DNA of 64,000 bases, from positions 62,001-126,000 of the forward strand of contig JAEVLN010000027.1 in the NCBI GenBank assembly GCA_018350325.1. The letters run 5' to 3'. Below the pieces are notes generated by a model that was not told where the DNA came from, ran no database searches, and saw only the letters and a list, made by a program, of their open reading frames with translations. Below are positions 1 through 64,000 of this stretch, in pieces; positions within the stretch are counted from its first letter, which is position 1; each line of letters begins with the position of its first letter. This stretch comes from Globodera rostochiensis. Its lineage: Eukaryota > Nematoda > Chromadorea > Rhabditida > Heteroderidae. Both the position numbers and the translations under genes were made by a program.

Positions 1-41
1 GAGTGGACTAAAACATGGTTTTTTTGTTGTTGCATTTTTAG

Positions 42-1676
42 GAACGGAATCCTCGCCGTGAGGACATGAACTGCGCCCAGGACTGGCCCAGCGTTTGGCC
101 CGCTGCGCAGCCCTTTCGCTCATCAGCAGTGCCGTTGCCGCTTTGGATGGGCTTTCGGCGGCGGCCGGATGTTCAGCCGCGGCATGGGCTCCTATGGCAA
201 TTTGGAGTTGCTGAAAATCCCCAACTTTTTGCACCTGACGCCGTTGCATGTGCAACGCCATAGCCAGGCTATCAAAAGTTAGCGCAATTTTCAAAAAAAA
301 ATTTTTAATTGAAAAGTTTTTGGTCGATTTCGGTCGGGGCGAAAAGAGTCGAAAAAGGATGGGCGCTTCGTCTGGATTTTTTAAAATCTTAACTTTGGCA
401 AAGAAAGGTGAAGTTTTTGAACGACTTGGATATGTTGTTATTTTTTGTTCAATATTTTGGTCTCGAAACCATTATAAACTTAAATTTTTTGCAGAATTTT
501 GCACCAAATTTCCCGAGGAGTTGAAGAAGGCGAGCACCAAAGAACAGTACACGCCGGTGCGGTTGGTCTACAGTGACTACATTCATCAAAGCACCAACAT
601 TCGGGACATTCGTGCGCGTGAAGTCACTGCACACATTCGTCTTAACTCTTTCGAGCTCAAAGTTTCTTTCTTCTTTTTTTTTTGTAGTTTTTTAAATGCA
701 GCAAAAAAGTTTCGTTTGGTTTACGGCTCTGTCAACAAAAATGGGTCCATTTTTTTGTTGTTGTATTTGACTCGGCTTTTTGGTCACTTTTTTGATTCTT
801 TTTTTCACAAATCAGAATATTTTCTTAACGTATTTTTATAGGACACTCACGCGCACAACAAATGCCGGCAGTTGCTTGGTGACCGCTACAACGAAGAGAC
901 GGACACGTTCAACATCAAATCGGACAGGTTTTTGTTGTCATTGTTTAAAAATGTGATTGATTTGAGCAATTTGGAGCCGAGTAGTGATTTTTGGCAACAA
1001 ACAAAAATGGCTAACATTCGGACTCCGAATTTCGGAGTCTGAATTTTTAGGTAAATGAGTGAGGACTGAGGTGTTGAACTCGGAATTTTGGAAAGCAAAA
1101 GCCGGTATTGATGTACCTCTGAATTTGGGTTAAACAATCCCCCTGGGCGTTGGTTGGTGGCATCTTCTCACGTCGCTGCGGGGATTGATAAATTTTTTGG
1201 AAGATTTTAAGAAATGCTTTTTGATTCAGATGCCCCCTTCGACGCCAAAATATTGACTACCTGTCCTATGTGCTCACCGCGTTGTTCCACGAATCGCATC
1301 GGATTGAAAAGTGGGAGACGTCGATGGTTCAGGAGGTTTGTTTACACAATTTCCGGGACGGACGGATGGGTTTGGGGTTTTTCCAATGGAGCACTTTTTG
1401 GGCCACGATACCCTTTACATTAATATAATAGATTTTAAACAATTTGTGGGGGCGCCTGTTTTTTGTCCAGTCGGTTCAAAAAAAATTTTATTTAAAAAAA
1501 ACTAAGATTTTGAATTTTATTATTCGATTTTAACAAATTTTGAATATAAAAATTGGGTGTCGTCTAAAGCAAATTCTCTTGTTCAGCTGTTGGCGCTAAA
1601 GGAACAGGAACGCCTGGATGCGGAGGGCGAGCCCGAGTCTGATCGGCAGGCGCAGCTGATGATGGACAGAAATTGA
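42..1676 (+). CDS. MRPS35: Mitochondrial small-subunit ribosomal protein mS35 (3' part, 5 exons)
   Basis: Component of the 28S subunit of the mitochondrial ribosome. Exons: 42-277, 495-661, 842-927, 1230-1335, 1587-1676. The residues DWPSVWP..PF..SAVPLP, then [16 protein letters not shown], then [13 protein letters not shown] follow the MRPS35 family closely in order. The 5' end, which should hold the mitochondrial presequence, lies before the window, because the first exon opens with an AG acceptor at 40-41. Splice phases agree from exon 1 to the TGA at 1674-1676. One oddity: inside exon 1, near 150-165, the frame reading PLPLWMGF does not match the downstream frame reading GNLELLK. One base is extra, or two are missing. 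This is either a consensus error or a damaged copy. Identification is by recalled family sequence, and is secure. Confidence 0.86.
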
Positions 1677-1904
1677 TCGATTTGAGTTTCAATCAATCGA
1701 TTTGCGTTCCGATTTTCATTTTTACCTCCTGATTGTAGGGAAGAATTTGATTATATATTTTTGATTTGCCAACATTTTTTAAACGCTTTGGTTGTTATCC
1801 AACTTATTTGCTTATTCACATTTTCTCAGTTTTTGATCATTTTCCCCAGGCGAATATTCCCACAAACAGAGCGCACTGTTTTGCTGCACTGCTTGGTAAA
1901 CAAG

Positions 1905-4900
1905 ATGGGCTCCCGATTCAAGCCGAAGCCGTGCCTGAACGTCCACTCCGAATTCCTGGTGAGGATCAGTTTTATGAATCTTAAAGCCTAAACGGGACCA
2001 GGGTAGAGGTTGCTGGTGTTGTTCCCATGGAATTCGGGTTTTTTTATAAATCGGGGGCGTGGCTCTTCTGGTGCTCATCTAAATTCTCCGTCCACCCCGG
2101 TCTTTGATTTAACGCTTCGCGGCTTCACAGGCCTATTTTTTTGTTCGATACCCAACCAAGAAAAAAAAATGCTTTTAATTGAGTATCAAAAATTTAAATG
2201 GCAATTATTGGGCTTGGTTTTTACAACAATTAATCCAGGTCTATCTGTGGAATGTTCCTGTCGGTTTGGCCGGACGCGAGCTCAAGTCCAAAATTGGCTC
2301 GCAAATTGGCGTGGTCAGAAAATGGATTAAGAGATTAATTTTTTTAAAACTCACTGTTTTTTTAGGTACGTTTCATTGAGACGTTCGAGGTGATTCTTTT
2401 GTGACGAACTTTTTAGCAAACAACAAATCGTTCCAAATTTGGCCATTCCCCGTTGTTTACAGGCATGGAACTATCGTCCGTCTGGTCACATCATTCTCGA
2501 GTTCGGCTCGTACGCTTCGGTGGAGTTCTTTGTGGAGATGATGGCGGCCGAGCGCATTCCCTACTTGCAAAAGCCCATCGGCTTTCAGGACCTGATCACG
2601 GTCTTTGATTTTTTTAAGTTCTTTTGGAATTTAGGTACTTTTCCGTTATGCAGCCGCACATTAAAATTTAAAAAAAAAGGTCAAAAAAAAGCGCGCTGAA
2701 CATTCAAAGCAGCGCTGCAACTATTTTGGCGGCATAAAAGCAACAATTCGCGACAAAATATACGCTAGCAAGATTGAATGTTCAGCGCGCTTTTTTTTTG
2801 ACCTTTTTTTAAAATTTTAATGTGCGGATGCATAACGGAAAAGTACCGGAATTTAGATTAAAATTATGCCTGATTTTGTTTTTATTCAAAAAAATTGTAT
2901 TTGCAGTGCGGGCGTCGCCAATTCTTCGAGCTGGTATACCGCGACACGGGCGTGGATTTGTTGGGCTGCGATGGCCACGTAAGAACAAAAAGTTTATTTG
3001 TGAAAAATTGATGACTGAACTAAAAAATAAAATTTTCCCTGTGGGTTTTACTGCATGTTTGTCTTTTTCGAGCGAGGCATTTAGGATATTTCGCAATTTA
3101 GTCGTATCTGGACCACTCTATTCTAAATATGAATTAAAATGATGAATTTTTGTTTAATTTTCGAAGAAAATTGCGCATTTCTTTCAGCCGCCGTCAAATG
3201 ACTGGAACCGGCAGCGACCGCGCGGGATGGCCGTCCGCAGTGCGCTCGGCGGCGACTCTGGCGGTGCTTACAAATTTTTGGGGTTTTCAAATTTCCAAAA
3301 AAAAAAATAAGGCGCAAAATTTTGCCTATTTTTTGGACACCGTTCCGGTTCCCTGCAAAACTCAATTCGGAGCACACGTTTAAATTTGGAATTTCTTCTT
3401 CATATCGGACTGTTTATGGCAACCACTTCTGCTGTGTTATTTGTGTTTATATGTTGTACTGCTTCAGCTTCACGGTGGAAGCCGTACGCGCGCGAGGGGA
3501 CACGCGGCGGCAACAACAGCAGCATGCGTCGTCGTTCGCAGTCGCCGTCGCCAACGCGGGACTTGGGCCCGTTTCCGCGCGCCTCGGCCGGTGACCGCAG
3601 TGGCAGTGGCGGCGCTCTTCGACGAGTAAATTTTTCTCTAAATTTTTTTCGGTACACCAGAGGCCTCCGCCCGTAGGAATTGATTGATTTAATTTTGAAT
3701 GTTGTTGGGATGTGATTCCCTCAGCCCTTCCTGTAAAGAAATCTAAAAAATAATATGGTAAAAACTAAACTGGACGGATGGGAGAAGAGCCGTACAGAAC
3801 CTGGACGTCCGCCAGTTCTCGGCTCGAAAATTTAAACATTTGACCTGGGCTTTCAAAATTTTGGGTTTATGCAAAGTCGCAATACCTGAAACAAAATTGC
3901 TGGGCTTTGAATTTTTGGGCTTTTTATTAGCATTCCGGTTCACACACTCGTTTTCTAGATTCCGGCCCATGTCGCGGGGTTTTTTAAAATAAAAATAAAA
4001 TAAAAATGCAAATTCTCTTACATTCATTTCTCTCGGCTCTCTTTTCGCTCATTTGTATTTTTTGTCTTTCCCATTGTTTGGTCCGTAGCAAAAAAAAAAA
4101 GATTTTTTTTTTCTTTAAATTTACGCTTATGTTATCTTTCAAAATTCTCAATTCCTTCTGGCTACGGGCCTCTGTGGTATATGCTTAAAAAAGTTCTATT
4201 TATTATTCAAATTTTGCCCATTTTTTGTATCGCATTAACTCCCCTTGGGGGATGAAGCCAGTACAACAAAATTACAAAAGGAATTTTCACTTAAATCAAA
4301 AAAAAAAGTTTCGTTTTTTGTGTTTCACCCCCAACCGATGGGAGCACTACTGGCTTCGTTTTCCCCAAAGCTTCCACCAATATACGGTCACACACGCGAC
4401 GCACATTTCCTGACTTATTGTGTATTTATTGATGAACGTTATTTTTTAATTAAAAGTACGAATCCGGCGGTCGCACAACCGGTGGTGGTGATGCTTCAAC
4501 CTCTAACGGCGCCGGCGGCAACTCCTTTCGTCATTACTGATTTTGTTGATGTGTAAAACAACAACAGAAACAACATACGGATGTGCTGCTGCTGATTAAT
4601 TAGTGACCGACCGACCAGCATTATTCCCTCTTCCCCCAATTTCCTCTTCCTTTTTATGAGATTTCCTTTTCGTCCGTCCGCCCGTTCTCTCCATGCCACA
4701 CACAATCAATCTCTCTTCTGTTTCTGGCACGAATCTGCTCCTCCTACTGCTGTTTTTGTTTTGTTCGTCATATACACAATATTTTTACTTTACAATGTGT
4801 CAAAAAGCAATTCTCTCCCACTTCCTCCAGAAAAATTTTTTCTCAACATTGCTGCTTCTACTATACTGCTGTTAACCTCTCTGTTTCACTCTATTTTATT

Positions 4901-7900
4901 TGTGAATTTATGACATATATTTGATGTGCAAAGCGCGCAATAAAAAAATATTCCAAATTGAATTAAGCGATCGCTTGCGGAGCAATTTTAATCGTTCGTC
5001 AAGAATGTAACTGATCAGAAAGTTTTTTTCAATCAAATTCAATTGCATGATTTGAAGGAACCATGGGATCAGAGCACACAAATCACCCTGATTCGGATTC
5101 CGTATCCGGGGCTCCTCCGACCGGTTTTTTTCGGAAATTAAGATCTCCTGAATTTCCCGGAAAATTTTTTTTTGAAAATTTCATTCTTAAGTCCCGGGAT
5201 ATTTGGAAATGCCGCCTCTACACTTGGATTGTACGGCCGGAAGTCCCGAATTTTTAAAAATAGTTCCCTTTGTTTTTGCCACAGTTTCTTTGGAGCACAG
5301 TGACGGGGCGCGCGCACATTTTGACCATTGACGAGCTGGGCATACGCAACACCGCTGGAGGGGATCGGAAGCCGCCTGGCGCCCGTGGGGAAGAGATTGA
5401 GGACGGCGAAATTGTAGAGGAAGTACAGCAGCAGAAGGAGAGCGAAATTGAGGTGAAGCAGCAGTTTGGCAAACGTGACGCAATTTTGCCCAATACGCTG
5501 CCCACCCCCTCCCCTTCCTCCCCCCTACCCCCTCGAAACTGGACGTGTTTCATTCAGTCAGCCACTGGTCGAACCGGTTCGAAACGCGTTTACTGCAAAG
5601 CGTTTTGAACATCGAAAAGATTTACATAATTTGTTGTGGTAAAAACCCGAGTTTGGGCATTCCATTTTCTAAATCACGCAAAAAATATTTTCACAGTATC
5701 AATTCGCTAATAAGGTTGAGGAGGGCGAAATCGTCGTGCCGGAGGCGGGGGAGGACGACTCACCGCCGCCTGTTCCGAAACGGCACAATTACAGCGGTGG
5801 CGCCGGCAGTCGCAACAATTTATGCCGACGACCATCGACGGATGATGATGGCTCCCGATCACCACCACCACCGACGGGTGTGTGTGAAGATGAAAATTTT
5901 GAAAAAATTCATTTTCACGGGGGGGAGGGTGTTTTTTTTGCCACCTCCCGTTTTTGTGAATATTTTTAAGCAATTTTCAGTTTCCTCTTCCACCAATCAG
6001 CAGAGGAGCTTTTCCCGTGAGCTGCAGCAGCGGTTGCAGGCGTTGTTCGGCCCGCCGCCGTCGGCGCCATCGACGCCGGCAGCGCCCACTCTTCCTTTTC
6101 CGCCAATGCACCATCGACCGCCGGCGCCGCCGCCATTGTCGTCGTTTAGCGGCCGACCGCCTCCGCCGTTGCAGGTCAGCCCCAACCCCGGCATTTTTCA
6201 TATCTCGTTGACCTTTTTGCAAACATTTTTTTCAGGCTTTTGGCACCAGGCCCGCGGCTGCCGCCGTTGCACCACCACCACACGTCGTTGTATTCCGCTC
6301 ACAAAGCGCGTGAGCAGCAGCAGCAACAGAAGCTGCACCACCACCATCATCGTTTTCATCGTCAGCAGAACAACGCTGGCACCACTGGCACAATAAAGAA
6401 CACTTATTGGGTGGGAAAGCGTCCGGCCGCTTTTTCTCGTTTTTTAATTGATTCCATTCGTTTATTTTTTTGGCACTTTTGACTTCAAAGTTTGATAATC
6501 TTCGGGCTTTTTGAATACATTTTTGTTCATTTATGTTCTGAAGTGTAACAACAACAACCACATTGGCAATGGCAACAGCATCAGACGGGTCGGCGACTGC
6601 AACGGCGGCGGCGCCGTTTACCAACATAACGGCGTTCGTCGAAACAGTAACAATGACGGCAACAACAACTATTTCAACGCCGACAACAACAACGGCGGTA
6701 ACAGGCGGCGGCACAGTTTTGGCGCTGGCGTCGGCAGCGATGCCGTCGTTGGCAAAAAGAAGAAACGGCATGAGAGGAGGCATGTTGTGTTTTGGCGGTG
6801 AGAACAATAATGATTGTGTGTGTTTAATTAATTAGGCAGCGTCAACGCGCTGCCGGTGGTCGCCAGAACAGTCGGTGGCACAATGATGGCAAAACTGGTG
6901 CTGCACCGCCAACGGTGCACGACGACGACGAGGTGGTGGGCTGGCCTTTTTTTGGTGTTGAAATTTGTGAATTGAAACAATTATTTGAACAAAATACACA
7001 AGGTGATCACGCTCGGCTCGGACTCGGACAACAACGGGAATGTGAGTGCCGGCAGCGGCTCCGGCATGTCGGCACCGCCGGCGGACATTGCCGGCTGTGG
7101 CACTACCACAACCAGCAGCAGCAGCTTTTTTCCGTCTTCGTCGGCAGCATTCTCCTCCTCCTCCAACAACAACAATCACTCCTCCTCAAACTCTTCGCTG
7201 TTCAGCTCCGCCCCGCGCGCTGCTGACGCTGCAGCACTGTGCCGTGGTCTGATGGATGTGTCATTGCCGCAGATTAACGACGATGACGACGATACCGATA
7301 TGAAGGAGGTGTGGTAGTGATGTCAAATAATCAGGGATCTCTGATCGATTTTTGGATCGATGCCAAAAGCGTTCGATTATAATGTCGTCGTTTAGGCAAG
7401 CGGGGGACCATCCATTGAACTGGTTTTTCTTACACACATGGAAAATTTTGATCAGTTTTCAGATCAATCGAAGCGCGGCTGGCCATAATATGATGATCAT
7501 CAACAACACTAAAAAACAACAACAAAAAATTGTTGTTGTAGTTGATGATGAAGAGGAGTTGTACTGGGACGATTTTGAGCTGGTCGAGCACGGCTTCGAG
7601 AACAACGTCATTGGTGCCGCCAGCGGCGGCGGACTGGCACAGGTGCCATCATCGACTAATTCCTCCATGCCGACCACACCAGCGGCGGCAACAACAACGG
7701 CAATAGCGAACAGTTCAGACCTTCAACCGACAGTGGCGCCTGTGCAAAGCGATGGGCCATCGACTGAACAGCGGCATCAACATGACGAAAGAAGGTGGAT
7801 TGGAGGGGACCAAAACTTGGGGAGGCTTTCTGACCTTTTTTCCAGCAGAAATGAACGGCGAAAGCGTCGCCGCCGGCGACGACGATGCGCTGCAGTTGGC

Positions 7901-10001
7901 GGAGGAGGAGCGCGAGATCGCGCGGCTGTTGGACAACGACGACGACGGCGACAATGCTGCTGCTGTTGATCAACAGCAAGGCGAGCGGAGTACGACGATG
8001 ACGGAGGCGTACGACGATTTGCAGTTGTTGGACGAGAGTATTTTGAACGACGACGAGGTCGAAGAGGGCAATAGAAAAGTGGGCCTATTTAATTTGAGGG
8101 CCTAAGCCGCAATATTTATAACCAAATTTTCAGAACATTATTGACGGCATGGAGTCGCGCCAGCAGCAGAAGGAGGAGGAGGGCCAAGAAATGGGGGAGG
8201 ACAACGACCCCGACGAGGTCAACATGGTAATGTTTGGGGACATATATTATTGTTAGGGCTGGTTTTTTAGTCTTTTTACTATTTTTTCCTGAACGCCGTT
8301 TTGCTCTGAAAAGCACGAAAATCGAGTTTTTAGAGTACAGCGATCGGGTTTTTGCGAGTTTTTTGTGACTATTTTTAGTCTTTTATTTTTTGATGACAAA
8401 AATGACAAAAATGGAACTTAAATGACTATTTTGGGTTTGTTCGGTAAATTCCTTAAGAAAAAGCAATAAAACCGAAAACGCACCCCCCCCCCCCCCCCCC
8501 TCCCCGCCCCAATGATCGAGTTTTTCAACTTTTCAAAAAAATGCACCTCTAAAATAGATTTAAGTCGAGACAAAAATTCTGCCAGCCAAAAAATGGAATT
8601 TTTTAAAACTAAATATTTTAAATTTTTTGACTGAATTGTTTTGAATTTAAATTTATCACAAAAATTAATAAATATCGCGAAAAAAATTTTTTTGACCAGT
8701 TTACACCCCTAAATCTGGCACTTTTTAGTGATTATTTTGACCTTTTTTAGTGACTATTTTAGCCCTTTTAAGGGATTATTTGACAGACTATTTTAATGTT
8801 TTTAATGACTAAAAATCCAGCCTTAATTATTGTATTGTATAAGCATATTATTTATTTAATTGAAAAACTTATTGAATTTTTGTTGTGCGGTCTTTTTTAC
8901 GTTTTTTTTCAGTCAATTCGCTGCATGTCGCTGATGTCGTTGAACTGCGATGACAGCGAGGAGAACAACGAGTACCGTGTGCTGGAGATCACCAATGTTG
9001 GGGGTTTTTCAAAATATTTTTTTTGTATTGATCAAAAAGGCCGGAATTTCGATATATCCGGGGTGTTGGGGACGGCACTGGCCGTCTGTGGAGATTGTGC
9101 GGGATCGGGGACCGGAAATTGATTTTCTGGCGGCGACAAAATCACGAAAACACTGCTGTCCGGCCTCAAGTGGCCGGTATCTTCAGAATTTATGAGACGG
9201 ACTTGGCCCAAAAATCCCGAAAATGCATTCAGCAGCCCCCCCCCAAGTCGGGGGGTTTCAAAAATGTCCCGTTCTTGGGGGGGGGGGGGATGGATTCAGA
9301 ATCCGCAACTTTACCCGGACGCGGGAGACAAAAAAATTATTGGTTCTCCGTGTTCAAATGCGCATGCATTTTTGAATGTTTGTTGTTGCGCATTTGATCC
9401 TTGAGGACCGTAAATCAAAGAAAGCAGAGCACTCTAAAAGCGCACTGATCTGAAAATGATCAGAAATTCCCGCTCCCATCGCGCGCACGCATTACAAAAA
9501 AAAAATGACGCGCGTGATGAACTCACAGTGCGGGTATTTGGCGGCGGCCATTAAAAGTGCACAAAATGACAACGACAAATACATTTTATGTATTTATATC
9601 AGAGAAACCCCAACAATTAAAAGGCATTTTGTCCGTGTGACCTTTTGAACGCGGGGACCTTTTGTTCGTGGGACGTTTTGTACACGGACGAAAACGAACA
9701 CAAATTGTTTTCGATTTAAATAATAAAAATGGGGCTTTTTAAATATTAAGAACCAATTTCTCACGCCCTTCCCCTCAAAAAACAGTTATGCCACGGCTAC
9801 TCACTGGACGCCATTCGTGAGCAGCTGCAACAGGCGATTGGCGATGTGCCATGTGCGGTGCACGTTACGTCTACGCACGCGCGTTTCCACTGCGAGTGCG
9901 GCGCGCAGCGTGCCGCCCGCTTTCTTGTTGACGAGTTGGACGCTGCGCGACGCGAGCAACTTCTGGGCCCCGCGCCGGAGTTCATCGCCAGCGTTGGGTG
10001 A
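1905..10001 (+). CDS. Large low-complexity acidic/Asn-Gln-Pro-rich protein with RRM-like ends, ~19 exons
   Basis: Not recognised by name. Exons joined by phase: 1905-1958, 2239-2310, 2366-2389, 2463-2600, 2907-2978, 3188-3263, 3468-3625, 5285-5452, 5697-5877, 5981-6174, 6236-6410, 6544-6797, 6836-6932, 7003-7308, 7463-7794, ~7850-8078, 8134-8226, 8913-8996, 9786-10001. The start (MGSRFKPKP) is the first in-frame ATG and an upstream exon is possible. Exons 2-4 read like an RRM fold: VYLWNVP strand, then PSGHIILEF in the RNP-1 position. The middle is an SPSPTR stretch, poly-Pro, His/Gln and Asn runs, then long acidic blocks. The last two exons (YRVLEITN .. HVTSTHARFHCEC) resemble the C-terminal RRM-like region of R3HCC1-type proteins, an inference only. 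Frames of neighbouring exons disagree at 6174/6236 and 7794/7850, so there may be two small indels. RNA binding is likely; pathway unknown. Confidence 0.55.
2635..2847. mobile_element. Foldback MITE with ~70-bp terminal inverted repeats (Mutator-like)
   Basis: The two ends are near-perfect reverse complements over about 70 bp. They start GTACTTTTCCGTTATGCA on the left and end GGAAAAGTACC on the right. The flanks carry a 9-bp direct duplication GGAATTTAG at 2626-2634 and 2848-2856. A 9-bp duplication with long inverted repeats fits Mutator-like non-autonomous elements. It sits in the intron between exons 4 and 5 of the RRM-like gene. It has no coding capacity. Confidence 0.88.
3626..5284 (+). 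other. Long intron of the RRM-like gene; no gene seen
   Basis: This is AT-rich sequence between exons 7 and 8 of the large gene, with phase 0 on both sides. It holds pyrimidine-rich stretches (about 4600-4880) but no exon-like reading frame, RNA gene or target-duplicated element that I can support. The other long introns, 8227-8912 and 8997-9785, are similar and hold poly-C or poly-G runs near 8484, 9236 and 9281. Confidence 0.5.
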
Positions 10002-12150
10002 CGGACGACGACATGCAGAGAAAGGGCAGAGTGTGGTGTGTATGCGTGTGCGCACAAATTAGAGAGCAGAGAAGGAGGTTTTGTAATTTGGAAAAATCGA
10101 TCAAGCATACATTCATACGGCATTTGTAGGATGTCGGAACTGTTCTTTCATACGGTATTTGTAGGATGTCGGAACTGTTCTCTTTTAAATGTGCGCGCAA
10201 ATTTTTTGTTGTTTATTTTGTTGATGGCGTCGTCGTAATAACTTTTTTTCTCATTTGTTTTTTGCTCTCAGAGATGTTTTACATATTTTTATTGCTTCTC
10301 AAACACTCTCACTCACTCAACTCAGTTATGCTTAAAAAATATTTAATTTTTTTTTTATGTTCTATTAAAATTGCATTCTATCAAAACTTCTTTTTTGTTT
10401 TGTTGGCTTCCACTTATAAACGAACGAACACTTTACTCGCGCATTTATTTTTGATTATCTGTTTTTCTTTTGTTTTTTGTTGATTTCGCATGGCAACTAA
10501 TTATATCAATTAATTTTTGAACGTATTTTTTTAATGCCCAAAAATTTGGCGTCATCGTCGTTTGTTGTTGTTCGTTGTTTCAATAAATTAATGATGCGCA
10601 CATCGAATCGTTTTGTTTCGGTCACCAAAAAAATTTATTGTGGTCAAATTTTTGCTTTACTGAGCGAATTAATGACGGCCATTTAAAAAAAAAATTTGAA
10701 GGGCGAGGCAATTGACGGACGATTCGTTCCACCTCAAAACTTTCTTTCGTTATAAATTTTTTTTGTGATGTTCATCAGTTCTGCTGGAGGCATCTTTCAA
10801 CATTTGGCTCCGTCCTTGCCCGCCCCCCCCCCCATTCCATTCCATTGAAATTATCTCTTTAAAATAATGAGAAAACAAAACAATTCAATGTTAACGGGTA
10901 GAAATGTGCAATATAAAAAAATTAGTCACCAAAAAAAGGTTGTATTGAAATTTCAAAAATCTTCGAATTCGGGTTTTCATAAATTTAGTGCAAATTTCTT
11001 AACAAAACACCACAATTTCAGCCGTCGGGCCCAGCCCTCAAAATATAAGAACCCATACAGTAAACCCAATTTAGTTAAATTATGAATACATTTTAAAATT
11101 ATTCACTAGCAAGCTTACTTCCAATTAAATGTATGACAAAAAAAAATTCAACTTGGATAAAAATAAAATTTTTTTTGGCATTTAAACATTTTCTCGGCGG
11201 CGCCTATCGGCACCTCCGACCCTAATATAATCTTAGAAAAGAAATTAAAATGAGTCATTTAACCAATTTTGAAACAATGAAAAATATACCATATAACCGA
11301 AATTTCCCGTAGCAAATTTCGCCGTCGCAAGAACTGAAAGAATTCACGCGATGATCAGAAGGCCCATGCCCACGTAAAGAATGATAGCCTTAGGGGATAT
11401 TGATCAATGATCACTGTACGCGCACCGAGACTCGAGACCGAGACTCTCGAGCATCCCTAACCTGCACAAGCAATCGCCTTAACGTTTGCTTAAAAAGAAT
11501 ATCGTAACCATTTGCATTCAAATCGGAATCTGATCACTGATCAGATTGAGTGCGGCAAACATTAGCATTGGGGCCAACTGCAGACAGTCTGTGATGCAAT
11601 TTGTGAACAAAATTCGGAAGCAAACGTTTTCCGATAATTGGGGTAGATCAAGAATATCTGCAAGAAACTAATTTGAATAATCACACAACTCCGGGGTGAG
11701 CGTGAGCCGGATCAATCCAATTGGGATGCCATTCACTCAAGCCCCACACTCGATGTTTGTGTTACTGGGAGTGTCATCAGTTGAAGCACCAGCAATGGAG
11801 TGCCGATCAAGATGTTCATCAACGAGAATGGGTTCAGGTTCAGTTTCAGCAGATGATTGCATTCGTTTGGAGTTGGCAATGCACTTGATGAATTGAAAAG
11901 GTTATTGATCAGATATTCGTTGGATATGTTGCTGCTGATGCTTTTGTTGTTGTCCGTTAGCATTTGCGTTCGGCACAGCCCGATCCCCACTCCCCACCCC
12001 CCCCCCCCAAAAGTGCTTATGACAACCAGCTCCCTCCCCTCACCCAATTTTTGAACAAGTTGAAATGTTTGAAAATATTATTTGATACCAGAATTTATGT
12101 AGGCCCAAAACAACAAAAGTAAACAGCGCAGAATGTATTTATTCAAAAGA
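10002..12150. other. Intergenic stretch with a degraded hairpin-repeat copy
   Basis: This follows the TGA of the large gene. An AATAAA lies near 10580. A copy of the dispersed GC-rich hairpin (cggcgcctatcggcacc) is at about 11200. A CTCGAGA-rich MITE relic is at 11430-11460, and poly-C tracts are near 10825 and 12000. The open frames at 11696-12050 are low-complexity and unsupported. No gene is called here. Confidence 0.4.
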
Positions 12151-12312
12151 TCATTCTGTAAAATCATCTCCAATGCAATTCACGCACATCCATTCCACAT
12201 ACCCCGAAAAACGACGTCCTTCGACTTTTTCATAAGAAACATTAAGTTTGGTCTCCGCAATAATTCCGTAAGCGCGACCATAGTAGCACCAATATAAAAA
12301 ATGCGGGAACAT
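12151..12312 (-). CDS. Possible terminal exon of an unidentified Cys-containing protein
   Basis: On the minus strand an acceptor (caacag) at 12313-12318 is followed by an open frame. It reads MFPHFLYWCYYGRAYG, then a stretch ending MCVNCIGDDFTE, and a stop at 12151-12153. An AATAAA on the same strand (12138-12143) lies just beyond the stop, as expected for a last exon. The composition looks like protein rather than repeat, with four cysteines. I see no convincing upstream exon. A longer frame on the same strand (12180-12419) overlaps it but lacks splice and poly-A support. The family is unknown and this may be a chance frame. Confidence 0.3.
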   Translation of the reverse strand: MFPHFLYWCYYGRAYGIIAETKLNVSYEKVEGRRFSGYVEWMCVNCIGDDFTE

Positions 12313-12857
12313 CTGTTGATTCTTTTTTGAACTTTTAAAGTGAGTTTCGGGAGTGCCGAATGCTTACAAGAAGCTCCAAAAAAGAATAGTTGTTTTAAAC
12401 AATTTAAGCAATTGGTCAAAATTTTCTCGTCGGATTTTAAAGAGAGATTTGTCGTTTTATTTTAAGGAAGCGCTGTTTTCTAATCATTAAATGGGTAGGC
12501 TTTTTGCTTTAAAATGGCCATCGATCAGTTAAAACAGACAATTAGTTTACCGGCTTTGTTTGCCATCGCTGGTAAGTTCGTAAGTGCGCCGGTTTTTATT
12601 GCCACATTTGCCACAGACAAAATAAACCAAAACCGCGTGGTGCAGCGTATCCTGCAGCGGCTGTAAATTAATTTTGAATTATATAAAATATTTTTTGCCG
12701 TTAACTAAAACTCCGCCATTAATTCCAGAGGCTGCAATAGCAATTTTTGCGGTGTTGATTTTAAATTTGTTTCCTTCAATTGCATTTTAACGGCACAATT
12801 GTGCTGGAACCCGCAGCCACAGGGAGGGACTGGCGTCCAGTCCGCAGGGTTCGATGA

Positions 12858-13683
12858 GGACGATGAACATGATGACATTTTGATGAAGATGATGACATTT
12901 TGATGAAGATGATGACATTTTGATGAAGATGATGACATTTTGATGAAGATGATGACATTTTGATGAAGATGATGACATTTTGATGAAGATGATGACATTT
13001 TGATGAAGATGATGGACATTTGTGAAGATGATGACATTTGATGAGATGATGACATTTTGATGAAGATATATGACATTTGATGAAGATGATGAATTTGATG
13101 AAGATGACATTTTGATGAAGATGATGACATTTTGATGAAGATGATGACATTTTGATGAAGATGATGACATTTTGATGAAGATGATGACATTTTGATGAAG
13201 ATGATGACATTTTGATGAAGATGATGACATTTTGATGAAGATGATGACATTTTGATGAAGATGATGACATTTTGATGAAGATGATGACATTTTGATGAAG
13301 ATGATGACATTTTGATGAAGATGATGACATTTTGATGAAGATGATGACATTTGATGAAGATGATGACATTTTGATGAAGATGATGACATTTTGATGAAGA
13401 TGATGACATTTTGATGAAGATGATGACATTTTGATGAAGATGATGACATTTTGATGAAGATGATGACATTTTGATGAAGATGATGACATTTTGATGAAGA
13501 TGATGACATTTTGATGAAGATGATGACATTTTGATGAAGATGATGACATTTTGATGAAGATGATGACATTTTGATGAAGATGATGACATTTTGATGAAGA
13601 TGATGACATTTTGATGAAGATGATGACATTTTGATGAAGATGATGACATTTTGATGAAGATGATGACATTTTGATGAAGATGA
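12858..13683. repeat. 20-bp minisatellite, about 41 copies
   Basis: The unit is GATGACATTTTGATGAAGAT. It is nearly perfect at both ends, with a degenerate patch at 13013-13105. Because 20 is not a multiple of 3, all three minus-strand frames stay open and give His/Ser/Ile-rich pseudo-ORFs. These are not genes. Confidence 0.97.
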
Positions 13684-15415
13684 TTGGTATTCTTTCTAAA
13701 CAATTAATTTAAATTCTTAGATAAAAAAGTTATTAACATCTCTACCAAACATTTTACTTTCAAAAATTTAATTTATAAATTCAAAAATGCGAATAGTAGA
13801 GGGAAATAATTGTTTTAGCACTTTTCGCATCGGTGGGTAGCAGAGCAAAGGGTATTCTTTGGATACACCGCGGGGTTTTTAACGATTTGAATTAAAACAG
13901 TGATATCCGAACCGACCCAAGCTGAAAACTAACAAATTTGAGTTTTTACGGTCTATCTCGGTTAACCGAGAAAGCTCGGGGTTCGTTAAAATTGTGAAAG
14001 AATAAATGATATTGAGGGATAGACTTTCTGAGCTTAGGCTCAGGCCTAAGCCTAAGCTAGCCTACGACTTAGGCTTAAGCCTAGGCTTAAAGCTTATTCT
14101 ATACACTGAAAAAATTTTATTTGTGAAACGCTTTTGGCCAAACGCAGTTAGGCAAAATTAAAAAGGGTTTTGTTGAGAGGAATGCGATTTGAATTGTAAA
14201 TTGGGCCAATTCAACGGATTTCCTCCCTTTAGTTTATTTTTGAAGAACTGATTTGGTCTCGGGCAACTTATAAACCCGAGCCAAAGTACGTCGTCCTTCA
14301 ACTTCCTTTTTGCCATAATTCGAAGAATGAGGACACCGAAAATGTTTAGAGAAAGTCGGAAAAAACCATTAACACCGTGGGGGATTTGATCCCTCACACA
14401 CCAACAGCCCCCACCACTCACCACTACACCACCGCCAAATTGTTGCTTTGTTCAAAAAGCCCTTTCTTAGCGTTGCATTTTTATCCCGGTCTGACTGGGA
14501 TTGGGATTTCGATTTTTCAAAAACCGGGATCCCGATCCCGACCTTACAAAGCTATATACTTGAGTTTAAATGTAAATCTTTCCCAACAATTTCTTGTTTC
14601 AGCTCAACAATTTGCGCACCTCGCCACAAGTCATTTTTGGGTTTGATTGTATTTTAGTTAAAGAATTTTTGAAGTTGCTCTTCACATTCATTGGATTGTT
14701 GCATCTTCAGATGGGTCTCAAATAGGCGAAAGTTGGCCAAAAAGTTCTGTAAACATTGGCAATTACAGTTTTTTATAATAAAACAAATATCCGGTGTGTT
14801 AAATTCTTAAAGGTGTTTTGTAGAGGATTTTGTTGGCTTTCTGTCGGGCATAATGCTTTTTGCACAAAAAAATTTCATGCCCCCAGGGATTTTTCTACCG
14901 AATTTACCCCGTTTCAGTTTATGTTTGCTGGATCCGGGTCCGGAATACCCCCTACCGGATTATCCCTCCTGTAAATTTTCAAAATTGAAAATCCGTTCCG
15001 ACCGGATCCGGAACTTTTGACCCGGATTTCCGGATTATTGAAACTCGAAATTTGCTTGGCATTTTGGCACATTTTGATGTAATATTCAAATTTAATTATA
15101 TTTAATTCAGCCCCCTCACAAATGAAAGGGCGAACTTCCGCAGTTTTTGGTCTAATTTTCTTAAAAAAATTACCGTATTTTTAAAATTTTGGTTGCAAAT
15201 CTCTCAACAATTTGCAAAAATTCTCAGTGGCGTCTATCGGCATTACCAACCCTCCTCCAGCAGGAGTGAAGCCGAATTCGCAGAAAAATTTTGCATTTTT
15301 GAAAATTCATGCCTCGACTTACCAAATGATAATTTCCAACAAAAAACTGCTATTGTTGGTGTTGAGAAATATGCTTAAAAAACTCAATTTCACGCAAAAA
15401 ATAAAAATTTATGAC
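13684..15415. other. Intergenic, with palindromes and old repeat fragments
   Basis: A short palindromic cluster built on AGGCTTAAGCCTA lies at 14033-14100. The stretch 14368-14440, read on the minus strand, has tRNA-like A-box (GTGTAGTGGTGAGTGG) and B-box (GGATCAAATCC) motifs but no full cloverleaf. It is probably a SINE or tRNA relic. GGATCCGG-type palindromes at 14930-15040 and a decayed hairpin copy at about 15230 mark a worn MITE. No gene is supported. Confidence 0.4.
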
Positions 15416-15881
15416 ATGTCAATTACGTCTGAATCAACCAACGGGGACATTACGGCGGGTAAGAAAATCGATTCATAATTTTATTAAAATTCTTTACTAA
15501 ATAGGTACCCTAATTGCCATTGTTTTCACAACATTTGTGGCCAACTTTCGCCAATTTGTACCCTTCCGAAGAATTGCAACTTTTACGGGACAGAATTGCC
15601 GAAGGAACGCCAACAAACGACCAATTCGCCAACCTTCACGTTAAAATTAGAGAAATAAGAGAAAACAATTGTTGTGAATTCGTTAGCTTCTAATTTAAAT
15701 TTTGCGCGATGTCCTGCTTGATTTACTCTGTTTTTAAATAATTTCTGATTTTGCTTTTTCAGACGTTGAACCCGATTTTTGCGTATTTAGAATCGAGTCT
15801 CAAAAAATTCAAACTTTATTCGATCAAAATGCTTATTTAGAAATTCTGATGAAAGTGCGGACAGTGAAAAACGATTTTTAA
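15416..15881 (+). pseudogene. Short SPRY-family paralogue lacking the SPRY domain
   Basis: Exon 1 (15416-15458, MSITSESTNGDITAG) matches the first exon of the SPRY genes at 32800 and 41290 in sequence and donor position. The second block (from about 15532) reads HLWPTFANLYPSEELQLLRDRI, like the family's [19 protein letters not shown]. However, the acceptor AG is lost (ttttcacaac instead of ttttcagaac). A last block at 15764-15881 ends VRTVKNDF and stops. Bases around that stop (acagtgaaaaacgatttt) match sequence just downstream of the SPRY gene's own stop near 44510. So the SPRY exons were deleted and the tail was fused to 3' flank. Likely dead, or a short coiled-coil protein if an alternative acceptor is used. 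Confidence 0.65.
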
Positions 15882-16227
15882 ATGTTTTTATTTGAATATA
15901 CGGCCGATGAATTATTGTTTTTGTTTTGTTTTGATTGATTTGATTTGCTGTCATTTTTCAAATCTGCTTGCGCACCCAATCGAATAATTGCCACAACTTT
16001 TTCATAAAGAATCATAATTAGCGGATATTAAATGGAACGGTCTACAAAATTACAACAATAAAAATTATGTGTTACAAAAACGGAATAATTAAGACAAATT
16101 CATAAAAAAACATTTATTTTTTACAAAAGTGTATGCATTTCAATACTCTCATAATTATAAACAGAATTACGGTTGATTCTTTTGTAAATCAAAAACAAAA
16201 TTATAATTGCATTAGCTCTCTAGTCTT

Positions 16228-16712
16228 GTGTTAGGCACGGTACGGTATTACCGCAGTATTTTTGATGGATTATTTACAAATTTTTGGAATTTTAATATTT
16301 TGCTCAGCTTTAGCAAATCTCAGCTTAAAGTTGAGATTTTTAAATGAAATAAAGTTTAAAAATGCAGAAAAAGTAATCATTTTTACTTCTCGAGATGGCT
16401 TCTGCATTTAAAAAAAAATTTAAAGTTAATGTTATTTTTTGTTAGTTAAATTTTCCCAAAGGGTGGACCCTTTTGGGTTTCATCGAAAATTTTTCTCTTC
16501 AAATTCAGTTGAAATTAACCCGGAACCCCACAGATTCTGAACGAAACATTGCCATAATCAATTAGTATTGAATAAAAGTTTTTGTTCATTTTAAATTGAA
16601 ATTCAAAATTTCAAAAAATACCGAAAACCGTCGGTATACCGAATTTTTTTAACCGGTTTTTTCGGTATCGGTATTTTACCGAAATACCCCGAAAAATCCC
16701 ATTTGCCTAACC
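16228..16712. mobile_element. hAT-type MITE with 8-bp target duplication
   Basis: The element is flanked by CTAGTCTT at 16220-16227 and 16713-16720. The ends are GTGTTAGGCACGG and, reading inward from the right, GGTTAGGCAAATGG. The interior has alternating CGGTA/TACCG palindromes. There is no coding sequence. An eight-base duplication fits hAT transposition. Confidence 0.75.
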
Positions 16713-16973
16713 CTAGTCTTTACACAATTTTATGTTTTTTTTTTTTTATTCATTTTGTTTTGTTGTTGAAACCGATTGGAATAAAGATAAAATAACGCTT
16801 TATGTAATGATGACGATTTTTCTGACCGTTTTGATCAGTTTATTGGCAATTGGCGGTGGGTGATTCAACAAAATAAAAACGGGAAAAGCAAAAATTTATA
16901 TTTTCACTCGTTTAATATTTTTACCTTATATCAAATAAATACGTTAGCAATAAAATAAATTAATTTATAGGCT

Positions 16974-19900
16974 ATGGGTTTGCCACAAATTTCCCTTTTT
17001 CTTATTTTAATTTTAATTTTAACTTCTGAGTCAATTGCCGACAAAAGGTTTATTTAAATATTCTGCAATCTTTAATATATTTAAATGGCATTTCAGTGAA
17101 ATCGCTTACCGTATCACGAAAATTGGTGAAAAAAAGATTTTCTTGGCTGTTCAAATCAACGAAAACTGCAATAATGGGTTTATAAAACAAAACAAAACAA
17201 AACAAAAAAAAGTTTTGATTTAATTTTTCAGATTTGTGATTTGCTACACGAATCATCTGCTCAAGCATAAAACATCGAAAGAAACTTATAAGGTGGATAT
17301 AATATATATTTAAACAGAATTGTTCTGTCAGAACGGAATGCCAACCGGTGAAATGCCGACAAGGCCTGAACGGTCAAAATGCCAACTTCGCTAAATTTAC
17401 TTAAAAAACTACGATTTATCGGTGATTAAAGATTTTATCAATGTAGCAATTAGATCATTTTCCGGCTGTCATTTTGACCTTTTAGGTCTGGTTGGCATTT
17501 TAACATAGCGTCGAATTTTTGCTTGCAAATTTTTGAAATTTTTTGAAGTGCGTTGTGGACCAGGCTTGCCACGGTCAAAATGCCAATTCGCCAAAGAATT
17601 TTTTGTTAGAAACTATGACGATATCATCGTGCTTGGTTGGCATTTTGGGCTAGCGCCCAAATTGTTGCCAGCAAATTTTAAATTTTATTGCATTAAAATA
17701 AAAAAGTTAAAATCAAAAAAAGAGATAACTTTTTTATGCCAATTTAATCGGCCTTATTTTAAAGACGGCCGGCCGTTTCCGAACAACAAATGATTTGGAC
17801 GGCATTTTTAAAAATTGCTCTGGAAAAAAGGACGAAATTCCGCAGGTGGATTCTTTGGAATTTGAATTTTAAACCCTTTTAAATCGAATAAATAATATAA
17901 CTTTAAATTTAACATAGAGTGGAATATTTGTGCATTCGGTGCCAACAAAAAATGGAAAAACGGAACTTCGCATCAAAATGTCCAATGGATACAAGTAAAA
18001 TAATTTTAGAAAATGAAATGAATTAAATAAAATGAGTTTTAAATTTAGTTTTTCGTGCCACCTACGAGCCAACAAATTTGCTATCCAATTGTATGGAATC
18101 AGATCAATGTTTGCCCCGTCAAAAGTGGTTGGATGTGCGGGTACAAAATTTTTTTTTTGTTTTTTAAAAATTTTACATTATATTTTATTGCCAGAATGTG
18201 ATAAAAGCACAATGATGGGCCACAACTTTTGGGAAAAACCGGCATTTTTGGTTGATTTTGCCGGCCTTTGGCAACTCGGATTGGAGCTGATGCCGCCGCT
18301 TTCAGCAAAAATTGGCACCGATTTAAAACTCGCGTACTTTGGCTTATGCCCGGCGGCGAGCAATTGGCATGTAAATATTACGGTAATTATTTCTTTTGTC
18401 AAATTATGTTGCTTTTTTAATGATATGTATTAGAGATCGGACAAGAGCCGATCGAGAGAAAATATCGAAAATAAGATCCCCTAAAATTTCTTCAATCGAG
18501 ATTTGATCAAGAATCTCGAAAAATTTTGATTGTGATTTAGCAAATTTTGATCAGTCCGATCTCTATATTAAAAGCAAGCCAATCAAATTTTACGTGGATT
18601 ATTTGTGATACAATCACTAGAGACTGGGTCGATATGCACCAAAATGCCGAAATACGCACCTACATATGCAACGAAAACTGGCACTTTTAGAGCCTTTGCT
18701 TAATACTTAATTTTTTCTTGACAAAATAATTAGATTTGAAGCTTTTTCGCTTATAATTTTAGTATTTTTGAAAAGTTGAATAAATTTGAAAAAGTCCGGT
18801 ATGATTTTTATTTTACCGATCGCTGTCTGAGATTTCGGAAATGTCAAAGAGAAAAGGAATCTCATTAGAATGAATTATTTAATCCAATTAAACTTTAAGA
18901 ATGTGACTTCAGTTACTTCGTCGTCCCAGGTCAAATGATGCTTAAACGCAAAAGATGGAAAAAACGAAATTTCTTCATTTAATGATTTAAAAATATTATA
19001 AACTTTCAAATTTAGGAAGTGGCCAAGACTTTGTTGTCTTTAATTGACCCCCAAAAGGATCCGTGCCAAGATTTTTATGCATTTGCGTGCCATCAGAACA
19101 TTAAGCGGAATGACGGCATTTTCAAAGCAAAATCTGCCGAAGAAGAATTATTTGACATTTTTCCAAAACCTTTCGACATAACGATGAATAATCCTCCGAC
19201 TTTTGCTTTTTTTAAAAAAAGGGCAGCTGCTGGTAGAAGAAAGCCTGCCGAATCAATGACGGAAAATGTGCTGGAAAGGGTAAAAATAATTATTATTATT
19301 AAATCGACGCTATTTTTTAATAATTTTTTGAATTAAAACCCACAATTTTTTAGGCTCGGCAAATTTGTACCCGAGACAATACCAGCGTAAAAGAAATTTG
19401 GTCCAAAATAAATAACAAATTTTATAATCAATTTGGCGGCATGCCCGCCTTGGTTGGACAAAGTTGGCACCACTCAACCGTAAAATCGTCAGAAGCTTTT
19501 TGGAGGATTATCGGCAGTCTTTTATCGGAAAATGTATGCAAAAGCAAATAATAGAGCTCTAAATTAAAGATTGGACCGATCAAAATTCTTGACATAAATC
19601 TCGATCGATTTTTTGAGATTCTCGATCAAAATTATTGATCGATGCTTAAGTCCAAATACTCTAAATTTGATGAGTTTTGATGACGAAATTCTTCCCGACT
19701 GAGCCGTCAAACCTTTCACAGTTTGATACTATCAAATTTTGGAATTGTTGAAAATTTAGTCAAAACAAAATTTATTGGAAAACAAAGCTTTTGTTTTATT
19801 TAACAAAAACTTAACAAATTGTTTTTTTAATTTGCTTAGATTTATTCCTTTTTTCTTCCTCTCAAATTTACTGTCCATAAACCACATGTTCATAATGTGA

Positions 19901-22900
19901 TTGGTGTTGCTCCACCAAAATTATTTGTGTCGCGACATTTGCTGCTGAAGCATGAACTTCGGCATATGTTGGAGGAGTTCAAAGAAAAACTGCTTGAGGT
20001 GATAAACTCACCAAAAATGTAATTTAAATAATGTTGTTATTCTCTTAAGGTTTTTGAAAGGTTGCAAACGCTTTCTGGTGTTGAATATTTGGACAACCAA
20101 CACTTGAATCGGTCCATTGATGATGTATTTGAGTTTACAGCTCGCCTGGCACAACAAATATTGCCAGATGCTGAACAAAACTTTCACAATACGGTAAATT
20201 CTGATAATCTTTTATTTTGAAAACATTTTCCCCGTTAAGTTCACTTTGAATTCGTTGTCAAATGCATTCCCCTCCATCAATGGACAGCTTTTTTTGATGG
20301 GATGGGTATTTTGGACATTTTGCAGGAATCGGAAAGGAAGTTCAACAGCTTTTCGTTGATTGTGCCAGATTTGAATTATGTTGGCTTTTTGAATACGTTT
20401 TTTGAAGGAGTACAACAACAACAATGGACAACAAATCGTACGGTGTTCAATTTCATTTGCACCCAAATTTTGATTGTAAGGAATGGATATTTTTTTGCCT
20501 GATTTAACACATTTAATTTATTTAACTTCTGAGCAACTTGCATTTCTTATCTGGGACATCGAAGGTGGACATGTGTGCTGCCATAATGCTTGAATTGATG
20601 CCAATTGCAATAGGTAAAAACTTTTTTAATTAAATCAGAAATTTGAATCATCGAATTTAAACTTCACAAAGGCCCGAGAATAAATGCCAAATTTTGGAAA
20701 ATTCCTGGAAATCGAGTCGTTTTATTCCCGAAGAGTCTGGCTTGAGTACAAATTGACATTTACACTAAAAAAAAGTTGATAAATCACAGGTTATTCGTAC
20801 GTCAAAACAATCGCAAATCGTGATGACATTATTGAAGATGTCCAACAACAGACGGAGTTTCTTTTTGAGGCTTTTGCAGAGAAATTGAACTCAACAAGCT
20901 GGGCAACGGCAGAAACAAAGCGAAAAGTACAGGCAAAGCGTACGTTTTGTATCATTAATTAAAAAATATTATTAATAATGTTATTAATTTACAAATTGTT
21001 TATTTATTTAAACAGTGTCCAAAATGAAGCTAAATCTCGGATGGCCAACCCAAATATATGGAGATTTCAAAAACACTACGATGCTGGATGTTTTTCATAA
21101 AGAATATGGTCTGTGGAATTAAAATTAATTTTTGGGGGTTTTTTTTTGTTTAGAAAATTTCCCAAGCCGTCAAAATTTGGATTGGTTTGATGCATTTTAT
21201 GAACTTGTTAAATGCAAAGATCGAACTGATCTGAATTATGCGTTTAAAGTACCTGAGCCTTTCAATTTTATAATTTCACCAGGCAATGGTAAACAATTTA
21301 AAATATAATTTGAATTTATTTAATTTAAAAATGCTTTATAGATAAATGCCGTTCATGAAGTCCCTTCTAACAATTTGGTAATTCCACTCGCTATTCTTCA
21401 GTTGCCATTTTACAAGTAAAATTTATTTTTAAAAATTTTCAAAAACAAAATCAAATTGTTCAAGCATAAGCTTTCCGCAATCATTCAATTTTGGTGGCGT
21501 TGGATTTGTGATTGCCCATGAAATTGCACATGGCTTTGATAATCGAGGTAAAGCTAAAAAAGTATTGCTTAATTTTTTAATTTTAACTAAAAATAAATAT
21601 ACAAAGCCTTCTTTTGCCAATATTTATTTGTAAATTGTTTAAACAATAATTTATTTTTTAGGAATCCAAATTGAAGCAAATGCGAACATTTCGAATTGCA
21701 CTCATAGTCAGGACCAGGACACTTGTAGTTTAATGGACAAAATGTCCTTAAAGGGATTTAAAACTATGGTAAAATGTGTGGAAAATTTGTACTCAAACAA
21801 ATGTTGCCCTATTGATGAGGGCGAATTGAAGTGAGAAAATTTTAAAATCGGTTTTTTAAATTTGTTTTCCAATTACCGTATTCACTCTCTAAGAATCCCC
21901 CACTCTCTAAGAATCCCCCACTCTCTAAGAATCCCCCACTCTCTAAGAATCCCCCACTCTCTAAGAATCCCCCACTCTCTAAGAATCCCCCACTCTCTAA
22001 GAATCCCCCACTCTCTAAGAATCCCCCACTCTCTAAGAATCCCCCACTCTCTAAGAATCCCCCACTCTCTAAGAATCCCCCACTCTCTAAGAATCCCCCA
22101 CTCTCTAAGAATCTCCCACTCTCTAAGAATCCCCCACTCTCTAAGAATCCCCCACTCTCTAAGAATCCCCCACTCTCTAAAAATCCCCCACTCTCTAAGA
22201 ATCCTCCACTCTCTAAGAATCCCCCACTCTCTAAGAATCCCCCACTCTCTAAGAATCTCCCACTCTCTAAGAATCCCCCACTCTCTAAGAATCTCCCACT
22301 CTCTAAGAATCCTCCACTCTCTAAGAATCCCCCACTCTCTAAGAATCCCCCACTCTCTAAGAATCTGACTCCGCCCAATAATTGTCTGATCACTTCTCTC
22401 AGCATTGGATCGCCCCGCCCCACCAGTGTTCGTTTGTTCCCCCCTCAGGGCCTTTATTCATTCGATCGGGGATTGGGCTCCCGAAACACCTTTGCCCAAT
22501 CCCCCCCTCTCCCGTCTGTCCCGAGACGAATCGGGTTATGTTATTACCTTCACATTGGCCAATGTTTGGAAATCACCTTCTGAATAAAGCTTATTGTTCA
22601 TCCCTTTGTAAATTGGAGGTATACAAATGCCTCAGGGCTTTCCCCGCTATTCATGGAGGTCCCGCCCGGATTCGAAACGCCGGTTCAATTCCGGCCCGCC
22701 CCCAAGTTTTTCCCGCAAAAGCTCCCAGCGCTCGTTACTTTCAAATCCCCCACTCTCTAAGAATCCCCCACTCTCTAAGAATCCCCCACTCTCTAAGAAT
22801 CCCCCACTCTCTAAGAATCCCCCACTCTCTGAGTAGGTTGAAAATAATCCCCCAAGGGGGATTACAAGAGTGAATACGGTATAGGCTTTTAGTGATTATT

Positions 22901-23435
22901 GACCATTTTTAGGTGTGCATTTGGTGAACAGACATTGAATGAAAACATTGCTGACATTTCTGGTCAATAATTGAAAATTTGGGTTTTAAATTTAAATTTG
23001 TAAGTTTTTCAAGGCAGCCCTGTGTCCTACAATGCCTACAAGAAATTTGTTCAACAATATCGGAATGGGATTGAAGAGGAACCAATTGAGGGCTTGGAGC
23101 AGTACTCACACTACCAACTTTTTTGGATTGCTGGTGCCCAAGCCTGGTATAATTTTATTAAAACAATTAAATAAAATTATATTTTAAAAGGTGCCTCCAA
23201 ACGCCGCTTAATAAAAAAACCCAAATCAACATGATTTTGAATGACGTGCATTCTCCTAAAGCTTGTCGTATTAACCAAGTTTTTCAGGTTAATTTTAGGA
23301 ATATAAAATTAATAAATAAATGAAATTAATTTTATTAATTTAAAGAATTTGCCCGATTTTGGACGGGACTTTAACTGCCCGATCGGCTCTCCGATGCGCC
23401 CGTTGGAGAAGGAGCAATGCAAAGTGTGGACGTAA
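16974..23435 (+). CDS. Secreted M13 zinc metallopeptidase (neprilysin-like) with an extra N-terminal module
   Basis: Cleaves peptides outside the cell in the neprilysin family. Module exons: 16974-17047 (signal peptide MGLPQISLFLILILIL..), 17097-17177, 17232-17292, 17765-17845, 17918-17994, 18049-18140, 18195-18382. Peptidase exons: 19016-19279 (DPCQDFYAFAC), 19354-19533, 19840-19998, 20050-20193, 20240-20475, 20565-20613, 20790-20939, 21016-21108, 21154-21288, 21342-21415, 21465-21547, 21662-21830, 22913-22962, 23014-23146, 23191-23287, 23346-23435. HEIAH (21517-21531) is the zinc motif, NENIAD (Glu at 22941) the third ligand, and the chain ends CKVWT, as M13 enzymes do. About 920 residues, roughly 200 longer than usual. 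One base is missing near 20279 (FPSIN / WTAFF), and the 21288/21342 junction is out of frame, so this is either a pseudogene or contains consensus indels. The module-peptidase join is inferred from matching phase 0. Confidence 0.85.
18432..18564. mobile_element. Small MITE with AGAGATCGGAC ends
   Basis: Inverted termini AGAGATCGGAC / GTCCGATCTCT bound 133 bp. It lies in the intron joining the N-terminal module to the peptidase. No clear 8-bp duplication remains. It belongs to the same family as the element at 59107-59244, which has an intact duplication and lies in the equivalent module-enzyme intron of the apyrase gene. Confidence 0.65.
21876..22879. mobile_element. TA-flanked MITE carrying an 18-bp minisatellite
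   Basis: Inverted termini CCGTATTCACTCT are flanked by TA on both sides (21874-21875 and 22880-22881). Two blocks of the 18-bp unit CACTCTCTAAGAATCCCC fill much of it: about 26 copies at 21889-22367 and about 5 at 22746-22832. They are separated by ~380 bp of unique sequence that includes a B-box-like GGTTCAATTCC. The unit is an extension of the terminal repeat itself, so the array probably grew from the element's own end. It sits in the neprilysin intron between the HExxH-side exon and the NENIAD exon. The long frames on both strands here are repeat artefacts. Confidence 0.85.
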
Positions 23436-24219
23436 ATTATTTATTTCGCATTTTTTGTTTGTTTTAACCAATTATTTACTTTTTCGTTATTAATCAATTT
23501 CCCATTCATTCATTTATTTATATATTTTAAATACCTTTTCCAATTATAATAATACTTTGGTGTCTGTCTATTCGCGCAGCGTTTGATTAGTTGATGAAGC
23601 TTTTTGCCATTACACATACATAATATATTTGATTAAAAAATTGTCCTCAATGTTTGTTTCTTTTCAAAGTTGAAATGAAATTTATCAATTTCCACAGAAT
23701 ATGAACTAAAAATCCTTAAATATGGGCTAAAACCCTAAAAAGTGCCATCAAAAATGTACTAAAACTAATAACTTCAATAAAAAAAGAGGGGCGAGAGTCC
23801 AAAATCCTATATTAATTGGTGAAGACGATGCGCCAAAAGATTAAAAAGTGAAGAAGGTTAGACGCGAGATTTGAAAGAAATAGTGTGGAAAGTGAAGAGA
23901 CTTTTGACAGAGAAAGAGAGCAAAAATGAGTGATAAGGTAGGGTAGAGATATTGAGCAAATGGCTTACAAATTAGAGAAAAAGAAAGAAGAAAGAGAAAA
24001 GAGTGAGGGTGGAAGAGGCAGGAGAAAGAGTGAAGGAGGGAGTGTGATGAGAAAATGACGGGGCAGAGATTAAAGCGGTTGGTAAAGAAAAAGTAAGTGT
24101 AATATTCAATTGTGTTAGTGGGGTAGTGGATAAGCGCTTTAGCATTGCATTAGACAATGCGTGGGTTCAATTCCCGAATCCGAAAATTCTTTTTTCAATG
24201 AATTAAAATAAACTAAATA
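23436..24219. other. 3' flank of neprilysin; purine-rich tract and a tRNA-like fragment
   Basis: A strongly purine-rich stretch runs from about 23830 to 24060. At 24112-24182 the plus strand has an A-box-like TAGTGGATAAGCG, a 6-bp stem GCATTG/CAATGC around a 7-base loop, and a B box GGTTCAATTCC. The loop lacks the expected T33 and no acceptor stem forms, so this is a tRNA-derived (SINE-like) relic rather than a working tRNA. Confidence 0.4.
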
Positions 24220-25796
24220 CCGTATTTCCTCTATTAGTAGTAAAAACTAGAGCCCGGACTTGAGCTTCGAGCGAGACTCGAGACGAGATTCTCGAAAAAA
24301 TCTCGGGTCTCGAAAAATCTCGAAAATTCAGATTTATTCGAGACGAGATGTCGAGACGAGATTTTTCGAGAATCTCGGATCTCGAAAAATCTCGAGCCAG
24401 AACAGTCGAGACTCGAGATTTTTGATAAAAATATAATTTTTTTTCCAAAATTCTCAGAAACTCCACCAAATTTTGGTAAGGATAAGAAGGGAGCACTGAA
24501 AGCATGTCTGCAAAATTTGGTCACGAAATATAAGAGTTAGCCTGTGTTCCAAGGTTTTGAAAATCAAAAGAAAATTCAATGGTGAGGGGATATGTCTGAC
24601 CATATGCTGTCTGCCGCATTGCTATTTTTTTGAATCAATAGAGAAATTGCTTAAATTTTGGCGTTTCGCTTCTGGGTTTGACCCATAGTGGGGTTAGAAA
24701 GAGCCGGTGAAAAAATTGTTAGGATTTTGTAAACATTTTTTAAAGAAATTTTTAAAATTGAGAATTCTATTCACTTTTGGGAGTGAGAGGAGGTTCGGCG
24801 GTGCCGATAGGCGCCGCCGAGAACATTTTGAATTTTTAACTCATTTTGTTAAGAGAGTTGCAACCAAAATGGAGTATGTCCGGCGGTGCCGACAGGCGCC
24901 GCCTGGGGAATTTTTTACAAAAATTGGCAATCTTTGTTGAAAAGCACTGTTTTCATGAAAAATTTTTGGAGTCGAGATCGAGAATCTCGAGTTTCTTTCG
25001 AGCGAGACTCGAGACGAGATTCTCGAAAAAATCTCGGATCTCGAAAAAATCTCGGATCTCGAAAAATCTCGAAAATTCAGTTTTATTCGAGACGAGATTT
25101 TTCGAGAATCTCGTCGAGATTTTTCGAGATCTCGAGACGAGATTCTCGTCTCGACCGGGCTCTAGTAAAAACCTTCATTCGTCATTTTTTATATTCCTCT
25201 TTTACCTAATTGGAAATATAATATTTTCACATGTTTTGGAACATTTTATAAAATTACCATAAAAAAATTTTAGGGAAAATTTCGATCTTTGGGGGTGGAT
25301 TTTTTGTAAAAGAAAAAGTCATTTTTAGAGGTGCATTTTTGTTCTAAATTTGATTTCTAAGGCTACATTTTTCATTTTTATTGCATTTTTCTTAAGAAAT
25401 TTTTGGAAAAAGTGCCTGAGATATTGAATACAAAAATTTTGCTGGAAAATGCCTAAAAATTGCGTTTTTCTCAAGAAAAATGCCCAAAGTCTCTAGTGAT
25501 AAGATTTCAAAAAAATGTCGCATTTTTACAATCGACGAAAAATTGGAAGTAGGTACCTAGTCATTTGTTAGTGACGGATCAGTGGAATTATGATTTTGTG
25601 CAAATATTTTTGGTACAGAAATTTATTTTGATTTAGAAAATAATATAAAAATTTAATTTATGTAAATAATTTTTGAAAATTTGTATTGAAAAATAGTAAC
25701 CCACCCTCTATTTGAAACCCCCTTCTAATTGTAACCCCCCCCTCGAGGGGGGTTTGAACAATTGTAACCCATGGGTTACTAATAGAGGAAATACGG
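24220..25796. mobile_element. TA-flanked MITE containing a nested hAT-type element
   Basis: Perfect 20-bp inverted termini begin CCGTATTTCCTCTATTAG and are flanked by TA at 24218-24219 and 25797-25798. The first seven bases match the MITE in the neprilysin intron, so they are probably one family. The element is split by a hAT-type insertion at 24248-25164. Its own right part has GTAACCC-type short repeats and a CCCCTCGAGGGG palindrome. Confidence 0.85.
24248..25164. mobile_element. hAT-type MITE nested in a TA MITE
   Basis: Termini TAGAGCCCGG / CCGGGCTCTA are flanked by the 8-bp duplication GTAAAAAC (24240-24247 and 25165-25172). Sub-terminal regions are dense in TCTCGAGA-like words. The middle holds two copies of the GC-rich hairpin (cggtgccgataggcgccg near 24797, and a variant near 24886). 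It has no coding capacity. Confidence 0.87.
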
Positions 25797-25798
25797 TA

Positions 25799-27669
25799 TG
25801 TTTTAAATTCATTTTTTAATTTTTTTAAAGGCAAATAATTTTTGTTAAATACTTTTTAAATAGAAAAAAGGGAAAACCAGGGCGAAAATAGGGTTCGGAT
25901 AATCGGGTTGGGGCCGGGCGGGCTTTTTTCCGGGCAACCCGAAAGTGGCCGGGCGGGCTTTTCCGGGCGGGCTTTTTTTGATTTTAAAATATTCGGTTTT
26001 TTGGGGCCGGGCGGCGAAAATAAGAAATAAAGGGAAGGAAGCAAGAAAGGAAGAGATCGGAAGGAAAAGGAAGAGATGGAGGTGAAATACCACGGGGGAA
26101 AAACCAAAAGCGGGGAAAAGTGCCAAGCGAGAAAAGTGCAGGAAAAAGTGCCATAAGGTGAAATGCCTAGGGAAAGCCAAAAGCGGCGAAAGTGCCAAAA
26201 GGGAAAATGTCAAAATGAAAAAGTGCCAAAAGGCAAAATGCCAAGAGGAAAAACAAGAGAAAATGCCAAGAGGAAACAGTGCCGAAGGGAAAAGTTCCAA
26301 AAGGGAAAAAGAGAGAAAATGCAAAGAGGAATAATGCCAAAAGGGAAAAGTGCCCAAAGGGAAAAAAGGTAAAAAGGAAGAAAATGCCTAAAGGGAAAAT
26401 GTCAAAATGAAAAAGTGCCAAGCGGCAAAATACCAAGAGGAAAAAAGAATGCCAAGAGGAAACAGTGCCCAAAGAGAAAGTGCCAAAGAAAAAGAGAGAA
26501 AATGCAAAGAGGAAAAGTGCCAAAAGGGAAAATGTCAAAATGAAAAAGTGCCAAAAGGCAAAATGCCAAGAGGAAAAACGAGAGAAAATGCCAAGAGGAA
26601 ACAGTTAATTTTATTATATCGCATAACAACGTTGTCGAGTTGTGTTTTTTTTGTTCAAATTTAATAGTAAAAAAAAATTTCGTCGACCCCCGAGTCCGGC
26701 CAGTTCCGTACCACGCTTGGAGTTCCATGCCGAGGCTGAAGCACAACATCCCCGAGGGGGGGGGGGATGAACCTTTTTGAATGTGGGACAAAAAAAATAC
26801 GACGAACCTCCTCATTAAATCGTCAGATTATTAGCCGACTTTACACCAAATTGTGTACTAACTACCACATTCACTCACGACTAAAAATGTGATTGGGGGA
26901 ATAGTTTTTTTCGTTTTGTTTAATAGGGTTAGGTTATGCATATGCTGCCCATAGTGTTAAATTTACAAAAAAATTTATACGATTTGAATTTTAAAAAATT
27001 TGCAAGAATTTGATTGTCTCTTTGACGTTTTCGGCATCGTTCGATTTTGAAAATAATTCTTTGGCGTTAAATACCCTAATTTTTCTCCATTTGCATCTCC
27101 AAGTTTATAAGGAATGGACAACAAAAGTTATTGTTCTATTCCTTCTTTATACGGTTTTTATGAGTGTTTTAGATTTGGCCTCAATTGATTCCTTTATTTT
27201 TACTTTGGCTTATCGAAGGTTATTAAAAGGCCAGAAGTTATTGCCTAAGAAGAGACTAAACATCATTTTTTATTATTATTATCATTTTGGAGTCCCCCCC
27301 CCCCCGTCAGAGTCTTTGCGTCAACAAAAAATTGTTCAAAATCATTTTTTCTGTTGGGGGGGGGGCTGTGCCCCCACACAAACAATAAAATTGATTATAT
27401 TTTTGTGTGAGAATTCTTTTAACTGTAAACAAATTAATGTTTTTTGTACTTTGTGTTGGACATTTTGTCGTGAATCTTTTTCCTTATTTAAGAGGAGTTG
27501 CGGCGGTGTTTTTGTTCCCATTTTAAATTAGCGATCATTTCGAAAAAGTGCCAAAATAGGCACTAACAGCTCAAATCTCGCAATAGGCACGGTGTGTAAA
27601 AATAACAATATTTTTTTCATACATTTAGGCAATTCCAATCTTTTGACATATTTTACACCACTTTTTCAA
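25799..27669. repeat. Degenerate GCCAARRGGAAAA repeat and unresolved intergenic DNA
   Basis: From about 26100 to 26605 the sequence is a decayed tandem array of words such as GTGCCAAAAGGGAAAA and TGCCAAGAGGAAAA. A shorter related patch is at 38290-38400. Frames through it on both strands are artefacts. The 173-codon plus frame at 27010-27531 crosses poly-C and poly-G runs and matches nothing I know, so it is not called. Confidence 0.6.
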
Positions 27670-28861
27670 ATGGCCGGAAAAATTTTTGTGGTAGAAAAAG
27701 CCGATTTTGGGTCTTTCATTTTACTAATAAATTTAATGTTTTAGGTCACAGGCGCAAACAAAGGCATTGGTTTTGGCATTGTGCGCGGCCTGGCTCAACA
27801 ATTGCACGGGGCCACCATTTATTTGACGGGTAAACTTTTTTTTTCAGTTTTTAATGCTTTTGAATTATATTAAATTTTGTTTTTTTACAAAATTTGCGCT
27901 TTTAGCTCGAACGCCGTCGCTTGGAGAAAAGGCATTGAATGATTTAGAGAAAGAATTGGACTCAAAAATGGACGTCCAAATTGACATTCCATCAATTGGA
28001 CATCACCTGACGAAAAAAGTTGTGCCGATTTTGCGACATTTTTAAACAAAACCCACGGAGGGCTGGACGTGCTCATCAACAATGCCGGATTTGCGTTTAA
28101 AGTCGATTAAAACAATGCAAAATTGAAAGTGCCCCCAAAATAAATTTAAAATGTTTTTTTGTTTTAGCAAAATGCAACTGAATCGGCCGGAGTTCAAGCA
28201 GACGTCACTATTGGCATCAATTATTACGGAACCAAACTGATCAGTGACCATCTGGCACCTTTGATCAGAGCCGGCGGAAGGTAGCGGAAATCGATCGAAT
28301 TTTTTTGTTATCTCCCAAATTTAATTTCTCCAAAGGATTGTGAATGTGTGCAGTCAGGCGGGCATAATGGCGGGCTCTACAAGCAGTCATTGACCGAGCT
28401 GTTCAGTCGTGGCGATTTCACACTCGATGACATCACCAATTTTGTGGAAGAATACAAAAAGTTAAAAAACAAAATGTTTATGTACAATTTTTGTTTTTTT
28501 GCCAAGGCTTGCCCACGCGGACAATCGCAAGCAGGGCGGCTACCCCGAGTCGGCCTACAGCGTGTCCAAAACAGCCGAAATTGCGCTCACCCTGGTGCAG
28601 GCGCGCGAATTGGCCCGCCGAAACATTGTCGTAAATGCCGTCAGTGTTTTACAATAATTACCCACCGAAATTCAAAAAGTACATTTAATTAAGTGCTGCC
28701 CCGGCTATGTGGACACGGACATGACAAGCCACAAAGGCCACCGCACAATCGCCCAAGGGGCCGAAACTCCAATTTTCTTGGCAATCGACGAAAGTGTGAA
28801 GAGCGGGGGGCAATTTTATTTTGACAAAAAGCCAATAGATTGGCTGCGCTTAGGTGCTTAA
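27670..28861 (+). pseudogene. Carbonyl reductase (short-chain dehydrogenase), frame-broken
   Basis: NADPH-dependent carbonyl reductase of the CBR1 type. Exons: 27670-27690 (MAGKIFV), 27745-27829 (VTGANKGIGFGIVRGL, the cofactor-binding TGxxxGIG), ~27906-28101 (INNAG motif), ~28168-28281, ~28336-28474, 28508-28640 (catalytic YSVSK) and 28694-28861 (CCPGYVDTDM .. TPIFLAID). Order and motifs follow the whole family length. Three single-base frame changes are needed for continuity: two near 27985-28012, between the ELDSKMDVQ and ADFATFLNKTHGG frames, and one near 28360. Without them the chain stops early. The gene is either recently dead or the consensus carries indels. Catalytic residues are otherwise intact. 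Confidence 0.82.
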
Positions 28862-28965
28862 TTTTGGTGGTCATATTTCGCAATTTGAACATTTCTTGAA
28901 TAGATGGATAAATGAAGACTGGACTTATAAATTTTAATTTAAGTATTCGACATGAAGGTGTACAT

Positions 28966-29835
28966 CAGGGATGGGCGCCGACGGCCTCAAAAAATTTCGG
29001 AAATCGGAATTCCGGGGCCTCAAAATTTTTCGGAACTCGGAAATCGGAATTCCGACCCCAAAAAAGTCGGAAATCGGAAGTCGGAAATCGGAAAAATTTT
29101 TTTAAACAAAATTAACCTATTTAAAAAAATTTTTCTCGGCGGCGCCTATCGGCACCGCCGATACCTCCCTTCCTCCTCCCGCTTAACAAAATAATTTTAG
29201 AAATCGAGGGCAAAAAAAAAATTTCCAAATTGTCATCAAAAATCAAAAGGATTTTTAATCGGGACAAATATAAAAAAGTTTTAAAAATTGTTTCCTCTAC
29301 TATAGATGTCCAAAGAAAATAAGGAAAAATAATTGCACATCGAGGATCTGAACCCAAACAAATCAATCCCTCTACCACTAAACCACCATCAATGCGAAAT
29401 GTAGCTCAGAAAAGTGGTTGAATTTTTATCCCGGTTAATCCCGGTCCAACCGAAATTGAGACTGGGGAGTCGGCGGTGCCGATAGGCGCCGCCGAGAAAA
29501 TTTTGGGTTTTTGATGACTATTTGTTAAGAAATTTGCAACCAAAATTGAAAAAAAACGCACAATTTTTGAAGTTTAGGAGAAATGAAGAGGTCCGGTGGC
29601 GCCGATAGGCGCCACCGGGAAATTTTTTTTTGAGGATCTTAACGAGATTTGTTAAGAAAAGTGGGGCCAAAAATTATCGATTTTTCCGAAAATTTCCGAC
29701 TTTTTGCTCCAAATTTTGGAAATCGGAACTCGGAATTCCGGGGTCTCAAAAATTTTCGGAACTCGGAAATCGGAATTCCGACCCCAAAAAAGTCGGAAAT
29801 CGGAAAGTCGGAAATCGGAATTCCGCCCATCCCTG
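28966..29835. mobile_element. hAT-type MITE with perfect 8-bp target duplication
   Basis: Termini CAGGGATGGGCG / CGCCCATCCCTG are flanked by GTGTACAT at 28958-28965 and 29836-29843. CAGGG ends plus an 8-bp duplication are diagnostic of hAT elements. Both arms are rich in GGAATTCCG and AAATCGG words. Three hairpin copies lie inside, near 29135, 29473 and 29596. A minus-strand tRNA-like segment at about 29338-29400 (A box TTAGTGGTAGAGG, B box GGGTTCAGATCC) is embedded in it. No transposase is encoded. Confidence 0.92.
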
Positions 29836-29843
29836 GTGTACAT

Positions 29844-30600
29844 GGTAGGGCCCATGGGGGGGGGGGGGGTCGGCGGATATGCGCTGCTGAGGAAATTTTG
29901 AATTTTTGATGGAATTTGTTAAGAAAAATCGTCCAAAAACTGCATCGAGCGCAGAATGGCGAAAAAAAGGACCAAAAATGATATCAAAATTAAACTTTTG
30001 AGATTTCGAAATTACTTTGTTTAAAGAAATCATTTCCTTTCCGGACATTTTGGGTTGCGGATTGCCCGCAATCAAACTCCGATTTCCAGGCCTGCTCGCC
30101 ATGCCTCAACCAGCGCAAATTGAGTTTGGAATGATAAAAGGCGATGAGCATTTTTAAATACCTGGACCTTATTTTTTTAATGTGGTTGTCTTATAAATAG
30201 GGCTGCTAATTATATGGAAAAAATCTCTAAAATATGGCCTTAAAAAATATGGATGAAAATTTGTAAAATATGGACCAAATATAGGCAAAATTGCAAAATA
30301 TGGACGAAAATGGATAAAAAAAAGTCACACATTTGGTTGGCTTCCCGCACTCCGTTTTTGAAGCCGATTTGTTTTGCTTAAATCAATGTAAAAGTAATTT
30401 TAGTGCCCAACTTATCACTTAAGATGAATGTAACAATATAAATTTTTTAATTGTACTGCTCGAACTTCTCGAGTCGTGACAGCGGCAGAGCAACTGTATT
30501 TAATGCGTTCATATATACATTTAAAGAGTGGGGATGCACTTTAATGAATTTAATTTAAATCCCTATATAAAATGGAGCGAATTTGGGTCATTTAAGCCGC
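29844..30600. other. Repeat-derived intergenic DNA
   Basis: AAATATGG words recur at 30210-30320, similar to the AATATGC words at the right edge of the window. A G-run lies near 29858. No gene or intact element is visible. Confidence 0.4.
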
Positions 30601-31311
30601 CATTGTTCGAGGTGAAGTCGACAGACAGCGATTGTGCAATGCTGCAGACAAGATGAAGAGTATCAGAACAAACAGCAACAGACCATTGACCAGTTGACAG
30701 AAAAACAAAAGGGTAAATCCCCCCCCCCCATTCACTATTTAAGGTGGCCAACTGACCACTAGGGATGCTCGAGAGGCTCGGGCTCGATTCTCGATAAATT
30801 TCAAGTCTCGAGCATCCCTACTGCTGGCATTAATAAAAAATATTTTTAAAGTTTGATTTTGGATTTACTATATTTTAAAACGCGCCCGTCGTAATAAAGT
30901 GTACGGAAACTGGAAGAATATTCTTCCCATCATCCATCGAATTTTGTTCCCACTTTTTGAGCTTCCATTTTTTACATGGCGAAGGATTGGGGGAGGGTAA
31001 GGGGGCGGAAGGTACGGTAACGAACAAAGAAAATTGGCAACTGGCCAAATCATTTACACAAAAAACGGACAGCTTTTAGGGTGAGAAAGAAAAATAATAA
31101 AACTATGGGTTAATTTTTAAAATATACATCATTAAATTTGTAAATGATTTCATTTATTTGCGTTATTTATTTGTTTATTTTTGCAGAAACTACCGGTTTA
31201 TTTGTCGATTCTGCCGCCGATTTGTTTCCGTGCGTTACGCTGTTTCTCCCTGGCGCCCAAATTCAAGCCAATTTTGGCCCAGATTTCTTTAAAATTGCTG
31301 ATAGAATTTAA
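30601..31311 (+). pseudogene. SPRY-gene fragment (coiled-coil and C-terminal SPRY exons)
   Basis: 30645-30715 matches the exon of the 41-44 kb SPRY gene that encodes [20 protein letters not shown]. After a gap, 31032-31082 matches the end of the penultimate SPRY exon (NLAT.QIIYTKNGQ). 31187-31311 is a nearly intact last exon, beginning ETTGLFVDSAADLFPCV and reading ANFGP near its end. The intervening SPRY exons are gone and the donor after the penultimate piece carries an extra G. A small inverted pair TAGGGATGCTCGAG / CTCGAGCATCCCTA at 30761-30819 lies between the pieces. This is a decayed paralogue. Confidence 0.75.
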
Positions 31312-31381
31312 TAATTGGAAACGATCGATTTTTTGTTGTTGTTACGTCGGCCAATCATTTTTGGCATTAATCACTTTATGC

Positions 31382-32138
31382 CAGGGCTCGGATATCTGCG
31401 GATTTTTCCTCATTCTGTGGTTTTTGAAAAGGCCAATGAGGATTTTTTTTTGAAATGCGGATTTGCGGATTTTTGTGGTCTTTTGGGATTCTTGTGGACT
31501 TTTTGTGGTTTTTTGGAAAAATTGACCAATAAAAAGCATTTTTCTTAACAAATATCGTTAAAATCTTTAAAAAAATTTTCCCGGCGGCGCCTATCGGTGC
31601 CGCCGGACTTCTTTCATTACTTAAACGCTTCAAAAAATGACTATTTTTAAAATTTAGCTGCAAATCTCTTAACCGGGCTCCGAAATCTGAGGTTTTAGCC
31701 CTATTTTGTGGTTTTTTGGAAGGACAATAAGGCAAAATTTTCAAAAATGAGTTTTTTGTTGTTTTTTCAAAAGTTCGGGAGGTTTTTTTAATGCAAAAAA
31801 GCATCACATTCTTTCCAATTTTGGTTGCATATCTCATAACAAAATTGAGTCAAAAACTCAAAAATTTCTCGGCGGCGCCTATCGGTACCGCCGACCCCCT
31901 CCATTTTTCCAAAAACTTTTTGAAAAATCGCGGGCAAAAAAAATTATGTAAAATAACTTAATTGTGACAAAAATTTGCTCAAATCAATTTTAGTACCAAT
32001 AAATATAACGAATGAAGCGAAGTTAACATAATTTTTGGGTTCAAAATGAAGAAATGACGAATTTGCGGATTTTTGATATCAAATGAGGATTTTTTAATGT
32101 CCGATGCGGATTTTTAAAATTTTGAGATCCGAGCCCTG
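31382..32138. mobile_element. hAT-type MITE with perfect 8-bp target duplication
   Basis: Termini CAGGGCTCGGAT / ATCCGAGCCCTG are flanked by CTTTATGC at 31374-31381 and 32139-32146. Arms are rich in TGCGGATTTTT words. Hairpin copies lie near 31583 and 31865. It inserted just 3' of the SPRY fragment. Confidence 0.93.
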
Positions 32139-32224
32139 CTTTATGCCTTATTAATTAAACATTGCTTCTTTTCCTTAATTTTTTTGTCTTCAATTTTATC
32201 ACCTTTTTTTGATAAATTCTATTC

Positions 32225-32450
32225 CGGCTCTCGAAAATCTCGGTGTTGAGTCTTGACCCGACAGATATGCGGCAGGGAAATGTTTTTCTGTCTTCAAAGA
32301 ACGGGAATCTTAAAAAATATTCTATTTTAGTCTCAATTTCTTCAATTTTTCATCTTTCAGCTGATCATTTTTTGCAAATGATCGGCGATTGTTGCTTAGG
32401 ACCCAAAAACGAAATGACCCAAATCATTTACCAATCGACTCCACTCTAAG
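32225..32450 (+). pseudogene. SPRY-gene intron/exon fragment
   Basis: This matches the 42548-42680 part of the SPRY gene: the phrase tttttctgtcttcaa, then a pyrimidine-rich intron end tttcag, then CTGATCATTTTT.GCAAA. It shows only one splice acceptor and the start of an exon. It is an isolated duplicate with no continuing frame. Confidence 0.6.
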
Positions 32451-32799
32451 CCTAACGTACGAATCTGAACTATAAAAAAGTTATAGCCCTTCATTGGCGA
32501 AAAACCATAGGGGGGGGGGGGGCTTTTGGTCAAATTTTGTGGAAACTTTTTTTTACTCTAAAATGTCTGAAATTAATCTCCAAAAGTGAATGTCCATCCC
32601 TCCCCCCCCCTTTTTGGGTCAACATTTTCCCAAAGTAACGTCCATTCACATTTATAGATAATCCCTCAACTTTCAGTCTATAAATATTTAAGTTCATTCA
32701 AAACGGTTAAATATTCATTTCTTAAACCAAAAATTCTTTGTTTTAAATTAGGCTTTATGTCTTCCATTAAATAATTAATTAAACAATAGTAAACAAACA

Positions 32800-33563
32800 A
32801 TGTCAATTTGGACCGAATCAACCAATGGAGAGGACATTACAGCTGATCAGGGTAAGAAGTCGATTTATTAATTAAAATTCTTATATAATTACCAAATGTT
32901 TACAGAATATTTGTGGACATAATTACCAAATGTTTACAGAATATTTGTGGACATAATTACCAAATGTTTACAGAATATTTGTGGACATAATTACCAAATG
33001 TTTACAGAATATTTGTGGACATAATTACCAAATGTTTACAGAATATTTGTGGACATAATTACCAAATGTTTACAGAATATTTGTGGACATAATTACCAAA
33101 TGTTTACAGAATATTTGTGGCCAACCTTTGGTTTCGATTTTGAGGCTCAAAATGAAAATGGTAAAATGAAAAATATGAAATTATATTTTTAAAAACAACA
33201 CTTTCGAATCATTTATATTAAATTTATTTTTTAGAAGTTGGGGACGTCGACACTTTGAGCGACCTAAACGAAATTGAAGAAAAGATGAAAATGGAAGTGG
33301 AAGAAGAATTGAAGAAGGAGAAGCAATTGGAGGAGGAATTGAAAAACGCGGAAAATCAGTCGGCAGAAAGCTTGAACAAATGGAGGAATGGAATTCTAAC
33401 AAAAACAGCGCAAAGACATTGCTGAAAAGGCTTAAAGGACTTGAGCAAAAGCAAATGACAAACTCTGAACAACAAAAAACTGATCAAAAAGCACTCAATG
33501 CGATGAAGAAGTATCAGAAACAACAGCAACAGACCATCGACGCGTTGACACAAAAACTGAAGG
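32800..33563 (+). pseudogene. Truncated SPRY-family gene (N-terminal coiled-coil exons only)
   Basis: Exon 1 (32800-32851, MSIWTESTNGEDITADQ) and exon 2 (33110-33160, starting EYLWPTFG) correspond to the first two exons of the 41290 gene. Exon 3 (33235-33563) encodes an acidic/basic coiled coil (EELKKEKQLEEELKN ..) that changes frame near 33370 and then reads KLEQMEEWNSNKNSAKTLLK and ends TIDALTQKLKG at a donor. No SPRY exon follows. The second exon's acceptor has been tandemly multiplied (see repeat). No signal peptide. Probably non-functional, though a short coiled-coil product is conceivable. Confidence 0.7.
32883..33123 (+). repeat. 34-bp tandem repeat of a splice acceptor and exon start, ~7 copies
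   Basis: The unit contains AATTACCAAATGTTTACAG followed by AATATTTGTGG, that is the intron end, the AG and the first bases of exon 2. Each copy therefore offers an identical 3' splice site. Copies are almost identical, implying recent expansion. Confidence 0.93.
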
Positions 33564-33619
33564 GTAATTAAATTTATAAAACTTTGCTGCTGGCATTGCC
33601 TAAATTATCTTTTTGTTTT

Positions 33620-34429
33620 TCAAAAGGACTAACCCAAAATCATTATTTTGTTAAAAGTAATTTGATTAAATTGGGGGTAATTATTTTGTTAAAAGTAATT
33701 TGATTAAATTGGGGGTAATTATTATTTTGTTAAAAGTAATACATTTTTCAAGCGAAAATTCAAAAAAGAATGCGAAAAATGCTTGAAAATTAACAAATTT
33801 GGCTATCTGTCTAGAGATTAATTCAATATTTAAACGAAAATTCTTCAAAAAGCTCCAGAAATATCAAATTAAAGGACAAAAAAGGACGTGTACCCCAAAT
33901 AAAGTACAAATCTTTAAAAAAAGGACATTTCAAATTTTAAAGATTGGGGTACCCCAAAAAAGGACAGTTACGAACCCTGGTTTAATGATTCAGACAAAAC
34001 AAATTTTGTACAAAAAACTATAAATAAAATGTGTACAAAATATACGATCCAAATTATATTTGTGTGCAATTTAATATAACGTGTAAATTGTTAGAATTAT
34101 TTTGTTAAAAGGGCATTTATCTGCCCCCTTAAATTTCTCTTCCACTTTTTTCACACGGCAGGAATTCCCACTTTTTTAGAATCATTGATTAAAATGATGG
34201 TTCGCTTTTTTTAGTAAAAAAAAGAAAACAAAAAAAATTCTGGCACTGAAACGTCTGTTATAAAATGAGTACGGCATTGGCCTCTTCTTTGGGTTTTACA
34301 GGTGGCCACCCTGTTACCCTGCGGATTTTTCCTCATTCTGTGCTTTTTGGGAAGGCCAATGAAAGAAACCTTGTGGACCAGAACTATAACGCATAAAAGC
34401 TATGGTTACTTAAATTTTTGTTTTTAATT
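33620..34429. other. Short tandem repeat and relic sequence 3' of the truncated SPRY gene
   Basis: A ~38-bp unit (TTTTGTTAAAAGTAATTTG..) is repeated about three times at 33640-33740. It resembles intron sequence of the intact SPRY gene near 43735. The stretch 33860-33980 has AAAAGGAC words. No gene is supported. Confidence 0.45.
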
Positions 34430-34740
34430 AGGGTTGCAGCCGGGGGGGGGGGAGATCCCCGGTCAAACCGGGGACGGGGATACCGGGGACGGACAAACCG
34501 GGGAACGGAGATCCCCGTACGGGGATGGGCAAAATCAATTTTGCAATTTTTGGGGACTTTGTTTTAAAAATCGAAATTTCTTCAAATTAAGGTTGCATTT
34601 TCATCCCCGTCCCCGGCGGGGATGAGGACCAGAGATCCCCGTTTTCGGGGATGCGCAAACCGGGGAACGGGGACGGGGATGAGAATGGCCGGGGATTCCG
34701 GTTTTCCCCTCCCTCCCCCCCCCCCCCGGCTGCAACCCTA
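34430..34740. mobile_element. hAT-type MITE with GC-rich palindromic core
   Basis: Termini TAGGGTTGCAGCCGG / CCGGCTGCAACCCTA are flanked by tttttaat and gttttaat, a 7 of 8 duplication. The interior is built of GGGGATCCCC-like words (gatccccg, accgggga) in both orientations, giving a strong foldback. It has no coding capacity. A (CT)n tract follows at 34980-35010. Confidence 0.8.
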
Positions 34741-35105
34741 GTTTTAATGAAGAAATGTCGATTTCGCGGATTTTAGTTACTACATAAATGGGGATTTTTT
34801 AATGATCCGATGCGGTTTTTTAAAATTTTCAACCCAATCAACAGAATATTTGCAAAATGTTGTTCAAGAAAATCATTTGAAATAATTCGAGGAGTTTAAA
34901 TGGATAACTTTGGCATATTTCACACATCATTTGGCGTGTTTAAGTTTTTATCTCATTAAAATAAATCCATTTTTATGCTCTCTCTCTCTCTCTCTTTCTC
35001 TTTCTCTGTTTGTTCTTGGACAACGGTTGCATCGTTTTTCTCACATGTAGCGGAGGAAGAAAAATGCTAAAAAGGAATTTCAATTATTTTTGATTAAAAC
35101 AGAAA

Positions 35106-37167
35106 TTAAAATGCTCGTCGCGTTTTACCATAAAAAGTGCCCAAAATTGTAGCAAAAGTGCCGCAATTGTGCAGCAGGCCAATCGCCCCATTGCACATAT
35201 TGCCGGTGCAACACGAATATTTGCACTTAAATGGTGCCATCAACTGCTCATGGCCGCCGTCATTACAAAAACCTTTCGGTGCGCATGCCCCGAAGGATAT
35301 TTCAAACCGTTTTCCTTAAAAATTTAAACTTTTCATTATCAGATTTTGTTTTTATATAATTTTTTGATCATTTTTTTCAATTGTTTAGCCACAATTTTTA
35401 GCGAGGTTATTACCAAGGAGTTTCAGATAAGGGATCACTTTCGCTTCTTCGCTCAAAGGATCCAGAGATTCGCCCAAAGAACCCAGGGAAAGAGTGCATT
35501 TTGCACTCATGCATTTTTTTGTCCCCGCGGGACATGTCGTGACGCCGACAGCTTTGAAGATCAATTTCAATCGTTCCAACTTTCCAAACATTCCAGCAAA
35601 AGGATCATCTCCAGCAGAAGGATCATCTCCAGCAAAAGGATCAGCTCCAGCAAAAGGATCATCTCCAGCAAAAGGATCATCTCCAGCAAAAGGATCATCT
35701 CCAGCAAAAGGATCATCTCCAGCAGAAGGATCATCTCCAGCAGAAGGATCATCTCCAGCAAAAGGATCATCTCCAGCAGAAGGATCATCTCCAGCAGAAG
35801 GATCATCTCCAGCAAAAGGATCATCTCCAGCAAAAGGATCATCTCCAGCAAAAGGATCATCTCCAGCAAAAGGATCATCTCCAGCAGAAGGATCATCTCC
35901 AGCAAAAGGATCATCTCCAGCAGAAGGATCATCTCCAGCAGAAGGATCATCTCCAGCAAAAGGATCATCTCCAGCAAAAGGATCATCTCCAGCAAAAGGA
36001 TCATCTCCAGCAAAAGGATCATCTCCAGCAAAAGGATCATCTCCAGCAGAAGGATCATCTCCAGCAGAAGGATCATCTCCAGCAAAAGGATCATCTCCAG
36101 CAGAAGGATCATCTCCAGCAGAAGGATCATCTCCAGCAAAAGGATCATCTCCAGCAGAAGGATCATCTCCAGCAAAAGGATCATCTCCAGCAGAAGGATC
36201 ATCTCCAGCAGAAGGATCATCTCCAGCAAAAGGATCATCTCCAGCAAAAGGATCATCTCCAGCAAAAGGATCATCTCCAGCAAAAGGATCATCTCCAGCA
36301 GAAGGATCATCTCCAGCAAAAGGATCATCTCCAGCAGAAGGATCATCTCCAGCAGAAGGATCATCTCCAGCAAAAGGATCATCTCCAGCAAAAGGATCAT
36401 CTCCAGCAAAAGGATCATCTCCAGCAAAAGGATCATCTCCAGCAAAAGGATCATCTCCAGCAGAAGGATCATCTCCAGCAGAAGGATCATCTCCAGCAAA
36501 AGGATCATCTCCAGCAAAAGGATCATCTCCAGCAGAAGGATCATCTCCAGCAGAAGGATCATCTCCAGCAAAAGGATCATCTCCAGCAGAAGGATCATCT
36601 CCAGCAGAAGGATCATCTCCAGCAGAAGGATCATCTCCAGCAAAAGGATCATCTCCAGCAAAAGGATCATCTCCAGCAAAAGGATCATCTCCAGCAGAAG
36701 GATCATCTCCAGCAGAAGGATCATCTCCAGCAGAAGGATCATCTCCAGCAGAAGGATCATCTCCAGCAGAAGGATCATCTCCAGCAGAAGGATCATCTCC
36801 AGCAGAAGGATCATCTCCAGCAGAAGGATCATCTCCAGCAGAAGGATCATCTCCAGCAGAAGGATCATCTCCAGCAGAAGGATCATCTCCAGCAGAAGGA
36901 TCATCTCCAGCAAAAGGATTGAGTTTTAAAAGTTCGGACTCCATCACTTCCAACAAATCTTCGTCGAATTCAAAATCAGCACCACCACCAATGGAACAGC
37001 GAAGAGCTGAAAAACACCGAATTGTATTTAAAAAGATGCTTAATTTAATTTAGAAAATATTTATTAATAATTAAATTTATTTTACCGTCAGCCGATGGCG
37101 TAAAGGCCACCAACACGGCGATGGTCAACAACAAAACGAGTTCCAGCACAATTGGGGAAGACGACAT
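35106..37167 (-). CDS. Secreted protein with ~73 hexapeptide repeats and a Cys-rich Ly6-like C terminus
   Basis: Three minus-strand exons agree in phase. 37167-37086 encodes MSSSPIVLELVLLLTIAVLVAF, a clear signal peptide. 37006-35414 encodes a short acidic lead, then GDDPFA/GDDPSA repeated about 73 times, then TTCPAGTKKCMSAKC. 35314-35106 encodes ACAPKGFC, CKYSCCTGNMCN and a basic tail. The spacing CC-x(4)-CN with earlier Cys pairs is that of Ly6/ET-module (three-finger) domains of extracellular proteins. Total about 627 residues. The repeat is extremely acidic (two Asp per six residues) and would be extended and hydrated. No homologue comes to mind. Cyst nematodes have other secreted proteins with variable tandem repeats, so an effector-like role is an inference. 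Plus-strand frames through the same DNA lack any start context. Confidence 0.72.
35594..36918. repeat. 18-bp coding minisatellite, ~73 copies, two alternating types
   Basis: The unit is GGATCATCTCCAGCAAAA or GGATCATCTCCAGCAGAA. On the minus strand the A/G difference switches Phe to Ser in GDDPxA. The last ~12 units toward 36900 are all of the GCAGAA type, whereas the rest is a mixed pattern that shows block duplication. The length is a multiple of 3, so the reading frame survives copy-number change. Confidence 0.97.
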
Positions 37168-38424
37168 ATTTTTTGTTGTTAACTCTAAACTTTAAGGCGC
37201 AAATTAGGGGAACAGATAATACAAACGCATAATCTAATGGAATTACCCACAAAATGCGATCAAAACGAATGACTAATACGAAAAACATTCACAAAATACG
37301 AAAATAGAGTTAATCATAGCATTTAAATTCCAATGCAAAATGGGGGAATCGTTTTCTTTCAGTTGCACAACAATTCGTCATCAAATTATATTAACAATCA
37401 AAAGCTGAATTCGGCCGCCCATTCTCGCGCAAAGTGTGCAAAACCATTAGATCAAAGCTCGGGATGAAGAAGCATCGGAACGGTCATCAGCCGAGAACTC
37501 GGGGGCATTAAAAAGGAAGTTTTGATCGGTCGTAGTTAGCTTTCGCAAAGGTCCAACAAACGGAGTCCTTCTAAATGATATCAATTTTGTTGATTTGCTT
37601 TTAAGCCTCATATCTCCTCCCCCGGGGGCATTTAGCAAAAGTTAAGAACCCAGGAGGCTTTCTATCCAATCCACCCTCCAAATTCCAAGCCAAAACTCCA
37701 CGGACGCCTCAGGGGACCTTCTTCATAGACGCCTTTTTAGCAAATTCTTCATCGGGGTTCAGCATTCCCTCACCCTCCCTATACGTAATTTACCACTGAG
37801 CCACATGAGCTTTTAAAAAAATTTGGAAAAATTCAAATATATTGCCTATTCAGGTTCAATTTTTACCCTGTTATGTTCCAAAAAACAAGAACAAGAAATT
37901 CTGTTCTGCTGTTCCTCTTCCAAGAATTTTGAATTTGTTGTTCTGTTCCTAGCAAAACACTGCTAACTAACTAACTAACACCGACGATGGGATGGGCAAA
38001 AAGTCATTTTGGAAAATCTATACAGCTTAGTGACAATTTTGGCAATGTTTTGCGAATGTTCCGATCCGAACCGGGATTTTTACGCCTATCAGCACTGCCG
38101 ACCCTCCCGCCCGCCCACCAGAAGCTTAAAATAGGCGTCTAAAAGTGCCGAGGAATTTAAAATTTATGGAACTTTAGATCAATTTTCATAACAAAACTGA
38201 TCAATGAATCAGCGGCCTGCCCCTCCAATTCTTAAATTTTTAAAAAAACCATATTTTATATTCAAAATAAAAGAATACATAAAGGAAAAAGTGAATGAAT
38301 GCCAATTGGGAAAAGTGAGGACAATGCCAAAAGGATAAAAACGCAAAAAGTGGAAATGCCAAAGGGAAAATGCGAAAAAGTAAAAAACCGGGATGTGAAA
38401 TAAAATAGGGAAAAAGTTAACACC
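37168..38424. other. 5' flank of the repeat-rich secreted gene; repeat relics
   Basis: This would contain the promoter of the minus-strand gene. A worn hairpin copy (acgcctatcagcactgccgac) is at 38080 and a patch of GCCAAAGGGAAAA words at 38290-38400. No further gene is supported. Confidence 0.4.
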
Positions 38425-39670
38425 GTTTAAACAAAAGCGTTTTTTTTTTTTGTTGAAGTCGCTTTTTGGTGAATGGGCTAAGAGTCTTTGAAGAAAGCGG
38501 CAAAGTGCCAATCGGAAGACTCGCCTCGGGGGCGAATGCATTCGCGGGCATCCCCTCAAGCAAAAGCATTCCTTGCAGCGCGAGGACTGAGGCGGCCTCG
38601 GTGAAATGGCCCACTGTTAGTCCGAACATGCCGTAGAACGTCTTGAGACCGTCCGCGTCGCGCCTTGCCAATGCATCCAAAGTCTGGTCACAACATCGAT
38701 CGAAGTTTTAACGAAATCATTTAATTTTTTTTATAAAATTTCAAAAGAATCCCTAATTCCAAATCAAACATTTTTGAGGAGGAGAAAGTTCAGAAACCGT
38801 CAAAATCTACGGAAGAAATAAATCGCAAATATCCGAACATTTGTCAGTTTGGTGGAGACGGGATTATCAGAGAACGGGGATTACAAATATTTCAAAAAAC
38901 CCGGATTTTATAGGGCGAAACTTCGGGATTTTCCCGACCCCTGTAAAACACGAGAATTATTATTTAAAGCTAATGGTGCCACCTTAACGCCGTCCCGCAA
39001 TGCCTTCACAACAACGAATAACGCCACAATTGCGGTTTTTCCTTCGCCAGTGGCAATTTGCTGCAAATGTCCACTGACGCCCAGCTTTGGAGGGTGAAAG
39101 CATCAACAGAATTGAAATGAATCTGTGCATCTCGGGGATAATACCCTTAAATATGCTTTTCAATTAAAAAGAAGTCCGATTTGTTGAACCGGAAGATAAA
39201 AAGCCCGAAAAATTATTGTGGCGCCTTTTAGAATTTGGTGCCGTAACCGACATCGCACGTCCTGCATATTGGCCACATTAACTGTACCATGAGCAAGCTT
39301 GCAAGCGCGGCAAGCAACCGCGAGCAGTTCGGGCAATTCTCGCGCGTGTCGTTGTTGCTTCAGCTCGTCCGCCCACGACTTGATGTCCTCTGAATTGGAA
39401 ATGGGCTGCTGTCGTTTTTGTTGTACTCCATCTGAAATAAAAAATATTGGAAAATATAACATCGTTTAAACAACAAAATTTGTTTTCGGTGGGTTGGCTA
39501 AAAGTCTCCGAAAGAAAGCAAAAAAGTGCCGGTGGGAAGACTCGCCTCGGCGAATGCACTCGCGGGCATCCCCCAACATTTGGGCCAACCAATCAATGGA
39601 GATGGCTTCATCGTTGTGGTTGAGAAGTGCCAACTCACGCAGCAACTCCTCGGCACTCTTTGAATTATCT
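38425..39670 (-). pseudogene. SecA-type DEAD motor domain gene, fragmentary
   Basis: Minus-strand exon-like blocks read in order. 39670-39465: SKSAEELLRELALLNHNDEAI... 39433-39215: SWADELKQQRHARELPEL .. NMQDVRCRLRHQIL. 39100-38985: LQQIATGEGKTAIVALF, a SecA-type Walker A. 38693-38560: LARRDADGLKTFYGMFGLTV. The series vQil..QIaTGEGKT..aLrg.V..LA.RDa..fy..fGl.v is that of SecA DEAD domains, a bacterial-type motor also seen as large unrelated-function proteins in some invertebrates. The DNA at 38400-38545 repeats 39440-39590, so the end of the locus is a rearranged duplication and the later motor motifs are absent. Probably a broken copy. Transfer from bacteria or symbionts is an inference from domain type only. 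Confidence 0.5.
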
Positions 39671-41289
39671 TCAGTACAAAAATTTGAATTTAAAAACATC
39701 AAAAAATTCCAATAAATCACCGTCTTCCCCATGTCCTCCAATCGCCGCCGACATGCCGATTCGGAATGAACGAAAATTCAAATAGTCCTAATAAATTTAT
39801 CTTCTTCCTGCGTTTAAAAACTTTCGAATTTTACTAAACCCGTATTATGTACATATAAAACTTTTACATTTTTACCCGTTCTGTCTTCAACTCCCAAATT
39901 TACTCTTAAAATAAATTTTTGGGATTATTTGGGCCATTAGGGAGACGGTTTTTTACGGGACTCGTATTTCCGGGTTTTTTGCTCTTACTGTCATTAAAAA
40001 CCGGCAAAAAATTTTCAAAAATTTCTCCAGGCGCCGCCTGCCGGCATCGCCTAGCCTTAAAATATGTTTGATTAAAATTATTAAATGCAAAACATAAAGG
40101 CAACCACAAGACAAAGAATTTTAGGCTTAAAATTCGTAAGTTCTCTTTAATTTTTAGTCTCCAAAATGACAAAAGGTTTTAAACAAATGAATATTTAACC
40201 GTTTTGATTGAACTTATTTCATATTTATAGACTGAAAGTTGGGGGATTATCTATAAATTTGAATGGACTTTGCTTTGGGCAAATGTTGACCCAAAAATGG
40301 ATGGACAATTCATTCACTTTTGGAATTATTCTCTTTTTTTATCATAAATTTGAATGTTTTATTTGCTCCCAGCAAAATGTTGACCCAAGGAAAGCAATTG
40401 ATGGGAAAATTGTCACCATATGAATGTTTGTTAATCCCATCGGGGGGGGGCAATGTTTCAAATTTTAAAATTTAAAAAAAAAACGGGGGAAGGGCATTCA
40501 CTTTTTGGAATAATCTTATTTATCACATAAGCAAAATGTTGATCCAGAATGTACGGTAAAAACTAGAGGTGCCGGCCGCTCAAAACTTTAAAATCCGTTG
40601 TTTTTTATACTCAAAAATGTTCTTTAGATTATTCATAGTGCCCGGTCAAGAGCAGTTCCCGCCGGGATTTTGGGATCCTGGCCCTTATCCCGGCTTTTTA
40701 TGATACCGGGACTAAACCGGGGGACCGGATTAACGGAATCCCGCCTTCGGGAAGCTCAACAGGTCCTTTGTAATCCCGGTCCCGTATTCCGGTCCTCACC
40801 TTCAATTGCCGGGACTTTATTGAATTTGAAATTTGTTAACTCTCACGAAAAAAATTTCGGTGGTACCTGTCGGCGTCGCTAATCCCTCCGCTTATTTTAG
40901 TAAAATCGCGCACAAAAAAAAAATTAACAAAATTTAGCGCAGAAAGTAATTAAAACATTCGCTTACAATTAATTTTTTTAATTGATAATTTTTCCTTGAA
41001 AGGGCTGAGTTCAAAAAACAAACGGTTGCCGTTACATTTTCTACCGATTTTTATTGCCCATTAATTTTTAAAAAATAACCAAAACTCGAGACCCGAAGTT
41101 TTTACAACTCAAAACTCGACAAGTTTAGTTGGATTGGTCAAGAGAGGAGTTTCAATTCGTTGACCGAAAATAAAAAGTTGAAAAAAGGCTTTTAAAGTTA
41201 CTGCAAAGTCCATTCAAAATTTATCTCCAACATTTATTTTATAATACTTTATGTAGAAACTAAATTTGAGAATTTTGTAGTAAATTAAT
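39671..41289. other. Relic-rich intergenic DNA upstream of the SPRY gene
   Basis: Worn copies of the hairpin repeat lie near 40030 (aggcgccgcctgccggcatc) and 40858. CCCGG-rich inverted words at 40640-40800 are from a decayed MITE. The stretch 40225-40335 is an inverted, diverged copy of 32585-32700 (shared phrases tttgggtcaacatttt and tatagataatccc, read in opposite directions). G-runs lie near 40441. No gene is seen. Confidence 0.5.
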
Positions 41290-44200
41290 ATGTTAATTTC
41301 GACCAAATCAACCAGTGGAGGGGACATAACAGCTGATTCGGGTAAGAAAATCGATTTAATAATTTAATAAAATAATAATTGCCAATGTTTTCAGAACATT
41401 TGTGGCCGACTTTGACTAATTTGGACCCTTCCGAACAATTGCGTCTTTTGCGTGCCAGAATTGCCCAATTGAAACGCCAACAAAAGGTCAATTCGCCAAC
41501 CTCCTCAAGTGCCGGTTTCAAATTGCTGGCACAAAATGCGAAACGTAGAAGAATTGAAGGACATGAAGCAGTACAAGGAAGAATTGAAGGACGTGAAGCA
41601 GTTACAAGGAAGAATTGAAGGACATGAAGCAGTACAAGGAAGAATTGAAGGACATGAAGCAGTACAAGGAAGAATTGAAGGACGTGAAGCAGTACAAGGA
41701 AGAATTGAAGGACATGAAGCAGTACAAGGAAGAATTGAAGGACATGAAGCAGTACAAGGAAGAATTGAAGGACATGAAGCACTACAAGGAAGAATTGAAG
41801 GACATGAAGCAGTTCAAGGAAGAATTGAAGGACATGAAGCAGTACAAGGAAGAATTGAAGGACATGAAGCAGTACAAGGAAGAAATGAAGAACATGAAGC
41901 AGTACAAAGAGAAATTGAAGACACGAAAGAATTGGTCAACAAAAAGCAAGAAAGAATTGAGAAACTCGAAACTGAAAATGTGTGAATTATTTTCTAACAA
42001 AAACATTCTTTTCTAGGAGTGCACGGTCCGGGTTAAGCGAACCAAAATCGAAAACCGGCTACCCCCCGGTTTACCCAGTTTAAGCCGCTTTTGCTTTACC
42101 ATAGTATTTTCCTTGCTATATGTGTTCAGAAAGCACTCCGCGCCGAGTTAGAACATCAGAAACTCGTAAATGCTCATAATGCTCTGCACACAAAGATGGA
42201 GGAGTATCAGAACAAACAGCAACAGACCATCGACGCGTTGACAGAAAAACTAAAGGGTAACCTTTTGAATTTGGAGAATCCATTTTTAACATTGAGAATG
42301 TGCTGCTGCATTAACAATCTTTTTCCTACAAAATAATTCGTTTATTTGCCCGTTTCAGTTTCTATTGATCAATTTTCGTTGAAGCATCAAGAACACGAGA
42401 AATTGTTAAACGTTCACAAGAATTTAATGGAAGAAATGAAGGAACAACAGAAAATGGACGCTTTGAGGCAGCAACGGCACCAAAGGAAACCAATGACAAA
42501 ATTGCCTGGTTAAATGAGGATCAGCAGAAGCTTTGCGGCGGTAGGCAAATCTTTTTCTGTCTTTAATGAACGCGATTCGTGAAAAAAGATTCTTTCTAGG
42601 CCATAATTTGGGTATCAATTCTTTCAATTTTTTTGTGATTTTCAGCTGATCATTTTTCGCAAACGATAAGCGTTTTGGAACATAAGCGAAAGAATGATCA
42701 GAAAGAACTTCTACTCAAAATGGACGAATCGCTAAAGTCGGTCCAAGCGATGGTTATCGCCGAATTGGGGCGACTGAACATGAAGGAATTGCAAAATGAT
42801 CAGAAGGCATTGCTGGACAGACTTAAGGGACTTGAGCAAAAGCAAAAGGTAAAACTGATCAAAAAGCATTGAATGCAACAATTGATCAAGTGATTTAAAA
42901 GGATCGAGTTTTCCTTCAAGTTTATTTTTAGCAATGCAATGAACGTAAAGAGCAAAAGATGGAGGAGTATCAGAAAGAACAGCAACTGAATAACTTTTTG
43001 GGGCTGTTTGTTGAAGAACAGAACAAAAAGTTTGAGGAACAGAACGAAACAAACGGAATGCTTCAGCAGCAAATGGACGAATTAGGAAACAGTTCGAAGA
43101 AAGAGCTCGAAAAGGTGAGAAATATGGACAAATAATAAGAGTTATTTTAAGTAAAGTTGGATGGGGCCGAGACTTGAAAAAGCGAGACTTGTGCTCTCTC
43201 ATCTTTTTTTGAAAAATATACACTATTTAAATTCGAAAAATAAATAAACACATTATTAAAAATTGTTTTTAAACATAGCAACAAAAAATGCAAATGTTTT
43301 TGTCGGGCCCGGTACCTCCATTCTTGTGCATTATCCTTACATTTCAAAATTAGTTAAAATTTAAATTAAATAATTAAGGAAATGAATCGGCTGAAGAGCG
43401 AATTGAGTGCAAAGATGGAGCAGTATCAGAAACAACAGCAACAGAACGTCGTCGACTTGCAGAAAACAGTTGCATTGTTAAATTATACAATAAATGGAAA
43501 AGGTAATTTAAACAGAAATTTGTTCTGAATTTGCAAATTCCCCGTTTTTAGGCATCAATTTAAGCTTTTAATATTTAAAAAAATAAAAAATTATATTTTC
43601 ATTTTCTTTAGGGCCAATCCCACAACAAAATCGGTGGGATTCCGCTGCATGTCACGACCAACTCGCGCTCATTGAGCCCGAACGATTGATTGTCCAATAT
43701 AATGGAAATGATAATTGGGGTAAAAACATTATTATTATGTTAAAGTGATTTGATTAAATTGTGGGTAAAAACTTATTATTTAAATTGGGGTAAAAATATT
43801 ATATTTATTAAAATGTTTATATAAAAAGAGTTTTACAATTTTTTTGAATTAATATACTTTTCAGGCTGGCGCTCTGTGTTTACTGAACGGCCAATTCCGA
43901 AAAATCCTTTCGTCATTTTCTATTACGAAGTGAAAATCTTAGGGAAAGGAACGTAAGCCTAAACAAACAAATAGTTTTTACTTCAAAATGCTTAAGCATA
44001 AAAAAATATATATTTTATGTTTAGCGGTATTTCCATTGGACTTGCGACAAAACAAATGCCATTGGACACAACGGTTGGACATTCCAACGGCACTTACGCG
44101 TACGGAAGCGGTGGCAATTTTTGGGGTCACGCGGTTGGGGGCTGTTCCCGCCTCGTTGGACGGCGGGACATCAAAGGAAAGCCCAAATTTGAGGAAGGCG

Positions 44201-44487
44201 ACGTCATCGGATACGGCGTCAATTTGGCAACTCGCCAAATCTTCTACACAAAGAATGGACAGCGTTTGGGTGAGAAAGAAAAAGAATAAAAATTAAAGGG
44301 CAATTAGTTAATTTGTAAATTTATTTTTTGTTTTATTTGCGTAATTTATTTATATTTGTTTGATTTTTCAGAAACTGCCAATTTATTTGTCGATTCTGCC
44401 GACGAATGGTTTCCGTGTGTTTCGTTGTTTCATTCTGGCGACAAAATTGAAGCAAACTTTGGACCGAACTTTGAATACAAATTCTGA
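41290..44487 (+). CDS. Coiled-coil protein with C-terminal RanBPM-like SPRY domain (SPRYSEC/RBP-1 family)
   Basis: Exons: 41290-41341, 41395-41979, 42130-42256, 42359-42540, 42646-42848, 42932-43114, 43379-43502, 43612-43719, 43865-43952, 44025-44269, 44372-44487. The last four give the SPRY domain, from [14 protein letters not shown] through [30 protein letters not shown] and [11 protein letters not shown] to [12 protein letters not shown]. This is characteristic of the family expanded in Globodera. Upstream exons give a long heptad-like coil ([20 protein letters not shown]). There is no signal peptide, so unlike true SPRYSEC effectors it is predicted to be intracellular. SPRY domains bind partner proteins; targets are unknown. 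Two frame breaks are visible: an extra T near 41601 in the repeat, and a shift near 42453. Phases otherwise agree. Confidence 0.85.
41546..41915 (+). repeat. 30-bp coding minisatellite in the SPRY gene's second exon, ~12 copies
   Basis: The unit is about GAATTGAAGGACATGAAGC followed by AGTACAAGGAA. It encodes ten residues, [10 protein letters not shown] in the frame set by exon 1, while another frame reads [10 protein letters not shown]. An extra T in the second unit (gcagttacaagg) moves translation between them. Confidence 0.9.
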
Positions 44488-45867
44488 GGAGGAGGAGGCC
44501 CCCGGGCAGTGAAAAACGATTTTAATTTAATTTATTTTTTCTTTTGAAGAAAGTGTTTTGTTTTCACATTTGTCTGATCTGATTTTTGTTGTCATTTTTC
44601 AAATCTGCTCGATAAAAAAATGAATTTTCCATTAGTTGAACGGACGGGATGGGTTCTAAAATTTTTTCCAAAATTAAAAAATAAATATTTTTATGTTTAT
44701 TTGTAGAGAGGGGGAGGAGTCGATTGCTGCATTTGATTCGACGAACATCAAAAAAGGCATAGCCATATCGGGTAAAATTTTCAAAGTTTGCCTCAATAAA
44801 ATAAAGGGATTTGTCGACCTCTATCAAAAATACCAAAAAATTATAAAAAAGATAGAACACAAAATGACATGTGAAACAATGAAAATACATTTAAAAAATG
44901 TAAAAATTCCGAAAAATTGAGTACAATAAGCAAAAACTCCAAAAAAAGCGAAAACCCCAAAAAAATGAAGCCCTAAAAATGAACAAACCCCAAAAAAGGG
45001 AAAACCCCCCGGCAAAAAACCGTCGATATAAAAATAATCGCGCCATGTTTTCGAACGAGAGCTTGGCCATTTTCTGATTTTCTGTTGCGCAATCCGTGTA
45101 CGAGGATTGTCTTTAAAGCATATTTTGAATATTTGGCAAAATAAATCAAAATGCATACTTTGGCCATATTTGGTGCATTTAAATCAGATCAGAAATGTAC
45201 TGATTTTAAGAGGACGAATCTGACTTTTGAAATTCGGCATTTCGTGGCTTCTTTTTTTTTTGCTTACAATTAGTCGGCGTTTCGTTGGGCAGCGGAAAAA
45301 TGTTATAGCCTCATGCAAAAATGGCCATAAGATAAAGAATATTAAATTAATGGAATCGTGTCGATAAAAAGCATTTTGAGTTATTTTCTTCAGTAACAAT
45401 TCTTGCGAATAACTTCCGTTACATCCGCCAATTTTCAGTCCCTAAAAACAAAATTAACGAATTTATTAATAAATTTTTATTTTCGAACAATACATTTTTT
45501 CACGAAATAGTCAAAAACGTTTAAATTCTTCAATTTCATAATTTTCTAAACTCCACGGACACGCATTTGCCCATCATATAATCAGTGGTAAAACACTCTA
45601 TCTGTGACACAAAAAAGTGATCGGAATGAATGCTGTGATGGTGACGAGACGATTCTTCCGTTTTTAAGCCCATTCCAAAATGCAAAATGAGGGGGGGGGG
45701 GATAGCATTTGTCATCGGAAAGGACTCCATCACACAATGTCCACCCATTTCTGATCGGTCGTCCACCTATCCCATCAGATTCATTCACATTTTTAACACA
45801 ATTTTATTTTTTCAATAACACAAAATAAATTGGATAAACTAAAAATTAATTTTAATTTTTTTAGCAA
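44488..45867. other. Intergenic between the SPRY and apyrase genes
   Basis: The region holds AAAACCCC-rich sequence (44930-45010) and a minus-strand frame at 45536-45790 that crosses a poly-C/poly-G run near 45690. A plus-strand frame at 44700-44920 is AT-rich. None has splice or family support. The sequence just after the SPRY stop (gcagtgaaaaacgatttt) recurs at 15860. Confidence 0.4.
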
Positions 45868-48800
45868 ATGAATTTGCTCATAATAAACCTTTTAATTGCC
45901 TCGATGGCATTTGCTGCCTTCGGAGCGTAAATATTAATTAAAATAATAAATATATTAAATAAATAAATACTTTAGGCATCCTTGGGTGCGTGACCCGTGG
46001 AGTGAGTGCAAACTCGAGACAAATGGACTTTTTATGCTGGAAAAGGAATGCAAAAAGTAATTTTTTAACAATTTTTCATTAACAAAAATTAATTAATTAA
46101 TGCTTTTTCAGCCTCCAAATTTGCTACCAAAGCAAATTGGCTGGCAAATTGGACATCGACGGCAAATCGAAATTTGGCGGGCGATTCGGATTAAAAAAGC
46201 GTGTGAATGACAAGCCTCCGTTTTTTGATTGTGCCGTCGTTATGGGAGGGCGTGGGGGTTGGCATGGCCTGAACATCACCAGAAACAGTGACGGAAACTC
46301 CTCCACCATTCAGTCAAGGCGAGTCGTATTTCGCGAGGCTAACATTTTCGCCGCGTGTCGAATTTGCCCTACGGCTAAATGTGAATTTGCCCTACGGCTA
46401 AATGTGAATTTGCCCTACGGCTAAATGTGAATTTGCCCTACGGCTAAATGTGAATTTGCCCTACGGCTAAATGTGAATTTGCCCTACGGCTAAATGTGAA
46501 TTTGACCTACGGCTAAATGTGAATTTGCCCTACGGTTAAATGTGAATTTGCCCTACGGCTAAATGTGAATTTGCCCTACGGCTAAATGTGAATTTGCCCT
46601 ACGGCTAAATGTGAATTTGCCCTACGGCTAAATGTGAATTTGCCCTACGGCTAAATGTGATTTGCCCTACGGCTAAATGTGAATTTGACCTACGGCTAAA
46701 TGTGAATTTGCCCTACGGTTAAATGTGAATTTGCCCTACGGCTAAATGTGAATTTGCCCTACGGCTAAATGTGAATTTGCCCTACGGCTAAATGTGAATT
46801 TGCCCTACGGCTAAATGTGAATTTGCCCTACGGCTAAATGTGAATTTGCCCTACGGCTAAATGTGAATTTGCCCTACGGCTAAATGTGAATTTGCCCTAC
46901 GGCTAAATGTGAATTTGACCTACGGCTAAATGTGAATTTGCCCTACGGTTAAATGTGAATTTGACCTACGGCTAAATGTGAATTTGCCCTACGGTTAAAT
47001 GTGAATTTGCCCTACGGCTAAATGTGAATTTGCCCTACGGCTTAAATGTGAATTTGACCTACGGCGAAATGTGAATTTGCCCTACGGCTAAATGTGAATT
47101 TGCCCTACGGCTAAATGTGAATTTGCCCTACGGCTAAATGTGAATTTGCCCTACGGCTAAATGTGAATTTGACCTACGGCTAAATGTGAATTTGCCCTAC
47201 GGCTAAATGTGAATTGACCTACGGCTAAATGTGAATTTGCCCTACGGCTAAATGTGAATTTGCCCTACGGCTAAATGTGAATTTGCCCTACGGCTAAATG
47301 TGAATTTGCCCTACGGCTAAAGTGAATTGCCCTACGGCTAAATGTGAATTTGCCCTACGGCTAAATGTGAATTTGCCCTACGGCTAAATGTAATTTGCCC
47401 TACGGCTAAATGTGAATTTGCCCTACGGCTAAATGTGAATTTGCCCTACGGCTAAATGTGAATTTACTCTACGGCTAAATGTGAATATGCCCTACGGCTA
47501 AATGTGAATTTGCCCTAACGCTAAATGTTGAATTTGACCTACGGCTAAATGTGAATTGCCCTACGGCTAAATGTGAATTTGCCCTACGGCTAAATGTGAA
47601 TTTGCCCTACGGCTAAATGTGAATTTGCCCTACGGCTAAATGTGAATTTGCCCTACGGCTAAATGTGAATTTGCCCTACGGCTAAATGTGAATTTGCCCT
47701 ACGGCTAAATGTGAATTGCCCTACGGCTAAATGTGAATTTGCCCTACGGCTAAATGTGAATTTGCCCTACGGCTAAATGTGAATTGACCTACGGCTAAAT
47801 GTGAATTTGCCCTACGGCTAAATGTGAATTTGACCTACGGCTAAATGTGAATTGCCCTACGGCTAAATGTGAATTTGCCCTACGGCTAAATGTGAATTTG
47901 CCCTACGGCTAAATGTGATTTGCCCTACGGCTAAATGTGAATTTGCCCTACGGCTAAATGTGAATTTGCCCTACGGCTAAATGTGAATTGCCCTACGGCT
48001 AAATGTGAATTTGCCCTACGGCTAAATGTGAATTTACCTACGGCTAAATGTGATATGCCCTACGGCTAAATGTGAATTTGCCCTACGGCTAAATGTGAAT
48101 TTGCCCTACGGCTAAATGTGAATTTGACCTAACGGCTAAATGTGAATTTGCCCTACGGCTAAATGTGAATTGCCCTAACGGCTAAATGTGAATTTGCCCT
48201 ACGGCTAAATGTGAATTTGCCCTACGGCTAAATGTGAATTTGCCCTACGGCTAAATGTGAATTTGCCCTACGGCTAATGTAATTTGCCCTACGGCTAAAT
48301 GTGAATTTGCCCTACGGCTAAATGTGAATTTGCCTACGGCTAAATGTGAATTTGCCCTACGGCTAAATGTGAATTTGCCCTACGGCTAAATGTGAATTTG
48401 CCCTACGGCTAAATGTAATTTGCCCTACGGCTAAATGTGAATTGCCTCTAACGGCTAAATGTGAATTTGCCCTACGGCTAAATGTGAATTTGCCCTACGG
48501 CTAAATGTGAATTGCCCTACGGCTAAATGTGAATTTGCCCTACGGCTAAATGTGAATTTGCCCTACGGCTAATGTGAATTTGCCCTACGGCTAAATGTGA
48601 ATTTGCCCTACGGCTAAATGTGAATTTGCCCTACGGCTAAATGTGAATTTGCCCTACGGCTAAATGTGAATTTGCCTACGGCTAAATGTGAATTTGCCCT
48701 ACGGCTAAATGTGTGAATTTGCCCTACGGCTAAATGTGAATTTGCCCTACGGCTAAATGTGAATTTGCCCTACGGCTAAATGTGAATTTGCCCTACGGCT

Positions 48801-51800
48801 AAATGTGAATTTGCCCTACGGCTAAATGTGAATTTGCCCTACGGCTAAATGTGAATTTGCCCTACGGCTAAATGTGAATTTGCCCTACGGCTAAATGTGA
48901 ATTTGCCCTACGGCTAAATGTGAATTTGCCCTACGGCTAAATGTGAATTTGCCCTACGGCTAAATGTGAATTTGCCCTACGGCTAAATGTGAATTTGCCC
49001 TAGCGGCTAAATGTGAATTTGCCCTACGGCTAAATGTGAATTTGCCCTACGGCTAAATGTGAATTTGCCCTACGGCTAAATGTGAATTTGCCCTACGGCT
49101 AAATGTGAATTTGCCCTACGGCTAAATGTGAATTTGCCCTACGGCTAAATGTGAATTTGCCCTACGGCTAAATGTGAATTTGCCCTACGGCTAATGTGAA
49201 TTTGCCCTACGGCTAAATGTGAATTTGCCCTACGGCTAAATGTGAATTTGCCCTACGGCTAAATGAATTTGACTACGGCTAATGTGAATTTGCCCTACGG
49301 CTAAATGTAATTTGGGGGGGCCCTACGGCTAAATGTTAATTTGCCCTACGGCTAAATGTGAATTTGCCCTACGTGCTAATGTGAATTTGCCCTACGGCTA
49401 AATGTGAATTTGCCCTACGGCTAAATGTGAATTTCCCTACGGCTAAATGTGAATTGCCCTACGGCTAAATGTGAATTTGCCTACGGCTAAATGTGAATTT
49501 ACCTACGGCTAAATGTGAATTGCCCTACGGCTAAAGGTGAATTGCCCTACGGCTAAATGTCTAAATGTATTGCCCTACGGCTAATGTGAATTGCCCTACG
49601 GCTAAATGTGAATTTGCCCTACGGCTAAAATGTTTGCCCTACGGCTAAATGTGAATTTGCCCTACGGCTAAATGTGAATTGCCCTACGGCTAAATGTGAA
49701 TTTGCCCTACGGCTAAATGTGAATTTGCCCTACGGCTAAATGTGAATTTGCCCTACGGCTAAATGTGAATTTGCCCTACGGCTAAATGTGAATTTGCCCT
49801 ACGGCTAAATGTGAATTTGCCCTACGGCTAAATGTGAATTTGCCCTACGGCTAAATGTGAATTTGCCCTACGGCTAAATGTGAATTTGCCCTACGGCTAA
49901 ATGTGAATTTGCCCTACGGCTAAATGTGATCCTACGGCTAAATGTGAATTTGCCCTACGGCTAAATGTGAATTTGCCCTACGGCTAAATGTGAATTTGCC
50001 CTACGGCTAAATGTGAATTTGCCCTACGGCTAAATGTGAATTTGCCCTACGGCTAAATGTGAATTTGCCCTACGGCTAAATGTGAATTTGCCCTACGGCT
50101 AAAATGTGAATTTGCCCATACGGCTAAATGTGAATTGCCCTACGCTAAATGTGATTTGCCCTACGGCTAAATGTGAATTTGCCCTACGGCTAAATGTGAA
50201 TTTGACCTACGGCTAAATGTGAATTTGCCCTACGGCTAAAGGTGAATTTGCCTACGGCTAATGTGAATTTGCCTACGGCTAAATGTGAATTTGCCCTACG
50301 GCCTAAATGTGAATTTGCCCTACGGCTAAAATGTGAATTTGCCCTACGGCTAAATGTGAATTTGCCCTACGGCTAAATGTGAATTTGCCCTACGGCTAAA
50401 TGTGAATGTGAATTTGCCCTACGGCTAATGTGAATTTGCCCGACGGCTTAAAGTGATTTGCCCTACGGCTAAATGTGAATTTGCCCTACGGCTAAATGTG
50501 AATTTGCCCTACGGCTAAATGTGAATTTGCCCTACGGCTAAATGTGAATTTGCCCTACGGCTAAATGTGAATTTGCCCTACGGCTAAATGTGAAATTTGC
50601 CCTACGGCTAAAGTGTGAATTTGCCCTACGTCTAAATGTGAATTTGCCCTACGGCTAAATGTGATTTGCCCTACTGCTAAATGTGAATTTGCCCTACGCT
50701 AAATGTGAATTTGCCCTACGGCTAAATGTGAATTTGCTCTACGGCTAATGTGAATTTGCCCTACGGCTAAATTGGAATTTGCCTCTACGGTTAAATGTGA
50801 ATTTGCCCGTACGGCGAAATGTGGATTTGCCCTACGGCTAAATGTGAATTTGCCCTACGGCTAAATGTGAAGTTGCCCTACGGCTAAATGTGAATTTGCC
50901 CTACGGCTAAATGTGAATTTGCCCTACGGCTAAATGTGAATTGCCCTACGGCTAAATGTGAATTTGCCCTACGGCGAAATGTGAATTTGCCCTACGGCTA
51001 AATGTGAATTTGCCTACGGCTAAATGTGAATTTGCCCTACGGCTAAATGTGAATTTGCCCTAACGGCTAAAGTGAATTTGACCCTACGGCTAATGTGAAT
51101 TTGCCCTACGGCTAAATGTGAATTTGCCCTACGGCTAAATGTGAATTTGCCCTACGGCTAATGTGAATTTGCCCTACGGCTAATGTGAATTTGCCCTACG
51201 GCTAAATGTGAATTTGCCCTACGGCTAAATGTGAATTTGCCACGCTAATGGGATGTGCCCTACGGCTAAATGTGAATTGCCCTACGGCTAAATGTGAATT
51301 TGCCCTAACGGCTAAATGTGAATTTGCCCTACGGCTAAATGTGAATTTGCCTACGGGCTAAATGTGAATTGCCCTACGGCTAAATGTGAATTTGCCCTAC
51401 GGCTAAATGTGAATTTGCCCTACGGCTAAATGTGAATTTGCCCTACGGCTAAATGTGAATTTGCCCTACGGCTAAATGTGAATTTGCCCTACGGCTAAAT
51501 GTGAATTTGCCCTACGGCTAAATGTGAATTTGCCCTACGGCTAAATGTGAATTTGCCCTACGGCTAAATGTGAATTTGCCCTACGGCTAAATGTGAATTT
51601 GCCCTACGGCTAAATGTGAATTTGCCTACGGCTAAATGTGATTTGCCCTACGGCTAAATGTGAATTTGCCCTACGGCTAAATGTGAATTTGACCTACGGC
51701 TAAATGTGAATTTGCCCTACGGCTAAATGTGAATTTGCCCTACGGCTAAATGTGAATTTGCCCTACGGCTAAATGTGAATTTGACTCTACGGCTAAATGT

Positions 51801-54800
51801 GAATTTGCCCTACGGCTAAATGTGAATTTGCCCTACGGCTAATGTGAATTTGCCCTACGGCTAAATGTGAATTTGCCCTACGGCTAAATGTGAATTTGCC
51901 CTACGGCTAAATGTGAATTTGCCCTACGGCTAAATGTGAATTTGCCCTACGGCTAAATGTGAATTTGCCCTACGGCTAAATGTGAATTTGCCCTACGGCT
52001 AAATGTGAATTTAGCCCTACGGCTAAATGTGAATTTGCCCTACGGCTAAATGTGAATTTGCCCTACGGCTAAATGTGAATTTGCCCTACGGCTAAATGTG
52101 AATTTGCCCTACGGCTAAATGTGAATTTGCCCTACGGCTAAATGTGAATTTACCTACGGCTAAATGTGAATTATGCCCTACGGCTAAATGTGAATTTGCC
52201 CTACGGCTAAATGTGAATTTGCCCTACGGCTAAATGTGAATTTGCCTCTACGGCTAAATGTGAATTTGCCCTACGGCTAAATGTGAATTTGCCCTACGGC
52301 TAAATGTGAATTGCCTACGGCTAAATGTGAATTTCCTCTACGGTTAAATGTGAATTTGCCCTACGGCTAAATGTGAATTTGCCCTACGGCTAAATGTGAA
52401 TTGCCTACGGCTAAATGTGAATTTGCCCTACGGCTAAATGTGAATTTGCCCTACGGCTAAATGTGAATTTGACCTACGGCTAAATGTGAATTTGCCCTCC
52501 GGCTTTTAAATGTGAATTTGCCCTACGGCTAAATGTGGAATTGTTTTACCTTACGGCTAAATGTGGAATTTAGCCCTACGGCTAAATGTGAATTTGCCCT
52601 ATCGGGCTAATGTGAATTTGCCCCCTACGGGACCTAAATGTGGCATTTGCCTCTACGGCTAAATGTGATATGCCCTACGGCTAAATTGTGAATATTGACC
52701 CTACGGCCTTAAATGTGAATTTGCCCTACGGCTAACTGTGAATTTTGCCCCTACGGCTCATGTGAATTTGCCCTCTACGGCTCCATGTGAATTTGCCCTA
52801 CGGCCAATGTGAATTTGCCCTACGGTCTAATGTGAATTTGCCCTACGGCTAAATGTGAATTTGCCCTACGGCTAAATGTGAATTTGCCCTACGGCTAAAT
52901 GTGAATTTGCCCTACGGCTAAATGTGAATTTGCCCTACGGCTAAATGTGAATTTGCCCTACGGCTAAATGTGAATTTGCCCTACGGCTAAATGTGAATTT
53001 GCCCTACGGCTAAATGTGAATTTGCCCTACGGCTAAATGTGAATTTGCCCTACGGCTAAATGTGAATTTGCCCTACGGCTTAATGTGAATTTGCCCTACG
53101 GCTAAATGTGAATTTGCCCTACGGCTAAATGTGAATTTGCCCTACGGCTAAATGTGAATTTGCCCTACGGCTAAATGTGAATTTGCCCTACGGCTAAATG
53201 TGAATTTGCCCTACGGCTAAATGTGAATTTGCCCTACGGCTAAATGTGAATTTGACCTACGGGCTAAATGTGAATTTGCCCTACGGCTAAATGTGAATTT
53301 GCCCTACGGCTAAATGTGAATTTGCCCTACGGCTAAATGTGAATTTGCCCTACGCTAATGTGAATTGCCCTACGGCTAAATGTGAATTTGACCTACGGCT
53401 AAATGTGAATTTGCCCTACGGCTAAATGTGAATTGCCCTACGGCTAAATGTGAATTTGCCCTACGGCTAAATGTGAATTTGCCCTACGGCTAAATGTGAA
53501 TTTGCCCTACGGCTAAATGTGAATTTGCCCTACGGCTAAATGTGAATTTGCCCTACGGCTAAATGTGAATTTGCCCTACGGCTAAATGTGAATTTGCCCT
53601 ACGGCTAAATGTGAATTTGCCCTACGGCTAAATGTGAATTTGCCCTACGGCTAAAGGGGAATTTGCCCTACGGCTAAATGTGAATTTGCCCTACGGCTAA
53701 ATGTGAATTTGCCCCTACGGCTAAATGTGAATTTGCCCTACGGCTAAATGTGAATTTGCCCTACGGCTAAATGTGAATTTGCCCTACGGCTAAATGTGAA
53801 TTTGCCCTACGGCTAAATGTGAATTTGCCCTACGGCTAAATGTGAATTTGCCCTACGGCTAAATGTGAATTTGCCCTACGGCTAAATGTGAATTTGCCCT
53901 ACGGCTAAATGTGAATATGCCCTACGGCTAAATGTGAATTTGACCTACGGCTAAATGTGAATTTGCCCTACGGCTAAATGTGAATTTGCCCTACGGCTAA
54001 ATGTGAATTTGCCCTACGGCTAAATGTGAATTTGCCCTACGGCTAAATGTGAATTTGCCCTACGGCTAAATGTGAATTTGCCCTACGGCTAAATGTGAAT
54101 TTGCCCTACGCTAAATGTGAATTTGCCCTACGGCTAAATGTGAATTTGCCCTACGGCTAAATGTGAATTTGCCCTACGGCTAAATGTGAATTTGCCCTAC
54201 GGCTAAATGTGAATTTGCCCTACGGCTAAATGTGAATTTGCCCTACGGCTAAATGGAATTTGCCCCTACGGCTAAATGGCATTTGACCTACGGCTAAATG
54301 TGAATTTGCCTACGGCTAAATGTGAATTTGCCCTACGGCTAAATGTGAATTTGCCCTACGGCTAAATGTGAATTTGCCCTACGGCTTAAATGTGAATTTG
54401 CCTACGGAAATGTGAATTTGCACTACGGCTAAATGTGAATTGACCTCTACGGCTAAATGTGAATTTGCCCTACGGCTAAATGTGAATTTGCCCTACGGCT
54501 AAATGTGACTTTGCCCTACGGCTTAAATGTGAATTTGCCCTACGGCTAAATGTGAATTTGCCCTACGGCTAAATGTGAATTTGCCCTACGGCCTAAATGT
54601 GAATTGCACCTACGGCTAAATGTGAATTGCCCCTACGGTTAAATGTGAATTTGCCCTACGGCTAAATGTGAATTTTGCCCTACGGCTAAATGTGAATTTG
54701 CCCTACGGCTAAATGTGAATTGCCCTACGGCTAAATGTGAATTTGCCCTACGGTTAAATGTGAACTTTGCCCTACGGCTAAATGTGAATTTCCCTACGGC

Positions 54801-57800
54801 TAAATGTGAATTTGCCCCTACGGCTAAATGTGAATTTGCCCTACGGCGCTAATGTGAATTTGCCCTACGGCTAAATGTGAATTTGCCCTACGGCTAAATG
54901 TGAATTTGCCCTACGGCTAAATGTGAATTTGCCCTACGGCTAAATGTGAATTTGCCCTACGGCTAAATGTGAATTTGCCCTACGGCTAAATGTGAATTTG
55001 CCCTACGGCTAAATGTGAATTTGCCCTACGGCTAATGTGAATTTGCCCTACGGCTAAATGTGAATTTGCCCTACGGCTAAATGTGAATTTGCCTACGGCT
55101 AAATGTGAATTTGCCCTACGGCTAAATGTGAATTTGCCCTACGGCTAAATGTGAATTTGCCCTACGGCTAAATGTGAATTTGCCCTACGGCTAAATGTGA
55201 ATTTGCCCTACGGCTAAATGTGAATTTGCCCTACGGCTAAATGTGAATTTGCCCTACGGCTAAATGTGAATTTGCCCTACGGCTAAATGTGAATTTGCCC
55301 TACGGCTAAATGTGAATTTGCCCTACGGCTAAATGTGAATTTGCCCTACGGCTAAATGTGAATTTGCCCTACGGCTAAATGTGAATTTGCCCTACGGCTA
55401 AATGTGAATTTGCCCTACGGCTAAATGTGAATTTGCCCTACGGCTAAATGTGAATTTACTCTACGGCTAAATGTGAATTTGCCCTACGGCTAAATGTGAA
55501 TTTGCCCTACGGCTAAATGTGAATTTACTCTACGGCTAAATGTGAATTTGCCCTACGGCTAAATGTGAATTTGCCCTACGGCTAAATGTGAATTTGCCCT
55601 ACGGCTAAATGTGAATTTGCCCTACGGCTAAATGTGAATTTGCCCTACGGCTAAATGTGAATTTGCCCTACGGCTAAATGTGAATTTGCCCCACGGTTAA
55701 ATGTGAATTTGCCCTACGGCTAAATGTGAATTTGCCCTACGGCTAAATGTGAATTTGCCCTACGGCTAAATGTGAATTTGCCCTACGGCTAAATGTGAAT
55801 TTGCCTACGGCTAAATGTGAATTTGCCCTACGGCTAAATGTGAATTTGCCCTACGGCTAAATGTGAATTTGCCCTACGGCTAAATGTGAATTTGCCCTAC
55901 GGCCTAATGTGAATTTGCCCTACGGCTAAATGTGAATTTACTCTACGGCTAATGTGAATTTGCCCTACGGCTAAATGTGAATTTGCCCTACGGCTAAATG
56001 TGAATTTACCTACGGCTAAATGTGAATTTGCCCTACGGCTAAATGTGAATTTGCCCTACGGCTAAATGTGAATTTGCCCTACGGCTAAATGTGAATTTGC
56101 CCTACGGCTAAATGTGAATTTGCCCTACGGTCCTTAAATGTGAATTTGCCCTACGGCTAAATGTGAATTTGCCCTACGGCTAAATGTGAATTTGCCCTAC
56201 GGCTAAATGTGAATTTGCCCTACGGCTAAATGTGAATTTGCCCTACGGCTAAATGTGAATTTGCCCTACGGCTAAATGTGAATTTGCCCTACGGCTAAAT
56301 GTGAATTTGCCCTACGGCTAAATGTGAATTTGCCTCTACGGCTAAATGTGAATTTGCCCTACGGCTAAATGTGAATTTGCCCTACGGCTAAATGTGAATT
56401 GCCTCTACGGCTAAATGTGAATTTGCCCTACGGCTAAATGTGAATTTGCCCTACGGCTAAATGTGAATTTGCCCTACGGCTAAATGTGAATTTGCCCTAC
56501 GGCTAAATGTGAATTTGCCCTACGGCTAAATGTGAATTTGCCTTACGGCTAATGTGAATTTGCCCTACGGCTAAATGTGAATTTACTCTACGGCTAAATG
56601 TGAATTTGCCCTACGGCTAAATGTGAATTTGCCCTACGGTTAAATGTGAATTTGCCCTACGGCTAAATGTGAATTTGCCCTACGGCTTAAATGTGAATTT
56701 GCCCTACGGCTAAATGTGAATTTGCCCTACGGCTAATGTGAATTTGCCCCTACGGCTAAATGTGAATATGCCCTACGGCTAAATGTGAATTTGCCCTACG
56801 GCTAAATGTGAATTTGCCCTACGGCTAAATGTGAATTTGCCCTACGGCTAAATGTGAATTTGCCCTACGGATAATGTGAATTTGCCCTACGGCTAAATGT
56901 GAATTTGCCCTACGGCTAAATGTGAATTTGCCCTACGGCTAAATGTGAATTTGCCCTACGGCTAAATGTGAATTTGCCCTACGGCTAAATGTGAATTTGC
57001 CCTACGGCTAAATGTGAATTTGCCCTACGGCTAAATGTGAATTTGCCCTACGGCTAAATGTGAATTTGCCCTACGGCTAAATGTGAATTTGCCCTACGGC
57101 TAAATGTGAATTTGCCCTACGGCTAAATGTGAATTTGCCCTACGGCTAAATGTGAATTTGCCCTACGGCTAAATGTGAATTTGCCCTACGGCTAAATGTG
57201 AATTTGCCCTACGGCTAAATGTGAATTTGCCCTACGGCTAAATGTGAATTTGCCCTACGGCTAAATGTGAATTTGCCCTACGGCTAAATGTGAATTTGCC
57301 CTACGGCTAAATGTGAATTTGCCCTACGGCTAAATGTGAATTTGCCCTACGGCTAAATGTGAATTTGCCCTACGGCTAAATGTGAATTTGCACTACGGCT
57401 AAATGTGAATTTACTCTACGGCTAAATGTGAATTTGCCCTACGGCTAAATGTGAATTTGCCCTACGGCTAAATGTCTAAATGTGAATTTGCCCTACGGCT
57501 AAATGTGAATTTACTCTACGGCTAAATGTGAATATGCCCTACGGCTAAATGTGAATTTGCCCTACGGCTAAATGTGAATTTGCCCTACGGCTAAATGTGA
57601 ATTTGACCTACGGCTAAATGTGAATTTGCCCTACGGCTAAATGTGAATTTGATCTACGGCTAAATGTGAATTTGCCCTACGGCTAAATGTGAATTTGCCC
57701 TACGGCTAAATGTGAATTTGCCCTACGGCTAAATGTGAATTTACTCTACGGCTAAATGTGAATTTGCCCTACGGCTAAATGTGAATTTACTCTACGGCTA

Positions 57801-60800
57801 AATGTGAATTTGCCCTACGGCTAAATGTGAATTTGCCCTACGGCTAAATGTGAATTTGCCCTACGGCTAAATGTGAATTTGCCCTACGGCTAAATGTGAA
57901 TATGCCCTACGGCTAAATGTGAATTTGACCTACGGCTAAATGTGAATTTGCCCTACGGCTAAATGTGAATTTGCCCTACGGCTAAATGTGAATTTGCCCT
58001 ACGGCTAAATGTGAATTTGCCCTACGGCTAAATGTGAATTTGCCCTACGGCTAAATGTGAATTTGCCCTACGGCTAAATGTGAATTTGCCCTACGGCTAA
58101 ATGTGAATTTGCCCTACGGCTAAATGTGAATTTGCCCTACGGCTAAATGTGAATTTGACCTACGGCTAAATGTGAATTTGCCCCACGGTTAAATGTGAAT
58201 TTGCCCTACGGCTAAATGTGAATTTGCCCTACGGCTAAATGTGAATTTGCCCTACGGCTAAATGTGAATTTGCCCTACGGCTAAATGTGAATTTGCCCTA
58301 CGGCTAAATGTGAATTTGCCCTACGGCTAAATGTGAATTTGCCTTACGGCTAAATGTGAATTTGCCCTACGGCTAAATGTGAATTTACTCTACGGCTAAA
58401 TGTGAATATGCCCTACGGCTAAATGTGAATTTACTCTACGGCTAAATGTGAATATGCCCTACGGCTAAATGTGAATTTGACCTACGGCTAAATGTGAATT
58501 TGCCCTACGGCTAAATGTGAATTTGCCCTACGGCTAAATGTGAATTTGCCCTACGGCTAAATGTGAATTTGCCCTACGGCTAAATGTGAATTTGACCTAC
58601 GGCTAAATGTGAATTTGCCCTACGGCTAAATGTGAATTTGCCCTACGGCTAAATGTGAATTTGCCCTACGGCTAAATGTGAATTTGCCCTACGGCTAAAT
58701 GTGATCCTACGGCTAAATGTGAATTTGCCCTACGGCTAAAAAATGTCGGCCAATCGTATTTCGGCAGTAAATTTAACCGTTTTATAATTTTAGCATTGGA
58801 TTTAATGCAGAATTTAATGATATTTTCGACACCAAGAGCAAACAATTCACGGCGGCATTTAACATCTCCAAAGGTTTTGTACAAAAAGTGTTGTTTTTAT
58901 TGTTTTTAATATATTTTTTTACACAGATTTTTCACCAATCGAAAAGGACTTTCAAAACTTGTTGCATTTGGGCGCGTTTATGAACGATTTGGACGAAATG
59001 GCACTCCGTATTTTGACAATGGACCTTCTCTCATCCACCGGACAAAATGGCACCGGATGGTGCAAGAAAAAGGTCCCCCCGAATTTGTACTATGCGTTAA
59101 TGATACAAGAGATCGGGCCAATCAAGAATCTCGATCGTCGGTAAATCTTGATCGAGATTTTTCGTGAATCTCGATCGACGAAATTTTACAAGATCTTTAA
59201 TGCTTTTTCGAGATTCTCAATAGGTCCACAAGTGTCCGATCTCTAATGATACCTCTCAAAATTCATTGCAATTTATTTTTATTAAGTGTGGCTTTGGCTA
59301 CCAATTGGCGGTGATTGCTGATTTGGACAAAGACAGCAAAGTGAAAGGTAAGGAGAATGTGTGGCAGACTTTTGTGCGCCGGGGCCGTCTCTTCTACGAC
59401 CCCGCCGCCGGCGTTGTTCAATCCGACCCCGCCGCCGCCGCTACCCCCGCCGCCACCGCCGCCGCTACTGCCGCCGCCACCGCCGCCGCTACTGCCGCCG
59501 CCACCGCCGCCGCTACTGCCGCCGCCACCGCCGCCGCTACTGCCGCCGCCACCGCCGCCGGCGTTGTTCAGCCATCGGTGAAGATCGAATGGCTCAAGTT
59601 GGAGACGGTTGAGCAGAAGCTGTCCGGCAACCTTTCGGACAAAGGAAGAGCGATGGAGTGCGTTATTTGTGTGGAACGTCCAATCAAAAACAAACTGTTA
59701 CAAAAATTGTTGTTGTTCAGGCTGTCCGATCTCTGTATTTTTGATGGCCATTTGCTCACTGTGGACGATCGGACTGGCTTTGTGTACAGGTGCAGCGCTT
59801 TTTGTTGGTTTTCTTAAGTACAGCTCGTGCCCCGGGCTTCGGGGAGAATGTGTCCAACCCATATAATTAATCGATCGATCACTTCCTCAAGGCGAGATCT
59901 ACCAGCAGGGCTGGACGCAATCGGATTGATTGCGGGCAATTCGCAATATGCAATCTCGACAAAAAAAATCCGCAATTCGCAATCCGCAACCCCCAAAAAG
60001 CCGCAAGATCCGTAATCCGCAATTGCGTCCAGCCCTGGATGGGACCGGGACTGGTGTCTCGGTCGCCCTACCCCCTCCTCCCCTCTTGTAGTCTCAAAAG
60101 TAAGGCTTTCGGTTTCAAACCGAACCGAAACCCGGCATTTTTTGGGTCGGTTTCGGTTAACCGCGACAGCCTTAGTCAGCAGCCATCGCCCCGGGGGAGG
60201 CGCTTCTCCGACAATCAACCAGCGGCCCTCAACCCCTCGTCAGAAAACGTTTATTTTCTGCAGCGCGTAAATTTAATTTGAGGATGGACAACTTCACTTA
60301 CATGAAGCCCTGGGTGTTTCTGAAAGATGGGCCCGGAACCGCAAATATATCCAAAGGCTTCAAAGGCGAATGGATGACCGTGCGGGACAACAAGCTTTAT
60401 GTGGGCGGGTTGGGCAAAGGTAAGCGCAAAGCGTTGCGACACGGAATTTTGGGGAATGGAGCAAAGGACAAATTGAAGTCGAGACCAGACTTGGGGAGCA
60501 CCAATCGAGAATCTCGAGAAAGCACTAATTGCAAAATATAGTCGATCGAGAATCTCGGTCGCTCCATTCTCTAATTTGAAGTCAAAGATTTTTATAAGTA
60601 TATTTTGAGAATGGACAACGCCAAATGGTGAGCCGGTCAATAACCATCCGATGTTTGTGAAGGTAATGAATGGGGTTAATGAATTGATTAGATAATAAAT
60701 TGATGTGTTTAACTGGCAAACATTAAACATATATTGGCAAATTTATTTTTTAAATGGTGGCGGGAAAATTGATTTTGTGGTGGTCCGACCCAGCAGGGGA

Positions 60801-61997
60801 GCTCAGCAGATCACCTTCGAGAAAATATGCCATTTTTCCGTTACAAAGTTTTTAAAATATAGCAATTTGGGTTCCATTTTTTTTAAAAATTCCAAGAAAA
60901 TTTTTCCAGGTCATTACCCCCGGCGGCGTCGTGGAGCACGTCGACTGGACGAAGCACTACAAAGCCCTGCGGAGCAAAGCTAAGATCGAATTTCCCGGAT
61001 ACATGATCCACGGTCAGAGCAAAGCAAAAAAATTAAAATTCACAGAGATTGGACAATTTTTTTTTGCTACTCCCAAATTCAGAATCCGGCCAATGGTCCG
61101 ATGTGCACCAGAAATGGTTTTTCATGCCAAGGTCCCAAAACTAAAAATTAGTGGCAAAAAATGGCCAATTGGTTGTTGTTATAGACGAGCTTCACGCAAC
61201 AAATATGACGAAACGGTGGACGAACACATGGGCAAAAATTGGTTGTTGTCCGCCGATGCGAAGTTTGCCAACATTGAGGTGCGCGTGCCATCGTATTTCT
61301 TACAACATTTTATGAATTGAAAATTGCTTGGTCCATTGGGGGCCATTGCCCTGAAGATACAGTAAACTATTGCCCTGAAGATACAGTAAACTATTGCCCT
61401 AAAGATACAGTAAACTATTTCCCTGAAGATACAGTAAACTATTGCCCTAAAGATACAGTAAACTATTGCCCTAAAGATACAGTAAACTATTGCCCTAAAT
61501 ACACAGTAAACTATTGCCCTGAAGATACAGTAAACTATTGCCCTGAAGATACCGTAAAGATAGGAGGCAATACGGTGTAGCCCCCCCCCCCTTTCCCCGG
61601 GGATAGGACTCGAACCCGCGAACTGCAAAATGGTTCAAAAACTTTTCGCGCTTTTTTGTTTGCTTGTAAATCCTTTTTATTGAGAATTTAAAAACAAAAT
61701 TTTTATTTTTGTTAGGCGTTTAAAATAATGCGCACTAATCAAAACAAAAATCGTTGTTGTTTTGTTGTTAAGTTGCGCGAAATTGGCGAAATCCGCGGGG
61801 ACGGCTTCCGCGCCTTTTCCGCCTTCCAATTTCTTCCCAACACTGGCGATGACGTCATTGTGGCGCTGAAGTCGGAGGAGCGCAACGGCACGGGCGTCGC
61901 CTCCTATTTGTCCGTTTTCCGTCTCAGTGACAACAAAGTGCTGCTGGATGACGAGAAAATCGCATCGTACAAATTCGAGGGGCTCGTCGTGTACTGA
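45868..61997 (+). CDS. Secreted calcium-activated nucleotidase (apyrase) with an N-terminal module; exon 3 split by satellite DNA
   Basis: Hydrolyses extracellular nucleoside di- and triphosphates in the CANT1/apyrase family. Exons: 45868-45926 (signal peptide [20 protein letters not shown]), 45976-46056, 46112-46333 plus 58764-58766 (one exon split by the insertion), 58794-58873, 58927-59072, 59287-59657, 59721-59789, 60283-60419, 60610-60662, 60910-61012, 61083-61131, 61185-61278, 61773-61997. Every boundary agrees in phase over 563 codons. Family landmarks: [70 protein letters not shown]-like, [18 protein letters not shown]. Residues 1-197 are an unrecognised module shared with the neprilysin gene. 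The apyrase part has no start or signal of its own: the gap before it (59073-59286) is mostly a MITE. As assembled, the satellite breaks the reading frame. Confidence 0.88.
46334..58753. mobile_element. ~12.4-kb satellite-filled insertion with 10-bp target duplication
   Basis: TCGTATTTCG occurs at 46324-46333 and again at 58754-58763, exactly bracketing the insert. Removing the insert and one copy restores an exon whose phase (2) fits the next exon. The outermost bases form weak inverted ends: GAGGCTAACATTTT on the left, and TTGGCCGACATTTT reading in from the right, 10 of 14 matching. A 9-11 bp duplication suggests a Mutator-like MITE whose interior became satellite. Confidence 0.82.
46366..58740. 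repeat. 23-bp satellite array, roughly 535 copies
   Basis: The unit is TGAATTTGCCCTACGGCTAA plus ATG. Common variants are GACC or T(A)CTC for GCCC, and GGTT for GGCT. Single-base deletions are scattered and are densest around 49260-49640 and 52490-52830. Variant units such as ATTTACTCTACGG cluster in the right third, showing local block duplication. It has no coding capacity. Confidence 0.99.
59107..59244. mobile_element. hAT-type MITE in the module-apyrase intron
   Basis: The element is flanked by AATGATAC at 59099-59106 and 59245-59252. Ends are AGAGATCGG(G)C / GTCCGATCTCT, the interior TCGATCGAGATT-like. It lies between exon 5 (ends GWCKKK) and the first apyrase exon. It is the same family as 18432-18564. 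Confidence 0.85.
59395..59572 (+). repeat. 24-bp GCC/ACT coding repeat inside the apyrase
   Basis: A unit of about GCCGCCGCCACCGCCGCCGC plus TACT is repeated about five times. It encodes an Ala/Thr-rich run between FYDP and VKIEWL. In family members these two segments are separated by only a short loop, so this is a lineage-specific loop expansion that keeps frame. Confidence 0.9.
59790..60282 (+). other. Apyrase intron carrying two small foldback elements
   Basis: 59906-60037 has inverted ends CAGGGCTGGACGCAAT / ATTGCGTCCAGCCCTG, hAT-like, but the flanks show no clear duplication. 60103-60176 is a short palindrome with ends TAAGGCT / AGCCTTA and a CCGAACCGAAACCC core. Neither codes for anything. 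Confidence 0.6.
61352..61572. repeat. 24-bp minisatellite in the last apyrase intron, ~9 copies
   Basis: The unit is ATTGCCCTGAAGATACAGTA plus AACT, with G/A variation at one site. The following sequence (caatacggtgtag) resembles the CCGTATT end of the TA MITE family read inward, so this may be another satellite-filled MITE of which one end is lost. Confidence 0.88.
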
Positions 61998-62066
61998 TTG
62001 ATGTGATTTGATGCTTAAATGTGTGCCAACCTTGAAGGATCGCTCGGTCGTCCGTCAGCTCTGCAC

Positions 62067-62267
62067 CCGGGATGTAACCGGATGCCAAAAAAACGAAATC
62101 TTAGAAATTTGACGTTTTTTAATTTTTCTGATCATTTTTATCGCCCTCGATGCAGTTTTTGGATTTGTTTTCTTAAAAAATTCAAATTTCTTGGCGGCGC
62201 CTATCGGCAGCCGGATTTAATTCTGGATTTTCCAAATCCGGGCATCCGGAATCCGCTTACATCCCTG
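62067..62267. mobile_element. hAT-type MITE just 3' of apyrase
   Basis: Ends CCGGGATGTAA / TTACATCCCTG are flanked by ctctgcac and ccctgcac, a 7 of 8 duplication. It contains a partial hairpin copy (ggcggcgcctatcggcagcc) near 62193. It has no coding capacity. Confidence 0.75.
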
Positions 62268-62466
62268 CCCTGCACCTTGACAAAAGCCGATCGATACCTA
62301 TATTTTTGATAAATTAGTTTATTAATTGTCATTATTTTTGTATATTTGCATTTGGACGGTTTGTATAGTCAAAAAATGCGATCGTATGCTTGAAACCTAT
62401 TAAAACTTAATTATTGCTTTTTGGGTCTATTTTGTATTGGCGTTTTTGAGAATAAATTCATTAAAG

Positions 62467-62646
62467 ATGGCATCATCGAGTGACAATGCCGAGGACAAGG
62501 CGCTGTGGACTTGCGTGTTTTTTGACAAAATCTCGCAAACATTTTTTTTAATGGACGTCGGACATTTTGTCCGACTGTTTTCGCTTGCCGGGCCCTTGTC
62601 TTCCGAATTGTTTCCACGTACGGCATACATAAAAACCCCCTCCTAA
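62467..62646 (+). CDS. Possible small ORF, unrecognised
   Basis: The frame reads MASSSDNAEDKALWTCVFFD and ends SELFPRTAYIKTPS. It is followed 23 bases later by AATAAA (62670). The opposite strand is also open over the same bases (KNVCEILSKNTQVHSALSS..), and that version looks equally protein-like but has no poly-A signal. Coding status and strand are therefore uncertain. No family is recognised. Confidence 0.22.
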   Translation: MASSSDNAEDKALWTCVFFDKISQTFFLMDVGHFVRLFSLAGPLSSELFPRTAYIKTPS

Positions 62647-62699
62647 AACTTTATCTCTGCGTTAAACCAATAAATGTCGGTACTTTTCGGTTTGGCGCC

Positions 62700-64000
62700 C
62701 ACCCTCCCCCCCCCCCCGGGAGCGGGACGTGCACTGATTGGTACTTTTTGGTTAAATATTTTGTTAGATTTTGGCATATTTAGTGCATAAATAAATCCAA
62801 CCTTAATAATATTCATTTTGAAAAGAAGTGATGGAGAGGAGGTCAGTGGCCGAAAGCAAAATTCTCATTACATACGGCACAAAGCGCCCCGGGCAATAAT
62901 TTTGCTTTTCCTATTTTTCCCAAATTGTTTGCCTTTCGAAAGGGGATTAGGTCAACACTTTACCCATTTTGGCATTTCACCTTTCCCTTTCATTCGTTCA
63001 TTTTTTGTTTTTTCGCATTCGAATCTCTGACTTTATCCAATAATTTATACCACACTATGTATTTTTTTATTTAGCTTTTTTAGTTTATTTTAAGTGTGCG
63101 TTTTTGGAAAATGAAAAATTGTATCTTTTGGTGCATTTTTACGCTAAGAATGGCACTTTGGCTGGGCGCACAGCAAATGAGCTTGATTCATTTCAATTTT
63201 TTTGAATCTGATCAAATTTAAGTTATTATTTGTTTAAAAAATATTAAGAAAAATTGCTGCAACGGCTTCGGATTTGTCCTTTTTGAGAATAAAAATAAAG
63301 AAAATTGACCAAAGATTTGAAAAAACTTTGCCGGCGACGTCTGTCGGAGTAAAAGTGAAGAATACGACCTCCTGCTGCTGACGGTTTGGCTCATTTATTT
63401 ATCATTCGACTGAATGGCATTCTTTTTAAAGCAAATTAATTCGAACTTTTGTTTATTTAAAAATTAAAGGTTCTTTTAACCTCATTTAGTCGTTATAATT
63501 ATTCGACTTTCAATAAATGTCCGACAATCCAAAAATATCCGGAAACCGGAATTCCGCACCAAAAATATCCGGAAACCGGAATTACGGACCAAAAATATCC
63601 GGAACCGGAATTCCAGGCCCAAAATGTCCGGGAACCGGAAATTTCGAAATCTCAAAAATTTGATTTTTTTTTCTTCTAATTTTTTATATCATTTTTTGGT
63701 CCTTTTTTTTGCCATTCCGCGCTTGATGCAGTCTTTGGACCAATTTTCTTAACAAATTGCTTTCAATATTTCAGCGGCGCCTATCGGCACCACCAGCCCC
63801 CTCCCCAAACGGACCCAAAAACTATTAAAAATCTTTGAAATTCTAAACTGATTTATTACCAAAAAGTCCGGAATTCCGAACCCAAAAATGTCCGGAATCC
63901 GGTTAACTTTGAATGTTAAAATAAAATTTTTGTTCAGAAAACCAAAATATGCACCGATATGCAAAAAATATGCCCAAACCCCAAAATATGCAAAATATGT
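62700..64000. other. Intergenic, MITE relics
   Basis: Repeated CCGGAATTCCG and AAAATATCCGG words at 63520-63620 and again at 63865-63900 flank a hairpin copy (agcggcgcctatcggcacca) at 63772, so this is another worn element. A diverged hairpin copy is near 63330. AAATATGC words fill the last 60 bases. No gene is supported. Confidence 0.5.

What the first reader, a model, noticed from the sequence alone, without database searches (positions are those of the whole stretch)
16974..59072. A shared N-terminal exon module is joined to two different secreted enzymes (neprilysin and apyrase)
Both genes start with a signal-peptide exon ending in phase 2, then an exon of exactly 81 bp ending in phase 2. 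The next boundaries also match in phase: 225 bp in apyrase against 61+81+77=219 bp in neprilysin (phase 2), then 80 against 92 bp (phase 1), then 146 against 188 bp (phase 0), where the enzyme begins. Residues line up: C45..C51 of ICY, GRF at 70, C87 in apyrase; C49..C56 of ICY, GRF at 75, C90 in neprilysin, with ND between GRF and the last Cys. The second intron lies four codons before the ICY Cys in both. A later AF-x2-D is also shared. I know of no such domain in M13 peptidases or CANT-type apyrases. It could be a targeting, binding or inhibitory prodomain spread by exon shuffling.
Basis: partly seen in the sequence, partly recalled or inferred. Interest (0 to 1): 0.92.

Follow-up and report, generated by a model that had tools for sequence, protein, structure and literature searches.

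The report
Shared secretion module on unrelated enzymes
In the potato cyst nematode Globodera rostochiensis, one five-exon front module that Pfam does not recognise lies directly in front of at least five unrelated enzyme types, and in two of them it stands where sister genes appear to encode a membrane anchor, so it would likely turn anchored enzymes into secreted ones.

Summary
The window is Globodera rostochiensis. The apyrase module belongs to a family without a Pfam match; all 33 hits of the profile search come from Globodera. Of 40 module exon-5 hits in this genome, 24 have an enzyme exon downstream on the same strand: 20 astacin, 3 GT10 fucosyltransferase, 1 apyrase (random placement: mean 0.39, most 3). 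A second module branch precedes a trypsin-like (S1) exon at 11 loci. The neprilysin module is a distant member: its exon 3 beats every shuffle against the family profile, and its last module exon matches the S1 branch, which bridges it to the main family. G. pallida proteins support the exon 3-4 join that in the window spans a 12.4 kb satellite. Sister apyrase and GT10 genes without the module begin with anchor-like stretches (2 of 4 clear, 1 borderline), so the module likely supplies secretion and perhaps an extracellular address. Fold, destination and transcripts are missing. The window neprilysin copy goes out of frame in exon 12.

The parts
16974..17047 (+). neprilysin gene exon 1: hydrophobic N-terminus, likely signal peptide (74 bp, phase 2)
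   Evidence: hydropathy; not part of the UniProt model P0035
17097..17177 (+). neprilysin module exon 2 (81 bp, phase 2)
   Evidence: not in P0035
17232..17292 (+). neprilysin module exon 3a with ICY (61 bp)
   Evidence: family profile match; not in P0035
17765..17845 (+). neprilysin module exon 3b with GRF (81 bp)
   Evidence: in UniProt model P0035
17918..17994 (+). neprilysin module exon 3c (77 bp, phase 2)
18049..18140 (+). neprilysin module exon 4 (92 bp, phase 1; the same length as exon 4 of the first module in L010)
18195..18382 (+). neprilysin module exon 5 equivalent, AFLVDFAGLW (188 bp, phase 0)
   Evidence: matches the S1-branch exon 5
18900..18929 (+). possible extra 30-bp exon between module and enzyme, present in the UniProt model only
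19016..23435 (+). M13 peptidase exons of the neprilysin gene (hand model; reading goes out of frame in the exon 12 stretch, about 20240-20475)
45868..45926 (+). apyrase gene exon 1: likely signal peptide (59 bp, phase 2)
45976..46056 (+). apyrase module exon 2 (81 bp, phase 2)
46112..46318 (+). apyrase module exon 3 (207 bp, phase 2, GC donor)
   Evidence: same donor in L012 and L010; junction in P0008
46360..58740 (+). 23-bp satellite array filling intron 3 of the apyrase gene
58794..58873 (+). apyrase module exon 4 (80 bp, phase 1)
58927..59072 (+). apyrase module exon 5, LGAFMNDLD (146 bp, phase 0)
59287..59657 (+). fusion exon 6: last module Cys codon (TGT) then the apyrase domain; the 3' end was read by eye from the consensus donor
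   Evidence: sequence; start
59716..61985 (+). remaining apyrase (PF06079) exon matches
   Evidence: contig coordinates less 62000

Best explanation
Both window genes carry the same five-exon front module (predicted signal peptide plus a Cys domain of about 165 residues), which belongs to a Globodera family also found in front of astacins, S1 protease exons and GT10 fucosyltransferases, and which would likely make the attached enzyme a soluble secreted protein in place of an anchored one. Shown by sequence: the module copies; common intron phases (2,2,2,1,0) in the apyrase, astacin-type and GT10 genes read; their place directly upstream of different catalytic domains; annotated fusion proteins in G. 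pallida (apyrase, GT10) and G. rostochiensis (GT10, astacin, M13); and different break points (the apyrase joins inside exon 6 after TGTGGCTTTGG, whereas GT10 keeps the donor's exon 6). Read from open frames, not spliced: anchor-like starts in sister apyrase and GT10 genes without the module. Inferred: the signal peptide works; the enzymes leave the cell; and the folded Cys domain holds them at a common extracellular place such as the eggshell, the cuticle or a secretory granule.
For: Profile search with the neprilysin left out: 33 of 33 hits are Globodera proteins; Pfam tags apyrase in 3, GT10 in 3 and astacin in 1 (sequences). Genome order: 24 of 40 exon-5 hits have a same-strand enzyme exon within 6 kb downstream (20 astacin at 18 loci, 3 GT10, 1 apyrase); controls are 0 of 40 upstream same strand, 1 of 40 downstream opposite and 0 of 40 upstream opposite; random placement gives mean 0.39 and at most 3 in 1,000 runs. 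S1 branch: 12 of 18 exon-3 hits, that is 11 loci, and 9 of 27 exon-5 hits lead into a trypsin exon; controls are 0; Pfam trypsin E 1.5e-6 and 6.9e-9 in the two tested. Neprilysin: 20.3 bits, bridge at 24.4 bits, and two UniProt models with part of the module plus PF05649 and PF01431. Anchor-like starts: apyrase on C78 (hydropathy 2.36) and GT10 L068 (2.83), both over my flag of 1.9; L069 just under it (1.83); none of these loci nor L067 matches the module profiles (best 5.9 bits against 103.2 in the fused L062). Exon phases. Junctions. Tree: apyrase modules form one clade (100/99) inside the C80 astacin type, while GT10 modules lie elsewhere, which suggests separate captures.
Against: No transcript was available. 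The UniProt entry for the window apyrase module (P0001, 150 aa) stops inside the satellite, and both UniProt neprilysin models lack exons 1-3a. 16 of 40 exon-5 hits have none of the three enzyme families searched downstream; L063 and L064 look degenerate. For S1 mostly the N-terminal trypsin exon was matched, so whole proteases are not shown, and phases in that branch were not tested. A fourth sister, GT10 L067, showed no clear anchor before the catalytic exons. Astacins are normally secreted already (recalled), so anchor replacement cannot explain the commonest fusion. No signal-peptide predictor was run. Both AlphaFold models are poor (mean pLDDT 39.8 and 48.1) and give no fold. The neprilysin branch is very long (3.04).
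Confidence: 0.72

Rival explanations
1. The module is an inhibitory prodomain that is cut off to activate the enzyme.
For: In the astacin class a basic run (RNRRKKRQ, NRAKRQ) sits between module plus second domain and the catalytic part (P0002, P0004, P0010, P0015).
Against: I saw no such run at the apyrase, GT10 or neprilysin junctions; the apyrase domain begins within a few residues of the last module Cys. One inhibitor for proteases, a nucleotidase and a glycosyltransferase is unlikely.
Confidence: 0.12
2. The module addresses enzymes for injection into the plant: an effector-delivery domain.
For: Only Globodera in the search; expanded and clustered; likely secreted. Astacins as a class are up in early parasitic stages of G. 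pallida (PMC4054857, one passage).
Against: The dorsal-gland promoter motif ATGCCA (recalled) is not convincingly enriched: 10 sites in 8.3 kb upstream of 17 module genes (1.20 per kb) against 0.70 per kb in the window, 8 of the 10 from four related genes.
Confidence: 0.2
3. The fusions are annotation or clustering artefacts: module genes merely lie next to enzyme genes.
For: No cDNA; UniProt models disagree at the 5' ends.
Against: One-sided, same-strand adjacency (24 of 40 against 0, 1 and 0 of 40), conserved phases, the shared exon 6 start TGT in seven junctions and fusion models in two species.
Confidence: 0.06
4. The neprilysin front is not homologous to the apyrase module; only the pattern is alike.
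For: Pairwise E = 0.21; exons 2, 4 and 5 are not significant against the main family (exon 5 again 152 of 5,000); branch length 3.04.
Against: Exon 3: 0 of 10,000 shuffles; exon 5 against the S1 branch: 0 of 5,000; the S1 branch itself matches the main family (11.9 and 14.2 bits, 0 of 5,000).
Confidence: 0.12

Closest known systems
CANT-type apyrase (Pfam PF06079)
   Same: Catalytic domain of the window gene and of its G. pallida relative P0008
   Different: Sister gene on C78 appears to start with a type II anchor and stem; the window gene has a likely signal peptide plus module instead
M13 peptidase / neprilysin (PF05649, PF01431)
   Same: Both Pfam domains, and the HEIAHGFD zinc motif in P0035 and P0036
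   Different: Described as transmembrane in PMC5478601 (passage); here a likely signal peptide and the module precede the catalytic domain
GT10 fucosyltransferase (PF00852, PF17039)
   Same: Catalytic domain of P0017, P0018, P0021 and L062
   Different: Near sisters L068 and L069 have anchor-like starts and no module; the fused forms carry the module
Astacin M12A (PF01400)
   Same: Catalytic half of P0002 with HELLHALGLWH
   Different: Module plus a second unnamed domain in front; by my gene model of L010, two modules in tandem
Group XIII phospholipase A2 (PDB 4aup)
   Same: Weak sequence-profile match, E = 0.023, around C-x5-CY
   Different: The HD of the active site is absent, and the low-confidence model has a strand there; treated as chance

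Membership tests
Globodera front-module family (defined here) | five module exons with phases 2,2,2,1,0 | tested here: met
   apyrase, L012, L010, L017, L062, L065; neprilysin the same after two extra introns in exon 3
Globodera front-module family (defined here) | C..ICY-GRF-C core matched by the family profile | tested here: met
   the G. pallida apyrase fusions are in the profile; neprilysin 20.3 bits, 0 of 20,000 shuffles
Globodera front-module family (defined here) | closing Cys coded by the first codon of exon 6 | tested here: inconclusive
   met in the apyrase and six other junctions; absent in the neprilysin
M13 peptidase | both M13 Pfam domains over the curated cut-off | tested here: met
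   PF01431 112.6 bits and PF05649 81.8 bits on a stitched reading
M13 peptidase | type II membrane anchor of neprilysins | tested here: not met
   no 19-residue stretch over 1.1 mean hydropathy from residue 26 to the start of the M13 domain in the hand model; residues 1-30 reach 1.92
M13 peptidase | intact reading frame in the window copy | tested here: not met
   out of frame in the exon 12 stretch; the inverted copy P0036 reads through
CANT-type apyrase | PF06079 match | tested here: met
   window exons; P0008 332.6 bits
Phospholipase A2 | catalytic His-Asp | tested here: not met
   HD replaced in the aligned members
Dorsal-gland effectors | ATGCCA promoter motif (recalled) | tested here: inconclusive
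   1.20 against 0.70 per kb, mostly related copies
Any Pfam domain (module part) | match at E up to 10 | tested here: not met
   one hit, DUF2025 at E 0.078 in 1 of 8 members; none in the two modules

The most novel reading that the evidence does not exclude
A genus-level secretion and address module has been shuffled onto a whole set of enzymes (astacins, S1 proteases, an M13 peptidase, a nucleotidase and GT10, with GT31 and GT11 as leads), freeing Golgi and membrane enzymes to act together outside the cell. The worm would thus export its own glycosyltransferases and nucleotidase to one extracellular site, such as the eggshell or the host interface.
Probability: 0.4. Interest if true: 0.87.

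Novelty: new variant of a known kind. Interest (0 to 1): 0.76.

Why it matters
Exon shuffling of a signal-bearing module onto unrelated enzymes is seldom so recent and so repeated: module-bearing genes lie in one genome with sister genes that appear to keep the old anchor, so gain, break point and replacement can be read together. It offers a defined new domain to look for in secretions of an important potato pest, and a direct test of whether type II glycosyltransferases and a nucleotidase were re-purposed for export. Published work points to a neprilysin as the first gene induced by root diffusate in this species (PMC5478601, passages) and to an M13 gene raised 28.5-fold in potato cyst nematodes (PMC6555003, passages); whether either is the window gene is not known.

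Tried and rejected
Fold: two AlphaFold jobs, mean pLDDT 39.8 and 48.1; Foldseek against PDB gave no match at E below 0.001. The secondary structure (strand with ICY, helix with Cys, two strands, two helices) is a hint only.

PLA2 likeness (4aup, E 0.023): rejected, see membership test. A recalled likeness of GWHALRIS...TLDASF to laminin G strands was not supported by Pfam.

Is the second domain of the astacin class a repeat of the module? hhalign E 0.026 over 14 columns only: not shown.

Dorsal-gland motif: not convincing.

Other apyrase matches: L056, L057 and L059 carry one near-identical dispersed apyrase exon in a repeat; L060 a different fragment; I saw no module in these. In four module loci without one of the searched enzymes downstream (L063-L066): two degenerate copies; two with module and second domain but no recognised catalytic domain in the 6 kb read.

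GT11 was not found by the genome search, so the GT11 lead rests on one exon at E 0.0018 under the cut-off. GT31 lead: 18.1 bits, under the cut-off 23, 544 bp downstream of a module-like exon, and 13.5 bits by open frame.

Literature: nine searches. One search (exon shuffling) gave three papers; the passage read in PMC6367775 speculates on effector exon shuffling in Heterodera without this module. The other listings held nothing on this module by title or abstract start; most listed papers were not opened. Passages only were read in PMC5478601, PMC4054857, PMC6555003 and PMC6367775. Absence from print is claimed for these searches only.

Limits: the database search needs shared 5-residue words, so distant relatives in Heterodera and others could be missed. 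Genome counts are lower bounds by the tool's own note; the exon-5 probe scored 40 of 40 candidates. In one search contig lengths for the random control were guesses for C62, C2, C31, C12, C56 and C14. Profile rows came from 13 database proteins and two hand models. Recounting lowered the anchor claim (2 of 4 clear, 1 borderline, 1 unresolved) and the confidence by 0.02.
Full report
What the window is. It lies on contig C20 (62001-126000) of a 92.6 Mb genome. The module of the apyrase gene is 100% identical over the 116 residues searched to the UniProt entry A0A914HTP9 of Globodera rostochiensis.

The observation. Splicing by hand gives exons of 74, 81, 61, 81, 77, 92 and 188 bp before the M13 domain, and 59, 81, 207, 80 and 146 bp before the apyrase domain. 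Paralogues L012 and L010 use the same GC donor, and the G. pallida protein P0008 runs straight through that junction. The 12.4 kb between apyrase exons 3 and 4 is a 23-bp satellite, 46360-58740. The UniProt entry for the window module stops inside it, whereas the G. pallida protein shows that exons 3 and 4 belong together. The UniProt neprilysin model adds a 30-bp exon, 18900-18929, between module and enzyme.

The family. The apyrase exon 3 probe finds 25 places in the genome, the window among them, and an exon 5 probe finds 40. The members I spliced share phases 2,2,2,1,0. By my model L010 is a gene with two modules in tandem. The module gives no Pfam match of note. A profile search of about 5.8 billion proteins, with the neprilysin left out, returned 33 hits with E up to 1, all from G. 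rostochiensis or G. pallida.

What follows the module. Pfam tags in those 33 proteins are apyrase (P0008, P0009, P0019, the last also with an EF-hand), GT10 fucosyltransferase (P0017, P0018, P0021), astacin (P0002) and a mitochondrial carrier (P0030, which I take as run-through); the others have none. In the genome, 24 of 40 exon-5 hits have a same-strand enzyme exon within 6 kb downstream: 20 astacin (18 loci, since two loci have double modules), 3 GT10 and 1 apyrase. The three control directions give 0, 1 and 0 of 40, and random placement a mean of 0.39 with a maximum of 3 in 1,000 runs. A more distant branch, found because both the neprilysin module and the family profile touched it, precedes trypsin-like S1 exons: 12 of 18 exon-3 hits, 11 loci, with no control hits. 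Mostly the first trypsin exon was matched, so complete proteases are not shown. Five of the other six hits of that exon-3 probe are exons of the main family by position, which shows the link from the other side.

The neprilysin. Against a profile of 15 family members its module scores 20.3 bits, and none of 20,000 shuffles reaches this. The signal lies in exon 3; exons 2, 4 and 5 alone are not significant against the main family. Its last module exon scores 24.4 bits against the S1 branch (0 of 5,000), and the S1 branch scores 11.9 and 14.2 bits against the main family (0 of 5,000). So common descent is well supported but distant (branch 3.04). Two UniProt proteins join part of the module to M13 domains: P0035, the window gene, and P0036, the inverted copy near C20:199.6-204.0 kb. 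Both models lack exons 1-3a, and the annotated module part of P0036 scores only 1.9 bits. The window copy goes out of frame in the exon 12 stretch while the inverted copy reads through, so the window copy may be inactive or the assembly faulty.

How it likely works. The sister apyrase on C78 has upstream the open frame MTKVLIQTHPRHSNVLVGSTLAIWSLIFLLLAAFVSLQYYL, an anchor-like start with stem, and then the catalytic domain. GT10 gene L068 has the same plan, L069 a borderline one, and in L067 I could not make out an anchor; catalytic starts of L068 and L069 are close to those of the fused GT10. These starts were read from open frames and not spliced. None of the four loci matches the module profiles. 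In the fusions a hydrophobic start and the module stand there instead. The apyrase keeps the first codons of the donor exon 6 (TGTGGCTTTGG against TGTGCCTTTGA) and then becomes apyrase, whereas GT10 keeps donor exon 6 itself (TGTGCGGCTAAATTGG in both L062 and the enzyme-less L065). The break points differ and the tree puts the two module types in different clades, so these are probably separate captures. I infer that the module carries the enzyme into the secretory path as a soluble protein and that its Cys domain gives a common address. For astacins, with a basic processing site after module and second domain, it may also act as a removable front part. Secretion, address and activity are untested.

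Comparison. It works like other signal-bearing modules spread by exon shuffling, but the domain family has no Pfam name, the search found it in Globodera only, and replacement of membrane anchors in two enzyme classes can be read beside anchored sisters. Published hints that neprilysin and astacin genes respond at hatching or early parasitism (PMC5478601, PMC4054857, PMC6555003; passages only) cannot be tied to these genes here.

Open points. No transcripts, no reliable fold, no localisation; GT31 and GT11 fusions are leads only.

Noticed in passing
window 20240-20475: The window neprilysin copy and its UniProt model P0035 go out of frame in the exon 12 stretch, while the inverted copy P0036 reads through. 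Possible pseudogene or assembly error.
   Followed up: partly
G000 C20:199581-203955 (minus): Inverted copy of the module-neprilysin gene about 120 kb away on the same contig.
   Followed up: partly
window 46360-58740: A 12.4 kb array of a 23-bp unit inside an intron of an apparently intact gene.
   Followed up: no
window 59432-59560: A 24-bp tandem repeat inside fusion exon 6 codes Ala/Thr runs in the apyrase; a similar run is present in G. pallida P0009.
   Followed up: no
window 21883-22365 and 22744-22830: 18-bp repeat arrays within a neprilysin intron.
   Followed up: no
L083 (C80:3221800-3227000): Module-like exons followed by a weak GT31 galactosyltransferase match.
   Followed up: partly
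L084 (C67:354300-359500): Module-like exons followed by an exon with a sub-threshold GT11 match, E 0.0018.
   Followed up: partly
L085 (C2:2733000-2737500): Module-like exon, 23.2 bits against the main family profile and 43.0 against the S1 branch, followed by a possible lectin-like stretch with no Pfam match.
   Followed up: partly
P0007, P0014, P0025, P0026, P0012: Modules joined to small Cys-rich repeats without a clear Pfam match, in more than one clade of the tree.
   Followed up: partly
L056, L057, L059: One near-identical apyrase exon is dispersed on C7, C26 and C67 within a shared repeat.
   Followed up: no
G000 C20:328745-329189: An S1-type module copy followed by a trypsin exon lies on the same contig as the window.
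   Followed up: no
L010 and L012, last exons: Before exon 9 of these astacin-class genes I found no AG acceptor in my reading.
   Followed up: no
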